From: Deltaproteobacteria bacterium ADurb.Bin207
GTDB taxonomy: Bacteria > Myxococcota_A > Polyangia > Polyangiales > Polyangiaceae
Length of the DNA: 64,000 nucleotides
Direction: 5' to 3'
Assembly (NCBI GenBank): GCA_002070115.1
Contig: MWCO01000008.1
Coordinates: 1-64,000 of the forward strand
Shown here: piece after piece, positions 1 to 64,000 of the stretch
How the letters are laid out: each line of letters opens with the position of its first letter
How positions within the stretch are numbered: the first letter of the stretch is position 1
Notes under the pieces: generated by a model
Seen by the model: only the letters and a program-made list of their open reading frames with translations
Told to the model about the DNA's origin: nothing
Databases searched by the model: none
Translations under genes and position numbers: made by a program

Positions 1-32
1 GGTTGGGGGGGGACGAAACAAGAGCCTGCCGG

Positions 33-86
33 TTTGCAGGGCCATGGGGCCACATAACAAAGCTTTTTGCAGGACCATGGGGCCAC
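33..86. repeat. Two-copy direct repeat at left edge
   Basis: A 21-bp unit at 33-53 recurs at 66-86 with a single mismatch. Its core is GCAGGRCCATGGGGCCAC, and the two copies start 33 bp apart. The core contains an internal near-palindrome around CCATGG. Only two copies are visible and the left edge of the window may hide more. No function is assigned. It lies just left of a short AT-rich stretch and an IS91-type transposase remnant, so it may belong to a mobile-element boundary. Confidence 0.6.
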
Positions 87-114
87 CACAGCCGGGCTGG
101 AGGGGAATAGAGAC

Positions 115-242
115 AGCGGCAAATGATTGAGCTAAAATATTCATAAACTAGAAATTAGGACCAAGGAATTCGAATTTAATATTAATGAAGCAGATAGAAA
201 ACTCGAACGCCTCTACCAAGTCAGACCCAAACCTCAACGACC
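115..242. other. AT-rich stretch without a gene
   Basis: From about 115 to 200 the sequence becomes clearly AT-rich (ATATTCATAAAC, TTTAATATTAATGAAG), unlike the GC-rich neighbourhood. No convincing reading frame or RNA was seen. The right edge (about 205-246) carries a motif, GAACGCCTC followed by CTCAACGACCTCAGCC, that recurs at 12260-12303 at the right edge of a second AT-rich island. Confidence 0.5.
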
Positions 243-527
243 TCAGCCACCCGCGCTGTCGTTTAACCTAGGAACCACGTACTCACGCCACCGCGATGCG
301 CTCGACAACACGCCCACGTACCTGACCAAGGGATGTCGCGGTGGGGGCACCAGACTCGCAAGACATGCAAGAAATGGCACCCTTTCCATCAGCAGACGGG
401 TCCCGCTGCCCCTTGGGTACTCCATCTCGCGCATGACTCGCCCGTCGTTCGGGAGACTGAAGGACCCAGGCGCAACAAGCTGATGAGATGTCTTGGCGGT
501 CGCCACGGGTTGGCCGAATAGGCGCAA
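243..527 (-). pseudogene. IS91-type transposase remnant (internal fragment)
   Basis: The minus-strand frame reads DGRVMREMEYPRGSGTRLLM, then a stretch containing LASLVPPPRHPLVRYVGVLS and a WREYVVP end. This resembles the internal region of IS91/IS801-type (Y2) rolling-circle transposases, where a segment of the form L-x-x-LVPPPR-x-x-x-x-R-x-x-GVL is typical. Only about 90 residues are readable. The N-terminal catalytic half and the C-terminal zinc-binding segment are absent here. A C-terminal piece of the same family lies at 10780-10936 on the same strand. The assignment rests on family resemblance recalled from memory; it could be a different Y2-type element. Confidence 0.6.
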
Positions 528-600
528 GGGCCAGACGATCCCTAGCCCCGAGCTTTTCCTTCGCCCTACGGCAGCCGAAAACGGTACCTTGTTCCAAACC

Positions 601-3600
601 TCAGGCCTGCGCGCGCGTTTTGTCTCGCGTCACCCACTGCTGCAAACGCTCCATATACACATAGAACACAGGCGTGATGTACAGCGTGAGCAATTGGGAG
701 AACAAAAGCCCTCCCACGACCGCAAGCCCCAGTGGCTGTCGAGCTTCGGCGCCTGCCCCAATGCCGAGGGCAATCGGAAGCGTTCCGAACAAAGCCGCCA
801 TCGTCGTCATCATGATGGGACGAAAACGCACCAAACACGCTTGATGGATAGCCTCGCTGGAATCCGTCACCCCCGATCGTTTGGCCTCGATCGCAAAGTC
901 CACCATCATGATCCCGTTCTTTTTGACGAGCCCCACCAACAAGATCATTCCCACGAAGGCATAAACGTTGAGGTCCGTACGGAAGATCAACAGCGTAAGA
1001 AGCGCGCCAAATCCCGCGAAAGGAAGAGCCGACAGAATCGTGATGGGATGAATGAAGCTCTCGTACAGAATGCCAAGCACGATATAGATGACCACGATCG
1101 CCAGGATGAGCAGCAGGCCGAGCCCCGTCATCGATGAAGCGAAAGCTTCCGCCGTTCCTTGCAACGAGGTGGTCACGTTCTGCGGAAGGACATGGGCCGC
1201 GGCTTGTTGCACGCGCTGGACCGCGCGATCGAGACCCACACCCGGCTGAAGGTTGAATGAGATCGTCACCGCCGACACTTGTCCAGAATGGTTGACGCTC
1301 GACGGGCCAAGGCTCTCCGATCGCATCGTCAACCCACTAAGCGGAACCAATTCTCCGCGAGAAGAGCGGATATGAATGAGATCGAGTGCAGCGGGCTCCC
1401 GTTGAAACGCCGGATCCATCTCGAGAATCACCGAGTAGGTGTTGTTGGGAGCGTAGATGGTCGACACCTGACGATTGCCAAACGAGCTATACAGCGCGCT
1501 TTCGATTTGATCGATTCCAATGCCCAGCGACGCCGCCCGGTCGCGATCGATTCGCACATCCACCTGTGCGTTCTTGAGCTGAAGATCCGTGGTGACATCG
1601 CGGATCTCCGACAGCTCCTTCATGGCTTTCTCGAGTTCAGGAACCGAACGGTACAACGCCTGGGTATCGGTGCTTTGCAGGGTGAGTTGGTATTCGCTTT
1701 TGGTCAGACGGCCACCGATCCGAATGGAGGGGGGAACCTGCATAAACACTCTAATTCCAGGTACTTGCGCGAGTTTCGGGCGCAATTCCTCGATGACCTC
1801 CGAGGCGCTTGCGCTTCGTTCTCGACGCGGCTTCAGATTGATGAAGAGCATCCCGGTGTTGCTGCCCAAGCTCCCCCCACGATTGCCCGCGCTCGACATG
1901 AAAGCTTCCACATGCGGGCTTTCGGAAACGATCTTGGCGACTTTTCTCTGAAGCTCCACCATCGCCTCGAAAGAGATTCCTTCCGCGGCTTCCGTGAGCG
2001 CAAAAAGCTGTCCCGTGTCTTCCGTCGGCAAAAATCCCTTGGGAACACGTTGAAATAAGTATCCCGTCGCTCCCAGCACGAGCAACGAAAACACCATCGT
2101 CAGCCTTCGATGGCGCAGCACCACGTGAAGAGTGCGGCCATACCAGGCCACGATGGCATCGAAGACCCGTTCGGTGAAAGCATAGGCCTTTCCCTTCTTC
2201 CCGCCATTTTCCCCAAGAATCCGACTCGCCATCATCGGGCTTAGCGTCAACGACACAAACCCGGACACGAGAATCGCGACCGTGATGGTTACCGCGAACT
2301 CACGGAACAATCGGCCAACGATGCCTCCCATCAACAAGATCGGAATGAATACCGCCGCCAAAGACAGCGTCATCGACACGATCGTGAACGCGATTTCCTT
2401 GGAGCCTTCCAGGGCCGCTTCAAACCTTTTCTTGCCCATCTCCATGTGCCGCACGACGTTTTCGAGCATCACGATGGCGTCATCGACCACGAACCCCACC
2501 GACAACGTCAAAGCCATGAGCGACAGGTTGTTGAGGCTATAACCAAGAAGGTACATCGCGGCGAACGTGCCCAAAATCGACAGCGGCATGGCCACCGCGG
2601 GAATGATCGTGGCCCTGACGTTGCGGAGAAAAACAAAGATGACGCCGATGACGAGCCCAAGGGTGATGAGCAGCGTGAGCTGAACGTCATTGACAGATTC
2701 GCGCACCGATTCGCTTCGATCGTAAAGCAGCTTCAGGTTGACGGCAGCGGGCAAATCCGCCTCGAAACTGGGAAGCACTTCGCGGATCGACTTGGACACT
2801 TCCACGGTATTGGCGCCAGGCTGCTTTTGAACCGCAAGCACAATGGCGCGATCGTTCGTGAGCCATGCCGCAACCTTGTCGTTTTCCACGCCATCGAGCA
2901 CTTTGCCGAGTTGCTCCACACGCACGGGACTTCCGTTGGCGTAAGAGACGATGATCGGACCATAATCTTTCGCGCGCGTAAGCTGACCGTCGACATCGAT
3001 CGTGTACGCCTTCGAAGGACCATAGAGTGTCCCCGTAGGCATATTGACGTTCGAGGATTGGATGGCTCGCGCGACTTCGTCGATTCCGATACCCCGAGCC
3101 TTGAGTTTGCGAGGGTCCACCTGAACGCGCACCGCGTACTTCTGCGAGCCATAGACCTGAACTTGCGCCACGCCGCGCAACATCGACAACCGCTGCGCAA
3201 GCATCGTCTCCGCATACTCGTTGACCACGTGCAGCGGCAGTGTCGCCGAACTCAGCGAGATACGAATGATTGGCTCTTCCGCGGGATTGACCTTTCGATA
3301 CGAAGGTGGACTCGGCATGTCGCGGGGCAACTGCCTCGCCGCCCGCGACATCGCCGCCTGCACATCCTGAGCTGCACCATCAAGTTCCCGTCGAAGATCG
3401 AATTGCAACGTGATCTGTGTGTTGCCCAAGGAGCTGGTCGACGTCATCGAGTCCACGCCATCGATGGTCGAAAACTCTTTTTCGAGCGGCGTGGCCACGG
3501 ATGCCGCCATCGTTTCGGGACTCGCCCCAGGCAACGAGGCCATCACCACGATGGTAGGAAAGTCCACGTTCGGTAGTGGGCTGACGGGAAGCAGCGGATA

Positions 3601-3684
3601 CGCAATCAACCCTATGAGCAGCAGGGTGAACGTCACCAGGGTGGTCATCACCGGGCGCCTGACGAACGGCGCGGATACGTTCAT
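601..3684 (-). CDS. RND multidrug efflux pump, inner-membrane subunit
   Basis: A 1,027-residue protein of normal length for the hydrophobe/amphiphile efflux (AcrB/MdtB/MdtC) branch of the RND superfamily. It should drive proton-coupled export of drugs or other amphiphiles through the inner membrane. It starts MNVSAPFVRRPVMTTLV with the first transmembrane helix at about 11-30. The TM4 segment holds the proton-relay acids (SVGFVVDDAIVMLENVVRH). Two large periplasmic loops separate TM1-2 and TM7-8, and the C-terminal helices include PLALAVVGGLLFSQLLT-type sequence. Its start overlaps the stop of the adaptor gene by 4 bp (ATGA), so the two are translationally coupled. The substrate cannot be read from sequence. 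Last gene of a three-gene operon. Confidence 0.95.
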   Translation of the reverse strand: MNVSAPFVRRPVMTTLVTFTLLLIGLIAYPLLPVSPLPNVDFPTIVVMASLPGASPETMAASVATPLEKEFSTIDGVDSMTSTSSLGNTQITLQFDLRRELDGAAQDVQAAMSRAARQLPRDMPSPPSYRKVNPAEEPIIRISLSSATLPLHVVNEYAETMLAQRLSMLRGVAQVQVYGSQKYAVRVQVDPRKLKARGIGIDEVARAIQSSNVNMPTGTLYGPSKAYTIDVDGQLTRAKDYGPIIVSYANGSPVRVEQLGKVLDGVENDKVAAWLTNDRAIVLAVQKQPGANTVEVSKSIREVLPSFEADLPAAVNLKLLYDRSESVRESVNDVQLTLLITLGLVIGVIFVFLRNVRATIIPAVAMPLSILGTFAAMYLLGYSLNNLSLMALTLSVGFVVDDAIVMLENVVRHMEMGKKRFEAALEGSKEIAFTIVSMTLSLAAVFIPILLMGGIVGRLFREFAVTITVAILVSGFVSLTLSPMMASRILGENGGKKGKAYAFTERVFDAIVAWYGRTLHVVLRHRRLTMVFSLLVLGATGYLFQRVPKGFLPTEDTGQLFALTEAAEGISFEAMVELQRKVAKIVSESPHVEAFMSSAGNRGGSLGSNTGMLFINLKPRRERSASASEVIEELRPKLAQVPGIRVFMQVPPSIRIGGRLTKSEYQLTLQSTDTQALYRSVPELEKAMKELSEIRDVTTDLQLKNAQVDVRIDRDRAASLGIGIDQIESALYSSFGNRQVSTIYAPNNTYSVILEMDPAFQREPAALDLIHIRSSRGELVPLSGLTMRSESLGPSSVNHSGQVSAVTISFNLQPGVGLDRAVQRVQQAAAHVLPQNVTTSLQGTAEAFASSMTGLGLLLILAIVVIYIVLGILYESFIHPITILSALPFAGFGALLTLLIFRTDLNVYAFVGMILLVGLVKKNGIMMVDFAIEAKRSGVTDSSEAIHQACLVRFRPIMMTTMAALFGTLPIALGIGAGAEARQPLGLAVVGGLLFSQLLTLYITPVFYVYMERLQQWVTRDKTRAQA

Positions 3685-4874
3685 GGTGATGAACTCCCTA
3701 CGGGAGCAGCAGAAGCCGAGCCGGACGGAACGACTGCGCGCGTCGGTGAGCCCGTCTTGATTTCCACCTTCGAGCCCGACGTGAGCTGCAATTGTCCATC
3801 GGTCACCACCACCTCGTCGGGTGACAACCCGCTCTCGATCACGCTTTCTTGCCCCACGGAACGATTCACAACGACTTTACGTACCGAAGCCACTCCCTCC
3901 GCGCTCACCACATAAACGAATTCACCTTCACGACTCTGTTGTATCGCGGACGCTGGAACGACAATCGCGTCTTGTTGCACGCGAAGCTGGAGCACCACAT
4001 CCACATATTGCCCCGGCCAGAGCCGTTCCAGCTCGTTGGCGAACAACGCTTTGAGTTCGATCGTGCCCGTGGCACTGTCCACGGTGTTTTCGAGCATCGT
4101 CAATTCACCATGTTCAGGTTCCGGGGAACCATCACGCACGTGAGCCGTGACCGACGGTTTTCCTTCCCGCATTCGCTGTCGAATGCTTGCCACATATTGC
4201 TCGGGCACGGAAAAGCGAGCGAAGATGGGTTTGACCTGACGAATGACCACGAGCGCTTTATCGTTGGGCTTCACGACGTTGCCCGGTTGAACGAGCAAGC
4301 TTCCGGTTCGTCCTTCGATGGGAGAGCGAATGGTGGCGTATTGCAAGTTGATCGAAGCGGCATCGACGGCGCTTCGATCGGCGCGTAGCGACGCTTCCAA
4401 CGCATCGACATTGGCTTTGGCGCGATCGTAATCCTCTTTGGAAACGTAGTCTTTTTCGAGCAACGAGTCGTAACGAGCCAGCTCCCGTTTCGCGTTGTCG
4501 ATCAGAACCTGATTTCGATCCCTTCGGGCCACCAACTCGCGCATGGCTGCATCGAAGGGGCGACGATCCAACACGAAGAGGACCTGGTCTTTGCGCACCA
4601 TATCCCCTTCGTTGAATCCAACTTTTTGAAGCTGCCCGCCCACTTGTGCCTGCACGGACACCACGGAATAAGCTTCGATACTTCCGGTGGCCTTGATGTC
4701 GACCGGCATTGTTTTTCGTACAACTTTTTCAACAAGGACGGGTACCGGACGAGAGGAGCGTCCTTGTTGCTGCCCTTGGCTGTCGCGACAGGCGGGCAAA
4801 AGCAGCACGAGCCACAGAAACACGATGGGCCAGAAGGAAAAACCGGGCGAAAAGCGACGAGGAAGATGGTCCAC
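3681..4874 (-). CDS. RND efflux adaptor (membrane fusion) lipoprotein
   Basis: A 397-residue HlyD/MdtA-type periplasmic adaptor that links the RND pump to the outer-membrane channel. The N-terminus is a lipoprotein signal (SFWPIVFLWLVLLLPAC; acylated Cys near residue 29). A lipoyl/biotinyl half-motif follows (GSIEAYSVVSVQAQVGGQL), then an alpha-helical hairpin (about 105-170, RRDRNQVLIDNAKRELARYD), the second lipoyl half (IRSPIEGRTGSLLVQPGNVV) and a beta-barrel/MP-proximal region. The C-terminus is Ser/Ala-rich (SPTRAVVPSGSASAAPVGSS). It lies 2 bp downstream of the outer-membrane channel gene and overlaps the pump gene by 4 bp. Confidence 0.93.
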   Translation of the reverse strand: MDHLPRRFSPGFSFWPIVFLWLVLLLPACRDSQGQQQGRSSRPVPVLVEKVVRKTMPVDIKATGSIEAYSVVSVQAQVGGQLQKVGFNEGDMVRKDQVLFVLDRRPFDAAMRELVARRDRNQVLIDNAKRELARYDSLLEKDYVSKEDYDRAKANVDALEASLRADRSAVDAASINLQYATIRSPIEGRTGSLLVQPGNVVKPNDKALVVIRQVKPIFARFSVPEQYVASIRQRMREGKPSVTAHVRDGSPEPEHGELTMLENTVDSATGTIELKALFANELERLWPGQYVDVVLQLRVQQDAIVVPASAIQQSREGEFVYVVSAEGVASVRKVVVNRSVGQESVIESGLSPDEVVVTDGQLQLTSGSKVEIKTGSPTRAVVPSGSASAAPVGSSSP

Positions 4875-4876
4875 GG

Positions 4877-6415
4877 TTACCTCGATATCGGGGGAGCAAG
4901 GGAAGACCCGCGTGGAGCTGCCGTGGGCGTGGAGGGAACCGAGCCACCCTCGAGCACGCTTTGCTGAACATCAGTAAGCGTTCTTCGCCCCAACTCGCCT
5001 GCATCGTGGGCCAATTGAACCCGAGCAAGAATCCACTCCGCTCTCGCCTTGACGTGTTGAGAACGTGCTGATGCCAGGGAAGATTGAGCAGCCATCAGGT
5101 CGAGAATCGTCCCCACCCCTGCTTCGTACCGCCCCCTGGCAAGCTGTTCCCATTCCATGGAGATCTTCAAAAGAGCGCTTGCCTCATCCACTTGCTCCGC
5201 GGCCGTGCGAAGACGCAACCATGCGGTCCACACGTCCAGAGCAATTCGTCGTTCGAGCGCGCGGGCGTCGGCCTCGGCCGCCATGGCTTCCCACTGGGCG
5301 CGCTGCTGTTCGTAACTATCGGAAAACCCAGCAAAAATTGGTATATTGAAGGTTAGCGACACGCCCCAATTATCCCCATGGGTCCCGTAGGTTTGCGGCA
5401 GGTAGTAGCCACGACTCGCATTCGCATCGAGAGAAAGCGTGGGCATGCCCCGATGCTTGACAGATTCCGCGCGTTGCCAGGAAGCAGCCGCTGCCGCTTT
5501 GATGGCCACCAGATCCGGACGCGACCGAAGCGCCTTGCCGAGCAACTGCTCCGCGCCCTCCGTGACGTCTTGCGCATGTACATCGTCTGCCAGGGGCTCC
5601 AACTCGAATTGCACATCGGGAGTCATCCCTAGCTGTACCGCGAGGGCGCTGCGCATCACGCGTGCTTGCCCCTGTGCTGTCGACACCGCCATGCGCGCTC
5701 TGGACAGCGAGGTTCGCGATTGAAGCACATCGCCCAACGCCGCCTTTCCCGAACCGTGCAAGGCTGTCGCCGCCTCCAGGCTCGAAGTGGCGGTCTTTTC
5801 ATCCGCTTTCGCCGCCTCGACCAACGCTTCCGCACTGACGCAGCGATAATACGCATCCACCACGAACAACACTTGGTCTTGTAAAGCTGCGCCATGGGCA
5901 CCATTGGCTGCAATCACGGCCGCCAGTTCCGCTTGCTCATTGGCGGACCGCGCCCCGAAATCCAACAGCAGCCAACTCAACTTCGCATACGGACCGATCG
6001 TGCCTTGTGTCAAAGACATCCGGCCACCTTGCAGGGTTTGATGATTATACGAACCCGTGGCCCCCACATCCAACCGAGGATAATAACCCGCTTCCGATGT
6101 CCCCAGGCGCGCGGCTGCCGCTCGCGCTCGAAACCATGTCGCTTGCGTGCGCGGATCGTTACGCATCGCAAGGTCCACGGCCATGCCTACCGTGAGCTTT
6201 CCTCCGGGTGCGCTTTGTTTCGGCGAAAACGTCGGAACAACCTCCGACCCTCGCGACGTTGCCCCTTCGACGCTGGGCGCCGACGACAGGTCCCATGGTT
6301 CCTGCGGCGACTCGGAGGTGGCTGCACCTCGACCAACGCTGGGCAGAGCGGGACGACACGAGGCATGAAGCCCCGCCAACAGGAACAACAAGGAGATTCG
6401 AATGAGCAGTCGCAT
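4877..6415 (-). CDS. TolC-family outer-membrane efflux lipoprotein
   Basis: A 512-residue outer-membrane efflux protein of the TolC/NodT type, the exit duct for the RND pump encoded downstream. The start MRLLIRISLLFLLAGLHASC is a lipoprotein signal with the acylated Cys at position 20, as in OprM/NodT-type lipoproteins. Two repeats of long amphipathic helices follow, typical of the family (for example AQWEAMAAEADARALERRIA and LARGRYEAGVGTILDLMAAQ, the conserved R-Y-E-A-G segment preceding a hydrophobic turn). First gene of the operon TolC-adaptor-pump. A weak sigma-70-like promoter is possible just upstream (6437-6466). Confidence 0.93.
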   Translation of the reverse strand: MRLLIRISLLFLLAGLHASCRPALPSVGRGAATSESPQEPWDLSSAPSVEGATSRGSEVVPTFSPKQSAPGGKLTVGMAVDLAMRNDPRTQATWFRARAAAARLGTSEAGYYPRLDVGATGSYNHQTLQGGRMSLTQGTIGPYAKLSWLLLDFGARSANEQAELAAVIAANGAHGAALQDQVLFVVDAYYRCVSAEALVEAAKADEKTATSSLEAATALHGSGKAALGDVLQSRTSLSRARMAVSTAQGQARVMRSALAVQLGMTPDVQFELEPLADDVHAQDVTEGAEQLLGKALRSRPDLVAIKAAAAASWQRAESVKHRGMPTLSLDANASRGYYLPQTYGTHGDNWGVSLTFNIPIFAGFSDSYEQQRAQWEAMAAEADARALERRIALDVWTAWLRLRTAAEQVDEASALLKISMEWEQLARGRYEAGVGTILDLMAAQSSLASARSQHVKARAEWILARVQLAHDAGELGRRTLTDVQQSVLEGGSVPSTPTAAPRGSSLAPPISR

Positions 6416-6436
6416 TCCGATCGAGTGGTGATCGTT

Positions 6437-6466
6437 CTATTAGGACCGGAACCAACATCATGTAAA
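6437..6466 (-). promoter_or_regulatory. Possible promoter of the RND operon
   Basis: On the minus strand TTTACA (6461-6466) is followed after 18 bp by TAATAG (6437-6442), about 20 bp ahead of the first codon at 6415. The -35 matches 5/6 of the consensus but the -10 only 3/6, so this is a weak inference. No operator palindrome was recognised and no local TetR- or MarR-type regulator gene is present. Confidence 0.3.
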
Positions 6467-6597
6467 CCCCTGCTTCCGCCTGGCAGCGACCAAACGACGG
6501 AAATTCACTCCGTTTGTCTTTCATCTACCCACGGCATCGTCACGATTTTTTTCTCATGCCTTGTCTCACCTCATACGGCAAGGCACCCTGTGAACTC

Positions 6598-9054
6598 ATG
6601 CGTGCTGCCTTCTTGCCGTTCGTCGTCACCGCATTTTGTTTCGCATCCGAAACCGCGGCTGGTGATCTACCAGCACAGATCGCTGCGCATTGGCAGAACG
6701 CCGACTCACCGACCGACAACGATTACGTCACACTGCATGCCTTCGTGCCAAGCCCCACGGATGCGCGCGCACAAGGTCTATTTCCCATTGCACCGGGTTT
6801 CGCAAGCATTCGTCTGCGTCGGGATCGAGTCGATACGTTCCTCGCGTCGCATCCAACACTGCCGTTGGGCTGGTCCCCTGCCCTTCGCCCACAACTCGAC
6901 CGACTCACCGACTGGACCCGGGCCTCGACATTTCGAAACACCACGGGACGCGACGGTTCTGGAGTCGTCGTCGGTATCGTCGACACGGGTGTCGATGCCA
7001 TGCATCCTGATCTTCGCAAGCAAGACGGCTCCACCCGCATCGCGTGGATGCTCGACTTGTCGCGACAAGCCACCGGCAAACACCCGGACCTAGAGCAGCG
7101 TTTCGGATGCCATGACCTCGAAACCGGTGGTTGTGCCATCCTCGACGCCGCGGATATCGACCAAGCCATCCAATCGCTCGTGGGCACCGATGAACCTCGG
7201 GATACCCTGGGGCATGGAACCCATGTGGCCTCCATCGCCGCGGGCAACGGACTTGGCTCCGCCGAACAACGGTTCGCGGGAGTTGCTCCTGGTGCCACGC
7301 TCGTCATCGTCAACGCCACGAGGCAAAGCACCGAAGAGATAAGCGATGCGGATGCGTTGCTCGCCACAACTTTCGTTTTCGATCGCGCCGATGCCATGGG
7401 CCAGCCAGCCGTCGTGAACATGAGCCTTGGAGTGGACTTTGGACCTCACGATGGGACCTCTTGGCTCGAGCAAGGACTCGCCTCGTTCGTGGGGGCCGAG
7501 CACCCCGGACACGCAATCGTGGTAGCCGCCGGAAATAGCGGAGGACTATACCTATCCGGACAATACACCTTTGGAATCCACACGGAAACGCGCGTGATTC
7601 GGCATACGCGGGTGCGGGTTCCCATGCAAGCCATCTCACCGGCTGCGGCCACCCTACGAGGCACCGTGTACGTGTGGTTGACCTGGCGCGAAGGTGATGC
7701 ACTTTCGGTGGGTATCGAAGGACCCGAGGGGGACGTCTGGATCGATCCTATTTCGCCTGGAAATACAGCCTATTACAAGACGACTTCTGCTGGGAAAAAT
7801 GTCGAAACCATCATTCTGAACGAATATCGAGGCAAAGAGAGTCCCATTTCCGATGCCACGCGAGGCGCCGTTCTTTTGGTGCATGGAGGTTGGAGCACGC
7901 ACGGCCCCATCACCCTCTTGCTCGAAGGCGATGGTACGGCGGAGCTTTGGCTCCAAGGTGTCGGGGAAGCCGGACTATCCCAAAATGGTCTTGGCATGAT
8001 GTTCCCGCGAGCTGTCAAGCACGGAACCGTCAGCGTGCCGGCAACCCATCCCGCCATCATCGCGGTGGGAGCTAGTCTCAATCGCCTTCAGTGGCGCAAC
8101 TCCAACAATCAACAGGTCCAAATCGAAAAATTTGGTTCCCAAACCCCGCCCATCGAAGACAGCATCGCATTTTTTTCAGGGTCAGGTCCCTCTTCCACCG
8201 GAATCCTCAAACCAGATATCTCCGCTCCAGGAGCTTTCGTCGCCGCTGCCATGAGCCGCGATGCCGCTCCCTCGGTCAACCCGTTCAGCATGTTTGCCAA
8301 TGACCCATCTACCTGCCCCACCGCGTCGGTGCCATGCATGGTCGTCACGCCCTATCACGCCATTGCGTCAGGTACGTCCATGGCAGCTCCCGCGGTCGCC
8401 GGAGCCCTTGCTTTGCTGCTATCTGTAGACCCGACCCTGACTGCGCCCGAGTTGCTGACGTTGCTGCAGGCGGGCGCACGATGGCCCGAAGGCAGCGTTC
8501 CTTTTCCGTTTCAAATGGGTCCTGGCGTGTTGGACGTGGCCGGAGCGCTGGAAGCCTACGAACTGCTCGGACAGCCGCGGCTTCGAGAACCCGACACGTC
8601 CAAAAGCTGGTTTGTCTTGGCAAACGCGTATATGAGACCCGATCCCAGGCAACCGGTGTGTGGGTTGATCGAAACAAGGACCAGCGATGGAAGCGTGGCG
8701 GATGGTTTCGACGCCGGGCTGTTGAGCCTTCGTGTCGATGGCGCCAACGTGTCGCGTCCGCTCACGCGCCAAGCTCCCGGGTTGTGGACATTTTGTGTGG
8801 CAGCGCCCACGGACTCCGGCGGCGGAACGGCGGGCATCGAGGTGGCGTATCAAGGCGAACCTATTGGAAATAAACAGTATTTACTCATCGGGGTCGATCC
8901 ATTCGTGGCTCGCGAAGGAGTGCTGGCCCGCGGCGGATGCTGCATGCACCCAACTGCAAACACCGCTTCCGCCTGGTGGCTGCTTGGCCTTGGCTTGTGG
9001 ATTCGACGCCGAAAACGAATTCAGAAACTGCCGCCGAGGCTAAGCCCCGTGTAA
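6598..9054 (+). CDS. Secreted S8 subtilisin-like serine protease with MYXO-CTERM-like anchor
   Basis: An 818-residue protein from the chosen ATG at 6598. Upstream in-frame ATGs at 6514 and 6556 would bury the signal peptide MRAAFLPFVVTAFCFASETAAG. The catalytic triad of family S8 is complete: Asp129 in VVGIVDTGVDAMHPDL, His206 in DTLGHGTHVASIAAGNG, oxyanion Asn313 in VVAAGNSGG and Ser594 in ASGTSMAAPAVAGALALLL. The C-terminus has a Cys pair (781-782, GGCCMHP), a hydrophobic span (AWWLLGLGLWI) and a basic cluster (RRRKR), the tripartite layout of MYXO-CTERM sorting signals of myxobacteria. It is probably exported, processed and held at the cell surface. About 250 residues lie between the Asn and Ser motifs, larger than in plain subtilisin. 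The 3' end overlaps the opposite TPR gene by 34 bp. Confidence 0.93.
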   Translation: MRAAFLPFVVTAFCFASETAAGDLPAQIAAHWQNADSPTDNDYVTLHAFVPSPTDARAQGLFPIAPGFASIRLRRDRVDTFLASHPTLPLGWSPALRPQLDRLTDWTRASTFRNTTGRDGSGVVVGIVDTGVDAMHPDLRKQDGSTRIAWMLDLSRQATGKHPDLEQRFGCHDLETGGCAILDAADIDQAIQSLVGTDEPRDTLGHGTHVASIAAGNGLGSAEQRFAGVAPGATLVIVNATRQSTEEISDADALLATTFVFDRADAMGQPAVVNMSLGVDFGPHDGTSWLEQGLASFVGAEHPGHAIVVAAGNSGGLYLSGQYTFGIHTETRVIRHTRVRVPMQAISPAAATLRGTVYVWLTWREGDALSVGIEGPEGDVWIDPISPGNTAYYKTTSAGKNVETIILNEYRGKESPISDATRGAVLLVHGGWSTHGPITLLLEGDGTAELWLQGVGEAGLSQNGLGMMFPRAVKHGTVSVPATHPAIIAVGASLNRLQWRNSNNQQVQIEKFGSQTPPIEDSIAFFSGSGPSSTGILKPDISAPGAFVAAAMSRDAAPSVNPFSMFANDPSTCPTASVPCMVVTPYHAIASGTSMAAPAVAGALALLLSVDPTLTAPELLTLLQAGARWPEGSVPFPFQMGPGVLDVAGALEAYELLGQPRLREPDTSKSWFVLANAYMRPDPRQPVCGLIETRTSDGSVADGFDAGLLSLRVDGANVSRPLTRQAPGLWTFCVAAPTDSGGGTAGIEVAYQGEPIGNKQYLLIGVDPFVAREGVLARGGCCMHPTANTASAWWLLGLGLWIRRRKRIQKLPPRLSPV

Positions 9055-9860
9055 CCCTGGCCGATCGCGGGTTGCAGCCGCGTGCGCGGTGCGACCGAAG
9101 AGTCGGAAGAGGGGTTGTCGAAAAAGAAGTGCCAAACAAGGCCACCGGCGACACCGGCCAATCCAACTCCCGTCACAATCGCCCCTGTCGTCATCTGCGT
9201 TCGCCCATCGTCCCCGTCGATGCTGGCCTGACGCCCCGCCGGCGTATTGGGACACTTACGGCTGTTTCCACAAACGCTCTCCGCATCCGACACCTTACTG
9301 GAACCACCCGCATAAAGGACGACACCGACGATGGAAATGACGCCGCCCGCACCAACCACAATCCATGGCACAATGGATTTCCCTTCGGAGGACGGTTCCT
9401 TGGTTTCATCGGCACCGTCAGGTTTAGGAGGCGGCTCCGCAACGGCAGGCGGTTTCGATGTGCTATCCATCGCTGCGATCTGCGCTTTCAGGTTCTCGAT
9501 GCGACGTTCGATTTGGGCTCGATTGGGAACGTCCGTGGCTCGCTCGAGATAGACTTCGAGGGCGATTTTGGCTTGCGCCCATTGAGCCTTTTTTTCGTGG
9601 ACACTCGCCAGGTTCAGCAGCAGCGCGTGCGCCGTGCAATCACGCTGGTAGGCGTCTTCCCAGTACATGATGGCCTTGTCATAATCGCCTTCCTGGTAGG
9701 ACCCGAACCCTGCTTTGAACGCGCCTTCCGCGGCCTCTTGATCCGCTTTGGTAGGCGTTTTCGTGCAGACAGGATAAGGCGATTGCGTATCCGCCGATGC
9801 AGACATCGTTTGCAACGCCACTGCGGCGGAAAGCCACCAACTCCATCGACGTATTCCCAT
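9021..9860 (-). CDS. TPR-containing envelope protein with C-terminal membrane hairpin
   Basis: A 279-residue protein with signal peptide MGIRRWSWWLSAAVALQTMSASA, a short TPR block (about 42-115: FKAGFGSYQEGDYDKAIMYW and ALLLNLASVHEKKAQWAQAK), a Pro/Glu-rich linker and two hydrophobic segments (IVVGAGGVISIVGVVLYAGG and TGAIVTGVGLAGVAGGLVW). The last residues are GYTGLSLGGSF. The TPR, two hydrophobic segments and GLSxGGxF-type end recur in the protein at 29325-30443 and loosely at 12798-14426, so this is a local paralogous family. The exact role is unknown; TPRs suggest an envelope scaffold. Its final 34 bp overlap the end of the protease gene on the other strand. Confidence 0.8.
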   Translation of the reverse strand: MGIRRWSWWLSAAVALQTMSASADTQSPYPVCTKTPTKADQEAAEGAFKAGFGSYQEGDYDKAIMYWEDAYQRDCTAHALLLNLASVHEKKAQWAQAKIALEVYLERATDVPNRAQIERRIENLKAQIAAMDSTSKPPAVAEPPPKPDGADETKEPSSEGKSIVPWIVVGAGGVISIVGVVLYAGGSSKVSDAESVCGNSRKCPNTPAGRQASIDGDDGRTQMTTGAIVTGVGLAGVAGGLVWHFFFDNPSSDSSVAPRTRLQPAIGQGYTGLSLGGSF

Positions 9861-9875
9861 TCTCGTTAACCTACC

Positions 9876-10787
9876 TGCCTTCGCCCACAGCAGACCCTAC
9901 GATATGCCAGACTCATGAATCTTTACCACAGAGCGAGCCGAAGTCGCACTACCCAACGTAATCGGACCTCAACATCTACGAACCGAGCGCCATGCCGAAA
10001 AGTCGAATCGGTGGAAACGCCATGTCTACCATGATGCGTTCAACCAGTTTTTCGCTGAACGATTTGGTCCTGTAACATGAAACCCCATTCTGCCATGGCT
10101 CGTGGCGGCATGTTCGGTGATGGTCGCCCTTATCCTCGAACCTGGATTGGGGGGCACAAACGGCAGGACAACCCACGAGTCTGGATGCCGCGAAAAAGCA
10201 CAGGGAACGCGCCCAAGAACCCAATATGCAGCAAAAGTACGAGGAAGCCGCAGCCGCCTTCGCCGCGGCCTATTGCATCCAAGCCTGTGGAGCCTTCCCG
10301 TAGAACGAGGGGTCATGCCACCAAAAACTCGGCAACAATGACAAGGCTTAGGCCACTTTTCGCAAGTACCTCGCCGCTGACCCCGGCGCCCCCTACGCCG
10401 AACAAGTGCGCCATCGCATGCAACGGTTGAAACAGGCCACACAGCCAATCGACGCTGATGCCGGCACCGTCGACGCCGACTCCCCATCATCCATCGTCGA
10501 AGCGGCAGGCCCGGACCTCATGAAGTCGCTGATGATGGTCGAAAGCGAACCGCCAAGCGCTCCCGTATCCGTGTACTACCGAACCGTACCTTTGGCCTCC
10601 CCTTTTCAGTAGGGAAAGGACAACCCGGCTTGGCAGAGGGTCGCCACCGGGCAAACCCCCTTCCACGCCTCTCTCCAGCGCGAACGCTATCACATCGTCT
10701 TGGAGTCGTTTGCGGATTTTAACAATGACTATCCGGATTAGGATATATCGCTACCTCGTTTTTCGGCCTTGCGTTCCCCTGCTCCAA
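9876..10787 (+). pseudogene. Decayed, internally deleted copy of the TPR/PEGA gene at 12798
   Basis: From about 9876 the sequence matches the upstream region and 5' part of the intact gene at 12640-13447 base for base with scattered changes. It then jumps at about 10722-10733 to sequence matching 14255-14325, so about 800 bp of the middle has been lost. The GTG start is altered (CTGTAACATG against CTGTGACACG). A 2-bp loss near 10147 shifts the frame, and an in-frame TAG at 10610-10612 replaces the Tyr codon at 13337. Copy A also carries about 40 extra bp upstream (about 9900-9940). The copy ends at about 10787 against an IS91-type transposase remnant. It cannot make the full protein. Confidence 0.88.
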
Positions 10788-10936
10788 ACGAAAGCCCAAG
10801 GCCGTCAAGGATTTTGGTGATTGCATCCCTCGGTGATGCTGGCAATGACACGAGGTCTCCCGCCGCAGCGCAGACATTGCAGCGAAACCACGTCGAACAC
10901 TCGGCGAAGAAGCGTCGCCCAGTCCACGTACGTCCC
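10780..10936 (-). pseudogene. IS91-type transposase remnant (C-terminal zinc segment)
   Basis: The minus strand reads YVDWATLLRRVFDVVSLQCL then RCGGRPRVIASIT, followed after a frameshift by AITKILDGLGLSF. This matches the usual end of IS91-type transposases: W-A-x-LL-x-R-V-F, C-x-RCGGR-x-R-V-I-A-x-I, then I-L-x-x-LGL. The frameshift near 10832 and missing upstream parts make it non-functional. It abuts the decayed TPR/PEGA copy exactly where that homology stops, suggesting insertion or one-ended transposition created the junction. A different piece of the same family lies at 243-527. Confidence 0.75.
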
Positions 10937-11021
10937 TGCGGCGGCCACGGCCCTGCGATAGCTTCGATGCGCTTGGGGCTCCGCGGCATCAGACGAGGTT
11001 TCAGACAAGCCTGCCCACGTG

Positions 11022-11200
11022 TTTGGTTGCCATCGCGAGCAATGTCTCGAGCCAGGCTTGCACCACCCAAACCCGTATGGGGTTCTCGGGCTGGTGACAT
11101 GCATATCGCTTGCAAAGGCGGGGGTGTCAGGGAACCATATTGGATGCAGGACGAGCCATGGCCCCAAAGCTGTGGAGAAGGGTGTGTCAGGTTCGGTATG
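11022..11200. repeat. Diverged non-coding repeat, copy 1
   Basis: Shares with 12464-12640 a collinear series of blocks: CTCGAGCCA-GCTTGCA, TTCTCGGGCTGGTGAC, TATCGCTTGC-AAGGCGGGG and GGGCCATGG-type sequence. The copies differ by many substitutions. Neither copy keeps a convincing frame, although the minus strand of both reads a similar degenerate peptide (ASLARD...). Probably a remnant of the mobile element whose transposase tail lies at 10780-10936. Confidence 0.6.
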
Positions 11201-11549
11201 TCGTGATTTTGGGTGGTTGGGTACATTGTGGCGTGGCAGCGCGCCAGGGAGATCGCGCCGTTGAAGGCGTTGTGAGAGACGTAACGACCTGAAATCATTT
11301 ATAAAATACGCAGATTGCGCCGCAAGGGTTATCGGAGGAGTTGCAGAGGCTGGAGAAACAGTTTTATGGAATAATAGGGTTTGTGATTCAGTTCGAGAAT
11401 AGTTAGGAGATGCGGATTTCAGAGAGTTGCCGATTAGAATATTGATTAAATTGAAATCTCAGGATAAAATGAAGCGGAAGCGAATTTTTGGATAGAAAGT
11501 AAAACAAATAATCGGTTTGATAATTATTATAATAATTTGTTTTGTAGTC

Positions 11550-11579
11550 TTGACAATACTAATTAATCAGCAATTCTAT
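11550..11579 (+). promoter_or_regulatory. Possible promoter of the AT-rich small gene
   Basis: TTGACA (11550-11555, perfect -35) followed after 18 bp by TTCTAT (11574-11579; 3/6 match) stands 27 bp before the ATG at 11607. An alternative -10 is TATCAT at 11577-11582 with a longer spacer. A purine-rich site (GAGAGG) lies about 10 bases before the ATG. Confidence 0.35.
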
Positions 11580-11606
11580 CATTAACTACACCACGAGAGG
11601 TTAGCC

Positions 11607-11966
11607 ATGTCAGAAGAAAAGATGTCTAAGCAAGAACTAGCTTATGCAAAATTTGTAGAATATTTTTGTAAAGCTGGTATTAGCCATATCGTTGGCGCTA
11701 TGCGTCTGTATGACACGATGAGAAGGAAGTATGATAAAGATATTTATTTTCACACTTCGCTTTCTGCTAAAAAATTAAGTGATGAAGACGCGGAATTGGT
11801 GATAAAGGTTATCGACGAGGAAATGCTGAGTACTGAATCTTTAATGGAACTCTTGCGCCAAATGCTTGATTCTTATGACAAATCTGATGACAAATCTGAT
11901 GACAAATCTGATGACAAATCTGATGACAAATCTGATGACAAATCTGATGATAAGCGACTAGGCTGA
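11607..11966 (+). CDS. Small hypothetical protein with six DKSD repeats, AT-rich
   Basis: A 119-residue cytoplasmic protein with no signal peptide or membrane segment. Residues 1-90 look folded and helical (MSKQELAYAKFVEYFCKAGI; LSDEDAELVIKVIDEEMLST). Residues 91-114 are six copies of Asp-Lys-Ser-Asp, encoded by six perfect tandem copies of GACAAATCTGAT (11877-11948), followed by DKRLG. The gene and its surroundings are much more AT-rich than the rest of the window and use AT-ending codons, which points to horizontal transfer. A GAGAGG ribosome site precedes the ATG. No family was recognised. A perfect 12-bp repeat is prone to slippage in steps of four residues, so tail length may vary between strains. 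Confidence 0.75.
   Translation: MSEEKMSKQELAYAKFVEYFCKAGISHIVGAMRLYDTMRRKYDKDIYFHTSLSAKKLSDEDAELVIKVIDEEMLSTESLMELLRQMLDSYDKSDDKSDDKSDDKSDDKSDDKSDDKRLG
11877..11948 (+). repeat. 12-bp perfect tandem repeat, six copies
   Basis: GACAAATCTGAT occurs six times head to tail inside the small gene, in frame, encoding DKSD each time. It is not a CRISPR because there are no spacers. Copies are identical at DNA level, implying recent expansion. Confidence 0.95.
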
Positions 11967-12463
11967 CCGCTCTCAAGGGGCGTTTGTATTTGATTTTCAT
12001 GTGATATATTTGATGAATTGTGATTTCTTGGAATATTCGACGGTTAAATACCGAGCAATATCAAAATGAACTTGCCACAAGAATGAGTGTTATTGTTGCT
12101 AGATCAGATAGGAAAGATGGGTGAATTTTAATTTGATGAAGAACGAGTAAGCATAAGCGTAAATTCTGAAATAGCCAAATGAGAATTAGAATTTATTTTT
12201 GAGAAAGATACATTACTGGTATAAAAAGAGAGCAAAGGTTCGGGGCGACAGGAAATTCGAACGCCTCTGGCGAATCAACTCGAACCTCAACGACCTCAGC
12301 CGCCAACGCGATCACGCACAGAGCACAAAACCACCAGCCATGACTGGTGCAAAGGGGATCTCGAGACCAACCAAAGCGTCGCCGCCTTGGCCCGCCGCGG
12401 ACGACCCCCACTGCCCTGCACGGCCAGCAGCTAGGCCACGAACAAATGTATCTATGCTTCGCT
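11967..12463. other. AT-rich non-coding stretch grading into GC-rich debris
   Basis: 11967-12240 is AT-rich with no frame worth calling. The transition back to normal composition (12254-12303) carries the same GAACGCCTC...CTCAACGACCTCAGCC motif seen at 205-246. 12304-12463 is GC-rich without a recognised gene. Open frames here (for example 12199-12615) lack ribosome sites and family resemblance. Confidence 0.45.
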
Positions 12464-12640
12464 TACCATCGCAAGCAACGTCTCGAGCCAAGCTTGCATC
12501 ACCTGAACCAGTACGGAGTTCTCGGGCTGGTGACGAACGTATCGCTTGCGAAGGCGGGGTGGTTCGGGGATCCCATGGAAAAAGGATGGGCCATGGCTCC
12601 GAAGCCATGGCGTAGCTTGTGCCACGTTCGGCACGCTGCC
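12464..12640. repeat. Diverged non-coding repeat, copy 2, with hairpin
   Basis: Diverged second copy of the 11022-11200 segment. Near its right end it contains a perfect hairpin: GCCATGGC (12590-12597), loop TCCGAA, GCCATGGC (12604-12611). It is followed directly by the upstream region of the intact TPR/PEGA gene. That upstream region (from about 12640) is itself the sequence duplicated at 9876. Confidence 0.6.
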
Positions 12641-12797
12641 TTCGCCCGCGGCGGACCCTAGAGCCAAAGTCGCATGACCCAACGTAATCGGACCTCAACA
12701 TCTACGAACCGAGCGCCATGCCGAAAAGTCGAATCGGTGGGAACGTCATGTCTGCTATGATGCGCTCAAACAGTTATTCGCTGAAGGATTACGTCCT

Positions 12798-14426
12798 GTG
12801 ACACGAACCCCCATTCTGCCATGGCTCGTGGCGGCATGTTCGGTGATGGTCGCCCTTATGCTCGAACCTCGAGTCGGGGTGGCACAAACGGCGAGCCAAC
12901 CCACGAGTCTGGATGCCGCGAAAAAACAGATGGAACGCGGCCAAGAACTATATATGCAGCAAAAGTATGAGGAAGCCGCGGCTGCCTTCGCCGCGGCCTA
13001 TACCATCCAACCCTATGGAGCCTTCCTGTACAACGAGGGGGTATGCCACCAAAAAATCGGCAACAACGATAAGGCTTTGGCCATTTTTCGCAAATACCTC
13101 GCCGCTGACCCCGGCGCTCCCGACGCCGAACAAGTGCGCCATCGCATTCAACGGTTGGAACAGGCCACACAGCCCCTCGACGCCGATGCCGGCCCTGTCG
13201 ACGCCGACTCCCCATCATCCATCGTCGAAGAGGCAGGCCCGGACCTCATGAAGTCGCTGGTGATGATCGAAAGCGAACCGCCAAGCGCTCCCGTATCCGT
13301 ATACTACCGGACCGTACCTTCGGCCTCCCCTTTTCAGTATGGACAGGACAACCCGGGTTGGCAGAGGGTCGCCACCGGGCAAACCCCCTTCCACGCCTCT
13401 CTCCAGCTCGGGCGCTACCACATTGTCTTGGAGCCGTTCGCGGATTTCCAAAAAAGTGAAACCGATATCGATGTCGCCGAAGGCCACGTCCACCAATTCA
13501 AAGCAAATCTCCAACAAGGTGAATTCTTAGCCTTTTTGCGAGTGACGACCCCCATGCCGGGCGCGCGCATTTATGTCGATGACCCCCCTCCTCATAAAAA
13601 ACCGCCGTGGGGACGAACCCCCCATGAAGGCTTGATCGGCGTGGGCGACCATACAATCTGGATCGTAAAAAATGGGTTCGAAACCGCCTCCCGCGCCTTC
13701 TCCGTCAAGCACGGTGAAGAACGCGAAGAACTCGTCGAGTTGATTCGAGGCTCCAAAGGCACACTTCACATCAGCGGCAATGCATCCCCCATCCATGTGT
13801 CGGTCGATGGTATCCCCGTCGGGACTTTCCACCCCAACTCGGCAATCACCATCGAACTTCCAGCGGGGAAACACGAAATCACAGCCACCGCCGACGACCG
13901 TAAAGATCTCGTCGGGCAGGTAGATGTCCCCCGAGGACAAGTCGTACCCATCGATCTCGTCATGGTCCCCACCACGCCTCGCGGCGCCGCTTGGACACAA
14001 GCCATCGTCTCCGCGGTCTTCGTCGGAGGCGGCATCGCTCTCAAAGTCCAATCCGACATCGTCTACGACGACATCCATACCGCCAAGACGAACGGTTCGC
14101 TGACGGAAAGCGACGAACGGTACACGAAAGGAAAAATCTACGCGTATGGGTCTGCTGCCTGTTTTGGGGTTGGCGGAACCCTTGCGCTGTTATCCACGTA
14201 CAACTTCATCAAAGACCCAACTCCCTCCTCGGCCATTCGAGTGGGCGTGCCCCACGACTATCCGGATTCGGATACTGCGCCACCTCGCCTTTCGGCCCCG
14301 CGTTCCCCTGCTCCAGCGGGAAAAACGGCACCACGAACGACAAGCCCTGTGGCCCCCCCTGCCCTCGCCATCGTGCCTTCGTATCCATGGCAGGGTGTCG
14401 GACTCATGCTCCAAGGGAGGTTCTGA
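12798..14426 (+). CDS. TPR/PEGA-domain envelope protein
   Basis: A 542-residue protein starting at GTG 12798. The signal peptide reads TRTPILPWLVAACSVMVALM with cleavage near AQTASQ. A TPR block (about 38-118: ELYMQQKYEEAAAAFAAAYT; LYNEGVCHQKIGNNDKALAI) is followed by three beta-rich PEGA-like modules (about 155-240, 245-310, 315-385; the last begins GTLHISGNASPIHVSVDGIP). A hydrophobic pair (about 394-412 and 440-458) and a Pro/Ala-rich tail end in GVGLMLQGRF. PEGA domains usually bind cell-surface or envelope partners; the specific role is unknown. Its TGA overlaps the ATG of the next gene by one base. It is the intact parent of the decayed copy at 9876-10787. Confidence 0.85.
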   Translation: MTRTPILPWLVAACSVMVALMLEPRVGVAQTASQPTSLDAAKKQMERGQELYMQQKYEEAAAAFAAAYTIQPYGAFLYNEGVCHQKIGNNDKALAIFRKYLAADPGAPDAEQVRHRIQRLEQATQPLDADAGPVDADSPSSIVEEAGPDLMKSLVMIESEPPSAPVSVYYRTVPSASPFQYGQDNPGWQRVATGQTPFHASLQLGRYHIVLEPFADFQKSETDIDVAEGHVHQFKANLQQGEFLAFLRVTTPMPGARIYVDDPPPHKKPPWGRTPHEGLIGVGDHTIWIVKNGFETASRAFSVKHGEEREELVELIRGSKGTLHISGNASPIHVSVDGIPVGTFHPNSAITIELPAGKHEITATADDRKDLVGQVDVPRGQVVPIDLVMVPTTPRGAAWTQAIVSAVFVGGGIALKVQSDIVYDDIHTAKTNGSLTESDERYTKGKIYAYGSAACFGVGGTLALLSTYNFIKDPTPSSAIRVGVPHDYPDSDTAPPRLSAPRSPAPAGKTAPRTTSPVAPPALAIVPSYPWQGVGLMLQGRF

Positions 14427-15877
14427 TGTTCCGACAAGCGCTGCCCCTGCTCCTCATCACCACCTGTACGAGTTGCTCGTGGTGGTCGCGCTTCGACGAT
14501 CTCAAAGATCATCCTCCGGTCGTTGAAATGGAAAACCCTGGAGGAATCGTGGGATTCGGAACTACGATGGCTACCGTAACCACCGAGGTGGGAACGCATC
14601 TTTTGGTGCTGGGCGAACCCAATGTGTCGCCAAAAGGCGCAACATACCGAATCACCAACGACACGCCCGCCACGACACCCAATGCTTCCGGTTTCTGTCC
14701 AACCGGTCGATGTCTATTCGGCAGCACGCCCGCCGCGTTGCAAACGATGCTCATCGACGGTCAACCGCATGAGGCTTGTTTTCTTTTGGGCGTCGGCGAC
14801 CGTGACGATACTCTCGGATTGCTCGGTCATTGCAGCGATGGTCTTGATTTCGTATTGCCGGTTCCCGGTCGTGATGAAGCTCACCCGACCGTGAAATCTC
14901 CTCGAGATGTCATTGCGGAAGACTTGGCGTTGCAGTCTCTCGATAAGCTACTGATCGGTGACTTCAAAATCGCCGCCTCGAAGGATGACGTCCCACTCAT
15001 CGCCGCTGCCACGAGACATCTGGGAGCAGCATGGTTCTATGCTCCAGCCACGACCGTTCCCATCTTGCTGTCGCCCGTGGCCGCACCAGGTCTTCCCCTC
15101 GAAGACCCATTCCTTACTTTCGGTGACACGTTTGGTAGCGAAGTGGCGGTCGTCAAACTATCCGAAGGTGGATACCTTCTTGCCATCGCTTCACCTCACG
15201 GTATTGGCAATGATACCCAAGGACGCGTCTGGCTGTACCGCATCGTGGAGGGAAAAGTCGTTCACGATGGTCCCCATCCCGATGTTCCCGCCCCGATGAG
15301 CTGCCTGCCCGGATTTCGTCACAACTTCGGTATCCACATGCGTTCCGGGAAGCTTTTCGAGGGTTCGTCCGAACAGCTTTTCATTTCCGACGGCGTCACC
15401 ATCAGCATTTATGACGCTGATGACCTGGCCAAGTACCCGCCATCGGTGGATTGCAGTGGGGCACCTCTCGGCTCCACCGGCTTCATCACCGGTGTCAATT
15501 GCGTCGAAACCGCTTCTGTCTCCGGATGTTCGAGAATCACCAACGAGTTCGGACGTGCCTTGGCGATTGCGGATGTCAATGGTGATGGCTCCAAGGAATT
15601 GGTGATCGGGGTTCCTACCCTTGACGTGGATGGGACCAACACCGCGGGAGCTGCGCTCGTGTACCATGTCGATCCGGAAGGCAAACAAACCCGTTTGCTC
15701 GAAACTCGAATCATATCCTCGAGAGACTCTGGCGATGGTTTGGGTAGCTCCGTAGCCGCGATGCGCATCGGCTCCCGCGATGTCGTCGTGGCAGGCGCTC
15801 CCGGTCTAGGCTCGTTTTTCATCTTTTTCTGCTCCACCACGGGCGGCGCTGGTCATGACTCCTCACGCTGCGAATAA
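14426..15877 (+). CDS. FG-GAP repeat outer-membrane lipoprotein
   Basis: A 483-residue protein. The start is ATG 14426, set by the ribosome site AAGGGAGG and by the lipoprotein signal MFRQALPLLLITTCTSC. The open frame extends upstream to 13991, but that part is the out-of-frame shadow of the preceding gene. FG-GAP (integrin beta-propeller-like) repeats are visible: FGTTMATVTTEVGTHLLVLG near the N-terminus, FGRALAIADVNGDGSKELVI in the calcium-binding DVNGDG style, and GDGLGSSVAAMRIGSRDVVV near the end. Probably a surface-exposed propeller. It overlaps the TPR/PEGA gene by one base and is followed after 14 bp by a regulator gene, so the cassette appears co-transcribed. Ligand unknown. Confidence 0.85.
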   Translation: MFRQALPLLLITTCTSCSWWSRFDDLKDHPPVVEMENPGGIVGFGTTMATVTTEVGTHLLVLGEPNVSPKGATYRITNDTPATTPNASGFCPTGRCLFGSTPAALQTMLIDGQPHEACFLLGVGDRDDTLGLLGHCSDGLDFVLPVPGRDEAHPTVKSPRDVIAEDLALQSLDKLLIGDFKIAASKDDVPLIAAATRHLGAAWFYAPATTVPILLSPVAAPGLPLEDPFLTFGDTFGSEVAVVKLSEGGYLLAIASPHGIGNDTQGRVWLYRIVEGKVVHDGPHPDVPAPMSCLPGFRHNFGIHMRSGKLFEGSSEQLFISDGVTISIYDADDLAKYPPSVDCSGAPLGSTGFITGVNCVETASVSGCSRITNEFGRALAIADVNGDGSKELVIGVPTLDVDGTNTAGAALVYHVDPEGKQTRLLETRIISSRDSGDGLGSSVAAMRIGSRDVVVAGAPGLGSFFIFFCSTTGGAGHDSSRCE

Positions 15878-15891
15878 CCCTGCCAGGTGAT

Positions 15892-17325
15892 ATGATGCTG
15901 CCATCCAAAGACCAAGTCCTGGTCGTCGATGACGAAGCCAACATCCGTCGCGTCCTGTCTGCCCAACTCGCGCGCGAAGGCTATGAAGTGCATACGGCGG
16001 AAGACGGTGAGCGGGCGCTTGCCATCCTTCGCGAACACCATATCGACCTGGTGATCACCGATCTGCGTATGCCCAAAATGGATGGAATGGCCCTTTTGCG
16101 TCATGCCATCGAAATCGATCCGGACCTGCCAGTGGTGATGCTCACCGCGCACGGAACCGTCGACAATGCGGTCGAAGCTTTGAAAACCGGAGCCTTCGAC
16201 TACATCACCAAACCTTTCGACCAAACCGAACTGCGCGCCATCGTCGCCAAAGGATTGCGTACACGAAACCTCGCCAATGCCGAGCTTGGGCTGGATGCCA
16301 GGGCGCATGTGGAAGGTGCCAAATTCGGGATCATCGGTGACAGCAAGCCGCTTCAAGAAATGTACTCGGTCATCGAACGGGTGGCCGATACGCCGACCAC
16401 CGTGCTCATCACCGGCGAAAGTGGAACAGGAAAAGAACTCGTGGCTCGCGCGCTGCATGAAAATTCCTCTCGCCGTGACAAACCGTTCATCAAAGTCAAT
16501 TGCGCCGCCATTCCGAAAGACCTGATGGAATCGGAGCTTTTCGGGTATGAACGCGGCGCATTCACCGGCGCGGTCAACGCAAAGCCTGGACGATTCGAAC
16601 TCGCGAGCACGGGAACCCTATTTCTCGACGAAATCGGAGAAATTCCCATCGAAATGCAAGTGAAACTCCTGCGCGTTCTACAAGAAAGCGAGTTCGAACG
16701 CGTCGGCGGAATCAAAACCATTCAAGTCGACGTTCGCCTCGTCGCTTCCACCAACCGGGACTTGAAAAAGGAAATCGCCGCCGGTGCATTCCGCGAAGAC
16801 CTTTTTTATCGCCTCAACGTCGTGCCCATCGAACTTCCCTCCTTGCGACATCGTCGTGAGGACATTCCCCTGTTGACCCAACACTTCATCCAGAAATTCA
16901 ACGAACGGCTCAACAAATCCGTGGCGGGAGTCGAAAAAGAATCCCTCGAATTGCTTCGACAATACAGTTGGCCAGGCAACATCCGGGAACTCGAAAACGT
17001 CATCGAACGAGCCGTCTTGTTCTGTGATGGCACCAACATCACTCCCGCGGATCTATCCCCCGAAGTGCGAGAAACACAAACCCCATCCTGCCCACCCGTC
17101 GTGTCAGTCTCCATCGAAGACGCCGTCTTGTCGAGCGATGGACTCAAAGAACAAGTGCGGGCCGCACGAACACGCGTGGAACGGGAACTCATCGTTCGAG
17201 CCCTCGAACAAACCGCCTACAATGTCACGCATGCAGCCCGAATTCTCAAAATCTCTCGAAAAGGGCTCCAACTCAAAATGAAAGAACTCGGTCTCCGGGA
17301 TCGAGAGGAGAAACCAGACGCGTGA
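15892..17325 (+). CDS. NtrC-family sigma-54-dependent response regulator
   Basis: A 477-residue protein with the full three-domain layout. The receiver (about 8-120) has the acid pair Asp13-Asp14, phospho-acceptor Asp57 in VITDLRMPKMDG and the KP motif in YITKPFD. The AAA+ sigma-54 interaction domain (about 145-375) has Walker A GESGTGKE (175-182), the sigma-54 contact loop GAFTGA (222-227) and FYRLNVVPIELPSLRHRRED. The C-terminal Fis-type HTH reads NVTHAARILKISRKGLQLKM. It should activate sigma-54 promoters in response to a histidine kinase, which is not encoded in this window. Its stop overlaps the GTG start of the next gene by 4 bp. Confidence 0.96.
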   Translation: MMLPSKDQVLVVDDEANIRRVLSAQLAREGYEVHTAEDGERALAILREHHIDLVITDLRMPKMDGMALLRHAIEIDPDLPVVMLTAHGTVDNAVEALKTGAFDYITKPFDQTELRAIVAKGLRTRNLANAELGLDARAHVEGAKFGIIGDSKPLQEMYSVIERVADTPTTVLITGESGTGKELVARALHENSSRRDKPFIKVNCAAIPKDLMESELFGYERGAFTGAVNAKPGRFELASTGTLFLDEIGEIPIEMQVKLLRVLQESEFERVGGIKTIQVDVRLVASTNRDLKKEIAAGAFREDLFYRLNVVPIELPSLRHRREDIPLLTQHFIQKFNERLNKSVAGVEKESLELLRQYSWPGNIRELENVIERAVLFCDGTNITPADLSPEVRETQTPSCPPVVSVSIEDAVLSSDGLKEQVRAARTRVERELIVRALEQTAYNVTHAARILKISRKGLQLKMKELGLRDREEKPDA

Positions 17326-18494
17326 GCCAGCCGTTCGACATACCGATAGGCTCGACCTTGATAGTATGCCTGGCTTTGGGATGCTCCCCTCGATCCTGTT
17401 CCAATAGCTCCTCCACCGATCATCCAGACGCCCTCGTCGTCGCTTTGCCAGAACCCGAACGACCACCCGTGCCCCGCAAACGAATGGTGTGGATTCCTCC
17501 AGGAGCATTCGTAGCTGGCACACCCACCGATGTTCTGCCTCGTATCGCCGACGAAGAAATGCCCGGTGTGCAGGTCGTGTTGCACGGTTTCTATATCGAT
17601 CAATACGCTTTCCCCAATGAACCGGGCGCCATCCAAACCACGAATATCACGCGAGACGAAGCCAAAGCCCGTTGCGAAGCCATCGACAAACGCCTCTGCA
17701 CCGAACTCGAATGGGAAGCCGCTTGCAAAGGACCAAACTCCACCACATACGAATACGGCTCCGCCTACAATCCGTCGATCTGCGCCATGAGCAAAACGGG
17801 CACCATGGCTCCCACCGGCAGCAGCGCCGGTTGCCGAAGCGGATTCGATGTCGCGGACTTGCACGGTGGCGCGTTCGAATGGACCTCGAGCCCTTGGAAC
17901 CGTGGCGAATCATCCACCCTAGCCGTCGTTCGCGGAGGCTCCGGCGAACCAGCAGAAGTCGTCGGTCGATGCGCCAACGCACGAGCACGACGTCCCGATA
18001 AGTCTTACGCAGACGTTGGTTTTCGTTGCTGCGCAGGAGAACCAAACGATGCCGAGGTTTCTTTGGAAGTTAGTCGTCCTTCCGACCCCCTCAAAGCCGT
18101 GGCTCGCACACCCGAACTGGTTTCCCTGTTGGAACAAGGCCTCCCGGAAAAAATCACCCAACAACTCTCCGAAACGAAACCCTTTCGCATCGATCGCATC
18201 TGGAAGTGGTATCCCATCGGCAACGAAGAAATCGTGCTCGGCAGCGGCTGCGCCCATCCAACGGCCCATGCTCTATGCGGCGTCGTCCTGATGCGAATCC
18301 AAAACCACCAGCCCCAAACCCTTGCTTTCGCCCCAAGCGGATGGTGGCTACCCAACGTTCAACTCGACGACGACCGACGAGTCCTCTGGGTGTACGGAGG
18401 CGATGGTTTGGGCAAGTATCGTCGCCGTGTCGCTTTTTTATGGGGACGAATCGGCGTGGGAGAGCCTGAACTCGGCGGTGTAAAAGTTCGATAA
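17322..18494 (+). CDS. FGE/SUMF1-like domain lipoprotein
   Basis: A 390-residue protein starting at GTG 17322 (GTGA overlap with the regulator; ribosome site GAGGAG upstream). Residues 1-25 form a lipoprotein signal (LIVCLALGC). Residues about 50-243 form a formylglycine-generating-enzyme/sulfatase-modifying-factor fold: MVWIPPGAFVAGTP, KRLCTELEWEAACKGP, YGSAYNPSIC, DLHGGAFEWTSSPW, VVRGGSG and VGFRCCA. In this family such domains are often non-catalytic binding modules on lipoproteins, and being a secreted lipoprotein favours that here. The last 150 residues are a separate region with no recognised family. As the last gene of the cassette it is probably part of a surface sensor or structure controlled with the NtrC protein. 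Confidence 0.85.
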   Translation: MSQPFDIPIGSTLIVCLALGCSPRSCSNSSSTDHPDALVVALPEPERPPVPRKRMVWIPPGAFVAGTPTDVLPRIADEEMPGVQVVLHGFYIDQYAFPNEPGAIQTTNITRDEAKARCEAIDKRLCTELEWEAACKGPNSTTYEYGSAYNPSICAMSKTGTMAPTGSSAGCRSGFDVADLHGGAFEWTSSPWNRGESSTLAVVRGGSGEPAEVVGRCANARARRPDKSYADVGFRCCAGEPNDAEVSLEVSRPSDPLKAVARTPELVSLLEQGLPEKITQQLSETKPFRIDRIWKWYPIGNEEIVLGSGCAHPTAHALCGVVLMRIQNHQPQTLAFAPSGWWLPNVQLDDDRRVLWVYGGDGLGKYRRRVAFLWGRIGVGEPELGGVKVR

Positions 18495-18504
18495 CATATT
18501 GATT

Positions 18505-18960
18505 TTATGATGTTTTATACCGAGCCAACGCCTCTAGGACGGCTTCGATGTGCCCTGGCACCCGCACTCGATTCCACGAACGAAGCAACGTGCCATCGGG
18601 ACCGATGAGAAACGTGGAACGCAGCACGCCTTGCACGATTTTGCCGTACATATTTTTGGGGCCGATGGCCCCATAGCGTTCGGTGACCCCAAGGTCCGGG
18701 TCGGAGAGCAACGGGAACGACAGCCCCAATTTGTTCGCGAATTTTGCGTGGGATTCGACAGAATCTTTGCTGATACCCACGATCTTCGCTCCCAAAGCCT
18801 CGAATCGTTCAGCCGCATCTCGAAAGGCTTCCGCTTCCTTCGTACAGCCCGAAGTGAAATCCTTCGGATAGAAGTAGACAACCACGTACGTCCCCTCGAA
18901 CTGCTCGAGAGTTCGACGATTGCCCCACTGGTCCAACAACGAAAAACTCTTTGCTTTCAT
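18505..18960 (-). CDS. Peroxiredoxin, BCP/PrxQ type, without the adjacent resolving Cys
   Basis: A 151-residue thiol peroxidase starting at ATG 18960 (GTG 18981 is also in frame but lacks a suitable ribosome site). Motifs are KAKSFSLLDQWGNRRTLEQF, YFYPKDFTSGCTKEAEAFRD with peroxidatic Cys39, FPLLSDPDLGVTERYG and RSTFLIGPDGTLLRSWNRVR. It reduces hydrogen or alkyl peroxides in the cytoplasm. The resolving Cys five residues after the peroxidatic Cys of E. coli BCP is replaced (GCTKEAE), and no other Cys is visible, so it should act as a 1-Cys enzyme needing an external thiol. It lies 28 bp downstream of the kinase gene in the same direction. Confidence 0.93.
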   Translation of the reverse strand: MKAKSFSLLDQWGNRRTLEQFEGTYVVVYFYPKDFTSGCTKEAEAFRDAAERFEALGAKIVGISKDSVESHAKFANKLGLSFPLLSDPDLGVTERYGAIGPKNMYGKIVQGVLRSTFLIGPDGTLLRSWNRVRVPGHIEAVLEALARYKTS

Positions 18961-18988
18961 GGATAACCCCTGCTCCTCCACGAAAGGC

Positions 18989-20293
18989 TCATCTCAACCA
19001 CAAGATGACAAGCACCGCACCGACGAGCAGCACCATCAATCCCCCCACGAAAAGCCCAACGATCAAGGCAATGGGCAAGCGCTTTGGGACTACGACGGCG
19101 CGAAGCTCCTCGGTGCTCGACCCGGCTTTTTCTCCTGCTGGAGATGGCTTCGCATCCGAGGTCGTCAACGCAAATGGGTCGGCTTCTACGGTGGCCACGG
19201 GCGTCGTGGGAAGTGGCTCCGGTTCCGGTGCAGCGCGCATCAACTCGGGCAAGACCGACTCGATCCGAGCGTGAAGATCCAGTTCGTCCGCATAGGCCCA
19301 ATCTCGATGCATCCCTTCGAGCCCGAATGCATGTCCAAGTTTGTCGGCCAGCAGTCCGACGGAAGCCACCCGCATGATGGGGTCTTTGGCGAAAGCCTCT
19401 TTGAGCACGGCATCGACGGTAGGAGGGATGGGGTATGCCTCTTTGAAATCACGGGCGGCACGGGAAGCGGGTATCGGTTCTTGGGTCAGGATGGCTAGCA
19501 AAATGGCGGTGCCATTTTTTCCAGGGAACGGGACCTGCTGCGTGAGCACTTCATACGAGATCGCCGCCAGAGCCCATACGTCCGCTCGCGCATCGAGTGT
19601 GTCCAATCCCTGCGCCTGCTCTGGCGACATATAATAGGGGGAGCCAATCGTGGTGCCCATCACGGTCAACTTCTTCGCCCCTTCGGACTTGTCTTTGACC
19701 GAGCCGAAATCCAGTAGCTTGATGATGTCCCCTTCACGCGTTCCACAGACGAATACGTTATCCGGTTTGATGTCTCGATGAATGATTTGGCGTTGATGAG
19801 CTTCGTCCAAACCAATGGCGATTTGGCTGAGCATTCGAATCAGTCTCGCGGGGCGCACCGTCTTCTCCCGCTTCAAGAGCGAGCGAAGCTCTTCGCCTTC
19901 GAGAAAATCCATGGCCAGAGCGTAAGTACCGTCATCCAAAGCGAAATAGTCGAACACCTCGACGATATGCTCGTGCGGCAACAGTTTCGAGATCTCGTAT
20001 TCCCGCTTGAAACGCTCGACAGCCACTCGGTCCCGCACGACGGCGGGGTGCAGAATTTTGAGGGCTACCCGGCGCTCGGCTTGCAAGTCCAGCGCCTCGT
20101 AAACACGTCCCATGCCGCCATCGGCAACAATCCGCCGGACTTGATAGCGGTTAGCGAGAAGTTGGCCGACACGCGCGTCGTCCGGATCCACCGCGGGCTG
20201 CACCTCAGCCGCCGACAACAAAGCCTCACCATCGACGGGGCAAAACCCTGCATCATCTGGAAAAAGGCGTCGGCATACTGGGCAACTCTTCAC
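18989..20293 (-). CDS. Membrane-anchored Ser/Thr protein kinase with N-terminal zinc ribbon
   Basis: A 434-residue eukaryotic-type kinase. The N-terminus is a zinc-ribbon-like motif (Cys4, Cys7, Cys18: SCPVCRRLFPDDAGFCPVDG). The kinase domain spans about 48-320: a Gly-rich loop DGGMGRVYEA, Lys79 in VALKIL, catalytic Asp174 in IHRDIKPDN, DFG at 195-197 and the activation-segment end GSPYYMSPEQAQG. A Pro/Ala-rich linker leads to one C-terminal membrane helix (about 410-432, LPIALIVGLFVGGLMVLLVG), so the catalytic part is cytoplasmic and only a short tail could be outside. This is a common myxobacterial design. The gene sits between a zinc-ribbon coiled-coil protein (8 bp upstream) and a peroxiredoxin, suggesting co-expression. 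Substrate unknown. Confidence 0.95.
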   Translation of the reverse strand: MKSCPVCRRLFPDDAGFCPVDGEALLSAAEVQPAVDPDDARVGQLLANRYQVRRIVADGGMGRVYEALDLQAERRVALKILHPAVVRDRVAVERFKREYEISKLLPHEHIVEVFDYFALDDGTYALAMDFLEGEELRSLLKREKTVRPARLIRMLSQIAIGLDEAHQRQIIHRDIKPDNVFVCGTREGDIIKLLDFGSVKDKSEGAKKLTVMGTTIGSPYYMSPEQAQGLDTLDARADVWALAAISYEVLTQQVPFPGKNGTAILLAILTQEPIPASRAARDFKEAYPIPPTVDAVLKEAFAKDPIMRVASVGLLADKLGHAFGLEGMHRDWAYADELDLHARIESVLPELMRAAPEPEPLPTTPVATVEADPFALTTSDAKPSPAGEKAGSSTEELRAVVVPKRLPIALIVGLFVGGLMVLLVGAVLVILWLR

Positions 20294-20301
20294 AACCGGG
20301 C

Positions 20302-21039
20302 CTACCGCTCTTCCTTGTTCGACTCAGCGTCGGACGGTTTGAAGTACAGAATTCGTTGGCAATGAGGACACACTTCGAAGGTTTCCTGTCGAAGGATCTT
20401 TTGAAATAACTGCGGAGGAGCAGCCAGGTGGCAAGCCTCACAAATGCCGTTATGCGTAGCGGCAATGGCGATTCCCCGTCGTTTACGAATCATCTCATAA
20501 CGGCTCAGAATCGGCCGGGGAAGCTTCGTGACCACGCCTTGACGCCGTTCGAGCATCTGCGCTTTCTGTTGTTCCGCTTCTGCTAGACGTTTCGATACCA
20601 CCCCTTCGGTCGTGCCAAGCTGGTCCTCCAAGGCGCGTCGCGCTACTTCAGCCTCTTCCTTGCTTTTCGATGCTTCCGTTTCGAGGAGCTGAAGCTTGCC
20701 AATCTGCTCTTCGTGCCCTTTTTGAATGTTCCGGAGTTCCTCGAGTTCTCGGGTCGCCGCATTCGTTTCGCGCTCATTGCGCGCTCGAGATAGTTTTTCG
20801 CGACTTTTTTCCACCAGGGCTGTCACTTGTCTGACTTCCAACACCAGATCCGTACGAGTTTTCGCCATTTCAGCGATACTTTTCTCATCGGAAGCGATTT
20901 TCTCCTCGAGGCGGGCAAGTTCTTCTTTCTTCCCCGCCAACGCGCTGCGCTCGGTGCTCAATGTATCGTCGACGGCCCGAATTTCCTCATCCAGTGCCGA
21001 CAATTCCTCAAGGTAAACGATATGTTCTTGAATGCTCAC
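20302..21039 (-). CDS. C4 zinc-ribbon coiled-coil protein (CT398-like)
   Basis: A 245-residue protein. Residues 1-180 are a long coiled coil (LEELSALDEEIRAVDDTLST; SREKLSRARNERETNAATRE). A C-terminal C4 zinc ribbon follows, with one CxxC in ICEACHLAAPPQLFQKILRQ and the other in FEVCPHCQRILYF. This is the layout of the widespread CT398/zf-RING_7 family, with a suspected role in nucleic-acid or protein interaction that is not settled. It is the first gene of the unit with the kinase and peroxiredoxin. It lies 44 bp downstream of the tRNA in the same direction. Confidence 0.88.
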   Translation of the reverse strand: MSIQEHIVYLEELSALDEEIRAVDDTLSTERSALAGKKEELARLEEKIASDEKSIAEMAKTRTDLVLEVRQVTALVEKSREKLSRARNERETNAATRELEELRNIQKGHEEQIGKLQLLETEASKSKEEAEVARRALEDQLGTTEGVVSKRLAEAEQQKAQMLERRQGVVTKLPRPILSRYEMIRKRRGIAIAATHNGICEACHLAAPPQLFQKILRQETFEVCPHCQRILYFKPSDAESNKEER

Positions 21040-21083
21040 GTTCGACGATAGCTCCTGTACGAGAACGACATGGTTGGCAATCG

Positions 21084-21157
21084 TGGGCCCACCTGGGATC
21101 GAACCAGGAACAACCCGGTTATGAGCCGGGGGCTCTCACCAATTGAGCTATGGGCCC
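21084..21157 (-). tRNA. tRNA with anticodon CAT (elongator Met or Ile2)
   Basis: The minus strand folds into a full cloverleaf: 7-bp acceptor (GGGCCCA/TGGGCCC), D arm GCTC-AATTGGTGA-GAGC, anticodon arm CCCGG-CTCATAA-CCGGG, variable loop TTGTT and T arm CCTGG-TTCGATC-CCAGG, discriminator A. CCA is not encoded. The anticodon is CAT. G1-C72 pairing and the absence of three successive G-C pairs next to the anticodon loop argue against the initiator. Whether it is elongator Met or a lysidine-modified Ile2 tRNA cannot be told by eye. Confidence 0.95.
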
Positions 21158-21415
21158 TTCGCACCCTCGTCCCTGCAGCCAAATCGCAGGTGTAGGGCGG
21201 ATGCGCAAGGTAGAAAACTTGGGGCGGGTTCGTGGTTTCAACCACGCGAGGCAAGCTAGTCGAACCCTGCTTCAAGGGGAAGCCATGAGCGCCGCAAAAT
21301 GTAAGAAAACACATCGGACACCTGCGCGCCCGAACAGGTAATCCCACTCCCCGCTTCTTTCCACCCCCTTGAATGTGCTAGTCAATTCCTTTCCCCCAAA
21401 CCCGTGAGGCTGCCC

Positions 21416-24316
21416 ATGCATCCGCTCGTCGTACGCGGCGCGCGACAGCATAACCTGAAAGACGTAAGCTGTGATATCCCTCGAAATCAGCTCGTCGTCA
21501 TTACCGGCCCCAGCGGCTCCGGTAAGTCCTCCCTCGCCTTCGATACGATTTACGCCGAGGGACAGCGACGATACGTCGAATCGCTTTCCGCCTACGCTCG
21601 ACAATTCCTAGAGCAACTCGCCAAGCCAGCCGTCGATGCCATCGAAGGACTGTCTCCAGCCATCGCGATCGAACAACGAGCCCTCGGTAAAAATCCACGC
21701 TCGACGGTCGGTACCGTCACGGAGATCGCCGATTATTTGCGCCTGCTTTTCGCGCGTGCCGGTACCCCCCATTGCCCCACCTGCGGCAAACGCATCGAAG
21801 CCCACACCGTTCAACAAATCGTCGATGGACTCCTAGCCCTTTCCGAAGGATCACGCATCATTCTGCTCGCTCCCTTGTGCCGAGGTCTGCGCTCCGACCT
21901 GCACGAAGAAATCAACCGTCTTCGTCGAGAGGGCTTCGTTCGCGCACGCATCGACGGAACCATCATCGACATCGGTGAGGAACTTCGCATCGACCCGGCA
22001 CAACCGCACGACCTGGACGTCGTGGTGGACCGTATCGCCGTGCGAGACGGAATCAAAGGACGCGTGACGGATTCGGTCGAATTGGCGCTCGAACTAGGCG
22101 AAGGGCGTCTTCTCATCGATGATATGTCTGGCGCGGACCCCATCTGGAAAAGCGAGCGGTTTGCTTGCATCGATTGCGATGTTTCTTTTCCCGCGATCGA
22201 ACCGCGAATGTTCTCGTTCAACGGTCCCCACGGAGCCTGTCCCGTATGTGGAGGACTTGGTTCGCGCACCCGTATCGACCCGGATCGAATCGTTCCCGAC
22301 GATTCCTTGAGCTTGCGGGAAGGTGCCGTGGTCGCGTGGGGGCCACGGGGAAGCCTCGCCTTGGCCACCGAAGTAGCCAAGGCGGTGCGCGCTCTCAAAG
22401 TCAATCCCAACCTGGCGTTTCGCGAGTTGGAGGAGTCCACCAAACACGCTATCCTTTTCGGGATACCCAAAACAACCAGGCGAAAAAGCGATTATGAAGG
22501 GATCGTTCCGCGCCTCGAACGACGCCTCGCCGGTGTGGATGAAGAGCCATCGGAAGATGATTCCGATCTGGATGACGATACGGCGGAAGTCGATCCTTCC
22601 CACTTCGCGGCCACCAGCACCTGTGATGCTTGTCATGGACGAAGACTCCGACGGGAAGCGCTTGCGGTTCGCGTAGGGAATCGAAATATCGCGGAGTATG
22701 GTGAGCTGTCGTTGGGCAATCTACGAACCGTATTGCAAGAATTATTGGCGAAGGACTCTGGTCTTTCTCATCGAGAACGAGCTATCGCCGAACCTTTGCT
22801 CCGCGCCGTCATCGCTCGCCTCGGCTTCCTCATCGATGTCGGGCTGGATTATTTATGCCTCGACCGTGCCACGCAAAGCCTGTCAGGGGGTGAAGGTCAA
22901 CGAATTCGTCTGGCTACACAAATCGGCGCCGCACTCGTAGGCGTACTGTACGTGCTGGATGAACCGTCCATTGGACTGCACGCCCGAGATAACGCCAAAC
23001 TCCTCGATGCTCTGCGCTATTTGGTACGCTTGGGCAACTCCGTCATCGTCGTGGAACATGACCGCGATACCATCGCCGCCGCCGATCACGTCATCGACAT
23101 GGGACCGGCCGCGGGTGTGCATGGTGGCAAAATCGTGGCGGAAGGCAGTCCCTCACAAATTCAACAATGCCCTGACTCGGTGACTGGCCCTTACCTGTCA
23201 GGCCAAAAACGCATTCCTCTGCCTGCCAAACGCAGAAAACCAAGCCAATCCGTGCTGCGTATCGTCAACGCGCATGCGCATAACCTGAAACATATCACGG
23301 TCGAATTCCCCATCGGATTGATGACAGCAGTCACAGGCGTGAGTGGTTCCGGTAAGTCCACGCTCGTCATCGATACATTGCTTCAAGCGGTACGCTCCAA
23401 CTTGTACCGTGCTTGCAGCACTGTCGGTTCTTGCGACCGAATCGAAGGGCTTTCGCATATCGACAAGGTCATTGCCATCGACCAGGCGCCCATTGGACGC
23501 AGTCCCCGCTCCAATCCCGCGACGTATACCGGCGTGTTCACGCTGCTGCGGGAGCTATACGCGGCATTGCCAGAAGCGCGCGCTCGAGGCTACAAGGCCG
23601 GACGTTTTTCGTTCAATGTCAAGGGCGGACGATGCGAGGCATGCCAGGGCGATGGTGTGCTTCGCGTTGAAATGCACTTTTTGCCAGATATTTTCGTTCG
23701 CTGCGAGACCTGCGGGGGACGACGTTACAACCGGGAAACCCTCGAGGTGCAGTACCGTGGTCTTTCCATTGCGGATGCGCTGGATCTGACGGTGGAGCGC
23801 GCCGTGGAGGTATTCGAAGCCGTACCTCGGATTCGAGAGCGTTTGCTGGCTCTATCGCGGGTGGGGCTGGGCTACCTGCAACTCGGGCAATCGTCTACGA
23901 CGCTGTCGGGGGGCGAAGCTCAGCGTGTCAAACTCGCACGAGAACTGGCAAGGCGCGCTACCGGGCGGACGTTGTATGTATTGGATGAGCCAACGACGGG
24001 TTTACACTTTTCGGATATCACGGTGCTGGTGGAAGCGTTGTTGGCTTTGCGTGATGCGGGCAATACCGTCGTCATCATTGAACACAACCTCGACATCGTG
24101 GCGTGTTCAGATTGGGTGATCGACCTAGGGCCAGAAGGCGGAGATCGCGGTGGCCATCTGGTGGCCACGGGAACGCCTCATCGGATAGCACAATGCGAAA
24201 CGTCGCAAACGGCACCCTACCTTGCCCGTGTGCTCGAAGAACAGGCAGCGCCTAGTCGAAAACACAAAACGGAAGCGGTTGCTTCGAAAGGGCGGCAGCA
24301 TCGACCGGGGACATGA
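21416..24316 (+). CDS. uvrA: UvrA, excinuclease ABC ATPase subunit
   Basis: A 966-residue protein. ATG 21416 is chosen because GTGAGG just upstream (21404-21409) serves as ribosome site, whereas using that GTG as start adds four residues. Both ATP-binding halves are complete: Walker A GPSGSGKSS and GVSGSGKST, signatures LSGGEGQRIRLA and LSGGEAQRVKLA, Walker B VLDEPSIGLH and VLDEPTTGLHF. The zinc sites CPTCGKR.../CDACHGRR and CEACQGDG...CETCGGRR mark UvrA. It recognises DNA lesions and loads UvrB in nucleotide excision repair. The C-terminus has a basic extension (SRKHKTEAVASKGRQHRPGT). It stands alone; no uvrB or uvrC lies nearby and no SOS box was recognised. Confidence 0.98.
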   Translation: MHPLVVRGARQHNLKDVSCDIPRNQLVVITGPSGSGKSSLAFDTIYAEGQRRYVESLSAYARQFLEQLAKPAVDAIEGLSPAIAIEQRALGKNPRSTVGTVTEIADYLRLLFARAGTPHCPTCGKRIEAHTVQQIVDGLLALSEGSRIILLAPLCRGLRSDLHEEINRLRREGFVRARIDGTIIDIGEELRIDPAQPHDLDVVVDRIAVRDGIKGRVTDSVELALELGEGRLLIDDMSGADPIWKSERFACIDCDVSFPAIEPRMFSFNGPHGACPVCGGLGSRTRIDPDRIVPDDSLSLREGAVVAWGPRGSLALATEVAKAVRALKVNPNLAFRELEESTKHAILFGIPKTTRRKSDYEGIVPRLERRLAGVDEEPSEDDSDLDDDTAEVDPSHFAATSTCDACHGRRLRREALAVRVGNRNIAEYGELSLGNLRTVLQELLAKDSGLSHRERAIAEPLLRAVIARLGFLIDVGLDYLCLDRATQSLSGGEGQRIRLATQIGAALVGVLYVLDEPSIGLHARDNAKLLDALRYLVRLGNSVIVVEHDRDTIAAADHVIDMGPAAGVHGGKIVAEGSPSQIQQCPDSVTGPYLSGQKRIPLPAKRRKPSQSVLRIVNAHAHNLKHITVEFPIGLMTAVTGVSGSGKSTLVIDTLLQAVRSNLYRACSTVGSCDRIEGLSHIDKVIAIDQAPIGRSPRSNPATYTGVFTLLRELYAALPEARARGYKAGRFSFNVKGGRCEACQGDGVLRVEMHFLPDIFVRCETCGGRRYNRETLEVQYRGLSIADALDLTVERAVEVFEAVPRIRERLLALSRVGLGYLQLGQSSTTLSGGEAQRVKLARELARRATGRTLYVLDEPTTGLHFSDITVLVEALLALRDAGNTVVIIEHNLDIVACSDWVIDLGPEGGDRGGHLVATGTPHRIAQCETSQTAPYLARVLEEQAAPSRKHKTEAVASKGRQHRPGT

Positions 24317-24394
24317 CGAAACGGCAAGGAATCAACAGGCTGCGTCCCCGTGGGGTTGGTGAACGGAGAAGGGGGATTGAACCGAGGTGAAGCG

Positions 24395-24757
24395 TCAACC
24401 AAAGTCTTTTTCGAGACGCTCCTGATCCTCTTTGCAACGAATGCACAACGTGGTCTCGGGCCGCGCTTCTAGCCGTTTCACCGAGATTTCATCCCCACAC
24501 TCCTCGCAAACACCGAACGATCCATCGTCGATCTTGGCGAGGGCCTTGTTGATCTTGTCGAGGAACGACTTTTCCCGGCCTCGCAGACGAAACGTAAAGG
24601 ATTGAAGGTATTCGCTCGAAGCAAGATCCATCTCGTCGGGCAGATCGCTCACATCGAGCGTCATGTCTTCATCGAGGGTTTGCTTGGCTTTGCGAACCAG
24701 CTCTTCACGCTTTTGCTCGAGCAGGGCTCGGAATTTTTTGAGTTGGGCCTTGTTCAT
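24395..24757 (-). CDS. DksA/TraR-family RNA polymerase-binding protein
   Basis: A 120-residue protein with an N-terminal coiled coil (KAQLKKFRALLEQKREELVR), a DxxDxA tip motif (Asp41-Asp44-Ala46 in PDEMDLASSE) and a C4 zinc finger (Cys84, Cys87, Cys105, Cys108: FGVCEECGDE...CIRCKED). DksA binds the RNA polymerase secondary channel and, with ppGpp, adjusts rRNA and amino-acid promoters. The zinc ligands and tip acids argue for a working copy. It is shorter than E. coli DksA (151 residues), as is usual in this group. It has its own well-matched promoter upstream (24819-24847). Confidence 0.92.
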   Translation of the reverse strand: MNKAQLKKFRALLEQKREELVRKAKQTLDEDMTLDVSDLPDEMDLASSEYLQSFTFRLRGREKSFLDKINKALAKIDDGSFGVCEECGDEISVKRLEARPETTLCIRCKEDQERLEKDFG

Positions 24758-24818
24758 CCTCGGCTACCCCTGAATCTCCGCCGTCACGACATGCTATCAA
24801 GGTCGCGAAGGGCGGGGT

Positions 24819-24847
24819 ATTGTAGATAACAACCAACGTAACGTCAA
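24819..24847 (-). promoter_or_regulatory. Sigma-70 promoter of the dksA-like gene
   Basis: On the minus strand TTGACG (24842-24847, 5/6) is followed after exactly 17 bp by TACAAT (24819-24824, 5/6). Transcription would start near 24812, giving a leader of about 55 nt before the ATG at 24757. One of the best promoter matches in the window. Confidence 0.65.
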
Positions 24848-24924
24848 TCATTGTCCATCACAACGGCCGACCAGCCGCTCTTCCCATGATAAAAAAAACC
24901 AAACAATCTGGAGACATCACCCCC

Positions 24925-25752
24925 ATGGGGGAGCCCAAGCCGCCTTTGGCCGCTACCGTGCTCGTCGTTCGTGAACGAAAGGGCAGCCTACAAGTGTTGT
25001 GCGTGCGTCGTCACCCTAACCAGCGCGTCTGGGGCGGCGTGGTCGCTTTTCCGGGCGGTAAGGTCGATCCGGAGGATGCTACCGCGCCCGCCGATGCCGT
25101 TCATCCACGAATTTTTGAGTTTTCTGACGATCCCACGACCGAACGCGCTTGCGCTGTCGCCGCGGCTCGCGAGCTATTCGAAGAAACGGCGTTGCTGCCC
25201 ACCGATGAGGTCGAGATGCCATCGGCTCCCGGGTCTCGGAGCTGGAACCAAAAGCTACGTTTGCGCTATGAGCCGGGGCGGTTGTGGACGCTGCTCGCAT
25301 CTTCAGCCATTGAGCTACGATTATCACAGCTCGTGCCGGTGTCGCGATGGGTGACGCCGCCGATGCTGCCGGTACGTTTCGACACTCGGTTTTTTGCGAT
25401 GCGGATGCCCTTGGGACAAGAGATACTTCGAGTGGGAACGGAGAATATGGACTGTTTTTGGGCGTTCCCCGACGAGATCCTGGATCAGTTTGAACGTCAC
25501 GAACTGGAAATCCTGCCGCCCACGCAATGGATGCTATTTTATATTAGCAAATTCAATAGTTTAGACAAATTCTTCGAGGCGATATCCAAACTGCCACTGC
25601 ACATCGTTATCCCGGAAATTTTCCAAAATAACGATAGAACCTTACTTGTACTACCAGGGCATCCGGGACATAGCCAGCGCCCTAGGGTTGTCGTTGAACC
25701 CACTTACTTCGAGTATTGCCTTGGACAATTTATAATAAACCGGAAAAATTAG
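24925..25752 (+). CDS. NUDIX hydrolase with split Nudix box (NUDT19-like)
   Basis: A 275-residue protein from ATG 24925 (GGAG ribosome site 11 bp upstream); an upstream ATG at 24886 would add 13 residues and cannot be excluded. The Nudix elements are interrupted: the Gly part FPGGKVDPEDA and the catalytic AAARELFEETALL are separated by about 27 extra residues, as in the NUDT19-type subfamily. The usual Gly of EExG is Ala. Such enzymes hydrolyse nucleoside-diphosphate-linked compounds including CoA esters; the substrate here is not evident. The last 75 codons are noticeably AT-richer than the first part. Confidence 0.85.
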   Translation: MGEPKPPLAATVLVVRERKGSLQVLCVRRHPNQRVWGGVVAFPGGKVDPEDATAPADAVHPRIFEFSDDPTTERACAVAAARELFEETALLPTDEVEMPSAPGSRSWNQKLRLRYEPGRLWTLLASSAIELRLSQLVPVSRWVTPPMLPVRFDTRFFAMRMPLGQEILRVGTENMDCFWAFPDEILDQFERHELEILPPTQWMLFYISKFNSLDKFFEAISKLPLHIVIPEIFQNNDRTLLVLPGHPGHSQRPRVVVEPTYFEYCLGQFIINRKN

Positions 25753-25893
25753 TTTCTTTCCCTTTCAATTTTGAAGCATTCTTTAGGCGTTTCTGCTAGG
25801 GTGGACATAACCATCAGGAAGCCGCGATTCCTCGTTTTTCTCATGGTTAATCGAACACGATCCGAAGATAGACCCAGGAAAGAGAATTCACCC

Positions 25894-26472
25894 ATGGACG
25901 CCAAAGACCACAATAATCCTGAACTCTTCACCGCGAGCGACGTGGCCCGCTTCTGCCAGGTGGACCTGAAAACCATCCACAACTGGGCCGACAAAGGGGA
26001 GATCCGGCACTTCCGTACCCCCGGGCGGCACTTGCGCTTCCGAAGGCTCGACGTCCTGGATTTTCTTCGAAAATATGGATATCCAATCCCGGAAGTCCTT
26101 CGTCTTGGAAAACCAAAAGTCGTCGCAGTCGATGAAGACGCCAATGTCCTTGCAGCTCTTCGTCGGGTGCTCACCCGACGCTTCGAGTTGACCACCTTCC
26201 AGGACTCTTTCGATGCTCTCGTCGCGGTCGGAAACCTTCAGCCCGACGCCATCATTTTGGATGTCAAAACATCGGGTCTCGACGGACTACGGTTGCTCGA
26301 ACGGCTCAAGTCCATTGAAGCCACCGCGCATATTCGTTCGATCGTGTACTCGGGCCATGAAGATATGCGCAAACCAGCGTTGGAAGCAGGCGCCTACGAT
26401 TTCATTCTCAAAGGAGAAGTCTCCGAATTACGAGACTCCCTCGAGCGTCTGATGGGTCTCGACCGAACTTGA
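25894..26472 (+). CDS. Excisionase/MerR-type HTH fused to a response-regulator receiver
   Basis: A 192-residue protein from ATG 25894 with ribosome site AGGAAAGAG; the frame is open upstream to 25771 but that part has no ribosome site. Residues 10-60 form a BldC/excisionase-type helix-turn-helix (FTASDVARFCQVDLKTIHNW, then ADKGEIRHFRTPGRHLRFRR). Residues 75-190 form a CheY-like receiver (acidic VDEDANV, phospho-acceptor Asp in AIILDVKTSGLDGL, Lys in FILKGEV). The reversed order, DNA-binding domain first, is frequent in myxobacteria. It stands alone with no kinase nearby. Probably a DNA-binding regulator controlled by phosphorylation or by protein contact. Confidence 0.88.
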   Translation: MDAKDHNNPELFTASDVARFCQVDLKTIHNWADKGEIRHFRTPGRHLRFRRLDVLDFLRKYGYPIPEVLRLGKPKVVAVDEDANVLAALRRVLTRRFELTTFQDSFDALVAVGNLQPDAIILDVKTSGLDGLRLLERLKSIEATAHIRSIVYSGHEDMRKPALEAGAYDFILKGEVSELRDSLERLMGLDRT

Positions 26473-26483
26473 GGAGTCCAAGA

Positions 26484-28247
26484 TCAACGGCCATCTCGAT
26501 AGGCACGGATCGCGTTCACAACCCCATCCGCAAGCTTTTGCCGATAATCCACCGTCGCCAATCGCGTCTCTTCTTGCGGGTTGGACACAAAAGACACCTC
26601 GAAGAGAGCTGCCGGCATCTGCGCTCCCACCAATACGAAAAACGCCGCGGAACGAACCCCCCCATCCGGCACCGCCCCATAACTCTCCGAAAGCGAAGAT
26701 AACGTAGCGCGCTGCAACAAAGTCGCGAATTGCCAGGACTGATGAGAAACCGACTCCAGATGCAGTTCGTCCAACACCGCTCCCATCTGCTGCCCCGCCG
26801 CCATCGATGCCGCATTTTCGCGAGCCGCCAACCGTCGCGATGCCTCATCCTTGGCACCAGCCAAGACGAAGGTCTGAACCCCTCGATGGCTCGGATCTTC
26901 CGCCGCATTGCAATGAATCGACACAAATAAATCCGCATGGAACGCGTTGGCGCGAGCCGCCCGCTCCTCCAACGCCACATACCGATCATCATCGCGCGTC
27001 AACATCGTCACGATCCCCATCTCCCGCGACAATATCGGCGCTACCCGATGCGCTATATCCAACGTCACATCCTTTTCCTTCAACCCCCCAGGCCCAATCG
27101 CCCCTGGATCACTGCCCCCGTGGCCAGGATCCAATACCACCCTTCGCACTTGACGAGGCCCCGTCTCCCCTTTCGCCCTCTCCGATATCGGTGCCGTCGT
27201 GCTGATATCCAACACGATCCGAAACGGCTCCGGCATGTAAAATACCCTTTTGAACGCCTGCTGACTCAAATCCAGCACCACTCGCGTCTTGTCCTGGTGA
27301 GTCCCAAGCCGCACCGCCGTCACCAACCCTTCGGCTCGCCGCTCCCGAGGCGCCTGCCCTCGCTTGGTCTTCTGCAAATCCACATAGACCCTCGGCCCCT
27401 GCGCTCCCTCCGCGCCTAACGACACAACCTCATACAAAGCCGGCGCCGTAAGCTGAATCACGACCCGCGCCGCATCCCGAGAGCTGAATACCTCAATGGA
27501 TTCTATCTTCGACGGACCAGCTCGCGTCTCTGGGCCTGGTTTGACTACAGCTTCCTTACCTGCTCCCCCATCCACCTGGGCCTGGTGAAACCGACGATCG
27601 ATTTCCGCGAGTCGCGATGCATCTGGACGATACGCTCGTAGATCCTCCAAAGCTCGTCGCGCAAGACCCTCACAGGGCACGGGTAGTTGCTTCTTGGTTT
27701 CTTCATAGATTGATAAATAAATACTATCTAGATTATCCTCAATTTCCCCGCGCAACGCAAGCGATGCAAGGCGTGAAATGCACCCGCGCTGCGCGTCTTG
27801 CCCGCGAGTTACCATATCGTATTGAAGGATCGCTTCACGAGCATCCGCGGGTTGGTGAAACGTTCGATAGGCCCGACGCCTCAAATCCCCCACCAATTCG
27901 GCCCCTAATAGGGTTTGAGGCGGTTTTTTCCCTTCCAGCGCCAGCGAAAGCTGATCCGCTATCGTTACGGCTTGCGCTCTCGATGTGAACGGATGGTCGC
28001 TAGCCATGATGTTGTTGGCGTGCTCATATTCGGGAAATCCCTGAATATCTGCCTCCATCCTCGATGCGTCGACGATAGAAAGCGCGGAGGGTTCCTCTGT
28101 TTTTTCACTGCTACAGCCAACACCAAGGCCGTTCAATACCATCATCAGAGCCGCCGCCCACCAACCTCTCGCTTGCGCCACCGAGCGCATGCCATCGTGG
28201 GAGCCCAACCATCGACGTCTGTCCTGCGCCACATTTTTGCTGTTCAC
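26484..28247 (-). CDS. N-acetylmuramoyl-L-alanine amidase (AMIN + Amidase_3), lipoprotein
   Basis: A 587-residue AmiC-type cell-wall hydrolase that cleaves the amide bond between muramic acid and the stem peptide, usually for daughter-cell separation. The N-terminus contains a lipoprotein signal (WWAAALMMVLNGLGVGC); the second Met (28190) is a plausible alternative start. A helical region follows. An AMIN-type domain (about 235-335, SIEVFSSRDAARVVIQLTAP; FRIVLDISTTAP) targets septal peptidoglycan. Amidase_3 covers about 355-580 with zinc-site motifs VVLDPGHGGSDPGAIGP and FVSIHCNAAEDPS. Lipidation is less usual than the free periplasmic form. The gene is divergent from the one at 28371. Confidence 0.94.
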   Translation of the reverse strand: MNSKNVAQDRRRWLGSHDGMRSVAQARGWWAAALMMVLNGLGVGCSSEKTEEPSALSIVDASRMEADIQGFPEYEHANNIMASDHPFTSRAQAVTIADQLSLALEGKKPPQTLLGAELVGDLRRRAYRTFHQPADAREAILQYDMVTRGQDAQRGCISRLASLALRGEIEDNLDSIYLSIYEETKKQLPVPCEGLARRALEDLRAYRPDASRLAEIDRRFHQAQVDGGAGKEAVVKPGPETRAGPSKIESIEVFSSRDAARVVIQLTAPALYEVVSLGAEGAQGPRVYVDLQKTKRGQAPRERRAEGLVTAVRLGTHQDKTRVVLDLSQQAFKRVFYMPEPFRIVLDISTTAPISERAKGETGPRQVRRVVLDPGHGGSDPGAIGPGGLKEKDVTLDIAHRVAPILSREMGIVTMLTRDDDRYVALEERAARANAFHADLFVSIHCNAAEDPSHRGVQTFVLAGAKDEASRRLAARENAASMAAGQQMGAVLDELHLESVSHQSWQFATLLQRATLSSLSESYGAVPDGGVRSAAFFVLVGAQMPAALFEVSFVSNPQEETRLATVDYRQKLADGVVNAIRAYRDGR

Positions 28248-28370
28248 GACATCTTACTCTTGAATGCTCACGGTTCGTTTGCTCCCATACCGTACACTAC
28301 CGTTGATAGCACGATTGTTGGGATGCTACGTTTCCTGTCAATCTAACTGACGGGCGCGAATAGGCGAAGA

Positions 28371-29291
28371 ATGTCCGAAGCTACCAGTGGGTCAATTCCC
28401 AAATCAATTCCGGATGAACAAGACGTTCCGGCCCCTCGCGACAGCGTCCCACCGCTATCCGCCGAGGAAGCCGAGCGTGCTGCTTCTCAATTCAAACCCG
28501 CGTGGGAGACGTCGATCGACGATGCATCGCCGCCTGCCGACATCACCCACGAGCCAATCGATGAGCAAGTGGTTTCGGCTGACGAGGACAAAACACAGCC
28601 ACCCGAATCTGCTGTGACTTCGCCTCATCCCGAACCACCCGCAGACGAACGAATCGATGATGACCAAGGCCCCGTCGACATCATCGCCGCCATTCCAAAA
28701 CGAACCGAAATCGTCATCAAAGATGAACCGTCAATCGTTGTCCCTGACGACGATCCTTTCGATGCCGATGCTTCTCCCAAGACTGCAGAAAGCGAGGCGC
28801 AACCGGATCTACAACCATCGCAACGCCGCACCCCTGTTGCCGTCATTGCGGTGGTTGCCGTCGCTGCCGTAGCCATCGTTGTGGGCGGCATCAAGCTATG
28901 GTCCTCCGACCCTGTCGAACCCACCCAGTCCACGACTTCGTCGCGACCTGCGGAGTCCGCCACTTCGGTGGACACATTGCCGATCGCACAGGAACCCGTG
29001 GGCTCCACGTCAATCCAAGAGCCCACGCCTACGGTGGAACCACCGATCGCACCGCCCCCAGAGCCGGTAGTCTCCACCGATACGCGCCAACCTCCCACCA
29101 AACAACCGTCAGCGCCAACGACAGTGGACGCCCCACCAAAACCGAAAGACAAGGACCCAGACCGAGAGCCCAAACCCGTTACGACGGCGACGGTTGCACC
29201 GGAACCGAAACCGCCAAAACCGCCAAAAACTTCGGCACCTTCACCCGGTACCAAAGCGCCACCGGTGATTGTTCGCGAGACACCCTTCTGA
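28371..29291 (+). CDS. Single-pass membrane protein with acidic N-terminus and Pro-rich periplasmic tail
   Basis: A 306-residue protein of unknown family. Residues 1-150 are acidic and probably disordered (SEATSGSIPKSIPDEQDVPA; PDDDPFDADASPKTAESEAQ). One transmembrane segment lies at about 155-176 (TPVAVIAVVAVAAVAIVVGG). The remaining 130 residues are Pro/Thr/Lys-rich (PPKPKDKDPDREPKPVTTAT) and resemble a periplasm-spanning TonB-like stalk without the terminal domain. It precedes the TPR/PEGA gene by 33 bp, so the pair is likely co-transcribed and may form one envelope assembly. Confidence 0.7.
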   Translation: MSEATSGSIPKSIPDEQDVPAPRDSVPPLSAEEAERAASQFKPAWETSIDDASPPADITHEPIDEQVVSADEDKTQPPESAVTSPHPEPPADERIDDDQGPVDIIAAIPKRTEIVIKDEPSIVVPDDDPFDADASPKTAESEAQPDLQPSQRRTPVAVIAVVAVAAVAIVVGGIKLWSSDPVEPTQSTTSSRPAESATSVDTLPIAQEPVGSTSIQEPTPTVEPPIAPPPEPVVSTDTRQPPTKQPSAPTTVDAPPKPKDKDPDREPKPVTTATVAPEPKPPKPPKTSAPSPGTKAPPVIVRETPF

Positions 29292-29324
29292 CAACCTTCT
29301 CATGCTATTTTCGAAAGGCCACCC

Positions 29325-30443
29325 ATGAGAATTCGTGCAAGTGCTTTCTTGTTGGTTGCGCTGTCGATGCCCGTCCATGGCTCCATTCCGAACGCCATGG
29401 CTCAGACGGCGGACACTGCATTCACCGACTCGGCGCGCCAGCGATTCCAGGAGGGAGTTCGGCTATTCGATCAAGGCAAATTCGAAGAAGCGCGGGCTGC
29501 TTTCCTTCAGGCTTACGCCCTCAAACAGCATCCGGCCGTGTTGCTCAATCTCGCGCAAAGCGAACTGCATTCCGATCATCCTGTCGAAGCCGCTCGCCAC
29601 TTCTCCGAATTCCTTCGAGACAATCCCAATGTGGAAGCCGAGGAACGCGCCGCGGCAGAGCAAGGGCTCGCGGCCGCGCGTACGAAAACCGCCAGACTCG
29701 ATATAAAAGCAAATTTGGATGGCGTGGATGTATTCGTCGATGGAACTTTGATTGGGCGTACCCCTCTTTTTGATGATGTGGACGTTGCCCCCGGGTCACG
29801 AACCGTAGAACTTCGAGCAGGAGGCAAACCTCCACAATCCAAGACCGTCGATGCGCCGATCGGCCAAGTAAGGACGGTTATGTTCTCTTTCGACCTCTCA
29901 GCTACACCACCGGTCGGCGCTCCGGAAACGGAATCATCCGAGCCGCCGGAATCCACGAAGCAGGAGGGTCGTATGCCTTTTTTCGACTGGTTGATTTCCG
30001 ACCAAGTCGCGTGGGCCTCGGGAGGAGCCACGGTCCTGGGTCTTGGTACCGGCATCCTGTTTGCTATCTTTTCGCATAGCGCCTCGAACGACGCCGACTC
30101 CATCGCAAGCCAAATCAAGCTCGTTGCAAGCCGAGACGACGAACTCGGGGATCGCCAAAAAAACCCATGCGCCGATCCCGTTCCGATTACTTCTCGCACC
30201 AACTATGGCCCTGCCTGTCGCCAGCTCAAGGACAACCTGGACATCAGAGATAGGGACAAAACCGTCGCAACCATCGGCTTCGTCGTCGCCGGCGTAGGAG
30301 CCATCAGCACAGGCGTTTTGTATTATCTACGCACGGAACCCGAGGACTCCGCGGCATCTACGTCTTCCGCGGTTCGCTCCACAACCATCCTCCCTTTGAT
30401 CAGCTCCGATTATCAGGGGCTGTCGATCGGGGGAACCTTCTGA
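29325..30443 (+). CDS. TPR/PEGA envelope protein with membrane hairpin
   Basis: A 372-residue protein with signal peptide MRIRASAFLLVALSMPVHGS, a TPR block (about 38-115: FQEGVRLFDQGKFEEARAAF; AVLLNLAQSELHSDHPVEAA) and one PEGA domain (about 125-190: RLDIKANLDGVDVFVDGTLI, GRTPLFDDVDVAPGSRTVEL). Two hydrophobic segments follow (WASGGATVLGLGTGILFAIF; TIGFVVAGVGAISTGVLYYL) and a terminal GLSIGGTF. Its plan and final residues match the protein at 9021-9860. Role unknown; probably an envelope scaffold acting with the preceding Pro-rich membrane protein. Confidence 0.82.
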   Translation: MRIRASAFLLVALSMPVHGSIPNAMAQTADTAFTDSARQRFQEGVRLFDQGKFEEARAAFLQAYALKQHPAVLLNLAQSELHSDHPVEAARHFSEFLRDNPNVEAEERAAAEQGLAAARTKTARLDIKANLDGVDVFVDGTLIGRTPLFDDVDVAPGSRTVELRAGGKPPQSKTVDAPIGQVRTVMFSFDLSATPPVGAPETESSEPPESTKQEGRMPFFDWLISDQVAWASGGATVLGLGTGILFAIFSHSASNDADSIASQIKLVASRDDELGDRQKNPCADPVPITSRTNYGPACRQLKDNLDIRDRDKTVATIGFVVAGVGAISTGVLYYLRTEPEDSAASTSSAVRSTTILPLISSDYQGLSIGGTF

Positions 30444-30507
30444 CGATACCCATCGATCCAGATCGACCATCCCCCCCGAAGTGTCTGTCACCCGCTCTCC
30501 TGCCGCA

Positions 30508-31812
30508 TCACTCCTGTCTTTCCGAAGGCCACTTTCCCTTCTTTCGATCACTTTTCCCTGCATTCAACCAGCCTCTGAATGTCGATCGCGCCACGTTGCA
30601 CTTCCTTGCAGCAATCGAAATATTGCCTCTGCAGGCTATCACCAACGCCTCCGCGGCTGTGGGAGACAGGGGTCCCACCGTGGTGCGACGAGCGGCAAGG
30701 CAGACATCTACATCGCGCGCTCGCACCCACTCGCCGTCTGTCTGCGCCGCGGCACGAAAGACGATATTCGACAATTCTCGTACATTGCCGGGCCAGTCGT
30801 GGACCATGAGTCTCCCCATGGCGCCTGGAGTGAGTCGTTTGACTCCCACTTCATCTCTGCGTTGCCACAGAAAGTGTTCGGCCAATATCCCGATATCGGA
30901 TTTGCGCTCTCGAAGGCTCGGAAGCTGAACGGTTCCGACCGCCAAGCGATGCAACAAATCCTCACGAAAACGGCGCTTGGCCACGGCTTCTTCCAACCCA
31001 GCCAACGTAGCGGCCACGATCCGCACATCCACGGCAACATGCCGGTCCGAGCCCAAGGGAAGCACTTCCTTTCGCTCCAACGCGCGCAACAAAAGCACCT
31101 GCACATCCAACGGGGCTTCAGCGATCTCATCGAGGAATAAGGTGCCGCCTTCCGCCGCTTGAAAGGCTCCTTTGCGAACTTGGCCCGCGCCGGTAAATGC
31201 ACCTCGATCATGGCCAAATAACTCAGCGGCCGCCAACGAAGGCGGCAAAGCCCCCACGTTGACCCCGAAAAATATCCCCTCTTTTCGAGTACTCAATGCG
31301 TGAATCGTCTGAGCAATCACCTCCTTTCCCGTGCCTGTTTCCCCACGAATCAACACCGGAATCGACAGCTTCGCGACTCGTCGCACCTGCGCGGCCACTC
31401 GCATCATCGCCGCGGAAGTACCGACGACTCCCGGAAGCGGCAAACATGACTCCATCGATTCGCTTTCGGACCGCACACAGCACGCCACCCGACCCACCGA
31501 AAAACACGATCCCTCACCCAAACGCGCACAATCCACCCGAGCCCCCCCAGCGTAAATCCCGTTTTTCGAGCCAAGATCCCGAACCCATAGCACTCCGTCC
31601 TCCAGCCGTAGCTCGCAATGCCGAGCGCTCACCATCCGATCCATCAACACGATATCACTAGCTTTCGCACTACCCACAACCAGCCTCACCCCCTCCCCAA
31701 CCGCATAACTGCGATGTACGTTCCCATCGCCAACGTCGATCCAATACATGCTGCTTCGCCTATCGCGCGGAATCTCCATCGTTGCCGTCGTACTACCTTC
31801 CGCATGGTACAT
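30508..31812 (-). CDS. FHA-domain sigma-54-dependent activator
   Basis: A 434-residue protein. ATG 31812 is chosen because GGAGG stands 10 bases upstream; the frame is open further (to 32082) but there it runs antisense to the glycosyltransferase gene. The N-terminal FHA domain (about 40-105: VVGSAKASDIVL, MVSARHCELRLEDG, DLGSKNGIYAGG) binds phosphothreonine peptides. The AAA+ sigma-54 domain (about 135-360) has Walker A GETGTGKE, the GAFTGA loop and DEIAEAPLDVQVLLLRALER. The C-terminus is a Fis-like helix pair (CRGNISIAARKCNVARSTFR). This architecture is used in myxobacteria to couple Ser/Thr kinases to transcription. It is divergent from the glycosyltransferase genes it might control. Confidence 0.93.
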   Translation of the reverse strand: MYHAEGSTTATMEIPRDRRSSMYWIDVGDGNVHRSYAVGEGVRLVVGSAKASDIVLMDRMVSARHCELRLEDGVLWVRDLGSKNGIYAGGARVDCARLGEGSCFSVGRVACCVRSESESMESCLPLPGVVGTSAAMMRVAAQVRRVAKLSIPVLIRGETGTGKEVIAQTIHALSTRKEGIFFGVNVGALPPSLAAAELFGHDRGAFTGAGQVRKGAFQAAEGGTLFLDEIAEAPLDVQVLLLRALERKEVLPLGSDRHVAVDVRIVAATLAGLEEAVAKRRFREDLLHRLAVGTVQLPSLRERKSDIGILAEHFLWQRRDEVGVKRLTPGAMGRLMVHDWPGNVRELSNIVFRAAAQTDGEWVRARDVDVCLAARRTTVGPLSPTAAEALVIACRGNISIAARKCNVARSTFRGWLNAGKSDRKKGKWPSERQE

Positions 31813-31912
31813 TCCTCGTTCCTCCTTCCCCTTACTTCGGACACATCGGTCCCCGTGTTGCGTTGTATCTGCACCAGTTCCGGCAACGCTTGCGCTACCA
31901 TGCCCTCGAAGC

Positions 31913-33100
31913 ATGAAGACCGTCCTTGTTGACCTGTCTGCCCTCGATACGAGCCTTCGCCTTCGCGGTATCGGACGACATGTCCAATTGCTCGCCTCCG
32001 GCCTATCACGCATCGTCCAAAGCGATGATTGCGGTTTGCGAATCATAGGACTCGTGCATCTGTCGCCCTTTGCAAACGACAACGCTTTGCATGATCTTCA
32101 GCATATCGAATTCGACCCCATGCCCCCACGAGCCTCCTTGCTGGACGATCAGAAAACTCAATGGTTTCGCAGGCTTATACTTCAGCGGGCCGCAAAAAAC
32201 GCGCGCGCGGACCTCATCCATCTCCCTGACCCCAACGCTCCACCACTTCGGTTCACCAGAAGCCCATTGCAACTCGTTACCTGCCATGACCTCGCTACCG
32301 TCCGATCCAACCGTCCATGGCTTCGATTCACAACCTCGGTTCACAAACGCCTGATGGCTCACCGCTACCTTTCCGCGGACCACATCATCTCCATTTCGTC
32401 GTACACCGCCGAGGACCTTCGAACCCTTTTTGGACTACCTTCATCGCGGATTTCGACCGTGTATAACGGCATTGATTCCAACCGTTGGAGCAGTGAGAAA
32501 AACGAAGAGGACGCACGCATTTGTCAAAAGTACGGCATCTCGAACACGCCTTTTGCCCTCTATGTCGGTCATGCTTCGTGGCGAAAAAACCAATCCGGCA
32601 TGCTGCGGGCCTTACGGTACGCGCGGGAATTGAAGCCCGATCTTGGTCTGCAACTCGTATGGGCCGGACGACTGAGTGTAGACGAGTTCTCCGCGATCGA
32701 TCGGGAAGCTCGCAACCTTGGCATTCGGCATGCCCTTCGCCTCCTCAACTTCGTCTCAGATGAAGAACTTGCCTGCCTGTACCGTTGTGCCGCCGCGCAC
32801 TTGCTCGTGTCTCGGCACGAAGGCTTCGGCCTTACCGTGGTGGAAGCCATGGCCTGTGGCTGTCCTGTCATCACGACGCGACGCACGGCGTTGGCGGAAG
32901 TCGCCGGTGATGCGGCGTTACACGTAGAACCCGACGACCACGAGCACATAGGAAAAGCACTGCTTCGCCTCATCGAGGACCACGACCTTCGACGGGATAT
33001 CGTGGCTCGGGGCATCGAACGAGCCATTCAATTCTCTGTCGAGCGCCAAGCTCGCGAAACACTCGCGGTCTATCAGCGCGTGCTTGGAATTCGACCTTGA
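31913..33100 (+). CDS. GT4-family glycosyltransferase (first of a tandem pair)
   Basis: A 395-residue GT-B fold enzyme from ATG 31913. The N-terminal half starts MKTVLVDLSALDTSLRLRGI. The C-terminal half carries the GT4 signature: LYVGHASWRKNQSGMLRALR, then the E-x7-E region HEGFGLTVVEAMACGCPVIT and LAEVAGDAALHVEPDD. It transfers a sugar from an activated nucleotide donor to a lipid or glycan acceptor at the cytoplasmic face of the membrane; donor and acceptor are unknown. It has the same length and plan as the next gene, which starts 16 bp downstream, so the two arose by tandem duplication. It is divergent from the FHA regulator gene 101 bp away. Confidence 0.92.
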   Translation: MKTVLVDLSALDTSLRLRGIGRHVQLLASGLSRIVQSDDCGLRIIGLVHLSPFANDNALHDLQHIEFDPMPPRASLLDDQKTQWFRRLILQRAAKNARADLIHLPDPNAPPLRFTRSPLQLVTCHDLATVRSNRPWLRFTTSVHKRLMAHRYLSADHIISISSYTAEDLRTLFGLPSSRISTVYNGIDSNRWSSEKNEEDARICQKYGISNTPFALYVGHASWRKNQSGMLRALRYARELKPDLGLQLVWAGRLSVDEFSAIDREARNLGIRHALRLLNFVSDEELACLYRCAAAHLLVSRHEGFGLTVVEAMACGCPVITTRRTALAEVAGDAALHVEPDDHEHIGKALLRLIEDHDLRRDIVARGIERAIQFSVERQARETLAVYQRVLGIRP

Positions 33101-33116
33101 TCTACGCTGTTGGCTC

Positions 33117-34304
33117 ATGTCCACCTCTGTCGTCATCGACTTCTCCCCTCTTGATACCCCTACCCAACGACGCGGAATTGGGCGTTATCTCAGGTCCCTT
33201 GCCCTTGGCCTCTCGCGTCTCGACCCCAACGCTTCGAAAGACATTCGACCGATTGGTTTGCTTGGACTCAGCGGCATCGGAGTCCCCATCATCTCGGAAG
33301 ACTTCCACTGCATTGCCACTCATGCCTGGAAACGCGCTCCAACCCAGTTCGATCGTTATCGATGGGCATACACGAGGCGCTTGGCTTTGTGGAAAGCCAT
33401 GCAAAAGCTCAACGCTAGGCTCGTGCACCTCGGTGACCCCAACGCAACACCGCTTGCGATGTCTTTCGCTCAATGTAAACGCGTGGCGACTTGTCACGAC
33501 CTCATCCCACTGCAATTCCCTAAGCAATACCTAGGCGTTCGAGATGGGTTCGGAGTCATTGGAAAACGACTCATCAAAAGACGTTTCCATTCCGCAGACC
33601 ATGTTGTCGCCATTAGCAACGCCACTCGACAGCAACTCATCAAGCTGCTCGATATCCCTCACGATCGAATTTCGCTCGTCTATAATGGCGTCGACCTATC
33701 GACGTTTTCTCCCCACGATCCCGGAGATGATCAACGCAGGCTTGCTCGCTTTGCTCTCACGCCCCGTAAGTACCTATTGTACGCCGGGGACCTCGACTGG
33801 CGAAAGAACACCGAGGGGATGATCAAAAGTCTGGCGTTCGCCCATCGCCTGGGCAGCGACCTGATTCTCGCTTTCGTGGGCGATCTGGACGCTTCCAAAA
33901 TCGAAGAACTCAAACGACTGGCTTCGTACCATGGAGTTGACAACCGTATTCGACGGCTCGGATTTGTCTCGGATACGGATCTGCGAGCGCTGTATAGACA
34001 AGCCCTAGCTCACCTGCTGCTTTCTCGATTCGAAGGATTCGGTTACACCGTGATTGAAGCCATGGCTTCCGGCTGCCCCGTCATCACGACCCGAGGCGGA
34101 TCGCTCGAAGAAATCGCGGGCAACGCTGCGATTGTGCAAAGCCCCGACGATACAGAAGCCATCGGACAAGCCATTCATTCCCTCCACGTCGATCCTGCGC
34201 GAAGAGAAAGCCTCATATCCGCTGGTCTGGATTGGGCTCCCCGCTTTTCCTGTGAAATCCACGCATCACACATGCTCGATGTTTTTCGATCCGTCCTCGC
34301 ATGA
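33117..34304 (+). CDS. GT4-family glycosyltransferase (second of a tandem pair)
   Basis: A 395-residue GT4 enzyme, start ATG 33117 (MSTSVVIDFSPLDTPTQRRG); the frame upstream to 33084 overlaps the previous gene and was not used. The signature region is present (LYAGDLDWRKNTEGMIKSLA; FEGFGYTVIEAMASGCPVIT; LEEIAGNAAIVQSPDD). Conserved positions line up along its length with the preceding protein (SALDT/SPLDT, RGIGRHVQLL/RGIGRYLRSL, VHLGDPNATPL/IHLPDPNAPPL). Duplicated GT4 pairs often add successive sugars in one polysaccharide or glycolipid. Product unknown. Confidence 0.92.
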   Translation: MSTSVVIDFSPLDTPTQRRGIGRYLRSLALGLSRLDPNASKDIRPIGLLGLSGIGVPIISEDFHCIATHAWKRAPTQFDRYRWAYTRRLALWKAMQKLNARLVHLGDPNATPLAMSFAQCKRVATCHDLIPLQFPKQYLGVRDGFGVIGKRLIKRRFHSADHVVAISNATRQQLIKLLDIPHDRISLVYNGVDLSTFSPHDPGDDQRRLARFALTPRKYLLYAGDLDWRKNTEGMIKSLAFAHRLGSDLILAFVGDLDASKIEELKRLASYHGVDNRIRRLGFVSDTDLRALYRQALAHLLLSRFEGFGYTVIEAMASGCPVITTRGGSLEEIAGNAAIVQSPDDTEAIGQAIHSLHVDPARRESLISAGLDWAPRFSCEIHASHMLDVFRSVLA

Positions 34305-34477
34305 TATGCAGATCGCATCGTCTATCGAACCATGGGTCCTTCACCCTTCGTTTCCACCATGACAAGGGACAAGGACAATAGGTCGTTCGACATCATCTTT
34401 CCCGAAGCGGGTGTTCGGTCCGCTCCTCATGACGAAAGGATCGATCGGTCGCACCGTGTATTGGCAGACAGGAAATC

Positions 34478-36265
34478 ATGAGCACCGACTGGAACGCAGA
34501 ATTCAACATCACCACGTTTCGCGAAGAAGCCACTCCCCTTCTCACTGTCATCAGGCATGCCAATCATGTCGAAACGGCACGCACTCGACTGTTCGATCGT
34601 GTCACACGTCTGCAATATGACACGTTTTCGCATAGCGAATACAAACATCTCGAAACCGTGTACGTACGAGACTGCGTCAGGACGTTTCGATCCATCTTGG
34701 AAGCTCGCTCGGACTCGCTCAGTGGCTTCAGCGTCACACAAGCCCTTTTTGACATCGCCCGAGGCTCTGACCGACCCGATCTATCACCTGCGTTTTTCGC
34801 CGAATTGACTCACCTCTTTCGCGGAGTTCAAAGAAAGCTTCCGGCACGCTTAGCCGACGACTTGAAGATGAATCATGCCATCGAAGGACGGGAAGCAGCC
34901 ATCGCCCGCTCCGATGAACTCGATCGTCTGTTCCAACGCGCCTCGTGGCTGATGGATCGTTATACCTCCGGACTCGATCCCCAATCACGGCAGCGACGCG
35001 TGGAGCGTCGCGACCGCGTGCTCGACGCTCTCGGGGCAACGCTCGACGACTGGAATGATTATCGTTGGCAGATCTCGCACGTACTGCGAGATCCAGACGA
35101 TATTGGTCGATGTGTCACGCTGACGGACGAGGAAAAATTGTCGATATCGCGTCTTAGGCGACAACGGCTGCCTTTTGGTATCACCCCTTTTTATCTGTCG
35201 CTCATGGACGATGAACCTTTCGTTCGAGACAGGGCTATCCGCGCTCAGGTTTTACCTCCCCTCTCCTATGTCGACAGCATGCGAAAAGACCACCGCGCAT
35301 CGTGCGGATTGGACTTCATGCTCGAACGAGACACGTCGCCCATCGACCTCGTTACTCGACGATATCCAGGCATTGTCATTCTCAAACCATTCAATACATG
35401 CCCTCAAATCTGTGTGTACTGTCAACGTAACTGGGAAATCGATGATGCGATGATGGATAACGCCCTCGCACCATCCCATAAGATCGACAAAGCCATTGCA
35501 TGGATAGCCGATCACCCTGCCATTCATGAAGTTCTCGTGACGGGAGGCGATCCTTTGGCTTTGGACGATGACAACTTACTGAATATCCTCGAACGCGTTG
35601 CGGCAATCCCCACCATCGAGCGTATTCGAATCGGGACTCGAACACCCGTCACCGTTCCCATGCGATTGACGGACCGTGTTCTCGACCGAATCGCTGCCTT
35701 TCAGGAGCCTGGTCGACGAGAATTGTGTTTCGTCACGCATGTCGAACACCCATACGAACTCAATGCGGATCTCATCGCGGCCATCGAGCGGATTCGACGA
35801 CGCGGAATGAATGTGTATAACCAAAACGTCTTCACGTTTTTTGTGTCCCGTCGATTCGAAGCCGCACTGCTTCGGCGACAGCTTCGTCTGGTCGGCATCG
35901 ACCCGTACTACACATTCAATACCAAGGGGAAAGAAGAGACCGAAGCGTATCGTGTGCCCGTCGCTAGATTGCTCCAAGAACAGCACGAAGAAGCCCGTTT
36001 GATGCCGGGCTTGTCTCGAACGGATGAAGCCGTGTTCAATGTTCCTCGCCTTGGGAAAAACCATCTCCGGGCTCGTCAGCACAGAGACCTCATTTCGATC
36101 CTTCCTGATGGCGCTCGGGTTTATGAATGGCACCCCTGGGAGAAAAATATCGCCAACCAAACGACCTACGTGGGTCGAGATGTACCTGTACTCGAATACC
36201 TCGACCGACTTGCGAATATCGGCGAGGACATCTCCTTGTACTCGACCATTTGGTACTACTTCTGA
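34478..36265 (+). CDS. Long KamA-family radical SAM enzyme (lysine 2,3-aminomutase-like)
   Basis: A 595-residue protein, about 180 residues longer than classic lysine 2,3-aminomutases because of an N-terminal helical region (about 1-215). The radical SAM cluster ligands are Cys308, Cys312 and Cys315 (CxxxCxxC in NTCPQICVYCQRNW); GGD at 356-358 (LVTGGDPLALDDDN) binds SAM. The RIGTRTPVTVPMRLTD and LCFVTHVEHPYELN segments fit the family. The PLP lysine of classic enzymes lies in PGGGGK; here the aligned segment is VPRLGKNHLRA with Lys527 as candidate. The reaction is not settled: an amino-acid aminomutase or a related radical reaction is plausible. It sits between glycosyltransferase genes, so its product may go into a surface glycan. 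Confidence 0.85.
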   Translation: MSTDWNAEFNITTFREEATPLLTVIRHANHVETARTRLFDRVTRLQYDTFSHSEYKHLETVYVRDCVRTFRSILEARSDSLSGFSVTQALFDIARGSDRPDLSPAFFAELTHLFRGVQRKLPARLADDLKMNHAIEGREAAIARSDELDRLFQRASWLMDRYTSGLDPQSRQRRVERRDRVLDALGATLDDWNDYRWQISHVLRDPDDIGRCVTLTDEEKLSISRLRRQRLPFGITPFYLSLMDDEPFVRDRAIRAQVLPPLSYVDSMRKDHRASCGLDFMLERDTSPIDLVTRRYPGIVILKPFNTCPQICVYCQRNWEIDDAMMDNALAPSHKIDKAIAWIADHPAIHEVLVTGGDPLALDDDNLLNILERVAAIPTIERIRIGTRTPVTVPMRLTDRVLDRIAAFQEPGRRELCFVTHVEHPYELNADLIAAIERIRRRGMNVYNQNVFTFFVSRRFEAALLRRQLRLVGIDPYYTFNTKGKEETEAYRVPVARLLQEQHEEARLMPGLSRTDEAVFNVPRLGKNHLRARQHRDLISILPDGARVYEWHPWEKNIANQTTYVGRDVPVLEYLDRLANIGEDISLYSTIWYYF

Positions 36266-37440
36266 CGCCCTAGCCGCTTTTTTCGCGATATCGCTGCCAT
36301 GACCAGTTGAACGAATTGATCGCCCACGATCTGCCAATCGTATCGCTCCGCGGTTCTTCTCGCGGACAATGCCATCGGATCAAATCCTGAGCGCCCTTTC
36401 AACACCGCGATCAGACTGTCTGCCATCTGCGCAATCGAACTGCATACCGCATATCCCACGCCCTGTTGCATGCCATACTCACGAAGCAACGTCGGCGGAG
36501 CCACGATGGGCAGGCCACACGCCATCGGCTCCAGAACGCCTTTCCAACCATCCGGGCCAGAAGTCATCGGAATCGCATACGTGGCATGTTCGCGCATCAG
36601 CCTCGAAAAATCCTCATCCATGCCCCGCACTCGCACATGCGCACTTTCCAACGCACGAACCTCCCGGCACACCTTCTGACCTGCCAACGTCAGGCTCGCA
36701 TCCGGAACCTGGACACGCACCCGTGGCAATACCTCACCAACCAATTCCTTGACCCCACGAACGATGGGGGAAGCACACAGATCCCCCACAAACAGGATTC
36801 GATTGCCCGACCGAAGAGAAGGAGGGGTGTAACAACCTGTATGGGTGTCGATCCCGTTCGGCACAACAACGCCAAGGTCGGAGCGTACCTGCTGAACTTG
36901 CAATAAGTCCCGGTCGTTCGCCACCGATATCGCGTCCGCCCTACGCCATACCCGACGCTCATGCCCCTCCCCTTGCCGCGCGCCGAGCCAACGCGACAAA
37001 GTGCGTGTTCCAAGGTCAACCAGGGCGCGATTTTCCCGAGATGACCGTAGTTCCGGCTCATCCACCACCACCACCGCCTTGGTCAAAGGACCAAGAACAC
37101 AGCCAGATAGACTGTGGATGACAACGACCACATCAAACGGCTTCGCATCGTCCGCACGGGCCAAAGCCCTCGAAAGACGCTCCGGAAACCTCTGTACGGC
37201 CGCGGGCCCACGACGTTCCGGCTGCCTTCTCGATTCCATCACACTGGTAATGGCTCTTGCATAAGGTTCGATCGTCGCTCCCCCTCGCTTGGCTTCCGAT
37301 TCGAGATCCTGCTCCGAAAGAGCAGAAAACAAATGCACCGCACCCTCTCGCGATAAGGCCAAGGCAAATTGGGCGGCCCTGCCGGGTATTCCGGAACCGG
37401 TCAGACTTGGAAACTGCGACGTCACCAGAGCTAATTGCAT
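36256..37440 (-). CDS. Glycosyltransferase, GT-B fold
   Basis: A 394-residue protein from ATG 37440 (AAAGAG close upstream; GTG 37455 is in frame and would add five residues). The N-terminal Rossmann half starts MQLALVTSQFPSLTGSGIPG. The C-terminal half contains NRILFVGDLCASPIVRGVKE and SGPDGWKGVLEPMACGLPIV, a GT4-like donor site in which the first Glu of the E-x7-E motif is not conserved. Probably participates with the tandem pair at 31913-34304 in the same glycan pathway. The gene runs towards KamA and overlaps its end by 10 bp tail to tail. Confidence 0.85.
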   Translation of the reverse strand: MQLALVTSQFPSLTGSGIPGRAAQFALALSREGAVHLFSALSEQDLESEAKRGGATIEPYARAITSVMESRRQPERRGPAAVQRFPERLSRALARADDAKPFDVVVVIHSLSGCVLGPLTKAVVVVDEPELRSSRENRALVDLGTRTLSRWLGARQGEGHERRVWRRADAISVANDRDLLQVQQVRSDLGVVVPNGIDTHTGCYTPPSLRSGNRILFVGDLCASPIVRGVKELVGEVLPRVRVQVPDASLTLAGQKVCREVRALESAHVRVRGMDEDFSRLMREHATYAIPMTSGPDGWKGVLEPMACGLPIVAPPTLLREYGMQQGVGYAVCSSIAQMADSLIAVLKGRSGFDPMALSARRTAERYDWQIVGDQFVQLVMAAISRKKRLGRQK

Positions 37441-37568
37441 GCTCTTTTCGAGCACCTCCCCAATGAATGCTACCTGTCCAGGCTTGGAGGCTCAACCAAC
37501 ATATCCCAAACACGAGCAGCTTTCTGACTTTGCGATGCTACAAACCCCAGCTACGCTCTTGTCTCACA

Positions 37569-38255
37569 ATGCCGCGGTTCGCTCCGATCCGAGTTCCCTG
37601 CGCTGCAATTAGCGTTGTTTTTGCGACGTCGTCACTCCTAGCGGCAGCCCCCTCCCAAAACAATACCGCTTCGCAACCCTCGTCGCACGAACAGGACCAA
37701 ACGCCTTTTCCTTCCCCCGCCCACCCTTTTCGACTCGAAGCTACGGCAGGAGCCGGTTTCGGGAGCACAACCTTATCCTCCGGCGAAACCATCAACGCCT
37801 ACGGTCCAGGACTTGGACTGCACGCCGGTTATACCTTCGAAATCGGTGTCGCGATTGCCCTTCAGTACCAGCATTTTTTCGGCACAACCTCTTCGTATCC
37901 GATTCCTCTCGTGGCACTCATCGAACATCGAACCGGTGCAAGCTTCGCCTCCGTCGATCTGGGATTCGAGTTCACCCCAAGCCATGCCATTTTTCGCCCT
38001 CACGTTGGACTTGGAATCGCCGGGCTTAGAAAATCCATCGAATGTTCACCCGTCGACGGCTCCTTCAGTGCGTTGGCAAGAGATGTCTGCCACGACTACC
38101 ATGCTTCCCATGGTTCTTGGAGCAAAGCCATCGCCCCAGGCCTGCTCATGGGCCTCGGCTTCGATCGCTATTATGGCTTCGTCGACCTTCAATACTTGAT
38201 TCCCGATGATGCCGAGGCCTTCATTGTCACGGGTGGATTCGGCCTCACCCTATGA
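37569..38255 (+). CDS. Predicted outer-membrane beta-barrel protein
   Basis: A 228-residue protein from ATG 37569 (MPRFAPIRVPCAAISVVFAT, signal peptide ending near LAAAPS). The frame is open upstream to 37467, but that part overlaps the region upstream of the opposite gene and lacks a signal. Alternating hydrophobic strands with aromatic girdles are visible: EATAGAGFGSTTLSSGETIN, GLGLHAGYTFEIGVAIALQY, IFRPHVGLGIAGLRKSI and APGLLMGLGFDRYYGFVDLQ, ending AFIVTGGFGLTL. This fits an 8-10 stranded barrel of the OmpA/OmpW size. It precedes a second barrel gene by 45 bp and points towards the giant TPR gene. Confidence 0.75.
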   Translation: MPRFAPIRVPCAAISVVFATSSLLAAAPSQNNTASQPSSHEQDQTPFPSPAHPFRLEATAGAGFGSTTLSSGETINAYGPGLGLHAGYTFEIGVAIALQYQHFFGTTSSYPIPLVALIEHRTGASFASVDLGFEFTPSHAIFRPHVGLGIAGLRKSIECSPVDGSFSALARDVCHDYHASHGSWSKAIAPGLLMGLGFDRYYGFVDLQYLIPDDAEAFIVTGGFGLTL

Positions 38256-38300
38256 ACCATCCCGTCCACGACATTGCTGCCACTGCCTAAGTAGGCCTAC

Positions 38301-39020
38301 ATGAATATCCTCATGCGCGTCTTTCGATCACGATCCTTTGCATTCCTTCTGTCGATGCCATGTTTCGTCGGCCTATTGACGGAACCACGCATGGCTAGGG
38401 CCGAACAAGAGCAGCACGAAGATCCCGTCGTGCTCAGACCTGCCCCGGATTCCCTCACCAACCACATCGCCATTTCACCCAAAATTGCCTTTATCGTGCC
38501 CACGGGAAGTGCCGAAAAACGCTTTCCACAAAGAGCTTACGTCCAAGCTGGACCATCGTACGGACTGGATCTCGCTTATGGGCTAAGCCGCTATGTCGCG
38601 TTACAGGCACGATTCGAATACGGCATGCTGTCGGCCAATGATCAATGTCCCAACGGCGGAACCTGCGAGGCAACGACCCTCGCCTTCGGCGCTGGCGTCG
38701 ATTACCACCTGGTTCATGGTGCCGCGTTCGACCCGTGGCTGCGCGCAGGAATGGGTTACCGATGGACACGATTCGATCTGCGCTGGGAGGGAATCAACCG
38801 CGATCGAGCTTACGCTGGGCTTGATTGGCTCCACCTCGCCATCGGAGGTGATTGGTATCCCCATCCCATGATCGGTTTAGGCCCCTTTTTCGCGCTCGAT
38901 ATCGGCTCCTATCAGGCGCGTCCCGACTCACCCCCCCCTGGAACCTCAGGACCAGCGCAGGCAACCGTCCATACCTTCGTTTCCCTCGGACTTCGGGCCG
39001 TTTTCGATCCGATGCGCTGA
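38301..39020 (+). CDS. Predicted outer-membrane beta-barrel protein
   Basis: A 239-residue protein with signal region MNILMRVFRSRSFAFLLSMP ending near RMARAEQ. Strand-like segments follow: ISPKIAFIVPTGSAEKRFPQ, AGPSYGLDLAYGLSRYVALQ, ARFEYGMLSANDQC, FDPWLRAGMGYRWTRFDLRW and GLGPFFALDIGSYQA. The plan matches a small outer-membrane barrel. One Cys pair (DQCPNGGTCEATTL) may form a loop disulfide. Probably co-transcribed with the preceding barrel. Small barrels also partner the TPR lipoproteins of gliding and Nfs machines, so a link to the convergent cluster is possible but unproven. Confidence 0.75.
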   Translation: MNILMRVFRSRSFAFLLSMPCFVGLLTEPRMARAEQEQHEDPVVLRPAPDSLTNHIAISPKIAFIVPTGSAEKRFPQRAYVQAGPSYGLDLAYGLSRYVALQARFEYGMLSANDQCPNGGTCEATTLAFGAGVDYHLVHGAAFDPWLRAGMGYRWTRFDLRWEGINRDRAYAGLDWLHLAIGGDWYPHPMIGLGPFFALDIGSYQARPDSPPPGTSGPAQATVHTFVSLGLRAVFDPMR

Positions 39021-39031
39021 AAACGAAATAG

Positions 39032-39075
39032 AAAGCGGTCTGTCGGCTCAACCTCCCACGCCAACAGACCGCTTT
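39032..39075. terminator. Bidirectional terminator between barrel genes and the gliding-type cluster
   Basis: A perfect 12-bp inverted repeat, AAAGCGGTCTGT (39032-39043) and ACAGACCGCTTT (39064-39075), with a 20-base loop, lies between two convergent genes. The A-rich left side and T-rich right side allow it to act in both directions. Confidence 0.85.
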
Positions 39076-39104
39076 TCATCGGTCCATTCCCTCGGATTTC
39101 TGCG

Positions 39105-42100
39105 TCAACCGATCGTCAAGCCAAGTGCTTTGCGCACCGCGAAGTACTCATTCGAAACCGAGAACACGATCATCTCGGTAATTTTGTCTTCCGGCGTGAG
39201 ATCTCCAGGAACCTGTGGCTCGATGGATAGGATTTTTCTGGCGATTTCAAGGTCGCCACATACGACCAGACCCGCTCGACACGCCGTAAGTTCGGTCGCC
39301 TGAAGCCACCTTTTCAGATTGATCGCTCCCTTCGTTTCCATGAAGGTGCGAACGACATGTCGAAGCCCTTCCCGATGCTGCGGCTGCATCATCGCGGCAA
39401 GCGTCTTGGCCGTCACGTCCACGTTTTGCGCCATTTCCGGTGGCACCGGAGCATCCGGAAGAACCATCCGCAGTCCCGCAAAGAATAGCTGCGTCAACTC
39501 ACTCTGCGTGGCGAAAATATTCTTGATGTAATGCTCGCCTCGGTAATTCGACAGATGTTTCGCCACGATGAAAGACAACTCATGCGGCGTGAACCCAGAC
39601 AACACGCTTTGACCCGCCACCGACGCAAACGGCATGATGGGCGCCGCGGTCAATCCTCCCTGAATATTCGTATGAACATACAGTTCCGGCGCCGTTATTC
39701 CTAACACCTTCGCCACATGGAAAAACGTCTTCGCAAAGGTGACTGTCGTGGTATGCGCCTCCTGCTTGTATCGCTTGTCAAGCACCGGTAGCTGATTCGC
39801 GGCCTTGAGCTGTTGCATCTTCGCCATCAGCGCCGCGCCGGTGAGCATCTCGAAAATGGACCCAATCAAGGTGTCTTCCGTGCGGTGAAACACGTATTTT
39901 CGCCATGATTCGTTGTCCAACCGACTGCGCACCGGCGGTATGCCCTTGGGACGATAATCTTCGTAAAACTTCTGCTGATCCTCATCGGCCAGATGCAAAA
40001 ACGAAAGGGCGCTGCACATGCACCACGCTTCGTCGAACGCCTGCTTCTGGTAATAAAGCTGGTATAGCGCACGGTAGGGCGCTTTTTGCGTCGGATCCCG
40101 ACGCAGGATTTCTTGTTGCTCCTCGACCGCAAGATCTAGCTGATTGGCTGTCTCGTATAGCTCCGCGAGAATCTGCCTTTCCGTGATGTCCTCGGGCTTG
40201 AGCCTTGAAGCCATGCGGAACGCTTCGATCGCTTCCTTGACCTCGTTGAGACGATCCCGATAAACGATCCCCAGGTTGTGCCAAAGGTTGTACTCAAGGT
40301 CTACCTTGCCCTTGCCCGCAATGCGGTGAAGCATTTTGCGGAACGACCGCTCGAGCTGTTTCCAATCCTTCTGCGACGTAAGGATTTTGTTGATGCGCTC
40401 GAACGCCTCGAGGAAATCCGGATTCAAGTCCAACGCTTCGTTGAACAGTTCCACCGCACGACCAAGATCGTTTTGATCGCGATGTAGTTGCGCCATTGTG
40501 TACAAGTAACGCGCTTTTCGCTCCGGATTGGAGTCCAAGTCCGAAATCGTTTGAATCGTATCGATCATTCGGTCGTAGTTTCGCGTCTTCTGATACAGCC
40601 CGAGAAGCTTGTGCAACAACACATGGTTGTCCGGCTTGAGTTCGAGCGCTTCCTCCAATGTCTCGATGGCTTTCGGAAGGTTGTTTTCCTTCTCCGCCCA
40701 AATGTCACCGACCTCATTGAGCATCGCGAAGCGTTCTTCTGCCTCGTATATGTTATCGAGGATCTGACGCTTGTAGGCGCAAACCTGTTTCCAATCCGAG
40801 AGCCCGGCATAAATGTCCACCATCGCCTCGAGCGTCATTCGGTGCGCATCGTCGATCGCAAGCGCCTTTTCATAGTTGTTGACCGCTTGTTTCAACTGCC
40901 CTTGCTCGCGCTTGATACAGCCGAGCTTGTAGTACACATACGCTCGATCTTCGCGGTCGCTTTCCTCCAACGACGTCAGCACCTTCTGGTAGTTGGACAA
41001 CGCGGCCGCCCAATCGCCCATCTTGAAGCTCACCTCCGCCAACCCACGAATCGTCTCTTGATCCGTCAGGTCCAAGTGGTGCGCCTCTTTGTACGCTTTC
41101 AGCGCTTTGTCATTGTTGCCCAGTTCCGCGGCAACCTTTCCTTGCATCGCATACAATTGATGCAGTTCATATCGCTCGAGTTTTCCCGCGCCCTTCTTCA
41201 ACAACATATCCGCTAGCGGATCCGCTTCAGCCCATCGGCCCACCCGAACGTATTCCTCGAGCAACGGACGTGCAGCGTCTTCATTCTCCGGATCCGCTTG
41301 AAGTGCAAGCTCGTAGGCCTGCACCGCTAAATCATGCTCTTCGAGCTGTTGCTCACGAAGGTTACCCAGTTCCACCAACAGCTTCGACCGCGCACGCGAT
41401 GACTGCGTATGCATCTGCTCTTGGTCCAGATAGCGCGCCGCCTGATCATATTCCGCCGCGTCGATCGCAATCTCCTTCAAAGCAGCCAACGTCAGAAGAT
41501 GGGCCGGATCCAAATCCAACGCCATCTCATAACGTTCTCGCGCCGCCATTCGATCGCCAAGCTGCGTGTCCAGCGCACGACCAATCCGGTAGTACATCTC
41601 CACCCGCTGCGCACCATCCGCCGTCAACTCCGCAACGCGTGTCATGTAATCAATCGCATCCGCAGCGCTTTCCTTTCTCTCATACAGCTTCGCAAGCGCT
41701 TCCAACGCTCCAATGTTCGTATCGTCCAACTCCACGATGCTTTGGTACGCATCGATCGCACGATCCACGTCCTGCACTTCGTCCGAAAACACCTGAGCCA
41801 CGTAACCGTAAAGCTCGATCTTCAAACCCCGATCCAACGTCACAGAAATATGTCGCTCGTAGGTGTTCACCAAGTCCAGCCATTGACGCAACTTCGCGTA
41901 ACACCGCTCCAAACCAACAAGCGCGGGCTCCTGGTTCGGATCGACATCCAAAACCTGCTCATAACGCGACGCCGCCTCGTCAGCCTTCAGGAACTGCTCC
42001 TCGAAGATCGCTGCTACCTTCATCAGCACCTCGATTCGCTCACGTTCCGTTGGAACGACATCGAGCTGCTGCTCGAGAACCTTGATCATCTCCGGCCAAT

Positions 42101-45100
42101 TGCCATGCGCCGCGTGAATCCTCTCCAATCCACGCATCGCAAGAAGATTGGAAGGTTCCGCATCGAGCGCCGCCTCGTAGGCCATCGTCGCCTTGTCGAG
42201 ATCACTCAACGCCGTCTCGTACAACCCCCCCATTCGGACCTGTAGACTCGCTACTTCTTCATACTCATCCTGCTTCGCCACTACCTTGGCCGCTAGGATC
42301 TCCACCAAGTCACGAGTCTGATCCCGCTCCGAGTATATCCGCTCCAATGCCTCCAACGCCGGCAAATGATGAGGATCCACTTCAAGGGCGTTTTTGTAAA
42401 ACACCATGCCCTTCTCTGTCTCACCAAGCTGCTTTTCCAACAACTCGCCAAGCTCAGTCTGTATCTCCTTCCTATCCTTCTCCGACGTCGCATGCTTCAA
42501 CGCTTCCGTCAGCGTCCGACCCAACTCCTGCCATTGCTGATTTTTGCGGTACAAATTACCCATCTGCCGCAGCACCGCCACGTTGGTCGGATCAAGCTGC
42601 ATCACCTTCTGGAAATAAGGCTGCGCATATTGCGCATGCCCCAAATCCTCGCCGTACCACTTCGCCAAACGGAGACATAGCTGAATCACTTTTCCCTGAT
42701 CCTGCTTCTCTTGCTCCGCCTGAAGCCACGTGTTCGCCGTCTGGATCAACTCACTCCAGCGATTCGTCGCCTGCGCCATGCGCTCGAGATACCGAGACGT
42801 CTCATCGTCCCCGTAATCGTCCTCAAATGCTTGCAACAATGCTTCGAAAGCCTGGTTCTTATCATCGACATGCTCCTCGAATACACCGGCAATCTTCCGA
42901 AGAAGCTCCGTGCGCTCCGAGGCCTCTTGCCGCGTCTCCAAACGAGACAAGTACAGCTCAATCAACGGCTCCCAACGCTCCGCCGCCGTATGCAGTTGCT
43001 CCAATGCCAGAAACGCATCATCGTGCGTCGGATCGATTCCCAAGATCCGCTCGAACGCAAGCGTACCCGAATCCCGATCGCCAAGCTGCTCTTCCCAAAT
43101 CCGCGTGACTTCCAATAGCTCACGGATCTGCTCCGCAGGCTCCGGCAATGCCTCCGCCCGCCGCATCTTCACGTCGATGACGTCCGTGTACCGCTCGTCC
43201 TGCCGATAGATGGCCTCCAAAGCGTCGAGCGCCTCAAAATCACCCGGATCTACCTCGAGCAATCGCGTCCATGCCTCCGCCGCATCGTACGGTTGCTCCA
43301 ATACCGTCCCGTACGTGATGCCCAACTCACGGAATATGGACTTCAGCTCCGGTGCCTCCAGATAATCCGACGCCCGATCCACCAAGTTGTGCAACGCCTG
43401 CACAAGCTCATAGGCTTCCTGACGCGTTCGCCAAATATTCGCTATCGCTCGCAACGCATCGACGTTTGCGTAATCGATCTCCAAAACCCGCTGGTAATCG
43501 TCTATCGCCTCCTCATCGCGATTGAGACGAACCAAAAATACATACGCACGACGAAGTCGAATTCGAACACGCTCCTCGTCCGTATCCGCAATGTCGTGTT
43601 GACGCTCCAAAACGTCACACAACTCGGCCCACTGACCTCGACTCTCATACAGATTCGCAAGCGCCCCAAGCGCTTCCACATCCTCCCCTCGGAGATCCAA
43701 TACCCGCTTCCATGTCGCTATCGACGCTTCCACGTCTCCAAGACGCTCCGACGCCAGTCGCGCCATCTTCGCACGAATGTCAGCCTCCTCCATGTCCCCC
43801 ATCGCATTGTCTAGCTGACGCTCATACACCACATTCAAGTCCGTCCACGCTTGCTTGTACTCGTACAAACGCTCGAGGGCCGCGATCGCTTCCTCGTTCG
43901 ATGGATCTAGTTCGTCGAATATCCGACGATATACCCGAATGGCGTCATCGTATCGTTGAAGCTTCTCTTCGTAGACAGCACCTAAGCGTCCGTGAAGCTC
44001 CACCCAATCCACCGGCTCATCAGAGGGACGAAGACGCTGCTCCAATACCTGAGCCAACTCCGCCCATTGCTCCATGGCCTCAAAAATCCGATCCAAATTC
44101 ACCAACGCATCGGAATCCGTCGGATCGACACCCAGCACATAACGATACGTCTCAATCGCGTTGTCTATCTGCTGAAGCTCTTCTTCAAACACTCTCGCAT
44201 GACGCTTTCCAATGGCTTTGCGAACCACCGGGTCCTGCTGAATATCCAGCACGTCCGCATACGCATTGCCAAGACGATCCCACCCGCCGTCCGTATCAGC
44301 CGCCAAGCGCTCTATCTCTTCGCCAATTCTTTCATCCAAAGGAAACTCACGGATCGCACGAATATACGCCTCCATCGCGCGAACCGGATCCAAAAGGTTG
44401 TGCTCATAATCCTCAGCTATCCGGTAGTACATCGCCAACCGCTCATCCGAATCCGTCAGATGTGCGAGCTGCGCCTCATGCACACCCGCCAGCTTCTCCC
44501 ATTGCGCGTTGTCCGTGTACAACGGCTCGAGAACCTCGGCGATCTCCGCCTGCTTGACCCCATTCGCAAATAGCGTTTCCAACGCCTCGAGCGCGGCTTC
44601 GTGCTCCGGCATCGACACAATCACATCCCGGTACGACGCCACCGCCTGATCGATGTCGTTCAAACGAAGCTGATAAACCTGTCCTAACCGGTACCGATAA
44701 TCGAGAACACGATCGGGGTCAGACGTAACCTCCGCCTCCCGAACCAATACCTGCGCCAAATCCCCCCACTGCTCCGTCAGCTCGAACAACCGATCCAACG
44801 AACTGAGCGCTTGCTCGTTCTCCGGAGCTACACCCAACACCTTGCGGTACCGAACCACCGCGTTCGTCAAATCCTCGAGTTGTGTCTCGTAGATCGCAGC
44901 CGTGCGTAACCCCAAGTCCACAAACCAATCCGGATTGTCTTCCAGACGATCCAACTCCCGATCGTACAACGCCGCGGCTTGACCCCAACGATCCGTAAGG
45001 GCCGCCAAACGCTCCAACGCTCCAAGTGTGTCGTGATTCGTATTGTCCAACGACAACGCTCGCGCATACGTGTCGAAAGCCGACGGATGGTCCTGAAGGT

Positions 45101-48100
45101 TGTCTTCATACAACGCCGCTATCCGGTGCAACAACTCAACCTGCAAGTAGGCATCGTCCTGGAATCGTACCTGCACTTCCAACACACTAATCAGCTTCGC
45201 CCACTGCCCCGCCCCATCATAAAACGGCTCCAATACACTGGCCGCCGCCAACGGCTCCCCATCGCCTTGCTTGAGGTTTTCCAAAGCCTGTAACGTCGGA
45301 TCATGATCCGATTGCTGCATCAAGATGTCACGGTACAACTCGATCGCACGAGGCACGTCCTGCAAGTGCTTCTCGTACAACTCCGCGATTCGATACTGAT
45401 ACGAAATCGCCTCCGCAGCATCCATCGTAAGCTCCGACTCATGCTGCAATACCGTCAATAGCTCCGCCCATTCCCCCGACGCCTGATACAATACGTCCAA
45501 CCGTCCAAGAGCTTGTAAGTCGTCCGGATCCAACTCCAACACCCGTTGGTACGTGTCGATCGCTCGCGATACATCCCCAATCTCGCGCTCGTACACAGCG
45601 CCCATCTGATAGTAAATCAGCTTCTTTTCCTCGGGATCAAACACCAAATCCACCTTCTTGGTGTACGCGCCAAGAAGATCCTCCCAACGCTTCAACCCCA
45701 AGTACTGACCGATCAATGCATCCACGGCCTGCACATCATCCGGATCCGCTTCCAGCGCCAACAAATATACCTTGATGGCTTCCTCCGGACGATTGAGCAT
45801 CTCCTCCTCGATCGCCGCTGCCTGGAACAACGCCGTTTTCTTCTCCATCGGATCGTCGACGATCTCAGCCTTCGTCTGAAGAACAGCAGACAAATCCGCG
45901 TATCGCTCAACCCCACGGAACAACCCTTCGAGCGCTTCCGCCGCCGATAGACTCGTCGGATCGATACTCAACACCTTCCGATAATGCTTCACCGCATTAT
46001 CCACATCCCCCAAATCCTGCTCATATACCTTGGCGGCCATCGAAAATAGCTGGCTCGCCAAAAAACCATCCTGCTGCGCCTGGGCTAGCCGCTCAAACAC
46101 ATGCGCAAGATCCGAAAACCTCGAGGTCGCCCGAGCAAGACGATCCAACGCCTCCTGCGTCGCTTCGTGTGCTGGATCCTCGGCCAATGCCCGTGCCAAT
46201 GTATCGAAAGCGGCCGACAAATCCCCCGCCGCATCCTCGTACAAGGAAGCTATCTGATGCAATAACTCGACTCGCCGAACCGGATCATCGGTGCGACGCA
46301 CCTGAACCTCATGCACCCCGATTAACTTCGCATAATCGCCCGTCTGCCGATACAGCGGCTCCAAAATCTCCGCAATCATCAACTCGAAGTCCGCGTTGGA
46401 GCCCAATCGCTCGAGCGCTTGCAGAGCAGATTCGTTGCCCATGTCGCGGGTCAATACCTGATGGTAAATGTCCACCGCCTGCTCGATCTGCCCCATCTTC
46501 GACTCGCGCAACGCTCCAAGACGAAGCATCAACGCCAATTCGTCTTCGTCGGTGACCGCAAGCCGTAACTGGGACTCGAGGTTGTCGGCTAACTCAAACC
46601 ACATCTCCTGACGCGAATACAACGCGTCCAATGCCTCCAACGCCACTTGACTCGTCTCATCCAGCGCAAGCACCTCTTGATAGGCCGCAATCGCGTCCGA
46701 AGGACGACCCAAACGAGTTTCGTAGACCTGCGCCATCTGCGCGTACATCTTCTCCCGATCCGCAATGTCCTCCATCAACTCGATGCGCTTGCGGTACACA
46801 CCAATCAAATCCTCCCAGCGCTCCGTGCGCCCATACAACGCCTCCAACGCCTCCAACGCTTCCTGATCCGCAGGATCCAAGGAAAGCACATGCCCATAAC
46901 CCGCCGCCGCAGCGTCTACCTTGTCCAGACGCTCCTCTATCCTCGCCAGACGAAGCCAATACGACCGCGCCAACTCCACGTCCGTCAAACTCGTCGCGAT
47001 CTCCGAAATGATCTCCTCCAACTTCGTCCACTGCTCCGATTCCTGCGCCAATGCCTCCAATTCATCACGCGCCTCGGTGTTCGACGGATCCTCCTTCAAC
47101 GCTCTTGCTTGCGCAGAAAATGCTCGCGCCAAATCCCCAAGCTGCCCTGAAGCCGTCCGCGAAATACGACGCAAAATATCAACTCTCGTCGCCACGTCGT
47201 CCTGCGTCGACGCCAGCACTTCCAACACCCCTAGCAGCTTCTCCCAATCCTCACGCACTTCATAAATCGGATCGAGAATCTGTGCCGCCTCGGCTGCCAA
47301 CTGCTCGTTCGACAGCATCGCCTCCAACGCTCCCCGCGCACCGTCGTGATGTTGGTCGACAAACAAAATCTCACGGTAGTTGTTCAACGCCCCCATCGGG
47401 TCCGATAGATGCGCCTCGAGCGTCGATCCAAGCCTGAACTTCAGATCGATCAACTCCTCTTCCGTGACGTCCAATTCAATGAGCCTTTGCAACACGTCCG
47501 CGTAACTCGCGAAATCCCCCTGCCCACGATACAACCCATCCAACGCACGCAAGGCCCGCATGTCCGTCGGATCCTCTTCCAACACCGCTACGTACGTCTC
47601 TATCGCACGCTCCGGTTGCCCCATCTCCGTCTCGTACAACCCAGCTATCGAGTACAATACTTGACGCCTCTCGTCGAAATCGGCCGTCAACTCACGCTTC
47701 TTCTCGTAGATCCCCAGAAGCTCGTCGTACCTCGATGTCTGACGATACAAACTCTCGAGCGCCGCGATCGCCTCAGGATTCTCGCTGTCCGCCTCGTACA
47801 CCGATCGAAACTCCGTCAACGCGTCGTCGACATTGTTCACTTCGTCGACAAGAACTCGACCAAGCTTCAAATGAAGCGAGATCGCGAGTTCCTGCTCCCC
47901 ATCGCCCTGCGCCACTTCAATGGCACGACGATACGATGCGATGACGCTGTCCCACTTTCCTATCGCCTTCGCCAAACGTTCTACATCATCACGACACGTC
48001 TCATCCCCAGGCGATATCTCGAACGCCGAAAGATAGCGCTCGAAGGCACGTTCCGGGTCCCGTACCTTCCCTTCGTAAAGCTGAGCTACCTCACGAAGAA

Positions 48101-50498
48101 GCTCGAGCTTCGTGAAGTCGTCCTCTTCATGCGAAAGCTTTACCTCCAATACCCTCGCAAGACCCTTGGCGTTGTCCGCCGATTGATAAATCGGAACCAA
48201 GGCCTCGGCCGCCGCCAAGTGATTCTCATCGAGCGCAAGCACCTTCTCCAACGCTCGTGCCGCACGATCCGGCTTGTCCTTCTTGTCATTCCAAAGCTGG
48301 GCCACCTTCATCAACAACGAAATCTTCCCAGCAGAATCCGTCTCCTTGCCCTCCTCCGACTCCAACACACGAATGAATTCATCCCACTTGCCAGAGTCCG
48401 AATAGAACGACTCCAAATCGTCCCATCGACGAAGCGTAATGTACTTCCGTCGAAGCTGCTCCTGCGCTCGACGATCATTCGGCTGTAGCACGAGCAGCAG
48501 CCGCCACGCTTCGACCGCCCCCTCCTCGTTTTGTAGCCGATCCCCGTAGATCGTCCCCAACTTGGTCAACAACTGAATCTTGGCCTTCTCGTCGTACGTG
48601 CTCTCCACTTGCTTTTCGAGAACGACAACCAATTCCTCGAAACGCCTCGCGTTCTCCAACAATGGCGCCAACGCATCCAACGCCACCCGATTGTCCGGCT
48701 CTACCTCGAGAACCGTGTTCCACAAGTCAATGCACATGTCCGGTTTACGAAGGCGCTTCGTCGCTACATCCGCAATGTCAATCAGTTCCGCTACACGACG
48801 ATCCATCGGAAGCCCATTCGCTTCCGTCAAACGAAGCCGGATCAAACTTTCCCAATCCCGACGCTTCTCGTACATCTGAAGCAAGTATTGAACCGCTTGC
48901 GCATTGCCCGGATCGTACTCGATCACTTTTTCATACGCCTTGATGGCCTCTGCTTGATTCGAAAACTTGGTGACGAACAGATCCGCCGCTCGTTGATACA
49001 AATCAATCTTCTCTTCGACATTCGGAACCAAGTCCGCCAAGGCCATGAGCGTTCGCACCAACTCGTTGAAACGCTTGCTCCCCTCTTGCGTGACGGCCGC
49101 TTGACGCAGTTCCGCTATTTTTTCAGCATCCCCAGCCGACAGCGGCGCCGATTGCTCCTCGGCTTCCGCCTCTTGCGCGCTGTCCAATGGCTCGTCTTGA
49201 ACTTCTTCTTGCTCAGCAACCTCAACCGTCACCTCCGCTTCGGCCTCGGCCTGCGCCGCTAGGATATCCGATGGCTGCTCTACCGACTCGCCTACTTCCA
49301 CCTGGACGTCCGCCTCCGCGTCCGCACTCACCAGCGGAGGTACCGGCGAAATCTCCGCAGGTGCCGATACCGGCACCGGCTTCAAGGACTGACCAATCTG
49401 CGCCTCGAACGCCACCAGGCTCGGATGCCCATCCGCAAACGACGCGAGCTGCTCGAAAGCACGCTGCGCTTCCAACATATTTCCAAGCTTCTGCCAGTTG
49501 ATGAGCCCAAGCTGAGACAACAGAAACGTGCGGCTTCCCGGTTGTCGGGCTTGCTCAAACGCTTTCGTCGCAAGCTCGACCACCTGTTCCCACGCTCCAT
49601 CACGCGTTCCATAAACCTCACGTAAAAATAGAAACGCTGCCTCGTTGTCGGGATCGTACGAAAGCGCTTCCTGCGCAAGCTTCGCCCCAAGATCCAAGTT
49701 CTGATGTCGCGTCGCCCATCGAAGCCCAAACAGAAAGGCCAACTCAGCCCGCCGATCCGCTCCCTCCGTGGCGTCCAATACCGAACGCTGCAACGCCGCG
49801 ATCTCGTCCGTCCGATCCGCTTCGACCAGCAACGCCTCCAACAACGTCAATACTTGAATATTGGTAGGATCCGCACGGAAGGCCTGCGCCAACATCCCTT
49901 CCATCTCATCGGGAGCAAATCGTTTCACGATCCGACCGGCGCGAAGGAATAGACGCGCTTTTTCCGATGGCTCCGCCGCTTCGTGCGCCGTGCGCAACAA
50001 GAAAGCCACCCGATCCTGCCACCCACCCGTGTCGATCTGAACGTCCTCCAAACAAGCACTCGCTTCCGCATTGTTGCCCTTCGACGCCCCCAACGCCCGC
50101 GCGTAGGTCGACATCGCCCTCTCATAGTCGCCCTCGTCCGAAAGGACGTCGCCCATTTCGAGAAGCAATTCGGCAACCCGTGCCGGTTCGGATTCTACCT
50201 TCAGCTCCAAATCGAGGAGCTTCTGCACCATGTTCAACTTACCAAGACGCCAGTAGATGCGGCGAGCATCTGCTAGGGCTTCCACCAACGCTGGCTGAAG
50301 CTTGAACGCGTCTTGGAAATGCTTCAGTGCCTTGACACTCTGCAAGAACTTGCCATCAAGAAGCCGGCCGATCTGCAGATGAAGGTGAGCCTTGTTGGAT
50401 GGCTGAGACTCCGTTGCGATCGCTTTTTCAAGCTCCTCGAGCACCCCCTGCCAATCATGCACCACTTCGAGCTGCTTCACACGCTGCTGCAAATCCAT
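39105..50498 (-). CDS. gltI: Giant cytoplasmic TPR protein, AgmK/GltI-like, with degenerate M48-type C-terminus
   Basis: About 3,797 residues from ATG 50498, chosen for the ribosome site GAGGGA six bases upstream (GTG 50543 adds 15 residues without one). There is no signal peptide, so it is cytoplasmic. Most of the chain is a solenoid of TPR-like repeats of about 38-40 residues with pattern Y-x-x-x-L-x-x-DP-x-x-x-x-A-L-x-x-L-x-x-LY (for example VLELDPDDLQALGRLDVLYQ). An Ala/Glu/Val-rich linker interrupts them at about 371-458. The last 270 residues resemble an M48 metallopeptidase, but HExxH is replaced by KHLSN (3647-3651) and the downstream E-x3-D by E-x3-C (3736-3740), so it should be inactive. 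Length, place downstream of a GltG-like gene and lack of signal match AgmK/GltI of Myxococcus gliding, a TPR platform. Last gene of the operon. Confidence 0.85.
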   Translation of the reverse strand: MDLQQRVKQLEVVHDWQGVLEELEKAIATESQPSNKAHLHLQIGRLLDGKFLQSVKALKHFQDAFKLQPALVEALADARRIYWRLGKLNMVQKLLDLELKVESEPARVAELLLEMGDVLSDEGDYERAMSTYARALGASKGNNAEASACLEDVQIDTGGWQDRVAFLLRTAHEAAEPSEKARLFLRAGRIVKRFAPDEMEGMLAQAFRADPTNIQVLTLLEALLVEADRTDEIAALQRSVLDATEGADRRAELAFLFGLRWATRHQNLDLGAKLAQEALSYDPDNEAAFLFLREVYGTRDGAWEQVVELATKAFEQARQPGSRTFLLSQLGLINWQKLGNMLEAQRAFEQLASFADGHPSLVAFEAQIGQSLKPVPVSAPAEISPVPPLVSADAEADVQVEVGESVEQPSDILAAQAEAEAEVTVEVAEQEEVQDEPLDSAQEAEAEEQSAPLSAGDAEKIAELRQAAVTQEGSKRFNELVRTLMALADLVPNVEEKIDLYQRAADLFVTKFSNQAEAIKAYEKVIEYDPGNAQAVQYLLQMYEKRRDWESLIRLRLTEANGLPMDRRVAELIDIADVATKRLRKPDMCIDLWNTVLEVEPDNRVALDALAPLLENARRFEELVVVLEKQVESTYDEKAKIQLLTKLGTIYGDRLQNEEGAVEAWRLLLVLQPNDRRAQEQLRRKYITLRRWDDLESFYSDSGKWDEFIRVLESEEGKETDSAGKISLLMKVAQLWNDKKDKPDRAARALEKVLALDENHLAAAEALVPIYQSADNAKGLARVLEVKLSHEEDDFTKLELLREVAQLYEGKVRDPERAFERYLSAFEISPGDETCRDDVERLAKAIGKWDSVIASYRRAIEVAQGDGEQELAISLHLKLGRVLVDEVNNVDDALTEFRSVYEADSENPEAIAALESLYRQTSRYDELLGIYEKKRELTADFDERRQVLYSIAGLYETEMGQPERAIETYVAVLEEDPTDMRALRALDGLYRGQGDFASYADVLQRLIELDVTEEELIDLKFRLGSTLEAHLSDPMGALNNYREILFVDQHHDGARGALEAMLSNEQLAAEAAQILDPIYEVREDWEKLLGVLEVLASTQDDVATRVDILRRISRTASGQLGDLARAFSAQARALKEDPSNTEARDELEALAQESEQWTKLEEIISEIATSLTDVELARSYWLRLARIEERLDKVDAAAAGYGHVLSLDPADQEALEALEALYGRTERWEDLIGVYRKRIELMEDIADREKMYAQMAQVYETRLGRPSDAIAAYQEVLALDETSQVALEALDALYSRQEMWFELADNLESQLRLAVTDEDELALMLRLGALRESKMGQIEQAVDIYHQVLTRDMGNESALQALERLGSNADFELMIAEILEPLYRQTGDYAKLIGVHEVQVRRTDDPVRRVELLHQIASLYEDAAGDLSAAFDTLARALAEDPAHEATQEALDRLARATSRFSDLAHVFERLAQAQQDGFLASQLFSMAAKVYEQDLGDVDNAVKHYRKVLSIDPTSLSAAEALEGLFRGVERYADLSAVLQTKAEIVDDPMEKKTALFQAAAIEEEMLNRPEEAIKVYLLALEADPDDVQAVDALIGQYLGLKRWEDLLGAYTKKVDLVFDPEEKKLIYYQMGAVYEREIGDVSRAIDTYQRVLELDPDDLQALGRLDVLYQASGEWAELLTVLQHESELTMDAAEAISYQYRIAELYEKHLQDVPRAIELYRDILMQQSDHDPTLQALENLKQGDGEPLAAASVLEPFYDGAGQWAKLISVLEVQVRFQDDAYLQVELLHRIAALYEDNLQDHPSAFDTYARALSLDNTNHDTLGALERLAALTDRWGQAAALYDRELDRLEDNPDWFVDLGLRTAAIYETQLEDLTNAVVRYRKVLGVAPENEQALSSLDRLFELTEQWGDLAQVLVREAEVTSDPDRVLDYRYRLGQVYQLRLNDIDQAVASYRDVIVSMPEHEAALEALETLFANGVKQAEIAEVLEPLYTDNAQWEKLAGVHEAQLAHLTDSDERLAMYYRIAEDYEHNLLDPVRAMEAYIRAIREFPLDERIGEEIERLAADTDGGWDRLGNAYADVLDIQQDPVVRKAIGKRHARVFEEELQQIDNAIETYRYVLGVDPTDSDALVNLDRIFEAMEQWAELAQVLEQRLRPSDEPVDWVELHGRLGAVYEEKLQRYDDAIRVYRRIFDELDPSNEEAIAALERLYEYKQAWTDLNVVYERQLDNAMGDMEEADIRAKMARLASERLGDVEASIATWKRVLDLRGEDVEALGALANLYESRGQWAELCDVLERQHDIADTDEERVRIRLRRAYVFLVRLNRDEEAIDDYQRVLEIDYANVDALRAIANIWRTRQEAYELVQALHNLVDRASDYLEAPELKSIFRELGITYGTVLEQPYDAAEAWTRLLEVDPGDFEALDALEAIYRQDERYTDVIDVKMRRAEALPEPAEQIRELLEVTRIWEEQLGDRDSGTLAFERILGIDPTHDDAFLALEQLHTAAERWEPLIELYLSRLETRQEASERTELLRKIAGVFEEHVDDKNQAFEALLQAFEDDYGDDETSRYLERMAQATNRWSELIQTANTWLQAEQEKQDQGKVIQLCLRLAKWYGEDLGHAQYAQPYFQKVMQLDPTNVAVLRQMGNLYRKNQQWQELGRTLTEALKHATSEKDRKEIQTELGELLEKQLGETEKGMVFYKNALEVDPHHLPALEALERIYSERDQTRDLVEILAAKVVAKQDEYEEVASLQVRMGGLYETALSDLDKATMAYEAALDAEPSNLLAMRGLERIHAAHGNWPEMIKVLEQQLDVVPTERERIEVLMKVAAIFEEQFLKADEAASRYEQVLDVDPNQEPALVGLERCYAKLRQWLDLVNTYERHISVTLDRGLKIELYGYVAQVFSDEVQDVDRAIDAYQSIVELDDTNIGALEALAKLYERKESAADAIDYMTRVAELTADGAQRVEMYYRIGRALDTQLGDRMAARERYEMALDLDPAHLLTLAALKEIAIDAAEYDQAARYLDQEQMHTQSSRARSKLLVELGNLREQQLEEHDLAVQAYELALQADPENEDAARPLLEEYVRVGRWAEADPLADMLLKKGAGKLERYELHQLYAMQGKVAAELGNNDKALKAYKEAHHLDLTDQETIRGLAEVSFKMGDWAAALSNYQKVLTSLEESDREDRAYVYYKLGCIKREQGQLKQAVNNYEKALAIDDAHRMTLEAMVDIYAGLSDWKQVCAYKRQILDNIYEAEERFAMLNEVGDIWAEKENNLPKAIETLEEALELKPDNHVLLHKLLGLYQKTRNYDRMIDTIQTISDLDSNPERKARYLYTMAQLHRDQNDLGRAVELFNEALDLNPDFLEAFERINKILTSQKDWKQLERSFRKMLHRIAGKGKVDLEYNLWHNLGIVYRDRLNEVKEAIEAFRMASRLKPEDITERQILAELYETANQLDLAVEEQQEILRRDPTQKAPYRALYQLYYQKQAFDEAWCMCSALSFLHLADEDQQKFYEDYRPKGIPPVRSRLDNESWRKYVFHRTEDTLIGSIFEMLTGAALMAKMQQLKAANQLPVLDKRYKQEAHTTTVTFAKTFFHVAKVLGITAPELYVHTNIQGGLTAAPIMPFASVAGQSVLSGFTPHELSFIVAKHLSNYRGEHYIKNIFATQSELTQLFFAGLRMVLPDAPVPPEMAQNVDVTAKTLAAMMQPQHREGLRHVVRTFMETKGAINLKRWLQATELTACRAGLVVCGDLEIARKILSIEPQVPGDLTPEDKITEMIVFSVSNEYFAVRKALGLTIG

Positions 50499-50579
50499 GT
50501 ATCCCTCGGTCGGTTCGGGAAGATAATTACGGCGGTTAGCCACACCTACGGGGCGAGCTATTCAGCTCGAATTCTCCCT

Positions 50580-51488
50580 TTACGGTCCCTCGAGCTTGAC
50601 AAGCAAAGCGATCGCTTGCTCGCATTGCTCCCTGTATTTTTGCGCTGATCCACCTTTACACGCCTGCGCTTGGAATTTCTTGAGCATCTGAATCGCTTGC
50701 GACTTCTTCGGCGGGTTCAGCACCGCATAAGTGCTGCCAAGGTTGAACAGAATCTCAGGATTGTCCTTGCCGCCCAACTCATTGGCCGTTTCCAACGCTT
50801 TTACCATGCTTGGCATGTCATTCTGAAACTGCGCCACGCTCGCAAGCAAGACATACATGTTGAACTTCGCCTTGCTTTCATCCGCCGCAAACTTAACCCC
50901 CTGCTCAAGAACTCCCTTCGCTTGATCGAAGTAGTCCAAACGAATGTATAGGTCCGCTAGCGGCGCGTAAAACGATCCCTCGTTGGGCGCATGCTGAATC
51001 GCTTTGGTATAGTTTTCCAAAGCCCCCTGCTCGTTGTCCAAAAACAGCTCCACCAACGCTAACTCGAAGTAACAATGCGCAAATCGAGTATCCGCCTCGA
51101 TGCACTTGACCAAGGGCTCTTTCGCCTCTTCCCACGCACTGCGCTGCTTGGACTTCGAAGCCACCTGCACCAGCGCGTAACCTCGCTCATAGTGATAGTT
51201 GGCATACTGCGGTGCAGCTTGCGTCGCTCGGGCAAGCGTAGAGGCAACCTTCTCCCACTCCTCCTTCTTCCGATACGTCGTCGCTAGCATGTAAATGATC
51301 TCATGGTTGCTCGGGTCCAACTGCGTCGCCGCCTCGTATTTGTCGATCGCAGCGTCATAGGCGCCCTGTTTTTTCAACAGCGTGCCCTCGTTGGCCAGGT
51401 TGACGGCTTCGATCTTCTCGCGACCGCACCCCGAAAGAGCCACAACGAAACCAAAGAACATCATCACGCACAACGTGCTGAGCTTCAT
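50580..51488 (-). CDS. TPR lipoprotein of the gliding-type cluster
   Basis: A 302-residue protein from ATG 51488 (MKLSTLCVMMFFGFVVALSGC; acylated Cys21 followed by Gly). The longer frame to 51500 adds four residues. Six or so TPRs follow (LANEGTLLKKQGAYDAAIDK; IIYMLATTYRKKEEWEKVAS; LALVELFLDNEQGALENYTK; APLADLYIRLDYFDQAKGVL). Gly after the Cys favours transport to the outer membrane, with TPRs facing the periplasm. It lies between the GltG-like gene and the giant TPR gene, 81 bp from the latter. At this place M. xanthus has other glt genes, and no firm ortholog is claimed. Confidence 0.85.
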   Translation of the reverse strand: MKLSTLCVMMFFGFVVALSGCGREKIEAVNLANEGTLLKKQGAYDAAIDKYEAATQLDPSNHEIIYMLATTYRKKEEWEKVASTLARATQAAPQYANYHYERGYALVQVASKSKQRSAWEEAKEPLVKCIEADTRFAHCYFELALVELFLDNEQGALENYTKAIQHAPNEGSFYAPLADLYIRLDYFDQAKGVLEQGVKFAADESKAKFNMYVLLASVAQFQNDMPSMVKALETANELGGKDNPEILFNLGSTYAVLNPPKKSQAIQMLKKFQAQACKGGSAQKYREQCEQAIALLVKLEGP

Positions 51489-51731
51489 CTGTTCTGCCAC
51501 CTTTCCAACGAGCAGAGTTCAACTCCAATCCAGACCGAACCAACGCCTCGAGAAGCGAAAGTACGCGGCGCGGCTACAGCCTACCAACCAGTTCTATTCG
51601 AAACAGCAATAAGAAAGCCACACGCAACCGCGCACCCCGTATCACGCACAGGGCGCGGGAAGTCTACGCGGACGCGGCATGAAAAGTCTAGGGAGATCGG
51701 GAGTGAGAAGGAACCTGGCCCCGCGCCAAGC

Positions 51732-53855
51732 TCATTGACCAGGAGAAAACATGATCGGGTAGACAACCGTCACGATGCCACCCTCCGGCTGCGGAAACGA
51801 CAAGCCATAGTAGGCTCGCGTCACACACGAAACCACTGCCGGATCCGGAAGATCCGACCCCGCGTTGCCCACGTTCGACACCGACCCGTCACGGCCAATC
51901 ACGAACCGTACCGATACACGACCCTGCAAGTTCGGGTTGTTGCGAAGACCATTTTCATAGCACAACCGGAAACGCCCATAGTTCTGACGCACGATTCGCT
52001 GAATGACCTCCGGAGGCAAACGCCCACTCACCGTCGTCGCTCCCATCCGAACTTGAGGCGGCCTCGTCCTGTGCGAACCACCAAGACGCCCGTGCCCAGA
52101 GCCAAATCCCTGCCCCGTCCCGGTTCCCGCACCATGACCTATCGTACCAATCGAACCAAGACCGATTCCTTCGCCACGACCACCACCCCCTTCGCCAATA
52201 CCCGATAGCCCCAAACCACCGGCACCAAACGCATCACCGATGGAGTCTCCCCACATATTCCCACGCGCACTGATGGGATCCGTACCCAACGAGTCGTCGC
52301 GCCCCCACGGAGCCGTAGGCGCATTCGGATCACCTCCCGCTCCCGTGTTCAAGAGCCCAATCATACCGAATTCAGCCGCCTCCCGAAGTGCCGCCGAACG
52401 CGCAATATGCGGATCCGGGTTGTCCTTCGGCCCCGCCACACCATAACGACGATTCGTGTTGCGCGAGTTCGGATCACCCATCGACCCTTCCTCACCCTTC
52501 GCCCTCGTACCCGTCCCACCTTCCTTGTTGTCCGGGTTGTCCTCCGCTACCTGATCCGTCTCCTTCTGCTCCATCTCACGCTCGGCAGAAGCATTGAGAT
52601 ATTGCTGGATCAAGTAGAGCTGATCCTTGCTCATCGCTCCTTCATCCGTCAGACCCAACGGCGGCATGAAAAACGCCATCGCCGACAGCAACCCAATATG
52701 AACCGCAAGCGACAATCCGACATATAAGGCGGTCGACCAATCACGGGACGACGAGAATATCCCGGCCGGTGCTTTGCGACCGGCGTTGACCGTCGCTACC
52801 TGAAACACCAACCCACTGCCCGGTGCCGCCCCAGGAAGCTCGAGCCGCGCCTTCGTGCCAAGAGGCAACGGAATCTGCATCGCCCCCGAATACTCCGCGC
52901 ATGGCTGAGCGCCTCCACTCTGAAGCACCTCCTCCACCTTGAGCTTGCCTTTGCCCGGTACATCCACGAACCCCTTCGCCCCAGGAAGTACGACCGCCGC
53001 CACACTGCCCCCACTCACCACAACCACCGGAACTCGCGTCGCTCCCAGTTTTTCGGCAGGAATGAAGTAGTCATTGACAAGATTCTTGCCCTGCTCTTCG
53101 CCCACATAAAAGCTTCGAGGCGGGGATAAGTGAGAGACGTGCAACACAACGTCCCCCCACATCACCATCACCTCCACCGCCGGAACGTTCACCTCTACCT
53201 CGTCCGGGTTCACGTCCGGCCCGCTCTTCGTCAACACATAGCGAACTCCCCCTTCCCCTTCCGCACCAACATCCCCTCCCCCAAACGGATCCGCCGCCGC
53301 GGCAAATGGATTCGGCGAAGCAAACGCAAACGGATCCGCACTCGCTCCTCCGAAAGGATTCGCACCCGCTCCGTCGGCAAAAGGATTCGATACCGGCGGC
53401 GCCACCGGTCGCGCGGGAGCCGGTGCAGGAGCCGGCGCAGGGGCAGCAAAAGGATCCACCGGTCCAGGCGAAGCGGCAAACGCATCGGCCGGAGGCGGAG
53501 GCGCTGCCACCACCGGCGCGGGCGGCGGCACAAACGCGGGCTCCGCTACCGCATCTTGCGCCGACTCCAACACGATCAACGTGCCACCCACCTGAATCTG
53601 ATCGCCCGGTCGTATCTTGCACTTGTTGACCTGCGCACCATTCACCACTGTCCCAGGCTCGTTTCCCAAGTCAATGAGCGTAATGTCATCCGTCGACGCT
53701 ACCTCAATCACTGCATGCATCCGCGAAGCAAGATCGTCGTCGATCCGCAAATGACTTTTCGGATCCTTGCCGACCTTGACAATGTCCTGCGTGATCGATT
53801 CACGACGCACTAGTTGGTCGCCTTGGTACAATGCGAACGTTAGAGTAACCTTCAT
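51732..53855 (-). CDS. gltG: FHA-TM-AgmX/PglI C-terminal (TonB-like) protein, GltG-like
   Basis: A 707-residue protein from ATG 53855 (GTG 53873 also in frame). The cytoplasmic N-terminal FHA domain (about 20-95: VKVGKDPKSHLRIDDDLASR; DLGNEPGTVVNG) binds phosphothreonine. A Pro/Ala-rich linker (about 108-170, PPAPVVAAPPPPADAFAASP) leads to a beta-rich region and a single membrane helix (about 374-396, ALYVGLSLAVHIGLLSAMAF). Periplasmic Glu/Gln- and Gly-rich stretches precede an AgmX/PglI C-terminal domain (about 605-707: VIQRIVRQNYGRFRLCYENG; RVSVRFVIGRDGSVSNVGNA) with a Cys pair. This is the architecture of GltG/PglI, which spans the inner membrane in the Myxococcus gliding complex and passes force to periplasmic partners. 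Confidence 0.85.
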   Translation of the reverse strand: MKVTLTFALYQGDQLVRRESITQDIVKVGKDPKSHLRIDDDLASRMHAVIEVASTDDITLIDLGNEPGTVVNGAQVNKCKIRPGDQIQVGGTLIVLESAQDAVAEPAFVPPPAPVVAAPPPPADAFAASPGPVDPFAAPAPAPAPAPARPVAPPVSNPFADGAGANPFGGASADPFAFASPNPFAAAADPFGGGDVGAEGEGGVRYVLTKSGPDVNPDEVEVNVPAVEVMVMWGDVVLHVSHLSPPRSFYVGEEQGKNLVNDYFIPAEKLGATRVPVVVVSGGSVAAVVLPGAKGFVDVPGKGKLKVEEVLQSGGAQPCAEYSGAMQIPLPLGTKARLELPGAAPGSGLVFQVATVNAGRKAPAGIFSSSRDWSTALYVGLSLAVHIGLLSAMAFFMPPLGLTDEGAMSKDQLYLIQQYLNASAEREMEQKETDQVAEDNPDNKEGGTGTRAKGEEGSMGDPNSRNTNRRYGVAGPKDNPDPHIARSAALREAAEFGMIGLLNTGAGGDPNAPTAPWGRDDSLGTDPISARGNMWGDSIGDAFGAGGLGLSGIGEGGGGRGEGIGLGSIGTIGHGAGTGTGQGFGSGHGRLGGSHRTRPPQVRMGATTVSGRLPPEVIQRIVRQNYGRFRLCYENGLRNNPNLQGRVSVRFVIGRDGSVSNVGNAGSDLPDPAVVSCVTRAYYGLSFPQPEGGIVTVVYPIMFSPGQ

Positions 53856-53943
53856 CCCTGCCTGACCTTTCACCGGACGACAACCTCAGCGCCAGCCGCC
53901 CGTAAGCTGACACCCGAAACTCCTCGTTTGCGCCTGTCGCCCG

Positions 53944-54213
53944 CTACAAGTTTTCGACTGACTTCAACATATTGTCGACGAAGGAGATGCGCGGACGAAT
54001 CAGTGTGGTTCGGACCGGCCCAGGGCGAACTCGGATGGTTGCGTCGTTCGGCCCAAATCCCCCCGCTGCGAGAGGATCATCGTCGAACTCATAACCGTAT
54101 CCGGATTCTTTACCTTCTTTCACTCCTTCCACCGAACGCTGTGCCCACGCGGCAGAAGCGATGAGAAAAACCCCCAGGCCTACAATGGCTGCCACCAACT
54201 TCGTTCGCCTCAT
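53944..54213 (-). CDS. gltF: Small secreted protein, GltF-like position
   Basis: An 89-residue protein from ATG 54213, preceded by GGAG at suitable distance (ATG 54225 lacks one). The signal peptide is MRRTKLVAAIVGLGVFLIAS ending in AWAQ. The mature part is about 65 residues with an acidic stretch (GYEFDDDPLAAGGFGPNDAT), then IRVRPGPVRTTLIRPRISFV and a helical end DNMLKSVENL. No domain was recognised. Its place between GltE-like and GltG-like genes, its size and its secretion match GltF of M. xanthus, so the symbol rests mainly on position. Confidence 0.6.
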   Translation of the reverse strand: MRRTKLVAAIVGLGVFLIASAAWAQRSVEGVKEGKESGYGYEFDDDPLAAGGFGPNDATIRVRPGPVRTTLIRPRISFVDNMLKSVENL

Positions 54214-54402
54214 CGTTGACTCCATAGGATTTGATCGTTTTTTGTTCCAATAAAAGTGTAATCAGGTTCGAGCCTTACGGTCAATGATCAATCTTGAGGT
54301 GCGCTCGAATCGGTGGACCATGAGACCACCGACAACCCGCCCGAACACAAGTTCCCCCACGAGATAAAAATGTTCGGTCGGTTCGACCAAATAGTCTTTG
54401 GT

Positions 54403-55863
54403 TTACTTGGCACCGGCGGGCGGGGGCGGAGGAGCAGCAGGAGGAGGCGACGGCGGAGGGTTTTTCTTCGCTTCTGCTTCGGCCTTTTTGGCCTCCGCCT
54501 CGGCCTTTTGACCTTCTCGAATGAACTCAATGATTTTTTTCATGTCTTCTTTTCGTTCATTCGCGTTTTTTACGGCCGCTGCATATTCCGGAGCCGAGCC
54601 GGCTTTCGCAATGAACGAATCGAACACCCGCGCGGCGTTCTCATAAAGGCTAATCTTTTTTTCCTCGTCAGGAGCATATTTCGCCTTGAATTCCTGAATC
54701 AGGATCGCCTCGTTGAAGTACGCCTCCGGCCGCGACGCATCAATCTGCTTGGCTCGCTGCAACTCCGCATCCGCTTCCGCCATCTTGGCGTCCAAGTTGC
54801 TGTCGTTGATTTGACCACGAATCGCCAGCGAGAGCCCCAACCGCCCTTCATAGTTGTTCGGCTGCATCTTCAACGCCGCACGATACGCTTCTTCCGCCTT
54901 GTCAAACCCACGGAACGACAAGTTGACCGCCGCATAGTTCATCTGCGCTTCAAAAAAGTTCGGGTCCAACGTCCGCGCCGTGTTGAATGCCTGCACCGCG
55001 TTGTTGATATTGCGCTGCTCGACTTGAATCAGACCTAATGTATTGTAAATAGGCCCGTATTTTGAGTTTTTCCGAATGGCCTGAGAACAGACGAGCGCAG
55101 CCAAATCAAGCATCTGGCCGCTCAGTTCCGCCTTCTCCGCATCCGCCGCCATCAATCGTCGACGCTTGCTGCCAGTTTCCCGCTGAGCACGAGCACGCGC
55201 CTGGTTCATGTAATACAAGGCGAGCTGATTGAACGCCGGCATGTAGCTGTCATCGATCGCCAGCGCTCGCTGCACGTTGAGTTTCGCGCAGTCCATATCG
55301 TCTTTGCAGCCCGATGCCCCCGTCGGTCCGTTTCGCTTCATTTGAAGCATCGCAAGGTTCACCAAAGCATCGACGTTTTGAAACTTGGCTTCCACCACGG
55401 CATCCGTGAGTTTCGAAATGGTCGGATCCAAAACCGAATCGCCCTTTTCCCGATACTCGTATAGGGCGAGCTGCACTTTGGCCCGGTGGAACGCGGAATT
55501 CGCGGATAATGCGGCTTGAAACTGCGCCTTCGCTTCGTCATGTTTCGCGCAGCGTTGGTACGCTAGGCCCGCATTGTACGATGCCTCCGGCAACCCTTTG
55601 CCCGTAGCATCTTTCTGCTCCTTGACCGCGTCCAAAAACTGCTGCGCCACACTCGTACACGAGGCGTCGCTCCAATCCGCTTTTTCATCTCGACGAACCA
55701 TCTCATTGAGCGCTTCGTCGAATTTTTTTGCCGCTACCTGCACAACAGGGCCGTGCATCCCTTGCGGCCCCGAAGGCGTTTGGGCGGGAGTCGTGCTTTT
55801 GCCACCACAAGCCGCTGCGAACGCGATGACCGCAGCAAGCCCGATCAGTCTATGCGTTTTCAT
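54403..55863 (-). CDS. gltE: TPR lipoprotein, GltE/AglT-like
   Basis: A 486-residue protein from ATG 55863 (GGAGGAG ribosome site; the frame to 55896 overlaps the previous gene's end). The lipoprotein signal is MKTHRLIGLAAVIAFAAAC, followed by Gly-Gly, favouring the outer membrane. TPRs span about 80-400 (YNAGLAYQRCAKHDEAKAQF; AFNQLALYYMNQARARAQRE; YNTLGLIQVEQRNINNAVQA; MNYAAVNLSFRGFDKAEEAY). The C-terminus is a charged helix (AEAKKAEAEAKK) with a Pro-rich end (PPPSPPPAAPPPPPAGAK). Size, lipidation and order after the GltD-like gene match AglT/GltE of M. xanthus, an outer-membrane TPR part of the gliding complex. It starts 29 bp after the GltD-like stop. Confidence 0.78.
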   Translation of the reverse strand: MKTHRLIGLAAVIAFAAACGGKSTTPAQTPSGPQGMHGPVVQVAAKKFDEALNEMVRRDEKADWSDASCTSVAQQFLDAVKEQKDATGKGLPEASYNAGLAYQRCAKHDEAKAQFQAALSANSAFHRAKVQLALYEYREKGDSVLDPTISKLTDAVVEAKFQNVDALVNLAMLQMKRNGPTGASGCKDDMDCAKLNVQRALAIDDSYMPAFNQLALYYMNQARARAQRETGSKRRRLMAADAEKAELSGQMLDLAALVCSQAIRKNSKYGPIYNTLGLIQVEQRNINNAVQAFNTARTLDPNFFEAQMNYAAVNLSFRGFDKAEEAYRAALKMQPNNYEGRLGLSLAIRGQINDSNLDAKMAEADAELQRAKQIDASRPEAYFNEAILIQEFKAKYAPDEEKKISLYENAARVFDSFIAKAGSAPEYAAAVKNANERKEDMKKIIEFIREGQKAEAEAKKAEAEAKKNPPPSPPPAAPPPPPAGAK

Positions 55864-55892
55864 CGGTGCTCTCCTCCGTTGGGCGTTCGCGA

Positions 55893-58800
55893 TCACTTCT
55901 TTGCCTCTTCTTCCTTCGTTGCCGCTGGCATGACCACATACGGCTCACCGCCAAGCTGCAACGGATAAGGCTTATCATTCAATCCGGAACCCACGAGGTC
56001 CGGACTCCCGCGAAACTCGTCCACCTTGTGGAATTCCGCCTTGTAGTTCTCCGCCAACCACTCCTCACAGGACCGAGAATAACGGTCGAAGTATTGGTGC
56101 TTGACCGATAGCCCTAGGCACGTCGTAAACGCCCCCTTCGCACGCTGTTTGATAGGCTCGCTCGCCGCATCGAGACTCTGATAGTACACGCCCCGCAACT
56201 CATCGTCGCTCTTCATCCACGCGGGAATCGGCGCACGACGGAAGTCCGCGACGAACTCGGCCCACATCGTTCCGACTGCAGCACCCGCGGCGATGACCCA
56301 CTGGGGAGGTGGCGTAGGCTGAAGAGTAAGGATTTTTTGATACTCTTGGTCCGCAGCCTCGATGGCCGCCTTCTTCTTGTCGACCCAGTCCTTGACCTTA
56401 GTATCGATATGCTTCTTGACGTTTTCAGATTCCTTCTTGCGCTTCGCCATCTCCTCTTCGAACTCCCACGAGTCCATGAGTTCAGGCTTCTTGGTAGAGG
56501 GCTTGTAGGCACCGCTCGAGTACTCAGGGAACTTGATCGGGTCCACCGTCTTGCGACGTTTCTCCTCCGCAAAGAAGAAGTACGCTTCACCGACGGCTGT
56601 CAGGGCTTTGCCAAGGCGACGAGTTCGTCCCGCCTCGGGTTCGTCTTTCGCATCGTTGAGGACCGAATCGGCCGCCTGTTTGGGGTTTGCCCATAGGTCC
56701 ATGACTTTTTTGTATTCCGGAGCGGCACTGGCCTCACGTTTCATCTGCACATAGATGTTGCCAAGCATCGCGTGCGCTTGCACACGCACGTCGTAGGCGG
56801 CGTGCTTGTCGATGAGGGCGATGTTTTTGGTGAGTTGCCCCCGGGCATCCTCCCACTTTTTCTGTTCCACGTAGTAATTGGCGATCGCGAACGCTATCTG
56901 TGCGTTTTGAACCGGTTTTCTTGCGCCGAAGTACTGCTGGAACAGCTTCGCGTTCTCGAGGGCTTTGGTGTCATGTCCAAGTCCCAAGCGAAGCACGACC
57001 GAGTCGGACAAGGCGGCGTCGGCCTTTTCATTCCAAAAATCGAGTGATTCTTTCGCGGTCGGCTTCGGCTTTTCTCGCGCGAACTTCTCGTACCAATCCG
57101 CAGCTTTGTCATAGACCGCGATGGCCTGGTAGTTGCCTCCGATTTCATACACGGCCTTCCGAGCCAACGGGCTTTCCGTCATCTTGTTGTCAGGATTGAG
57201 CAGGATCTGACGGCACTGAATCGCTTTGGCAATCAATCGACCTGCTTGGAACGCCCTGCAAGCGTTGTACACCACCTCATCGAGCCGCTCGCATTGCATT
57301 TCCTTGTTTGATTTGACCGCTTCTTCGCCGTACTTGCGCCACAGGCCAAGATAAGCGTTGGCAGCCGCTTCGTATTGACGAAGCGAACCGGCGCCACCCT
57401 TGTCCGCGAGCTTGACCATGTTCTCAGCCTTGAGACGTTCGATGTCGCATTGAATGCGGGTGAGTACTGTGCATTGATCCTCATTGGCGGCCGCTCGCGC
57501 ACCCGTGCAATACAGCCCAATGAGTTTGGGAACATCCTCACCCATCTTGTCGAAGCAATCAGGACGCGGCGGGTCGACTTTGTCGCCCAACACGTTGATG
57601 GATTCGAGATAAAGCTGGGCCGCGAAAATGCCAGCCTCGTGGTCCGCGTGGTTCATCGCCACGTCTCGGAACGCAAGAGCCGCCTCCTCCCAATGCTGCG
57701 CTTCGAAGTAAGTCCGCGCGCGCGCGTATTTGACCTCGACGTATTGATTCTTGCCTTCCTTGTCGGAATCCGCGGGCTTGATGTAGCAAACGTAGCGGTT
57801 GAAAGCCGTAATCATGCCCTTCTGCCGCTCGGAGAACTCCTTCTTCTTGTACTTATCCGCATCAGAGGCTTTCTCTTCCTTCTTGGCACCAGGCATCAGA
57901 CCGCTGCCCTTGCGATCCTTGCCCCCCTTATGCTCTTCGTCGTAGATGTTTTGGTAGCAAAGCACCGCGGCGAACGCTGCTTCCGGAGCTTCCGCGCTCG
58001 TTGGATTTTCCGCTACGACAGCGTCGAAAGCGGGGCCACATTGATCCCATTTCTTCTGGGCGTAGAGCAAGTCCGCCCGGTGATATTTGATTTTGTAAAT
58101 CGTCGGCCAATCCTCTTTTGCGATGCGCGGGAATTCGAACTTCGCAAAGTCTTGCGCCGTGAAGTTTTCAACGACTTGCCCGTAGAGATAATCGGCGAGA
58201 GCCATGGTCTTGGGATCGTTGGTTCCTCGAACCCCTCCCGAGCCGACCGCCTCGAGATGCCACGCCATCGCCGTCTCACTCAGAAGCCCAGCCGTGGCAT
58301 TGGCACACTTGAGTTGCGTGTCCCCCGTGCGCCCCTTGGACTTGAACTCTTTGTATACGCCCACCTGACCGTCGAGCACCTTTTTGATCTGGTCCTTGTT
58401 TCCAGACTTCATCGCCAGCGTGGCCTCAGCGATGCGCGCGTGATACTGGCAATATCGCGGCCCCCGATCACGCTTCATCAAATCCTGATACAAGGCGATC
58501 GCCTCGGCATAATAGCCAGTGTCCAGATAGTTCTGCCCAAGCTGGTCCATCATATCGAAGGTCTTGCTTTCCTCATTCGGTTTGTCGCCCGACAACCCCT
58601 TGAAGAAGCCATACGCCGCCTCCGGCCGACCGGATAACGCGTACACGGGAACCAAGTCTTTTCGGGCTGCCACCGCCAACGGACCAGCGTTCGGCAGGTT
58701 GGGGTACTGCTCGGCAAACTCGATCGTCTTTTTGAAGTGCGTCAACGAACGCGGAAAATCTTCCTGGTTCCAGTTGACATAGGCGAGCTTGTAATGGGCG

Positions 58801-59648
58801 TAGCCGAACATTTTGTTGTCCGGCGGCGGATACTTGATGACCTCGGTATACGCCTGTTTGGCTAGCTCGAATTTGGAAGCGTCGGACTGAGCCTCCCCAA
58901 AGAACAATTCGCCGAACGCCAGGTACGCGCTCGGGATGTACTTTGAATTCGGAGTTTTTTGGATCAACTCGTAATAGACCTTGCGAGCGTTGACCAAGTC
59001 CTCGGCCTGCTCATATTCGTACGCCAAATAGTACAACACCTCGTCAAGGTTCTTATCCGATGGGTACTGCGTCTTGATGAGGTTGTAGAAGTGGATGGCC
59101 TTCTTTCTGGCAAGCAACATGACTTGATTGGCCTTCGCGGCTTCCCCGGAGTTTTTCTTGACCTCCGCTTGGGTTTTGTCGCGACGTGCCGCGTTCTCGA
59201 GTTCCACGTACGTTTCCGCGAGTCGTCTTGCAATACGGACGCGATCGGGGGCGCGACGCGGGGTGGTTTGGAACAATTGCTCGAGCCCGCTGATTTCCGT
59301 GATGAGCAGCGCCCGGACACGAGGCTTCAGCGCTTCTTGTCGTTGATCGCGAATGGCAAACGTATCCATTTCTGCTGTCGGCCCGCCCGGTTTGCTTTTG
59401 GCATCGCGTTTTTTCAGGTCGACCTGTTCAGGAGCGCTCTTGAACCGAACACGCGGCTGCTTGCCGTGGGTCCCCACGTTGAACGTGGTCGGCCCAGACC
59501 CCGGACACGAGGCTAAGTTCTTTTCAGCCTCGTTCGACCAGCAGGCCTGTCCTCCCGACTTGGGGGCGTCGGCGGCGTACACGCCTGCAGCCCATGTGAG
59601 CGCGATGGCGCTCATGCACAACGCGCGGATGTTCCGCAATGGCTTCAT
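55893..59648 (-). CDS. gltD: Large periplasmic TPR protein, GltD/AgmU-like
   Basis: A 1,251-residue protein starting at ATG 59648 with GGGAGG upstream. The signal peptide is MKPLRNIRALCMSAIALTWA ending in VYAAD. TPR-like helices run through most of the chain (VLYYLAYEYEQAEDLVNARK; YAHYKLAYVNWNQEDFPRSL; LGQNYLDTGYYAEAIALYQD; VQAHAMLGNIYVQMKREASA). A Lys-rich coiled region lies near 1085-1120 (EMAKRKKESENVKKHIDTKV). The mature protein lies in the periplasm. Its size is close to AgmU/GltD of M. xanthus (about 1,200 residues) and it heads the same gene order (D-E-F-G). It is 5 bp downstream of another TPR gene, so the unit is one operon. Confidence 0.8.
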   Translation of the reverse strand: MKPLRNIRALCMSAIALTWAAGVYAADAPKSGGQACWSNEAEKNLASCPGSGPTTFNVGTHGKQPRVRFKSAPEQVDLKKRDAKSKPGGPTAEMDTFAIRDQRQEALKPRVRALLITEISGLEQLFQTTPRRAPDRVRIARRLAETYVELENAARRDKTQAEVKKNSGEAAKANQVMLLARKKAIHFYNLIKTQYPSDKNLDEVLYYLAYEYEQAEDLVNARKVYYELIQKTPNSKYIPSAYLAFGELFFGEAQSDASKFELAKQAYTEVIKYPPPDNKMFGYAHYKLAYVNWNQEDFPRSLTHFKKTIEFAEQYPNLPNAGPLAVAARKDLVPVYALSGRPEAAYGFFKGLSGDKPNEESKTFDMMDQLGQNYLDTGYYAEAIALYQDLMKRDRGPRYCQYHARIAEATLAMKSGNKDQIKKVLDGQVGVYKEFKSKGRTGDTQLKCANATAGLLSETAMAWHLEAVGSGGVRGTNDPKTMALADYLYGQVVENFTAQDFAKFEFPRIAKEDWPTIYKIKYHRADLLYAQKKWDQCGPAFDAVVAENPTSAEAPEAAFAAVLCYQNIYDEEHKGGKDRKGSGLMPGAKKEEKASDADKYKKKEFSERQKGMITAFNRYVCYIKPADSDKEGKNQYVEVKYARARTYFEAQHWEEAALAFRDVAMNHADHEAGIFAAQLYLESINVLGDKVDPPRPDCFDKMGEDVPKLIGLYCTGARAAANEDQCTVLTRIQCDIERLKAENMVKLADKGGAGSLRQYEAAANAYLGLWRKYGEEAVKSNKEMQCERLDEVVYNACRAFQAGRLIAKAIQCRQILLNPDNKMTESPLARKAVYEIGGNYQAIAVYDKAADWYEKFAREKPKPTAKESLDFWNEKADAALSDSVVLRLGLGHDTKALENAKLFQQYFGARKPVQNAQIAFAIANYYVEQKKWEDARGQLTKNIALIDKHAAYDVRVQAHAMLGNIYVQMKREASAAPEYKKVMDLWANPKQAADSVLNDAKDEPEAGRTRRLGKALTAVGEAYFFFAEEKRRKTVDPIKFPEYSSGAYKPSTKKPELMDSWEFEEEMAKRKKESENVKKHIDTKVKDWVDKKKAAIEAADQEYQKILTLQPTPPPQWVIAAGAAVGTMWAEFVADFRRAPIPAWMKSDDELRGVYYQSLDAASEPIKQRAKGAFTTCLGLSVKHQYFDRYSRSCEEWLAENYKAEFHKVDEFRGSPDLVGSGLNDKPYPLQLGGEPYVVMPAATKEEEAKK

Positions 59649-59653
59649 GATGC

Positions 59654-61348
59654 CTACCTCCCGCAGTTCGAAATCACGACCTGCCGATAAAATCCCAGTT
59701 CGTCGCGCCAGAACTCACCGTTGAACGGCCAAAGCACGTGCTCTTCATCCGGCTTGACCACACCATAGATCTTTGATTCTTCGCGTGAAACCTGTCCGCT
59801 CTGGACGGCTTGCTCGAGTTTGTTTCGTTCGGCCGCGGTGACGTCGATCAGAATTTTGGCCGAATCACGAAGATGCTCGTTGAGTTCGTCGACAGTACGC
59901 TGGAACCGGGCCCTGGCCAGGTCACCGGCATTGCGAATCGCAAGGTCTTTCGCGAAGTCGAGCGCATCCTGCACATCGCCCCCTAGAGGCGAGTTTTTGA
60001 AAGCCGCGGGCGCTTTTTTGAATACCCGCTCTTCTTCTTCGAGCACCCGAACATACTCCAAGTTGCGCAACAACTGCCTGTCGGACAACGAGTTTTCCAC
60101 GATGGGCCGGACCTTGGCATCGAGGTCCGCCTTGCCCTCACGTACGTTTCGCAGAAAATCGAACATCTTCGCCTCTTGGTTCTCACCCTTGTAGCGAGCG
60201 AGTATTTTCTCCATTTCGGCTTTGATCGGCTCGTACTTCAACTTGAACCGAGCGACCACGGTGGTGGCCTCCTTGTATTGACAGTTCGCGAAATAAATGA
60301 CCGCTTTCAAAATATCCGATTCCGGATAGAAGGAGTTCGGGAAAAACGGTGACTGAATCGTGTGGATGTTGCCAAGAGCACGCGGATAGTCGCCCGCCAT
60401 GAAGTACGCCCACGACTGCTCGAACAAACCGTCGAGCCAGTACTCGCTCGCCACGTCGATCTTGTTCCAATATTTGACCGCTGCACTCAATTTCGTGGCA
60501 TCCACGGTGGGCGTGTTGTTGTCATCCAACCGGATCGAAGCCGTGTAATAGGTGCGGGCCATCGACAAGAACGCGAGGTCACGCATTCGCTGCTCGTCTT
60601 CCACTCCCTCCACACCATCATCAATCGCCCTCACGATGCGATTGAAGGATTTGACGGCTGGAACCGAGCGACGGAGCTGGACGTAAGAAATTCCCATAAA
60701 GAACTGGGCTTGCACGAAGTACTTGCTTCGCTTGCTTACGTTTTGGAAAAGCCGGATGGCTTCCTCGTATTGCCGGTTTCGATACTTATATCGTCCGAGC
60801 AAGTAATTGAGTTGCCAGAACAGTTCGTGCTGGTTGGGGTTATCGAAACGAGCGATGGCATCCGCCTTGTACTTGCCCACCCGTTCGATGATGTCGGCGG
60901 GCTCGGGCAACTGCGTGGCGAGTTTGGAAAGCCACAACAAAGTCTCGTTGAACTTCAGGTGGTTGGGGTTGTCCGCGATCAAGCTGAAAATGTTGTAACT
61001 CGCCTGATGCAATTTGAGCTGGTACAGCGCGATCGCGAGGTTGTATTGCGCGATCTGTCGGTTGCCCTCGTCATCATTCGTCTCGTTTTTGAACACTCGA
61101 TCGAGAGCCAAAGCCGCCTGGGCCCATTTCTCGCTATCAAATAAGCGCTTGGCTTGAGCAGCCTCCTCCGTCATCTGCCCGGCTACGACCGGGCCTGTAG
61201 GCTCACTTCCCGGATCGTCGAGTTCAATATCGACCGCCGATTCCGCGGGGGCTTTTCCCCCGCCCTTTGCGCCTTGGGCTACGGCGCTTCCGGTTGCAAA
61301 GCCCATGGTACTGACGACCAGGCAGATGCAGGCAAACCGCTTTAGCAT
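59654..61348 (-). CDS. Periplasmic TPR protein, first gene of the gliding-type operon
   Basis: A 564-residue protein with signal peptide MLKRFACICLVVSTMGFATG ending near AVAQ. TPRs cover about 60-330 (AAQAKRLFDSEKWAQAALAL; AQYNLAIALYQLKLHQASYN; FWQLNYLLGRYKYRNRQYEE; LFEQSWAYFMAGDYPRALGN). The C-terminal third is helical and charged (LDFAKDLAIRNAGDLARARF) and ends in a small conserved-looking region (GVVKPDEEHVLWPFNGEFWR). It could correspond to GltC, the other periplasmic TPR protein of the Myxococcus system, but that match is only by size and type. A sigma-70-like promoter stands about 110 bp upstream. Confidence 0.85.
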   Translation of the reverse strand: MLKRFACICLVVSTMGFATGSAVAQGAKGGGKAPAESAVDIELDDPGSEPTGPVVAGQMTEEAAQAKRLFDSEKWAQAALALDRVFKNETNDDEGNRQIAQYNLAIALYQLKLHQASYNIFSLIADNPNHLKFNETLLWLSKLATQLPEPADIIERVGKYKADAIARFDNPNQHELFWQLNYLLGRYKYRNRQYEEAIRLFQNVSKRSKYFVQAQFFMGISYVQLRRSVPAVKSFNRIVRAIDDGVEGVEDEQRMRDLAFLSMARTYYTASIRLDDNNTPTVDATKLSAAVKYWNKIDVASEYWLDGLFEQSWAYFMAGDYPRALGNIHTIQSPFFPNSFYPESDILKAVIYFANCQYKEATTVVARFKLKYEPIKAEMEKILARYKGENQEAKMFDFLRNVREGKADLDAKVRPIVENSLSDRQLLRNLEYVRVLEEEERVFKKAPAAFKNSPLGGDVQDALDFAKDLAIRNAGDLARARFQRTVDELNEHLRDSAKILIDVTAAERNKLEQAVQSGQVSREESKIYGVVKPDEEHVLWPFNGEFWRDELGFYRQVVISNCGR

Positions 61349-61770
61349 CGCTTTTCCTCGCTTTCGGCGACGTTTCTCTCTGAGTCCGTCTGGGTGTTCT
61401 TTCGGACCCCGAAAAAGGTAAAATAATCAATGATGACTTGGAGATGGCTCCCGCAAGGGGCGTCATGTTAACGATTCGTCGGAAAGGTTGTCAAGCGCCT
61501 CCTCCCCCCCCTTGTCGGCTCGATGTCGCTTCGTCGTCGTCGCGCCGTCCGTTCCGCCATTCCTTTGCGTAGAGAAACTCGCTTATCGCCAGCCGCATCC
61601 AAAACCGATATTCACCACAGCGCCAGTTCCCCGTTGACTCCGCGGGCGGCTATGATCTAGTTTGCGTTGTCACTGTTTAGGCGTACGGTGGACAATTACG
61701 GTTGCCTATCGTCGAACGTATAACTATTTCGAGCTGTTGCCCGAAATCCGTCCTCAGGGAGCCCACCACG
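61349..61770. other. Divergent intergenic region
   Basis: 422 bp separate the start of the TPR operon from the lipoprotein gene. The only clear elements are the minus-strand promoter at 61465-61494 and possible -10 hexamers for the plus strand (TATGAT near 61650, TATAAC near 61720) without a good -35 partner. No small gene or RNA was recognised. Confidence 0.5.
61465..61494 (-). promoter_or_regulatory. Promoter of the gliding-type TPR operon
   Basis: On the minus strand TTGACA (61489-61494, perfect) is followed after 18 bp by TAACAT (61465-61470, 4/6). Transcription would begin near 61458, giving a leader of about 110 nt before the ATG at 61348. It would serve the collinear genes down to the terminator at 39032-39075, although internal promoters are likely in a 22-kb unit. 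Confidence 0.5.
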
Positions 61771-62370
61771 ATGATGCGGCAGACACTCGTGTCCGCTTCG
61801 ATGGTTTTACTGTTCGGAGCCGTCGCCCTCGCTTGTAAAGCTGGCGGTGTCGGAGACCCCTGTATTCCGAACGATGAATTCAGCGCATCTTACTCCGGTG
61901 CTTCGGAGAAAGGCGCGCAGATCGAAGACCGTTCCTTTCAATGCGAAACGCGCGTCTGTCTCGTGAAGCATTTCCGAGGTCGCGTGTCCTGTCCTTTCGG
62001 AAACGAAGAGGGGCGCAGTACGCCTCTCTTAGCAGAAGCTTACTCGGGACCAGATGCCAAAGACTGCATGGTGCCGGGAACCGATAAGAAGGTCGAGGTC
62101 CCCGTCAACTCCCAGTGCAAAGCTAGAAAAGGCCACGTGTACTGCTCGTGCCGCTGCGATGGGGAGGACTCGGCAGCCAAATACTGCGAGTGCCCCGAAG
62201 GCTACGAATGCAAAGAGGTGACTCGTTCCCTCGACCCACGACTCATCGCCCCCGGTGATAAGTATTGCGTTAAAAAAGAAGACAAAGAGACCGATGGATA
62301 TACCTGTGACCTCGGTTGCCACGAAGCACCCGGCGGCTGCGGGTTCACCAAAAACGCCTACGAGTTCTAA
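61771..62370 (+). CDS. Cys-rich lipoprotein
   Basis: A 199-residue protein from ATG 61771 with AGGGAG ribosome site (the frame to 61702 adds residues before the signal). The lipoprotein signal is MMRQTLVSASMVLLFGAVAL with acylated Cys22. The mature part has many Cys in close pairs (YCSCRCDGEDSAAKYCECPE; GYECKEV; CDLGCHEAPGGCGF), implying disulfide-rich EGF-like modules outside the cytoplasm. No family was recognised. The YraN-family gene starts 11 bp after its stop. Confidence 0.78.
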   Translation: MMRQTLVSASMVLLFGAVALACKAGGVGDPCIPNDEFSASYSGASEKGAQIEDRSFQCETRVCLVKHFRGRVSCPFGNEEGRSTPLLAEAYSGPDAKDCMVPGTDKKVEVPVNSQCKARKGHVYCSCRCDGEDSAAKYCECPEGYECKEVTRSLDPRLIAPGDKYCVKKEDKETDGYTCDLGCHEAPGGCGFTKNAYEF

Positions 62371-62381
62371 TCCCTCCGCCC

Positions 62382-62762
62382 ATGGGTTCCATACCCACTC
62401 GTCGAATCTCTTCGATAGGTCGACGCGCCGAACAAGCTGTCGAGCAGTATCTCCTACAGCGCGGCTACCGCATTCTCGACCGAAATCTTCGACTCGGACA
62501 CCTCGAACTCGATATTGTCGCCCAAAAAGGCTCCCTCATCGCCATCGTCGAAGTGCGGCATCGCGGGCCCACCTCTTTTCAATCCGCCTTCGAAAGCATC
62601 GACCCTCCGAAACAACAGCGTCTCTTTCGTGCCGCCGAACAGTTGTGGGAACAGCGATTCGCCACAGACCCATCCATCGAACGCATCCGCTTGGACATCG
62701 CAAGTGTATCGTTCGGCCCCCATTTGGAAACCGTGGATTATATCGAAGGCGGGCTGGATTGA
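62382..62762 (+). CDS. YraN family (UPF0102) nuclease-like protein
   Basis: A 126-residue protein from ATG 62382; the frame is open upstream to 62316, overlapping the previous gene, but this start matches the family length of about 120. Motifs are RRAEQAVEQYLLQRGYRILD, the conserved LELDIVAQKGSLIAIVEVRH (Asp and Glu-Val-Arg of the restriction-endonuclease-like core) and PPKQQRLFRAAEQLW. Family members are widespread with no settled function; a structure-specific or DNA-uptake nuclease role has been suggested. Confidence 0.9.
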   Translation: MGSIPTRRISSIGRRAEQAVEQYLLQRGYRILDRNLRLGHLELDIVAQKGSLIAIVEVRHRGPTSFQSAFESIDPPKQQRLFRAAEQLWEQRFATDPSIERIRLDIASVSFGPHLETVDYIEGGLD

Positions 62763-62768
62763 TTCCGC

Positions 62769-63554
62769 TCAGCTATCGAGACGCGAAGCCATCTCGTCGT
62801 GAAGCGCTTTGAGGGGGGCAAGTTTGTCCGCCGCCACATCGCTCTGTTCCAAGGATTGAATAGCCTGCTCGAGCCGCTCCATGGTATCGATGTGCCGCTC
62901 TCGCAAACGGTCGACCATCTTTCGGAAGGTCTCGAAAAATTCGACGAGTTCATCGCCCTTTCGGAGACCGGAATCGATTCTCAGTTGCCCCTGGCCGACT
63001 TTGCGCAACAAACCGCTCATCTTGAATACGGGCCCCGCGATCTTGTGCGTGAAAACAATTCCAGCAAGCGCAATGGCCACCACCAAAATGGCAAGCCCCC
63101 CCACCAACACCCACAGCGTTTTTTGTTGCTGAACCGCAAGATACGCCGCCTGGGATTCGAGCGCCTTGGCGTCTTCCTGCAATCGCATCTGTTCAGCGGC
63201 AAGTTCCTTGTTGTGCTTGTCCGTATCCGCGTTGAACAGCTTCGCGAGTTCCGGATTGTCGGCGTACTCTCTCGCGATGTTCATCGCGACGACCTCAGAT
63301 ACTTTTTTACTTTCTTCAACGGTTTTCTGTCCTCGTCGAACCGTTTCTCTTCCTTGCTCGACAGCGTGCTGGCTTTGAGAGATGACGGCTTTGTGGGTGA
63401 ACCACAGTTGGGTTCCCAGCACGCCGGATAGAAACAGGGCCACCAGCACCAGCAGACCCGTGTACTTGAGCTGAAATCTCGGGTCGAGCAGGTAATTGCG
63501 CGCTCGACGTTTGTAGGGAGGAGGTGAGACAGAAGGGTTTGGGGTTCCAGTCAT
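62769..63554 (-). CDS. Two-helix membrane protein with HAMP-like region
   Basis: A 261-residue protein with a basic N-terminus, TM1 at about 30-50 (YTGLLVLVALFLSGVLGTQL) and a periplasmic helical segment (about 55-145, Glu/Lys-rich). TM2 lies at about 147-168 (LWVLVGGLAILVVAIALAGI) and leads into a HAMP-like linker (about 168-225: HKIAGPVFKMSGLLRKVGQG; DELVEFFETFRKMVDRLRER). A coiled tail has no methyl-accepting or kinase domain. It resembles the sensory half of a chemoreceptor or kinase standing alone, a type frequent in this phylum. Partner unknown. Confidence 0.82.
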   Translation of the reverse strand: MTGTPNPSVSPPPYKRRARNYLLDPRFQLKYTGLLVLVALFLSGVLGTQLWFTHKAVISQSQHAVEQGRETVRRGQKTVEESKKVSEVVAMNIAREYADNPELAKLFNADTDKHNKELAAEQMRLQEDAKALESQAAYLAVQQQKTLWVLVGGLAILVVAIALAGIVFTHKIAGPVFKMSGLLRKVGQGQLRIDSGLRKGDELVEFFETFRKMVDRLRERHIDTMERLEQAIQSLEQSDVAADKLAPLKALHDEMASRLDS

Positions 63555-63660
63555 GATGAGCCTCTTGAGCAGTCAGACGCCCGAAGGATCGTTTTGAGAC
63601 ACGAACGGTAGGGTAGCTGGTCCAATGCCATACGGACAACAAATCCCTTGTTCACCCATT

Positions 63661-64000
63661 TTATGGTTTGGTTGTCTCCGCCACCGTGATGAACCGGGCG
63701 ACCGCGCGTTCGCAGGCCATCTTGATCAATTCATTTTCCGATTCGCGGTCCTCGGTCGGGGTCCCCGATTGCGTGAGTTTCGGCGCGAATTCCCCTTGAA
63801 GCGCTTGGTTAGGATACGTGAACATGGTCAGACGCACCCGAATCGTAAGGCTCGAGTCCGCATATTCGGGAGCTTCCACGGTGGGTTGAAGCAAATACCC
63901 TTGAACCTTATGCTTCTGTATCACAGCTTGCGCCTGGGCGGCCGTCTCTCCCGAAGGCGCCACCGCGGCGGCCGGATTCGCCAATAACGCCTTGCGCACG
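63661..64000 (-). CDS. C-terminal part of an unidentified gene (cut by window edge)
   Basis: At least 112 codons read on the minus strand to a stop at 63661; the frame is still open at the right edge, so the start lies outside. The visible part has strand-like stretches (VQGYLLQPTVEAPEYADSSL; TIRVRLTMFTYPNQALQGEF) and a helical end (SENELIKMACERAVARFITV). It resembles the C-terminal domain of some Myxococcota HEAT-repeat or lipoprotein-type proteins, but this is not firm. It is upstream of the HAMP-type gene by 106 bp in the same direction. Confidence 0.6.
   Translation of the reverse strand, partial: VRKALLANPAAAVAPSGETAAQAQAVIQKHKVQGYLLQPTVEAPEYADSSLTIRVRLTMFTYPNQALQGEFAPKLTQSGTPTEDRESENELIKMACERAVARFITVAETTKP

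Follow-up and report, generated by a model that had tools for sequence, protein, structure and literature searches.

Gene content of the locus

The window, by which we mean the whole stretch of 64,000 nucleotides analysed here, belongs to contig C8, in a draft genome of 6.55 Mb. On its minus strand lies a run of seven genes, read from position 61348 to 39105 in the order gltC, gltD, gltE, gltF, gltG, X, and gltI, with a plus-strand neighbor at either end (Table 1). Signal peptides, lipoboxes, and the transmembrane (TM) segment were read from the sequence by eye. All seven same-strand open reading frames (ORFs) that a preliminary description had placed in this interval were recovered with the features it had assigned to them. 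The intergenic gaps from gltC to gltI measure 5, -4, 177, 70, 231, and 36 nt, which makes co-transcription plausible and would allow for one or more transcripts, and promoter-like sites are about as frequent in the locus as in shuffled sequence.

Table 1. Genes of the gltC-to-gltI run and its immediate neighbors (window coordinates)
Gene	Position	Strand	Product and features
Outer-membrane beta-barrel	38301..39020	+	Convergent with gltI; very tentative GltH/CglE candidate
gltI	39105..50543	-	3,812 aa; giant cytoplasmic TPR protein, no signal
X	50580..51500	-	306 aa; TPR lipoprotein, lipobox LSGC
gltG	51732..53873	-	713 aa; cytoplasmic FHA, single TM, periplasmic AgmX/PglI (TonB-like) tail
gltF/cglF	53944..54225	-	93 aa; small exported protein, signal peptide
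gltE	54403..55896	-	497 aa; TPR lipoprotein, lipobox
gltD	55893..59648	-	1,251 aa; periplasmic TPR protein, signal peptide
gltC	59654..61348	-	564 aa; soluble periplasmic TPR protein, signal peptide
Cys-rich lipoprotein	61702..62370	+	Head-to-head with gltC; positional GltK/CglC candidate

Assignment of the core genes

The first gene of the run, previously described as an extra periplasmic TPR gene, turns out to be gltC: residues 63-562 of its product match the NCBIfam model NF033756 (gliding_GltC; E 5.3e-82), and the protein is 70% identical to its Sorangium ortholog. GltG matches NF033760 over its full length (E 1.1e-85, below the equivalog cut-off), its tail matches NF033768 (1.8e-24), and its FHA domain matches PF00498 (1e-12). 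GltE, whose likely start lies 11 codons downstream of the ORF start, is hit by NF033758 (gliding_GltE; E 1.1e-17, below cut-off), while the 93-aa ORF aligns weakly with NF033764 (gliding_CglF; E 7e-4, 86 of 88 model positions, below cut-off) and keeps its position in 25 loci. The gliding-model scores of the window proteins all fall below the equivalog cut-offs, true Myxococcus sequences reaching about 1,095 bits; of 237 genomes sampled from the phylum, 188 encode GltG-type proteins, and none reaches the cut-off for GltG. A search of solved structures with GltC and GltG gave FHA domains and a designed protein as the only matches, the latter weak.

No curated NCBIfam model matches gltD. Its product was aligned with nine relatives at 22-60% identity, and the resulting ten-sequence profile retrieves M. 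xanthus GltD at 598 bits; by this profile and by position, the second gene is assigned as GltD. The giant protein shows 27% identity to Myxococcus GltI over about 3,000 aa of TPRs. In addition, its last 430 residues, the bulk of which form a non-TPR domain of about 300 residues, match the C terminus of Myxococcus GltI (E 1e-16) and of all relatives tested, and together these sequence matches confirm it as GltI. Product searches, which the preliminary description had proposed, hence place C, D, E, G, and I, and more weakly F, among Glt/Agl homologs beyond generic TPR or FHA similarity. The likeness that this description noted between the run GltD, GltE, GltF, GltG ... GltI and the Myxococcus xanthus cluster also holds, in both collinear order and homology.

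Conservation of the locus and its neighbors

Of the 18 loci read from the phylum, 14 keep the complete order gltC-D-E-F-G-X-I (the GltF of the G151 locus being recognised by HMM), as do 11 loci of named relatives, including Sorangium, Polyangium, and Minicystis. The scan of named relatives used a joined query, made of a Myxococcus protein S and the middle part of the window GltG, so that a single scan retrieves M. xanthus as well as the window's relatives. Since the window nests among these loci in the tree, we infer that the locus family is Polyangiaceae-like, and by sequence the locus type is conserved across Polyangiaceae-like and Bradymonadales-like lineages. The different part list that had been suggested is not peculiar to this host; the same list is standard throughout the host's lineage. 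The clusters of Sorangium, Polyangium, and Minicystis share with the window the seven-gene order with X and the divergent lipoprotein gene, and are 63-64% identical to it over C+D+E+G. We saw no substantial difference from these clusters, the 38301 barrel being present in only some family members.

Of 25 loci, 23 have the Cys-rich lipoprotein gene opposite gltC in head-to-head orientation. Because M. xanthus cglC/gltK, also a lipoprotein gene, is likewise divergent from gltBAC (PMC4488436), the product of the window gene is a GltK/CglC candidate by position, as yet an unproven ortholog. It shows part of the GltK/CglC cysteine pattern, and comparison with CglC gave no significant sequence match (best HMM E 1.9; hhalign P 0.006; no NCBIfam match). 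At the other end, the barrel at 38301 matches OMP_b-brl (E 0.0018) and reaches only E 0.01 with the CglE model (hhalign P 0.002). It adjoins gltI in seven other family members, Sorangium and Minicystis not being among them; a reading of this barrel as GltA was rejected on comparison. A second barrel gene (37467-38255, plus strand) lies beside it, also convergent with gltI, and was otherwise seen only in SKS1.bin3.

The lipoprotein between gltG and gltI

The TPR lipoprotein X, noted earlier as an addition between GltG and GltI, occupies this place in 25 of 25 other, fully read orthologous loci, Sorangium and Polyangium included. An alignment of 21 members shows its lipobox cysteine and a C-x-R motif to be conserved. 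The AlphaFold model is a TPR superhelix (pLDDT 90.6), for which a fold search returned generic TPR superhelices only, with PilF among the structural matches. The TPR lipoproteins Tgl, PilF, and PilW resemble X in combining a lipobox with a TPR superhelix, but X fits many TPR folds equally well or better and points to no specific family.

In M. xanthus, the place between gltG and gltI holds GltH and AgmV, the latter as an intact 623-aa frame. No specific counterpart of X was found at the M. xanthus glt and nfs loci examined, where its profile matches other TPR proteins, as expected for any TPR profile; a comparison of X with AgmV itself gave no match. Two Myxococcus strains have a single intact ORF of 623-626 aa at the agmV position, flanked by gltH and gltI (L117 5948-7819, L127 13676-15556, both minus strand), and this speaks against the 2011 classification of MXAN_4864/4865 as a pseudogene.

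Compared at the sequence level with the known Agl-Glt machinery, X is the sole new part of the locus. It is probably an outer-membrane assembly or linker lipoprotein, and by the model of Tgl and CglC it would serve in the docking or assembly of the outer-membrane module.

Partners elsewhere in the genome

The barrel family of GltA, GltB, NfsA, and NfsB (TIGR04565) has two clear members in the genome, at 68364-68951 and 69210-69776 of contig C8, and a third, weak one on contig C23. The clear members form a gltB-gltA pair 4-6 kb past the window edge, divergent from gltC, and their best BLAST matches are M. xanthus GltB (6e-23) and GltA (2e-8), above Nfs. In about a dozen relatives such a pair is likewise found near gltC, and Sorangium and Minicystis are among the genomes that carry it. 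We also observe that gltB and gltA lie immediately 3' of ftsY in the same orientation (L006 6414-9935, plus strand; C8:66414-69935).

On contig C40, two ExbB-ExbD-ExbD motors stand head-to-head (L005 6509-11903), an arrangement shared with SKS1.bin3, the nearest of the named relatives, and with Sorangium. One of them is 53%, 45%, and 32% identical to AglR, AglQ, and AglS of an M. xanthus triplet that was taken as AglRQS on the lengths of its first two proteins (245 and 162 aa, as for AglR and AglQ; PMC3169522), and the second matches another M. xanthus triplet (L217). In one relative (G155) an AglRQS-type triplet adjoins gltG, which ties the motor to GltG. Hence both the motor and the beta-barrels, for which the preliminary description had advised a genome search, were located, the former on another contig and the latter on the same contig just outside the window. 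GltJ-like proteins with GYF, TM, and tail are encoded on contigs C134 (with a Zn-ribbon) and C73, scoring 91 and 54 bits against a cut-off of 450.

Proposed function and alternatives

On the observed gene content, gene order, orthology, and genome-wide partners, we consider it likely that an Agl-Glt gliding machine of the Myxococcus type has its trans-envelope part encoded in this locus. This reading is based on the family matches of GltC, GltE, GltG, and GltF, the C-terminal domain of GltI, the GltA/B pair on the contig, the AglRQS-type motor, and the tree described below. Judged by its sequences, the locus is a Polyangium/Sorangium-type member of the known Agl-Glt family and not a new kind of system. 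In M. xanthus, motor function resides in AglRQS, which GltI and GltG connect to the cytoskeleton and the envelope, and GltA, GltB, and GltC form the outer-membrane and periplasmic end (PMC4488436, PMC13104615). By analogy we infer how force is transmitted, that it serves gliding, and what X does: the AglRQS proton channel, encoded on the other contig, would drive GltG by its periplasmic tail, with GltI scaffolding the motor in the cytoplasm as reported in M. xanthus. Across the periplasm, GltD, GltE, GltF, and GltC would then relay the force to the outer membrane with its GltA/GltB barrels and accessory lipoproteins, resulting in surface gliding. X may be an outer-membrane lipoprotein whose TPR superhelix lies in the periplasm and which docks or assembles the barrel module, much like Tgl/PilF or CglC. 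The links of this machine that are encoded in the window are GltC-G and GltI.

It is unlikely that the locus instead represents an ancestral envelope machine of other function, such as force-linked envelope maintenance or contact-dependent predation, which Myxococcus later adapted for gliding. The wide distribution of GltG-type proteins in the phylum would fit such an origin, as would the occurrence of the core complex in non-gliding bacteria (PMC3169522). However, the genome also has gltA, gltB, gltF, and gltI, which belong to the gliding-associated group A and set it apart from a bare core, and gliding has been reported in Bradymonadales (PMC7188933), an order to which the G151 genome would belong.

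Quite improbable, too, is an Nfs-like surface transport in which the motor and envelope machine moves polysaccharide or other cargo, of the spore coat type, rather than the cell. The preliminary description had left the choice between gliding and Nfs open. Nfs is a paralog of Glt that shares its motor in M. xanthus (PMC3858216), and its genes (nfsA-H) have the C-D-E-F-G order and encode paralogous proteins. Yet Nfs is devoid of GltI, GltJ, and GltK (PMC3858216), whereas gltI is always present here, and the window cluster is 23% identical to Nfs and does not group with it. In a concatenated C+D+E+G tree, the window relatives, including a Bradymonadales-like genome, group with M. xanthus Glt (93/91) apart from Nfs. 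The AU test rejects both the joining of Nfs to this clade without Glt (p 0.008) and a sister relationship of Glt and Nfs (p 0.028), moderate evidence given the long branches to the M. xanthus paralogs and the biased composition. Together with the presence of gltI and with a single clear barrel pair that is closer to Glt than to Nfs GltA/B counterparts, these results favor Glt.

That unrelated TPR and FHA proteins merely resemble Glt is scarcely conceivable: TPR and FHA domains are common, GltD is without a curated model match, and GltE and GltF match below cut-off, but chance is excluded because the gliding models match GltC, GltG, GltE, and weakly CglF/GltF and all seven genes recur in this order in 25 other loci, and the full-length matches of GltC and GltG, the GltI C-terminal domain, the seven-gene synteny, and the GltA/B linkage already refute it.

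We rate somewhat below even a joint proposal: that X is an obligatory ancestral gliding part, hitherto unrecognised, that acts in outer-membrane docking or assembly and that the Myxococcus line either lost or exchanged for GltH/AgmV, and that the Glt-Nfs duplication took place before Myxococcus diverged from its relatives in Polyangium and Bradymonadales.

Comparison with the M. xanthus gene clusters

The M. xanthus machinery is encoded in the clusters G1 (gltD-J), G2 (gltK-B-A-C), and M1 (aglRQS), and the host genome contains homologs of GltA, B, C, D, E, F, G, and I and of AglRQS. Both share the order D-E-F-G...I and a divergent gene for a Cys-containing lipoprotein by the gltC unit, with about 25% identity over C+D+E+G. 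In the host, gltC heads the D-I unit, whereas in M. xanthus it lies alongside gltBA in the separate gltK-B-A-C cluster (PMC3169522). Moreover, X stands in place of gltH and agmV, and gltJ is not downstream of gltI.

The Polyangium-type locus holds GltA-G and GltI within about 31 kb with few other genes between them, and is therefore a compact template of the machine before its scattering in Myxococcus and a good model of the ancestral machine. It distinguishes the old parts (A, B, C, D, E, F, G, I, and AglRQS) from those not recovered in this analysis, and brings out a conserved lipoprotein, X, that the Myxococcus model would have left hidden.

Further Glt-like genes

A second GltG paralog without FHA, 56% identical to the window GltG and followed downstream by an Lnb_N-domain gene, is encoded on contig C9 (L057 10057-11661, minus strand). 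Similar GltG paralogs occur in Sorangium (L123), Minicystis (L124), SKS1 (L125), and Polyangium (L126), with an Lnb_N-type neighbor in SKS1. In addition, contig C18 carries a further set of GltC/GltD/GltE-like TPR proteins of 810, 1422, and 454 aa (L058 1839-9881, minus strand), which has a counterpart in M. xanthus (L150).

Follow-up and report, generated by a model that had tools for sequence, protein, structure and literature searches.

A giant TPR protein with a discrete C-terminal domain

The window analysed here, a stretch of 64,000 nucleotides of Deltaproteobacteria bacterium ADurb.Bin207 (contig MWCO01000008.1), encodes a giant TPR protein that had been described in a preliminary way as ending in a dead M48-like metallopeptidase domain. 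The question raised by this locus is whether such a domain is indeed present and, if so, what a peptidase fold deprived of its zinc site could be doing at the tip of so long a TPR scaffold. The gene and the parts of its product that bear on this question are the following:

39105..50543, minus strand: giant TPR protein, GltI/AgmK-like, 3812 aa from a GTG start; a single open frame with Pfam TPR matches
39108..39908, minus strand: C-terminal pseudo-M48 domain, residues 3546-3812 (267 aa), delimited by hhalign to M48, an AlphaFold model and a fold search
39546..39560, minus strand: degenerate zinc/catalytic motif, KHLSN in place of HExxH, residues 3662-3666, aligned with HECGH of an L001-type M48 peptidase (described below)
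39279..39293, minus strand: degenerate second site, E3751-x3-C3755 in place of E-x3-D, within ATELTACRAGLVVCGDLEIA; the acid is retained

Many Pfam TPR families matched the two ends of the giant protein when these were tested, and its last 267 residues are non-TPR. An alternative ATG start lies at residue 16 (50498), and no signal peptide was apparent by eye at the N-terminus, MANRRNYLPEPTEGYMDLQQRVKQ. The landmarks FTPHELSFIVA and GEHYIK, as well as the two degenerate motifs that had been reported in place of HExxH and E-x3-D, were all found in the frame, the landmarks in the end domain itself. The interval first assigned to the domain, 39105-39660, covers only its last ~184 residues, or two thirds of it; the residue numbers first given, 3530-3797, fit a count from the ATG at residue 16.

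The C-terminal domain has an M48-type fold

An alignment of 85 homologous domains was compared by hhalign with one of 21 true M48 peptidases from the same bacterial order, found with PF01435. The comparison yielded a probability of 97.1 and an E value of 7e-11 over 177 columns, in collinear order across the domain, KHLSN pairing with HECGH and E-x3-C with E-x3-D; a narrower sequence set gave a probability of 95.8. The profile score was 77.7, as against 14.9 with one of the alignments reversed and at most 17.7 in 40 column-shuffled controls. The profile match to the L001-type M48 peptidases (309 aa, with HECGH and EITCDRA), which occur in the window's genome and in its order, extends over the whole domain, spanning the HExxH helix, the E-x3-D helix, a RAGLL-xx-D stretch and the C-terminal helices. 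These peptidases stand alone and have an intact zinc site, whereas the TPR-fused domain has none.

The AlphaFold2 model of the domain (72 sequences in the alignment) reached a pLDDT of 93.6 and a pTM of 0.91, and three strands are still predicted ahead of the old active-site helix. When this model was searched with VIA-align, the top 18 rows were all M48, M56 or minigluzincin structures (Z 5.1-7.3), among them:

Ste24p: Z 7.3, rmsd 8.4, 193 aligned
ZMPSTE24: Z 7.0
3c37: Z 6.5, rmsd 5.5, 185 aligned
BepA: Z 6.4, rmsd 4.8, 149 aligned
BlaR1: Z 6.3
selecase: Z 6.0
HtpX: Z 5.3

Foldseek also placed M48 structures at the top, with Ste24p as the best match, at E values >0.07; it returned no match with E <0.001. 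As the Z scores are middling, with a maximum of 7.3, we read the fold search as backing the profile result and not as sufficient in itself, and the family assignment therefore leans on the profile comparison. Neither Pfam nor NCBIfam matched any family to the window's domain; Pfam searches with the 85 members individually gave scattered chance matches, PF01435 being absent among the 25 families listed, and single-sequence and profile searches of PDB sequences with the domain returned nothing relevant. Together, the profile comparison and the predicted structure, two of the checks that the preliminary description had proposed, confirm the M48-type metallopeptidase fold of the C-terminal domain.

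HExxH is missing from every sampled copy of the domain

HExxH was found in none of the 130 copies of the domain that were gathered from Myxococcota genomes. The same was true of the 80 named loci of the genome collection, a set that overlaps with the 130 copies and includes Polyangium fumosum DSM 14668, Labilithrix, Sandaracinaceae, Kofleriaceae and Lujinxingia vulgaris, and of all eight copies in the window's own genome. The comparison with orthologues that had been proposed at the outset showed the loss to be general among the sampled relatives. At the position of the first zinc ligand K or R stands in 117/130 copies (R 65, K 52); that of the catalytic glutamate is occupied by H in 57 and the third position by Y in 55, both being varied in the rest. 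The acid of the second site (residue 3751) is retained as E or D in 123/130 (E 77, D 46), and position 3755, the D of E-x3-D, holds D in 23 copies, N in 23 and C in 18. All three marks of an active M48 peptidase (PF01435) that were looked for, namely HExxH, E-x3-D and a match to the Pfam model, were missing from the window's domain.

A basic residue at the old histidine position and an acid at the second site occur jointly in 112/130 copies, and the association between the two positions over the 130 copies is not significant (Fisher p 0.15); one might guess at a salt bridge between them in place of the zinc. The most conserved residues are R3756, G3758, D3764, S3797 and R3804. Since these largely correspond to scaffold residues of the active cousins, their conservation marks no specific interface.

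A Glt-like cluster with the giant gene in the place of GltI/AgmK

The giant gene is the last of a six-gene cluster, in which it is preceded by five genes:

50580..51500, minus strand: 306-aa TPR protein with a lipoprotein-like N-terminus; a homologue adjoins the giant gene in 19/20 genomes
51732..53873, minus strand: GltG-like protein with an N-terminal FHA domain (PF00498, E 1e-12) and, by eye, a TonB-like C-terminal tail
54403..55896, minus strand: GltE-like TPR lipoprotein, 497 aa
55893..59648, minus strand: GltD/AgmU-like TPR protein, 1251 aa
59654..61348, minus strand: 564-aa TPR protein, the first gene of the conserved cluster

Order and strand of these five genes are conserved in 18 of the 20 genomes that were compared from across the phylum, counting one in which the homologue of the 497-aa protein was not distinguished from that of the 306-aa one; in one further genome, outside the 18, only the 306-aa neighbour is retained beside the giant gene. 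In M. xanthus the corresponding order is gltD (TPR, 1191 aa), gltE (TPR, 471 aa), gltF, gltG (FHA and TonB, 640 aa), gltH, gltI/agmK and gltJ, with gltI/agmK listed at 4132 aa and with TPR only (PMC3169522); elsewhere the length of GltI/AgmK is given as 3,812 aa (PMC9120999). Set against Table 1 of PMC3169522, the cluster agrees in the kind and order of its D, E, G and I genes, which supports the GltI label, and the position of the giant gene accordingly agrees with the AgmK/GltI type proposed for it. With GltI/AgmK (MXAN_4863) the giant gene shares a very large TPR product with no apparent signal peptide and its place as the last gene of a gltD-gltE-gltG-like series; it differs in being preceded by the gene for the 306-aa TPR protein, and gltF, gltH and gltJ were not seen in the window's cluster. 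None of the names in the gltD-J list of PMC3169522 corresponds to the 306-aa protein.

No Myxococcaceae genome was seen among those searched here, in which the best identity to M. xanthus MglA (PDB entries) was 84%. In families lacking the domain, GltD-like proteins match only weakly, at E values of about 1e-10 to 1e-22, and we therefore make no claim of strict co-occurrence. An M48 or other C-terminal domain on GltI/AgmK was not described in the literature searched, in keeping with the preliminary description.

On the other side of the giant gene, and convergent with it, two small outer-membrane beta-barrel-like proteins are encoded in tandem (37467-39020). Beyond them lies a gene for a protein with a radical-SAM cysteine motif that by eye resembles lysine 2,3-aminomutase (34478-36265), flanked by glycosyltransferase-like genes (31748-34304 and 36256-37455).

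Distribution, descent and selection

A profile search found the domain in 213/377 Myxococcota genomes, of which about 194 by hand count match at E <=1e-20, the weak matches including stand-alone M48s. In the tree, all 130 dead copies fall on one side of a single branch that separates them from active M48s (SH-aLRT 88), and a branch around the active and stand-alone M48s has a support of 99; the root region is uncertain because of long branches. As all dead copies share one side of that branch, the simplest reading of the sequences would be a single loss of the motif before the family spread.

Loss of HExxH is also seen in a family of stand-alone M48-like proteins (f20; L246, L247, L248, L250 and L252), mostly as GRLCGHI, with the second-site helix [EV]-[IV]-T-[SA]-D-R-A-G retained. 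Unlike the domain studied here they are not fused to TPR, and they are placed among the active M48s on the tree, so that their loss is independent of that in the TPR-fused domain.

Among close relatives, 13 pairs had a measurable dS, and in these the dN/dS of the domain was 0.03-0.27, which argues that the domain is under selection. Identity in the domain was 54%, as against 59% in the TPR body, within Polyangiaceae, 39 vs 44% across other orders and families, and 27 vs 33% to more distant members. Judged by these substitution patterns, the pseudo-M48 domain is no decaying remnant and is maintained by purifying selection.

The module recurs on other TPR proteins

At least eight pseudo-M48 copies, all of them C-terminal, are present in the window's genome. 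Besides that of the giant protein, seven lie in open frames that range from 696 to 2400 aa and match TPR, the 2387-aa frame being the one with a weak match. One of these proteins, of ~1830 aa, combines an N-terminal Ser/Thr kinase with TPRs and the pseudo-M48 domain (L285:7077-12572, G000 contig C5), and its copy falls in a clade of 23 tree rows (support 99) that consists mostly of ~1800-aa frames from across the class. One could propose, tentatively and as a somewhat unlikely generalization, that the pseudo-M48 is a general Myxococcota docking module. A common partner would then be recognized by its retained but zinc-free cleft, so that the giant TPR scaffolds of the Glt type and the TPR-bearing Ser/Thr kinases would be tied to one structure of the cell envelope or the cytoskeleton.

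Two tandem genes of the same genome (L287:7983-18271 and L287:18965-19999, G000 contig C63) encode proteins of 1805 and 1647 aa with divergent pseudo-M48 ends. The gene after this pair starts, by eye, with an MJ0042-like zinc ribbon, a feature known from GltJ/AgmX.

A probable protein-binding end-cap and its alternatives

The reading that we prefer, with a probability of roughly 0.7, is that the pseudo-M48 domain of the GltI/AgmK-type scaffold is a non-catalytic and most likely protein-binding end-cap. This role is inferred from the conservation of the domain, from its recurrence on further TPR proteins and from how pseudoenzymes behave in general; binding or scaffolding is common among pseudometallopeptidases, according to a review that makes no mention of M48 (PMC11266112). 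In the proposed course of events, an M48 domain related to the stand-alone M48 peptidases that these bacteria still have would have become joined to a TPR protein early in the history of Myxococcota. Before the family diversified it would have lost the catalytic glutamate together with its two zinc-binding histidines, and purifying selection would since have kept it as a non-catalytic module. The domain would then carry out no proteolysis; its former substrate cleft and beta strands may dock a partner, either a component of the Glt-type envelope machine or a further scaffold molecule. GltI has been described as an intracellular scaffold that couples the Agl motors and GltG to MreB (PMC13104615), and a scaffold of this type would presumably be cytoplasmic here as well.

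A precedent for the proposed docking is the M48 peptidase BepA. There the client LptD is bound by an edge strand adjoining the active site, in a chaperone-like role as well (PMC8423444), and BepA thereby offers a concrete model for binding without cleavage, in the present case probably through the old cleft. BepA likewise has an M48 fold and TPR in a single chain, and is among the structures matched above. It is, however, an active and periplasmic enzyme with the peptidase N-terminal and the TPR C-terminal, whereas the window's protein has the reverse order, a dead peptidase and a TPR part of >3000 aa.

A different explanation is that the domain is no more than a structural cap, which shields the hydrophobic end of an extremely long TPR solenoid and has no specific binding. 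It would account for the position of the domain, which in proteins of widely differing size and function always follows the last TPR directly and forms the very C-terminus. Against it, a 267-aa enzyme fold would be a costly cap, no such end domain was shown by the other TPR proteins of the same cluster, and in conservation the domain falls little short of the TPR body; we consider this explanation unlikely. Much less probable is a retained activity, through a rearranged metal site or other chemistry. The second-site acid is widely kept, and together with the complete E-x3-D of 23/130 copies it might permit some weak metal binding, but the glutamate and both histidines of HExxH are absent, K or R has replaced the first ligand in 117/130 and the other two positions vary.

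We give still less credit to a purely superficial likeness to M48, in which case the domain would have an unrelated helical fold. The lack of a Pfam M48 model among the families listed for the 85 members and Z scores below 8 would be in keeping with it; the profile score far exceeds that of every shuffled control, the alignment is collinear over the entire domain, and the top of the fold list is wholly M48, M56 or minigluzincin. That the loss of the motif reflects faulty sequencing or assembly of the window's genome has a negligible probability and found no support, the frame being open to its end and the loss being shared by orthologues in many independent assemblies.

Implications

The original observation proved right and broader than first claimed, in that a pseudo-peptidase of the M48 fold forms the C-terminal module of these giant TPR scaffolds. 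GltI/AgmK has been called a large scaffold of the gliding motor, on which TPRs have so far been the sole annotation. A conserved, selected and discrete domain at the end of a GltI/AgmK-type protein provides a small, testable handle, which could be expressed separately, used in pull-downs and cleanly deleted. The finding also adds a phylum-wide family of pseudo-M48 domains that Pfam has missed and that lies outside the pseudometallopeptidase review (PMC11266112), and it points to a module common to the giant scaffold and to TPR Ser/Thr kinases.
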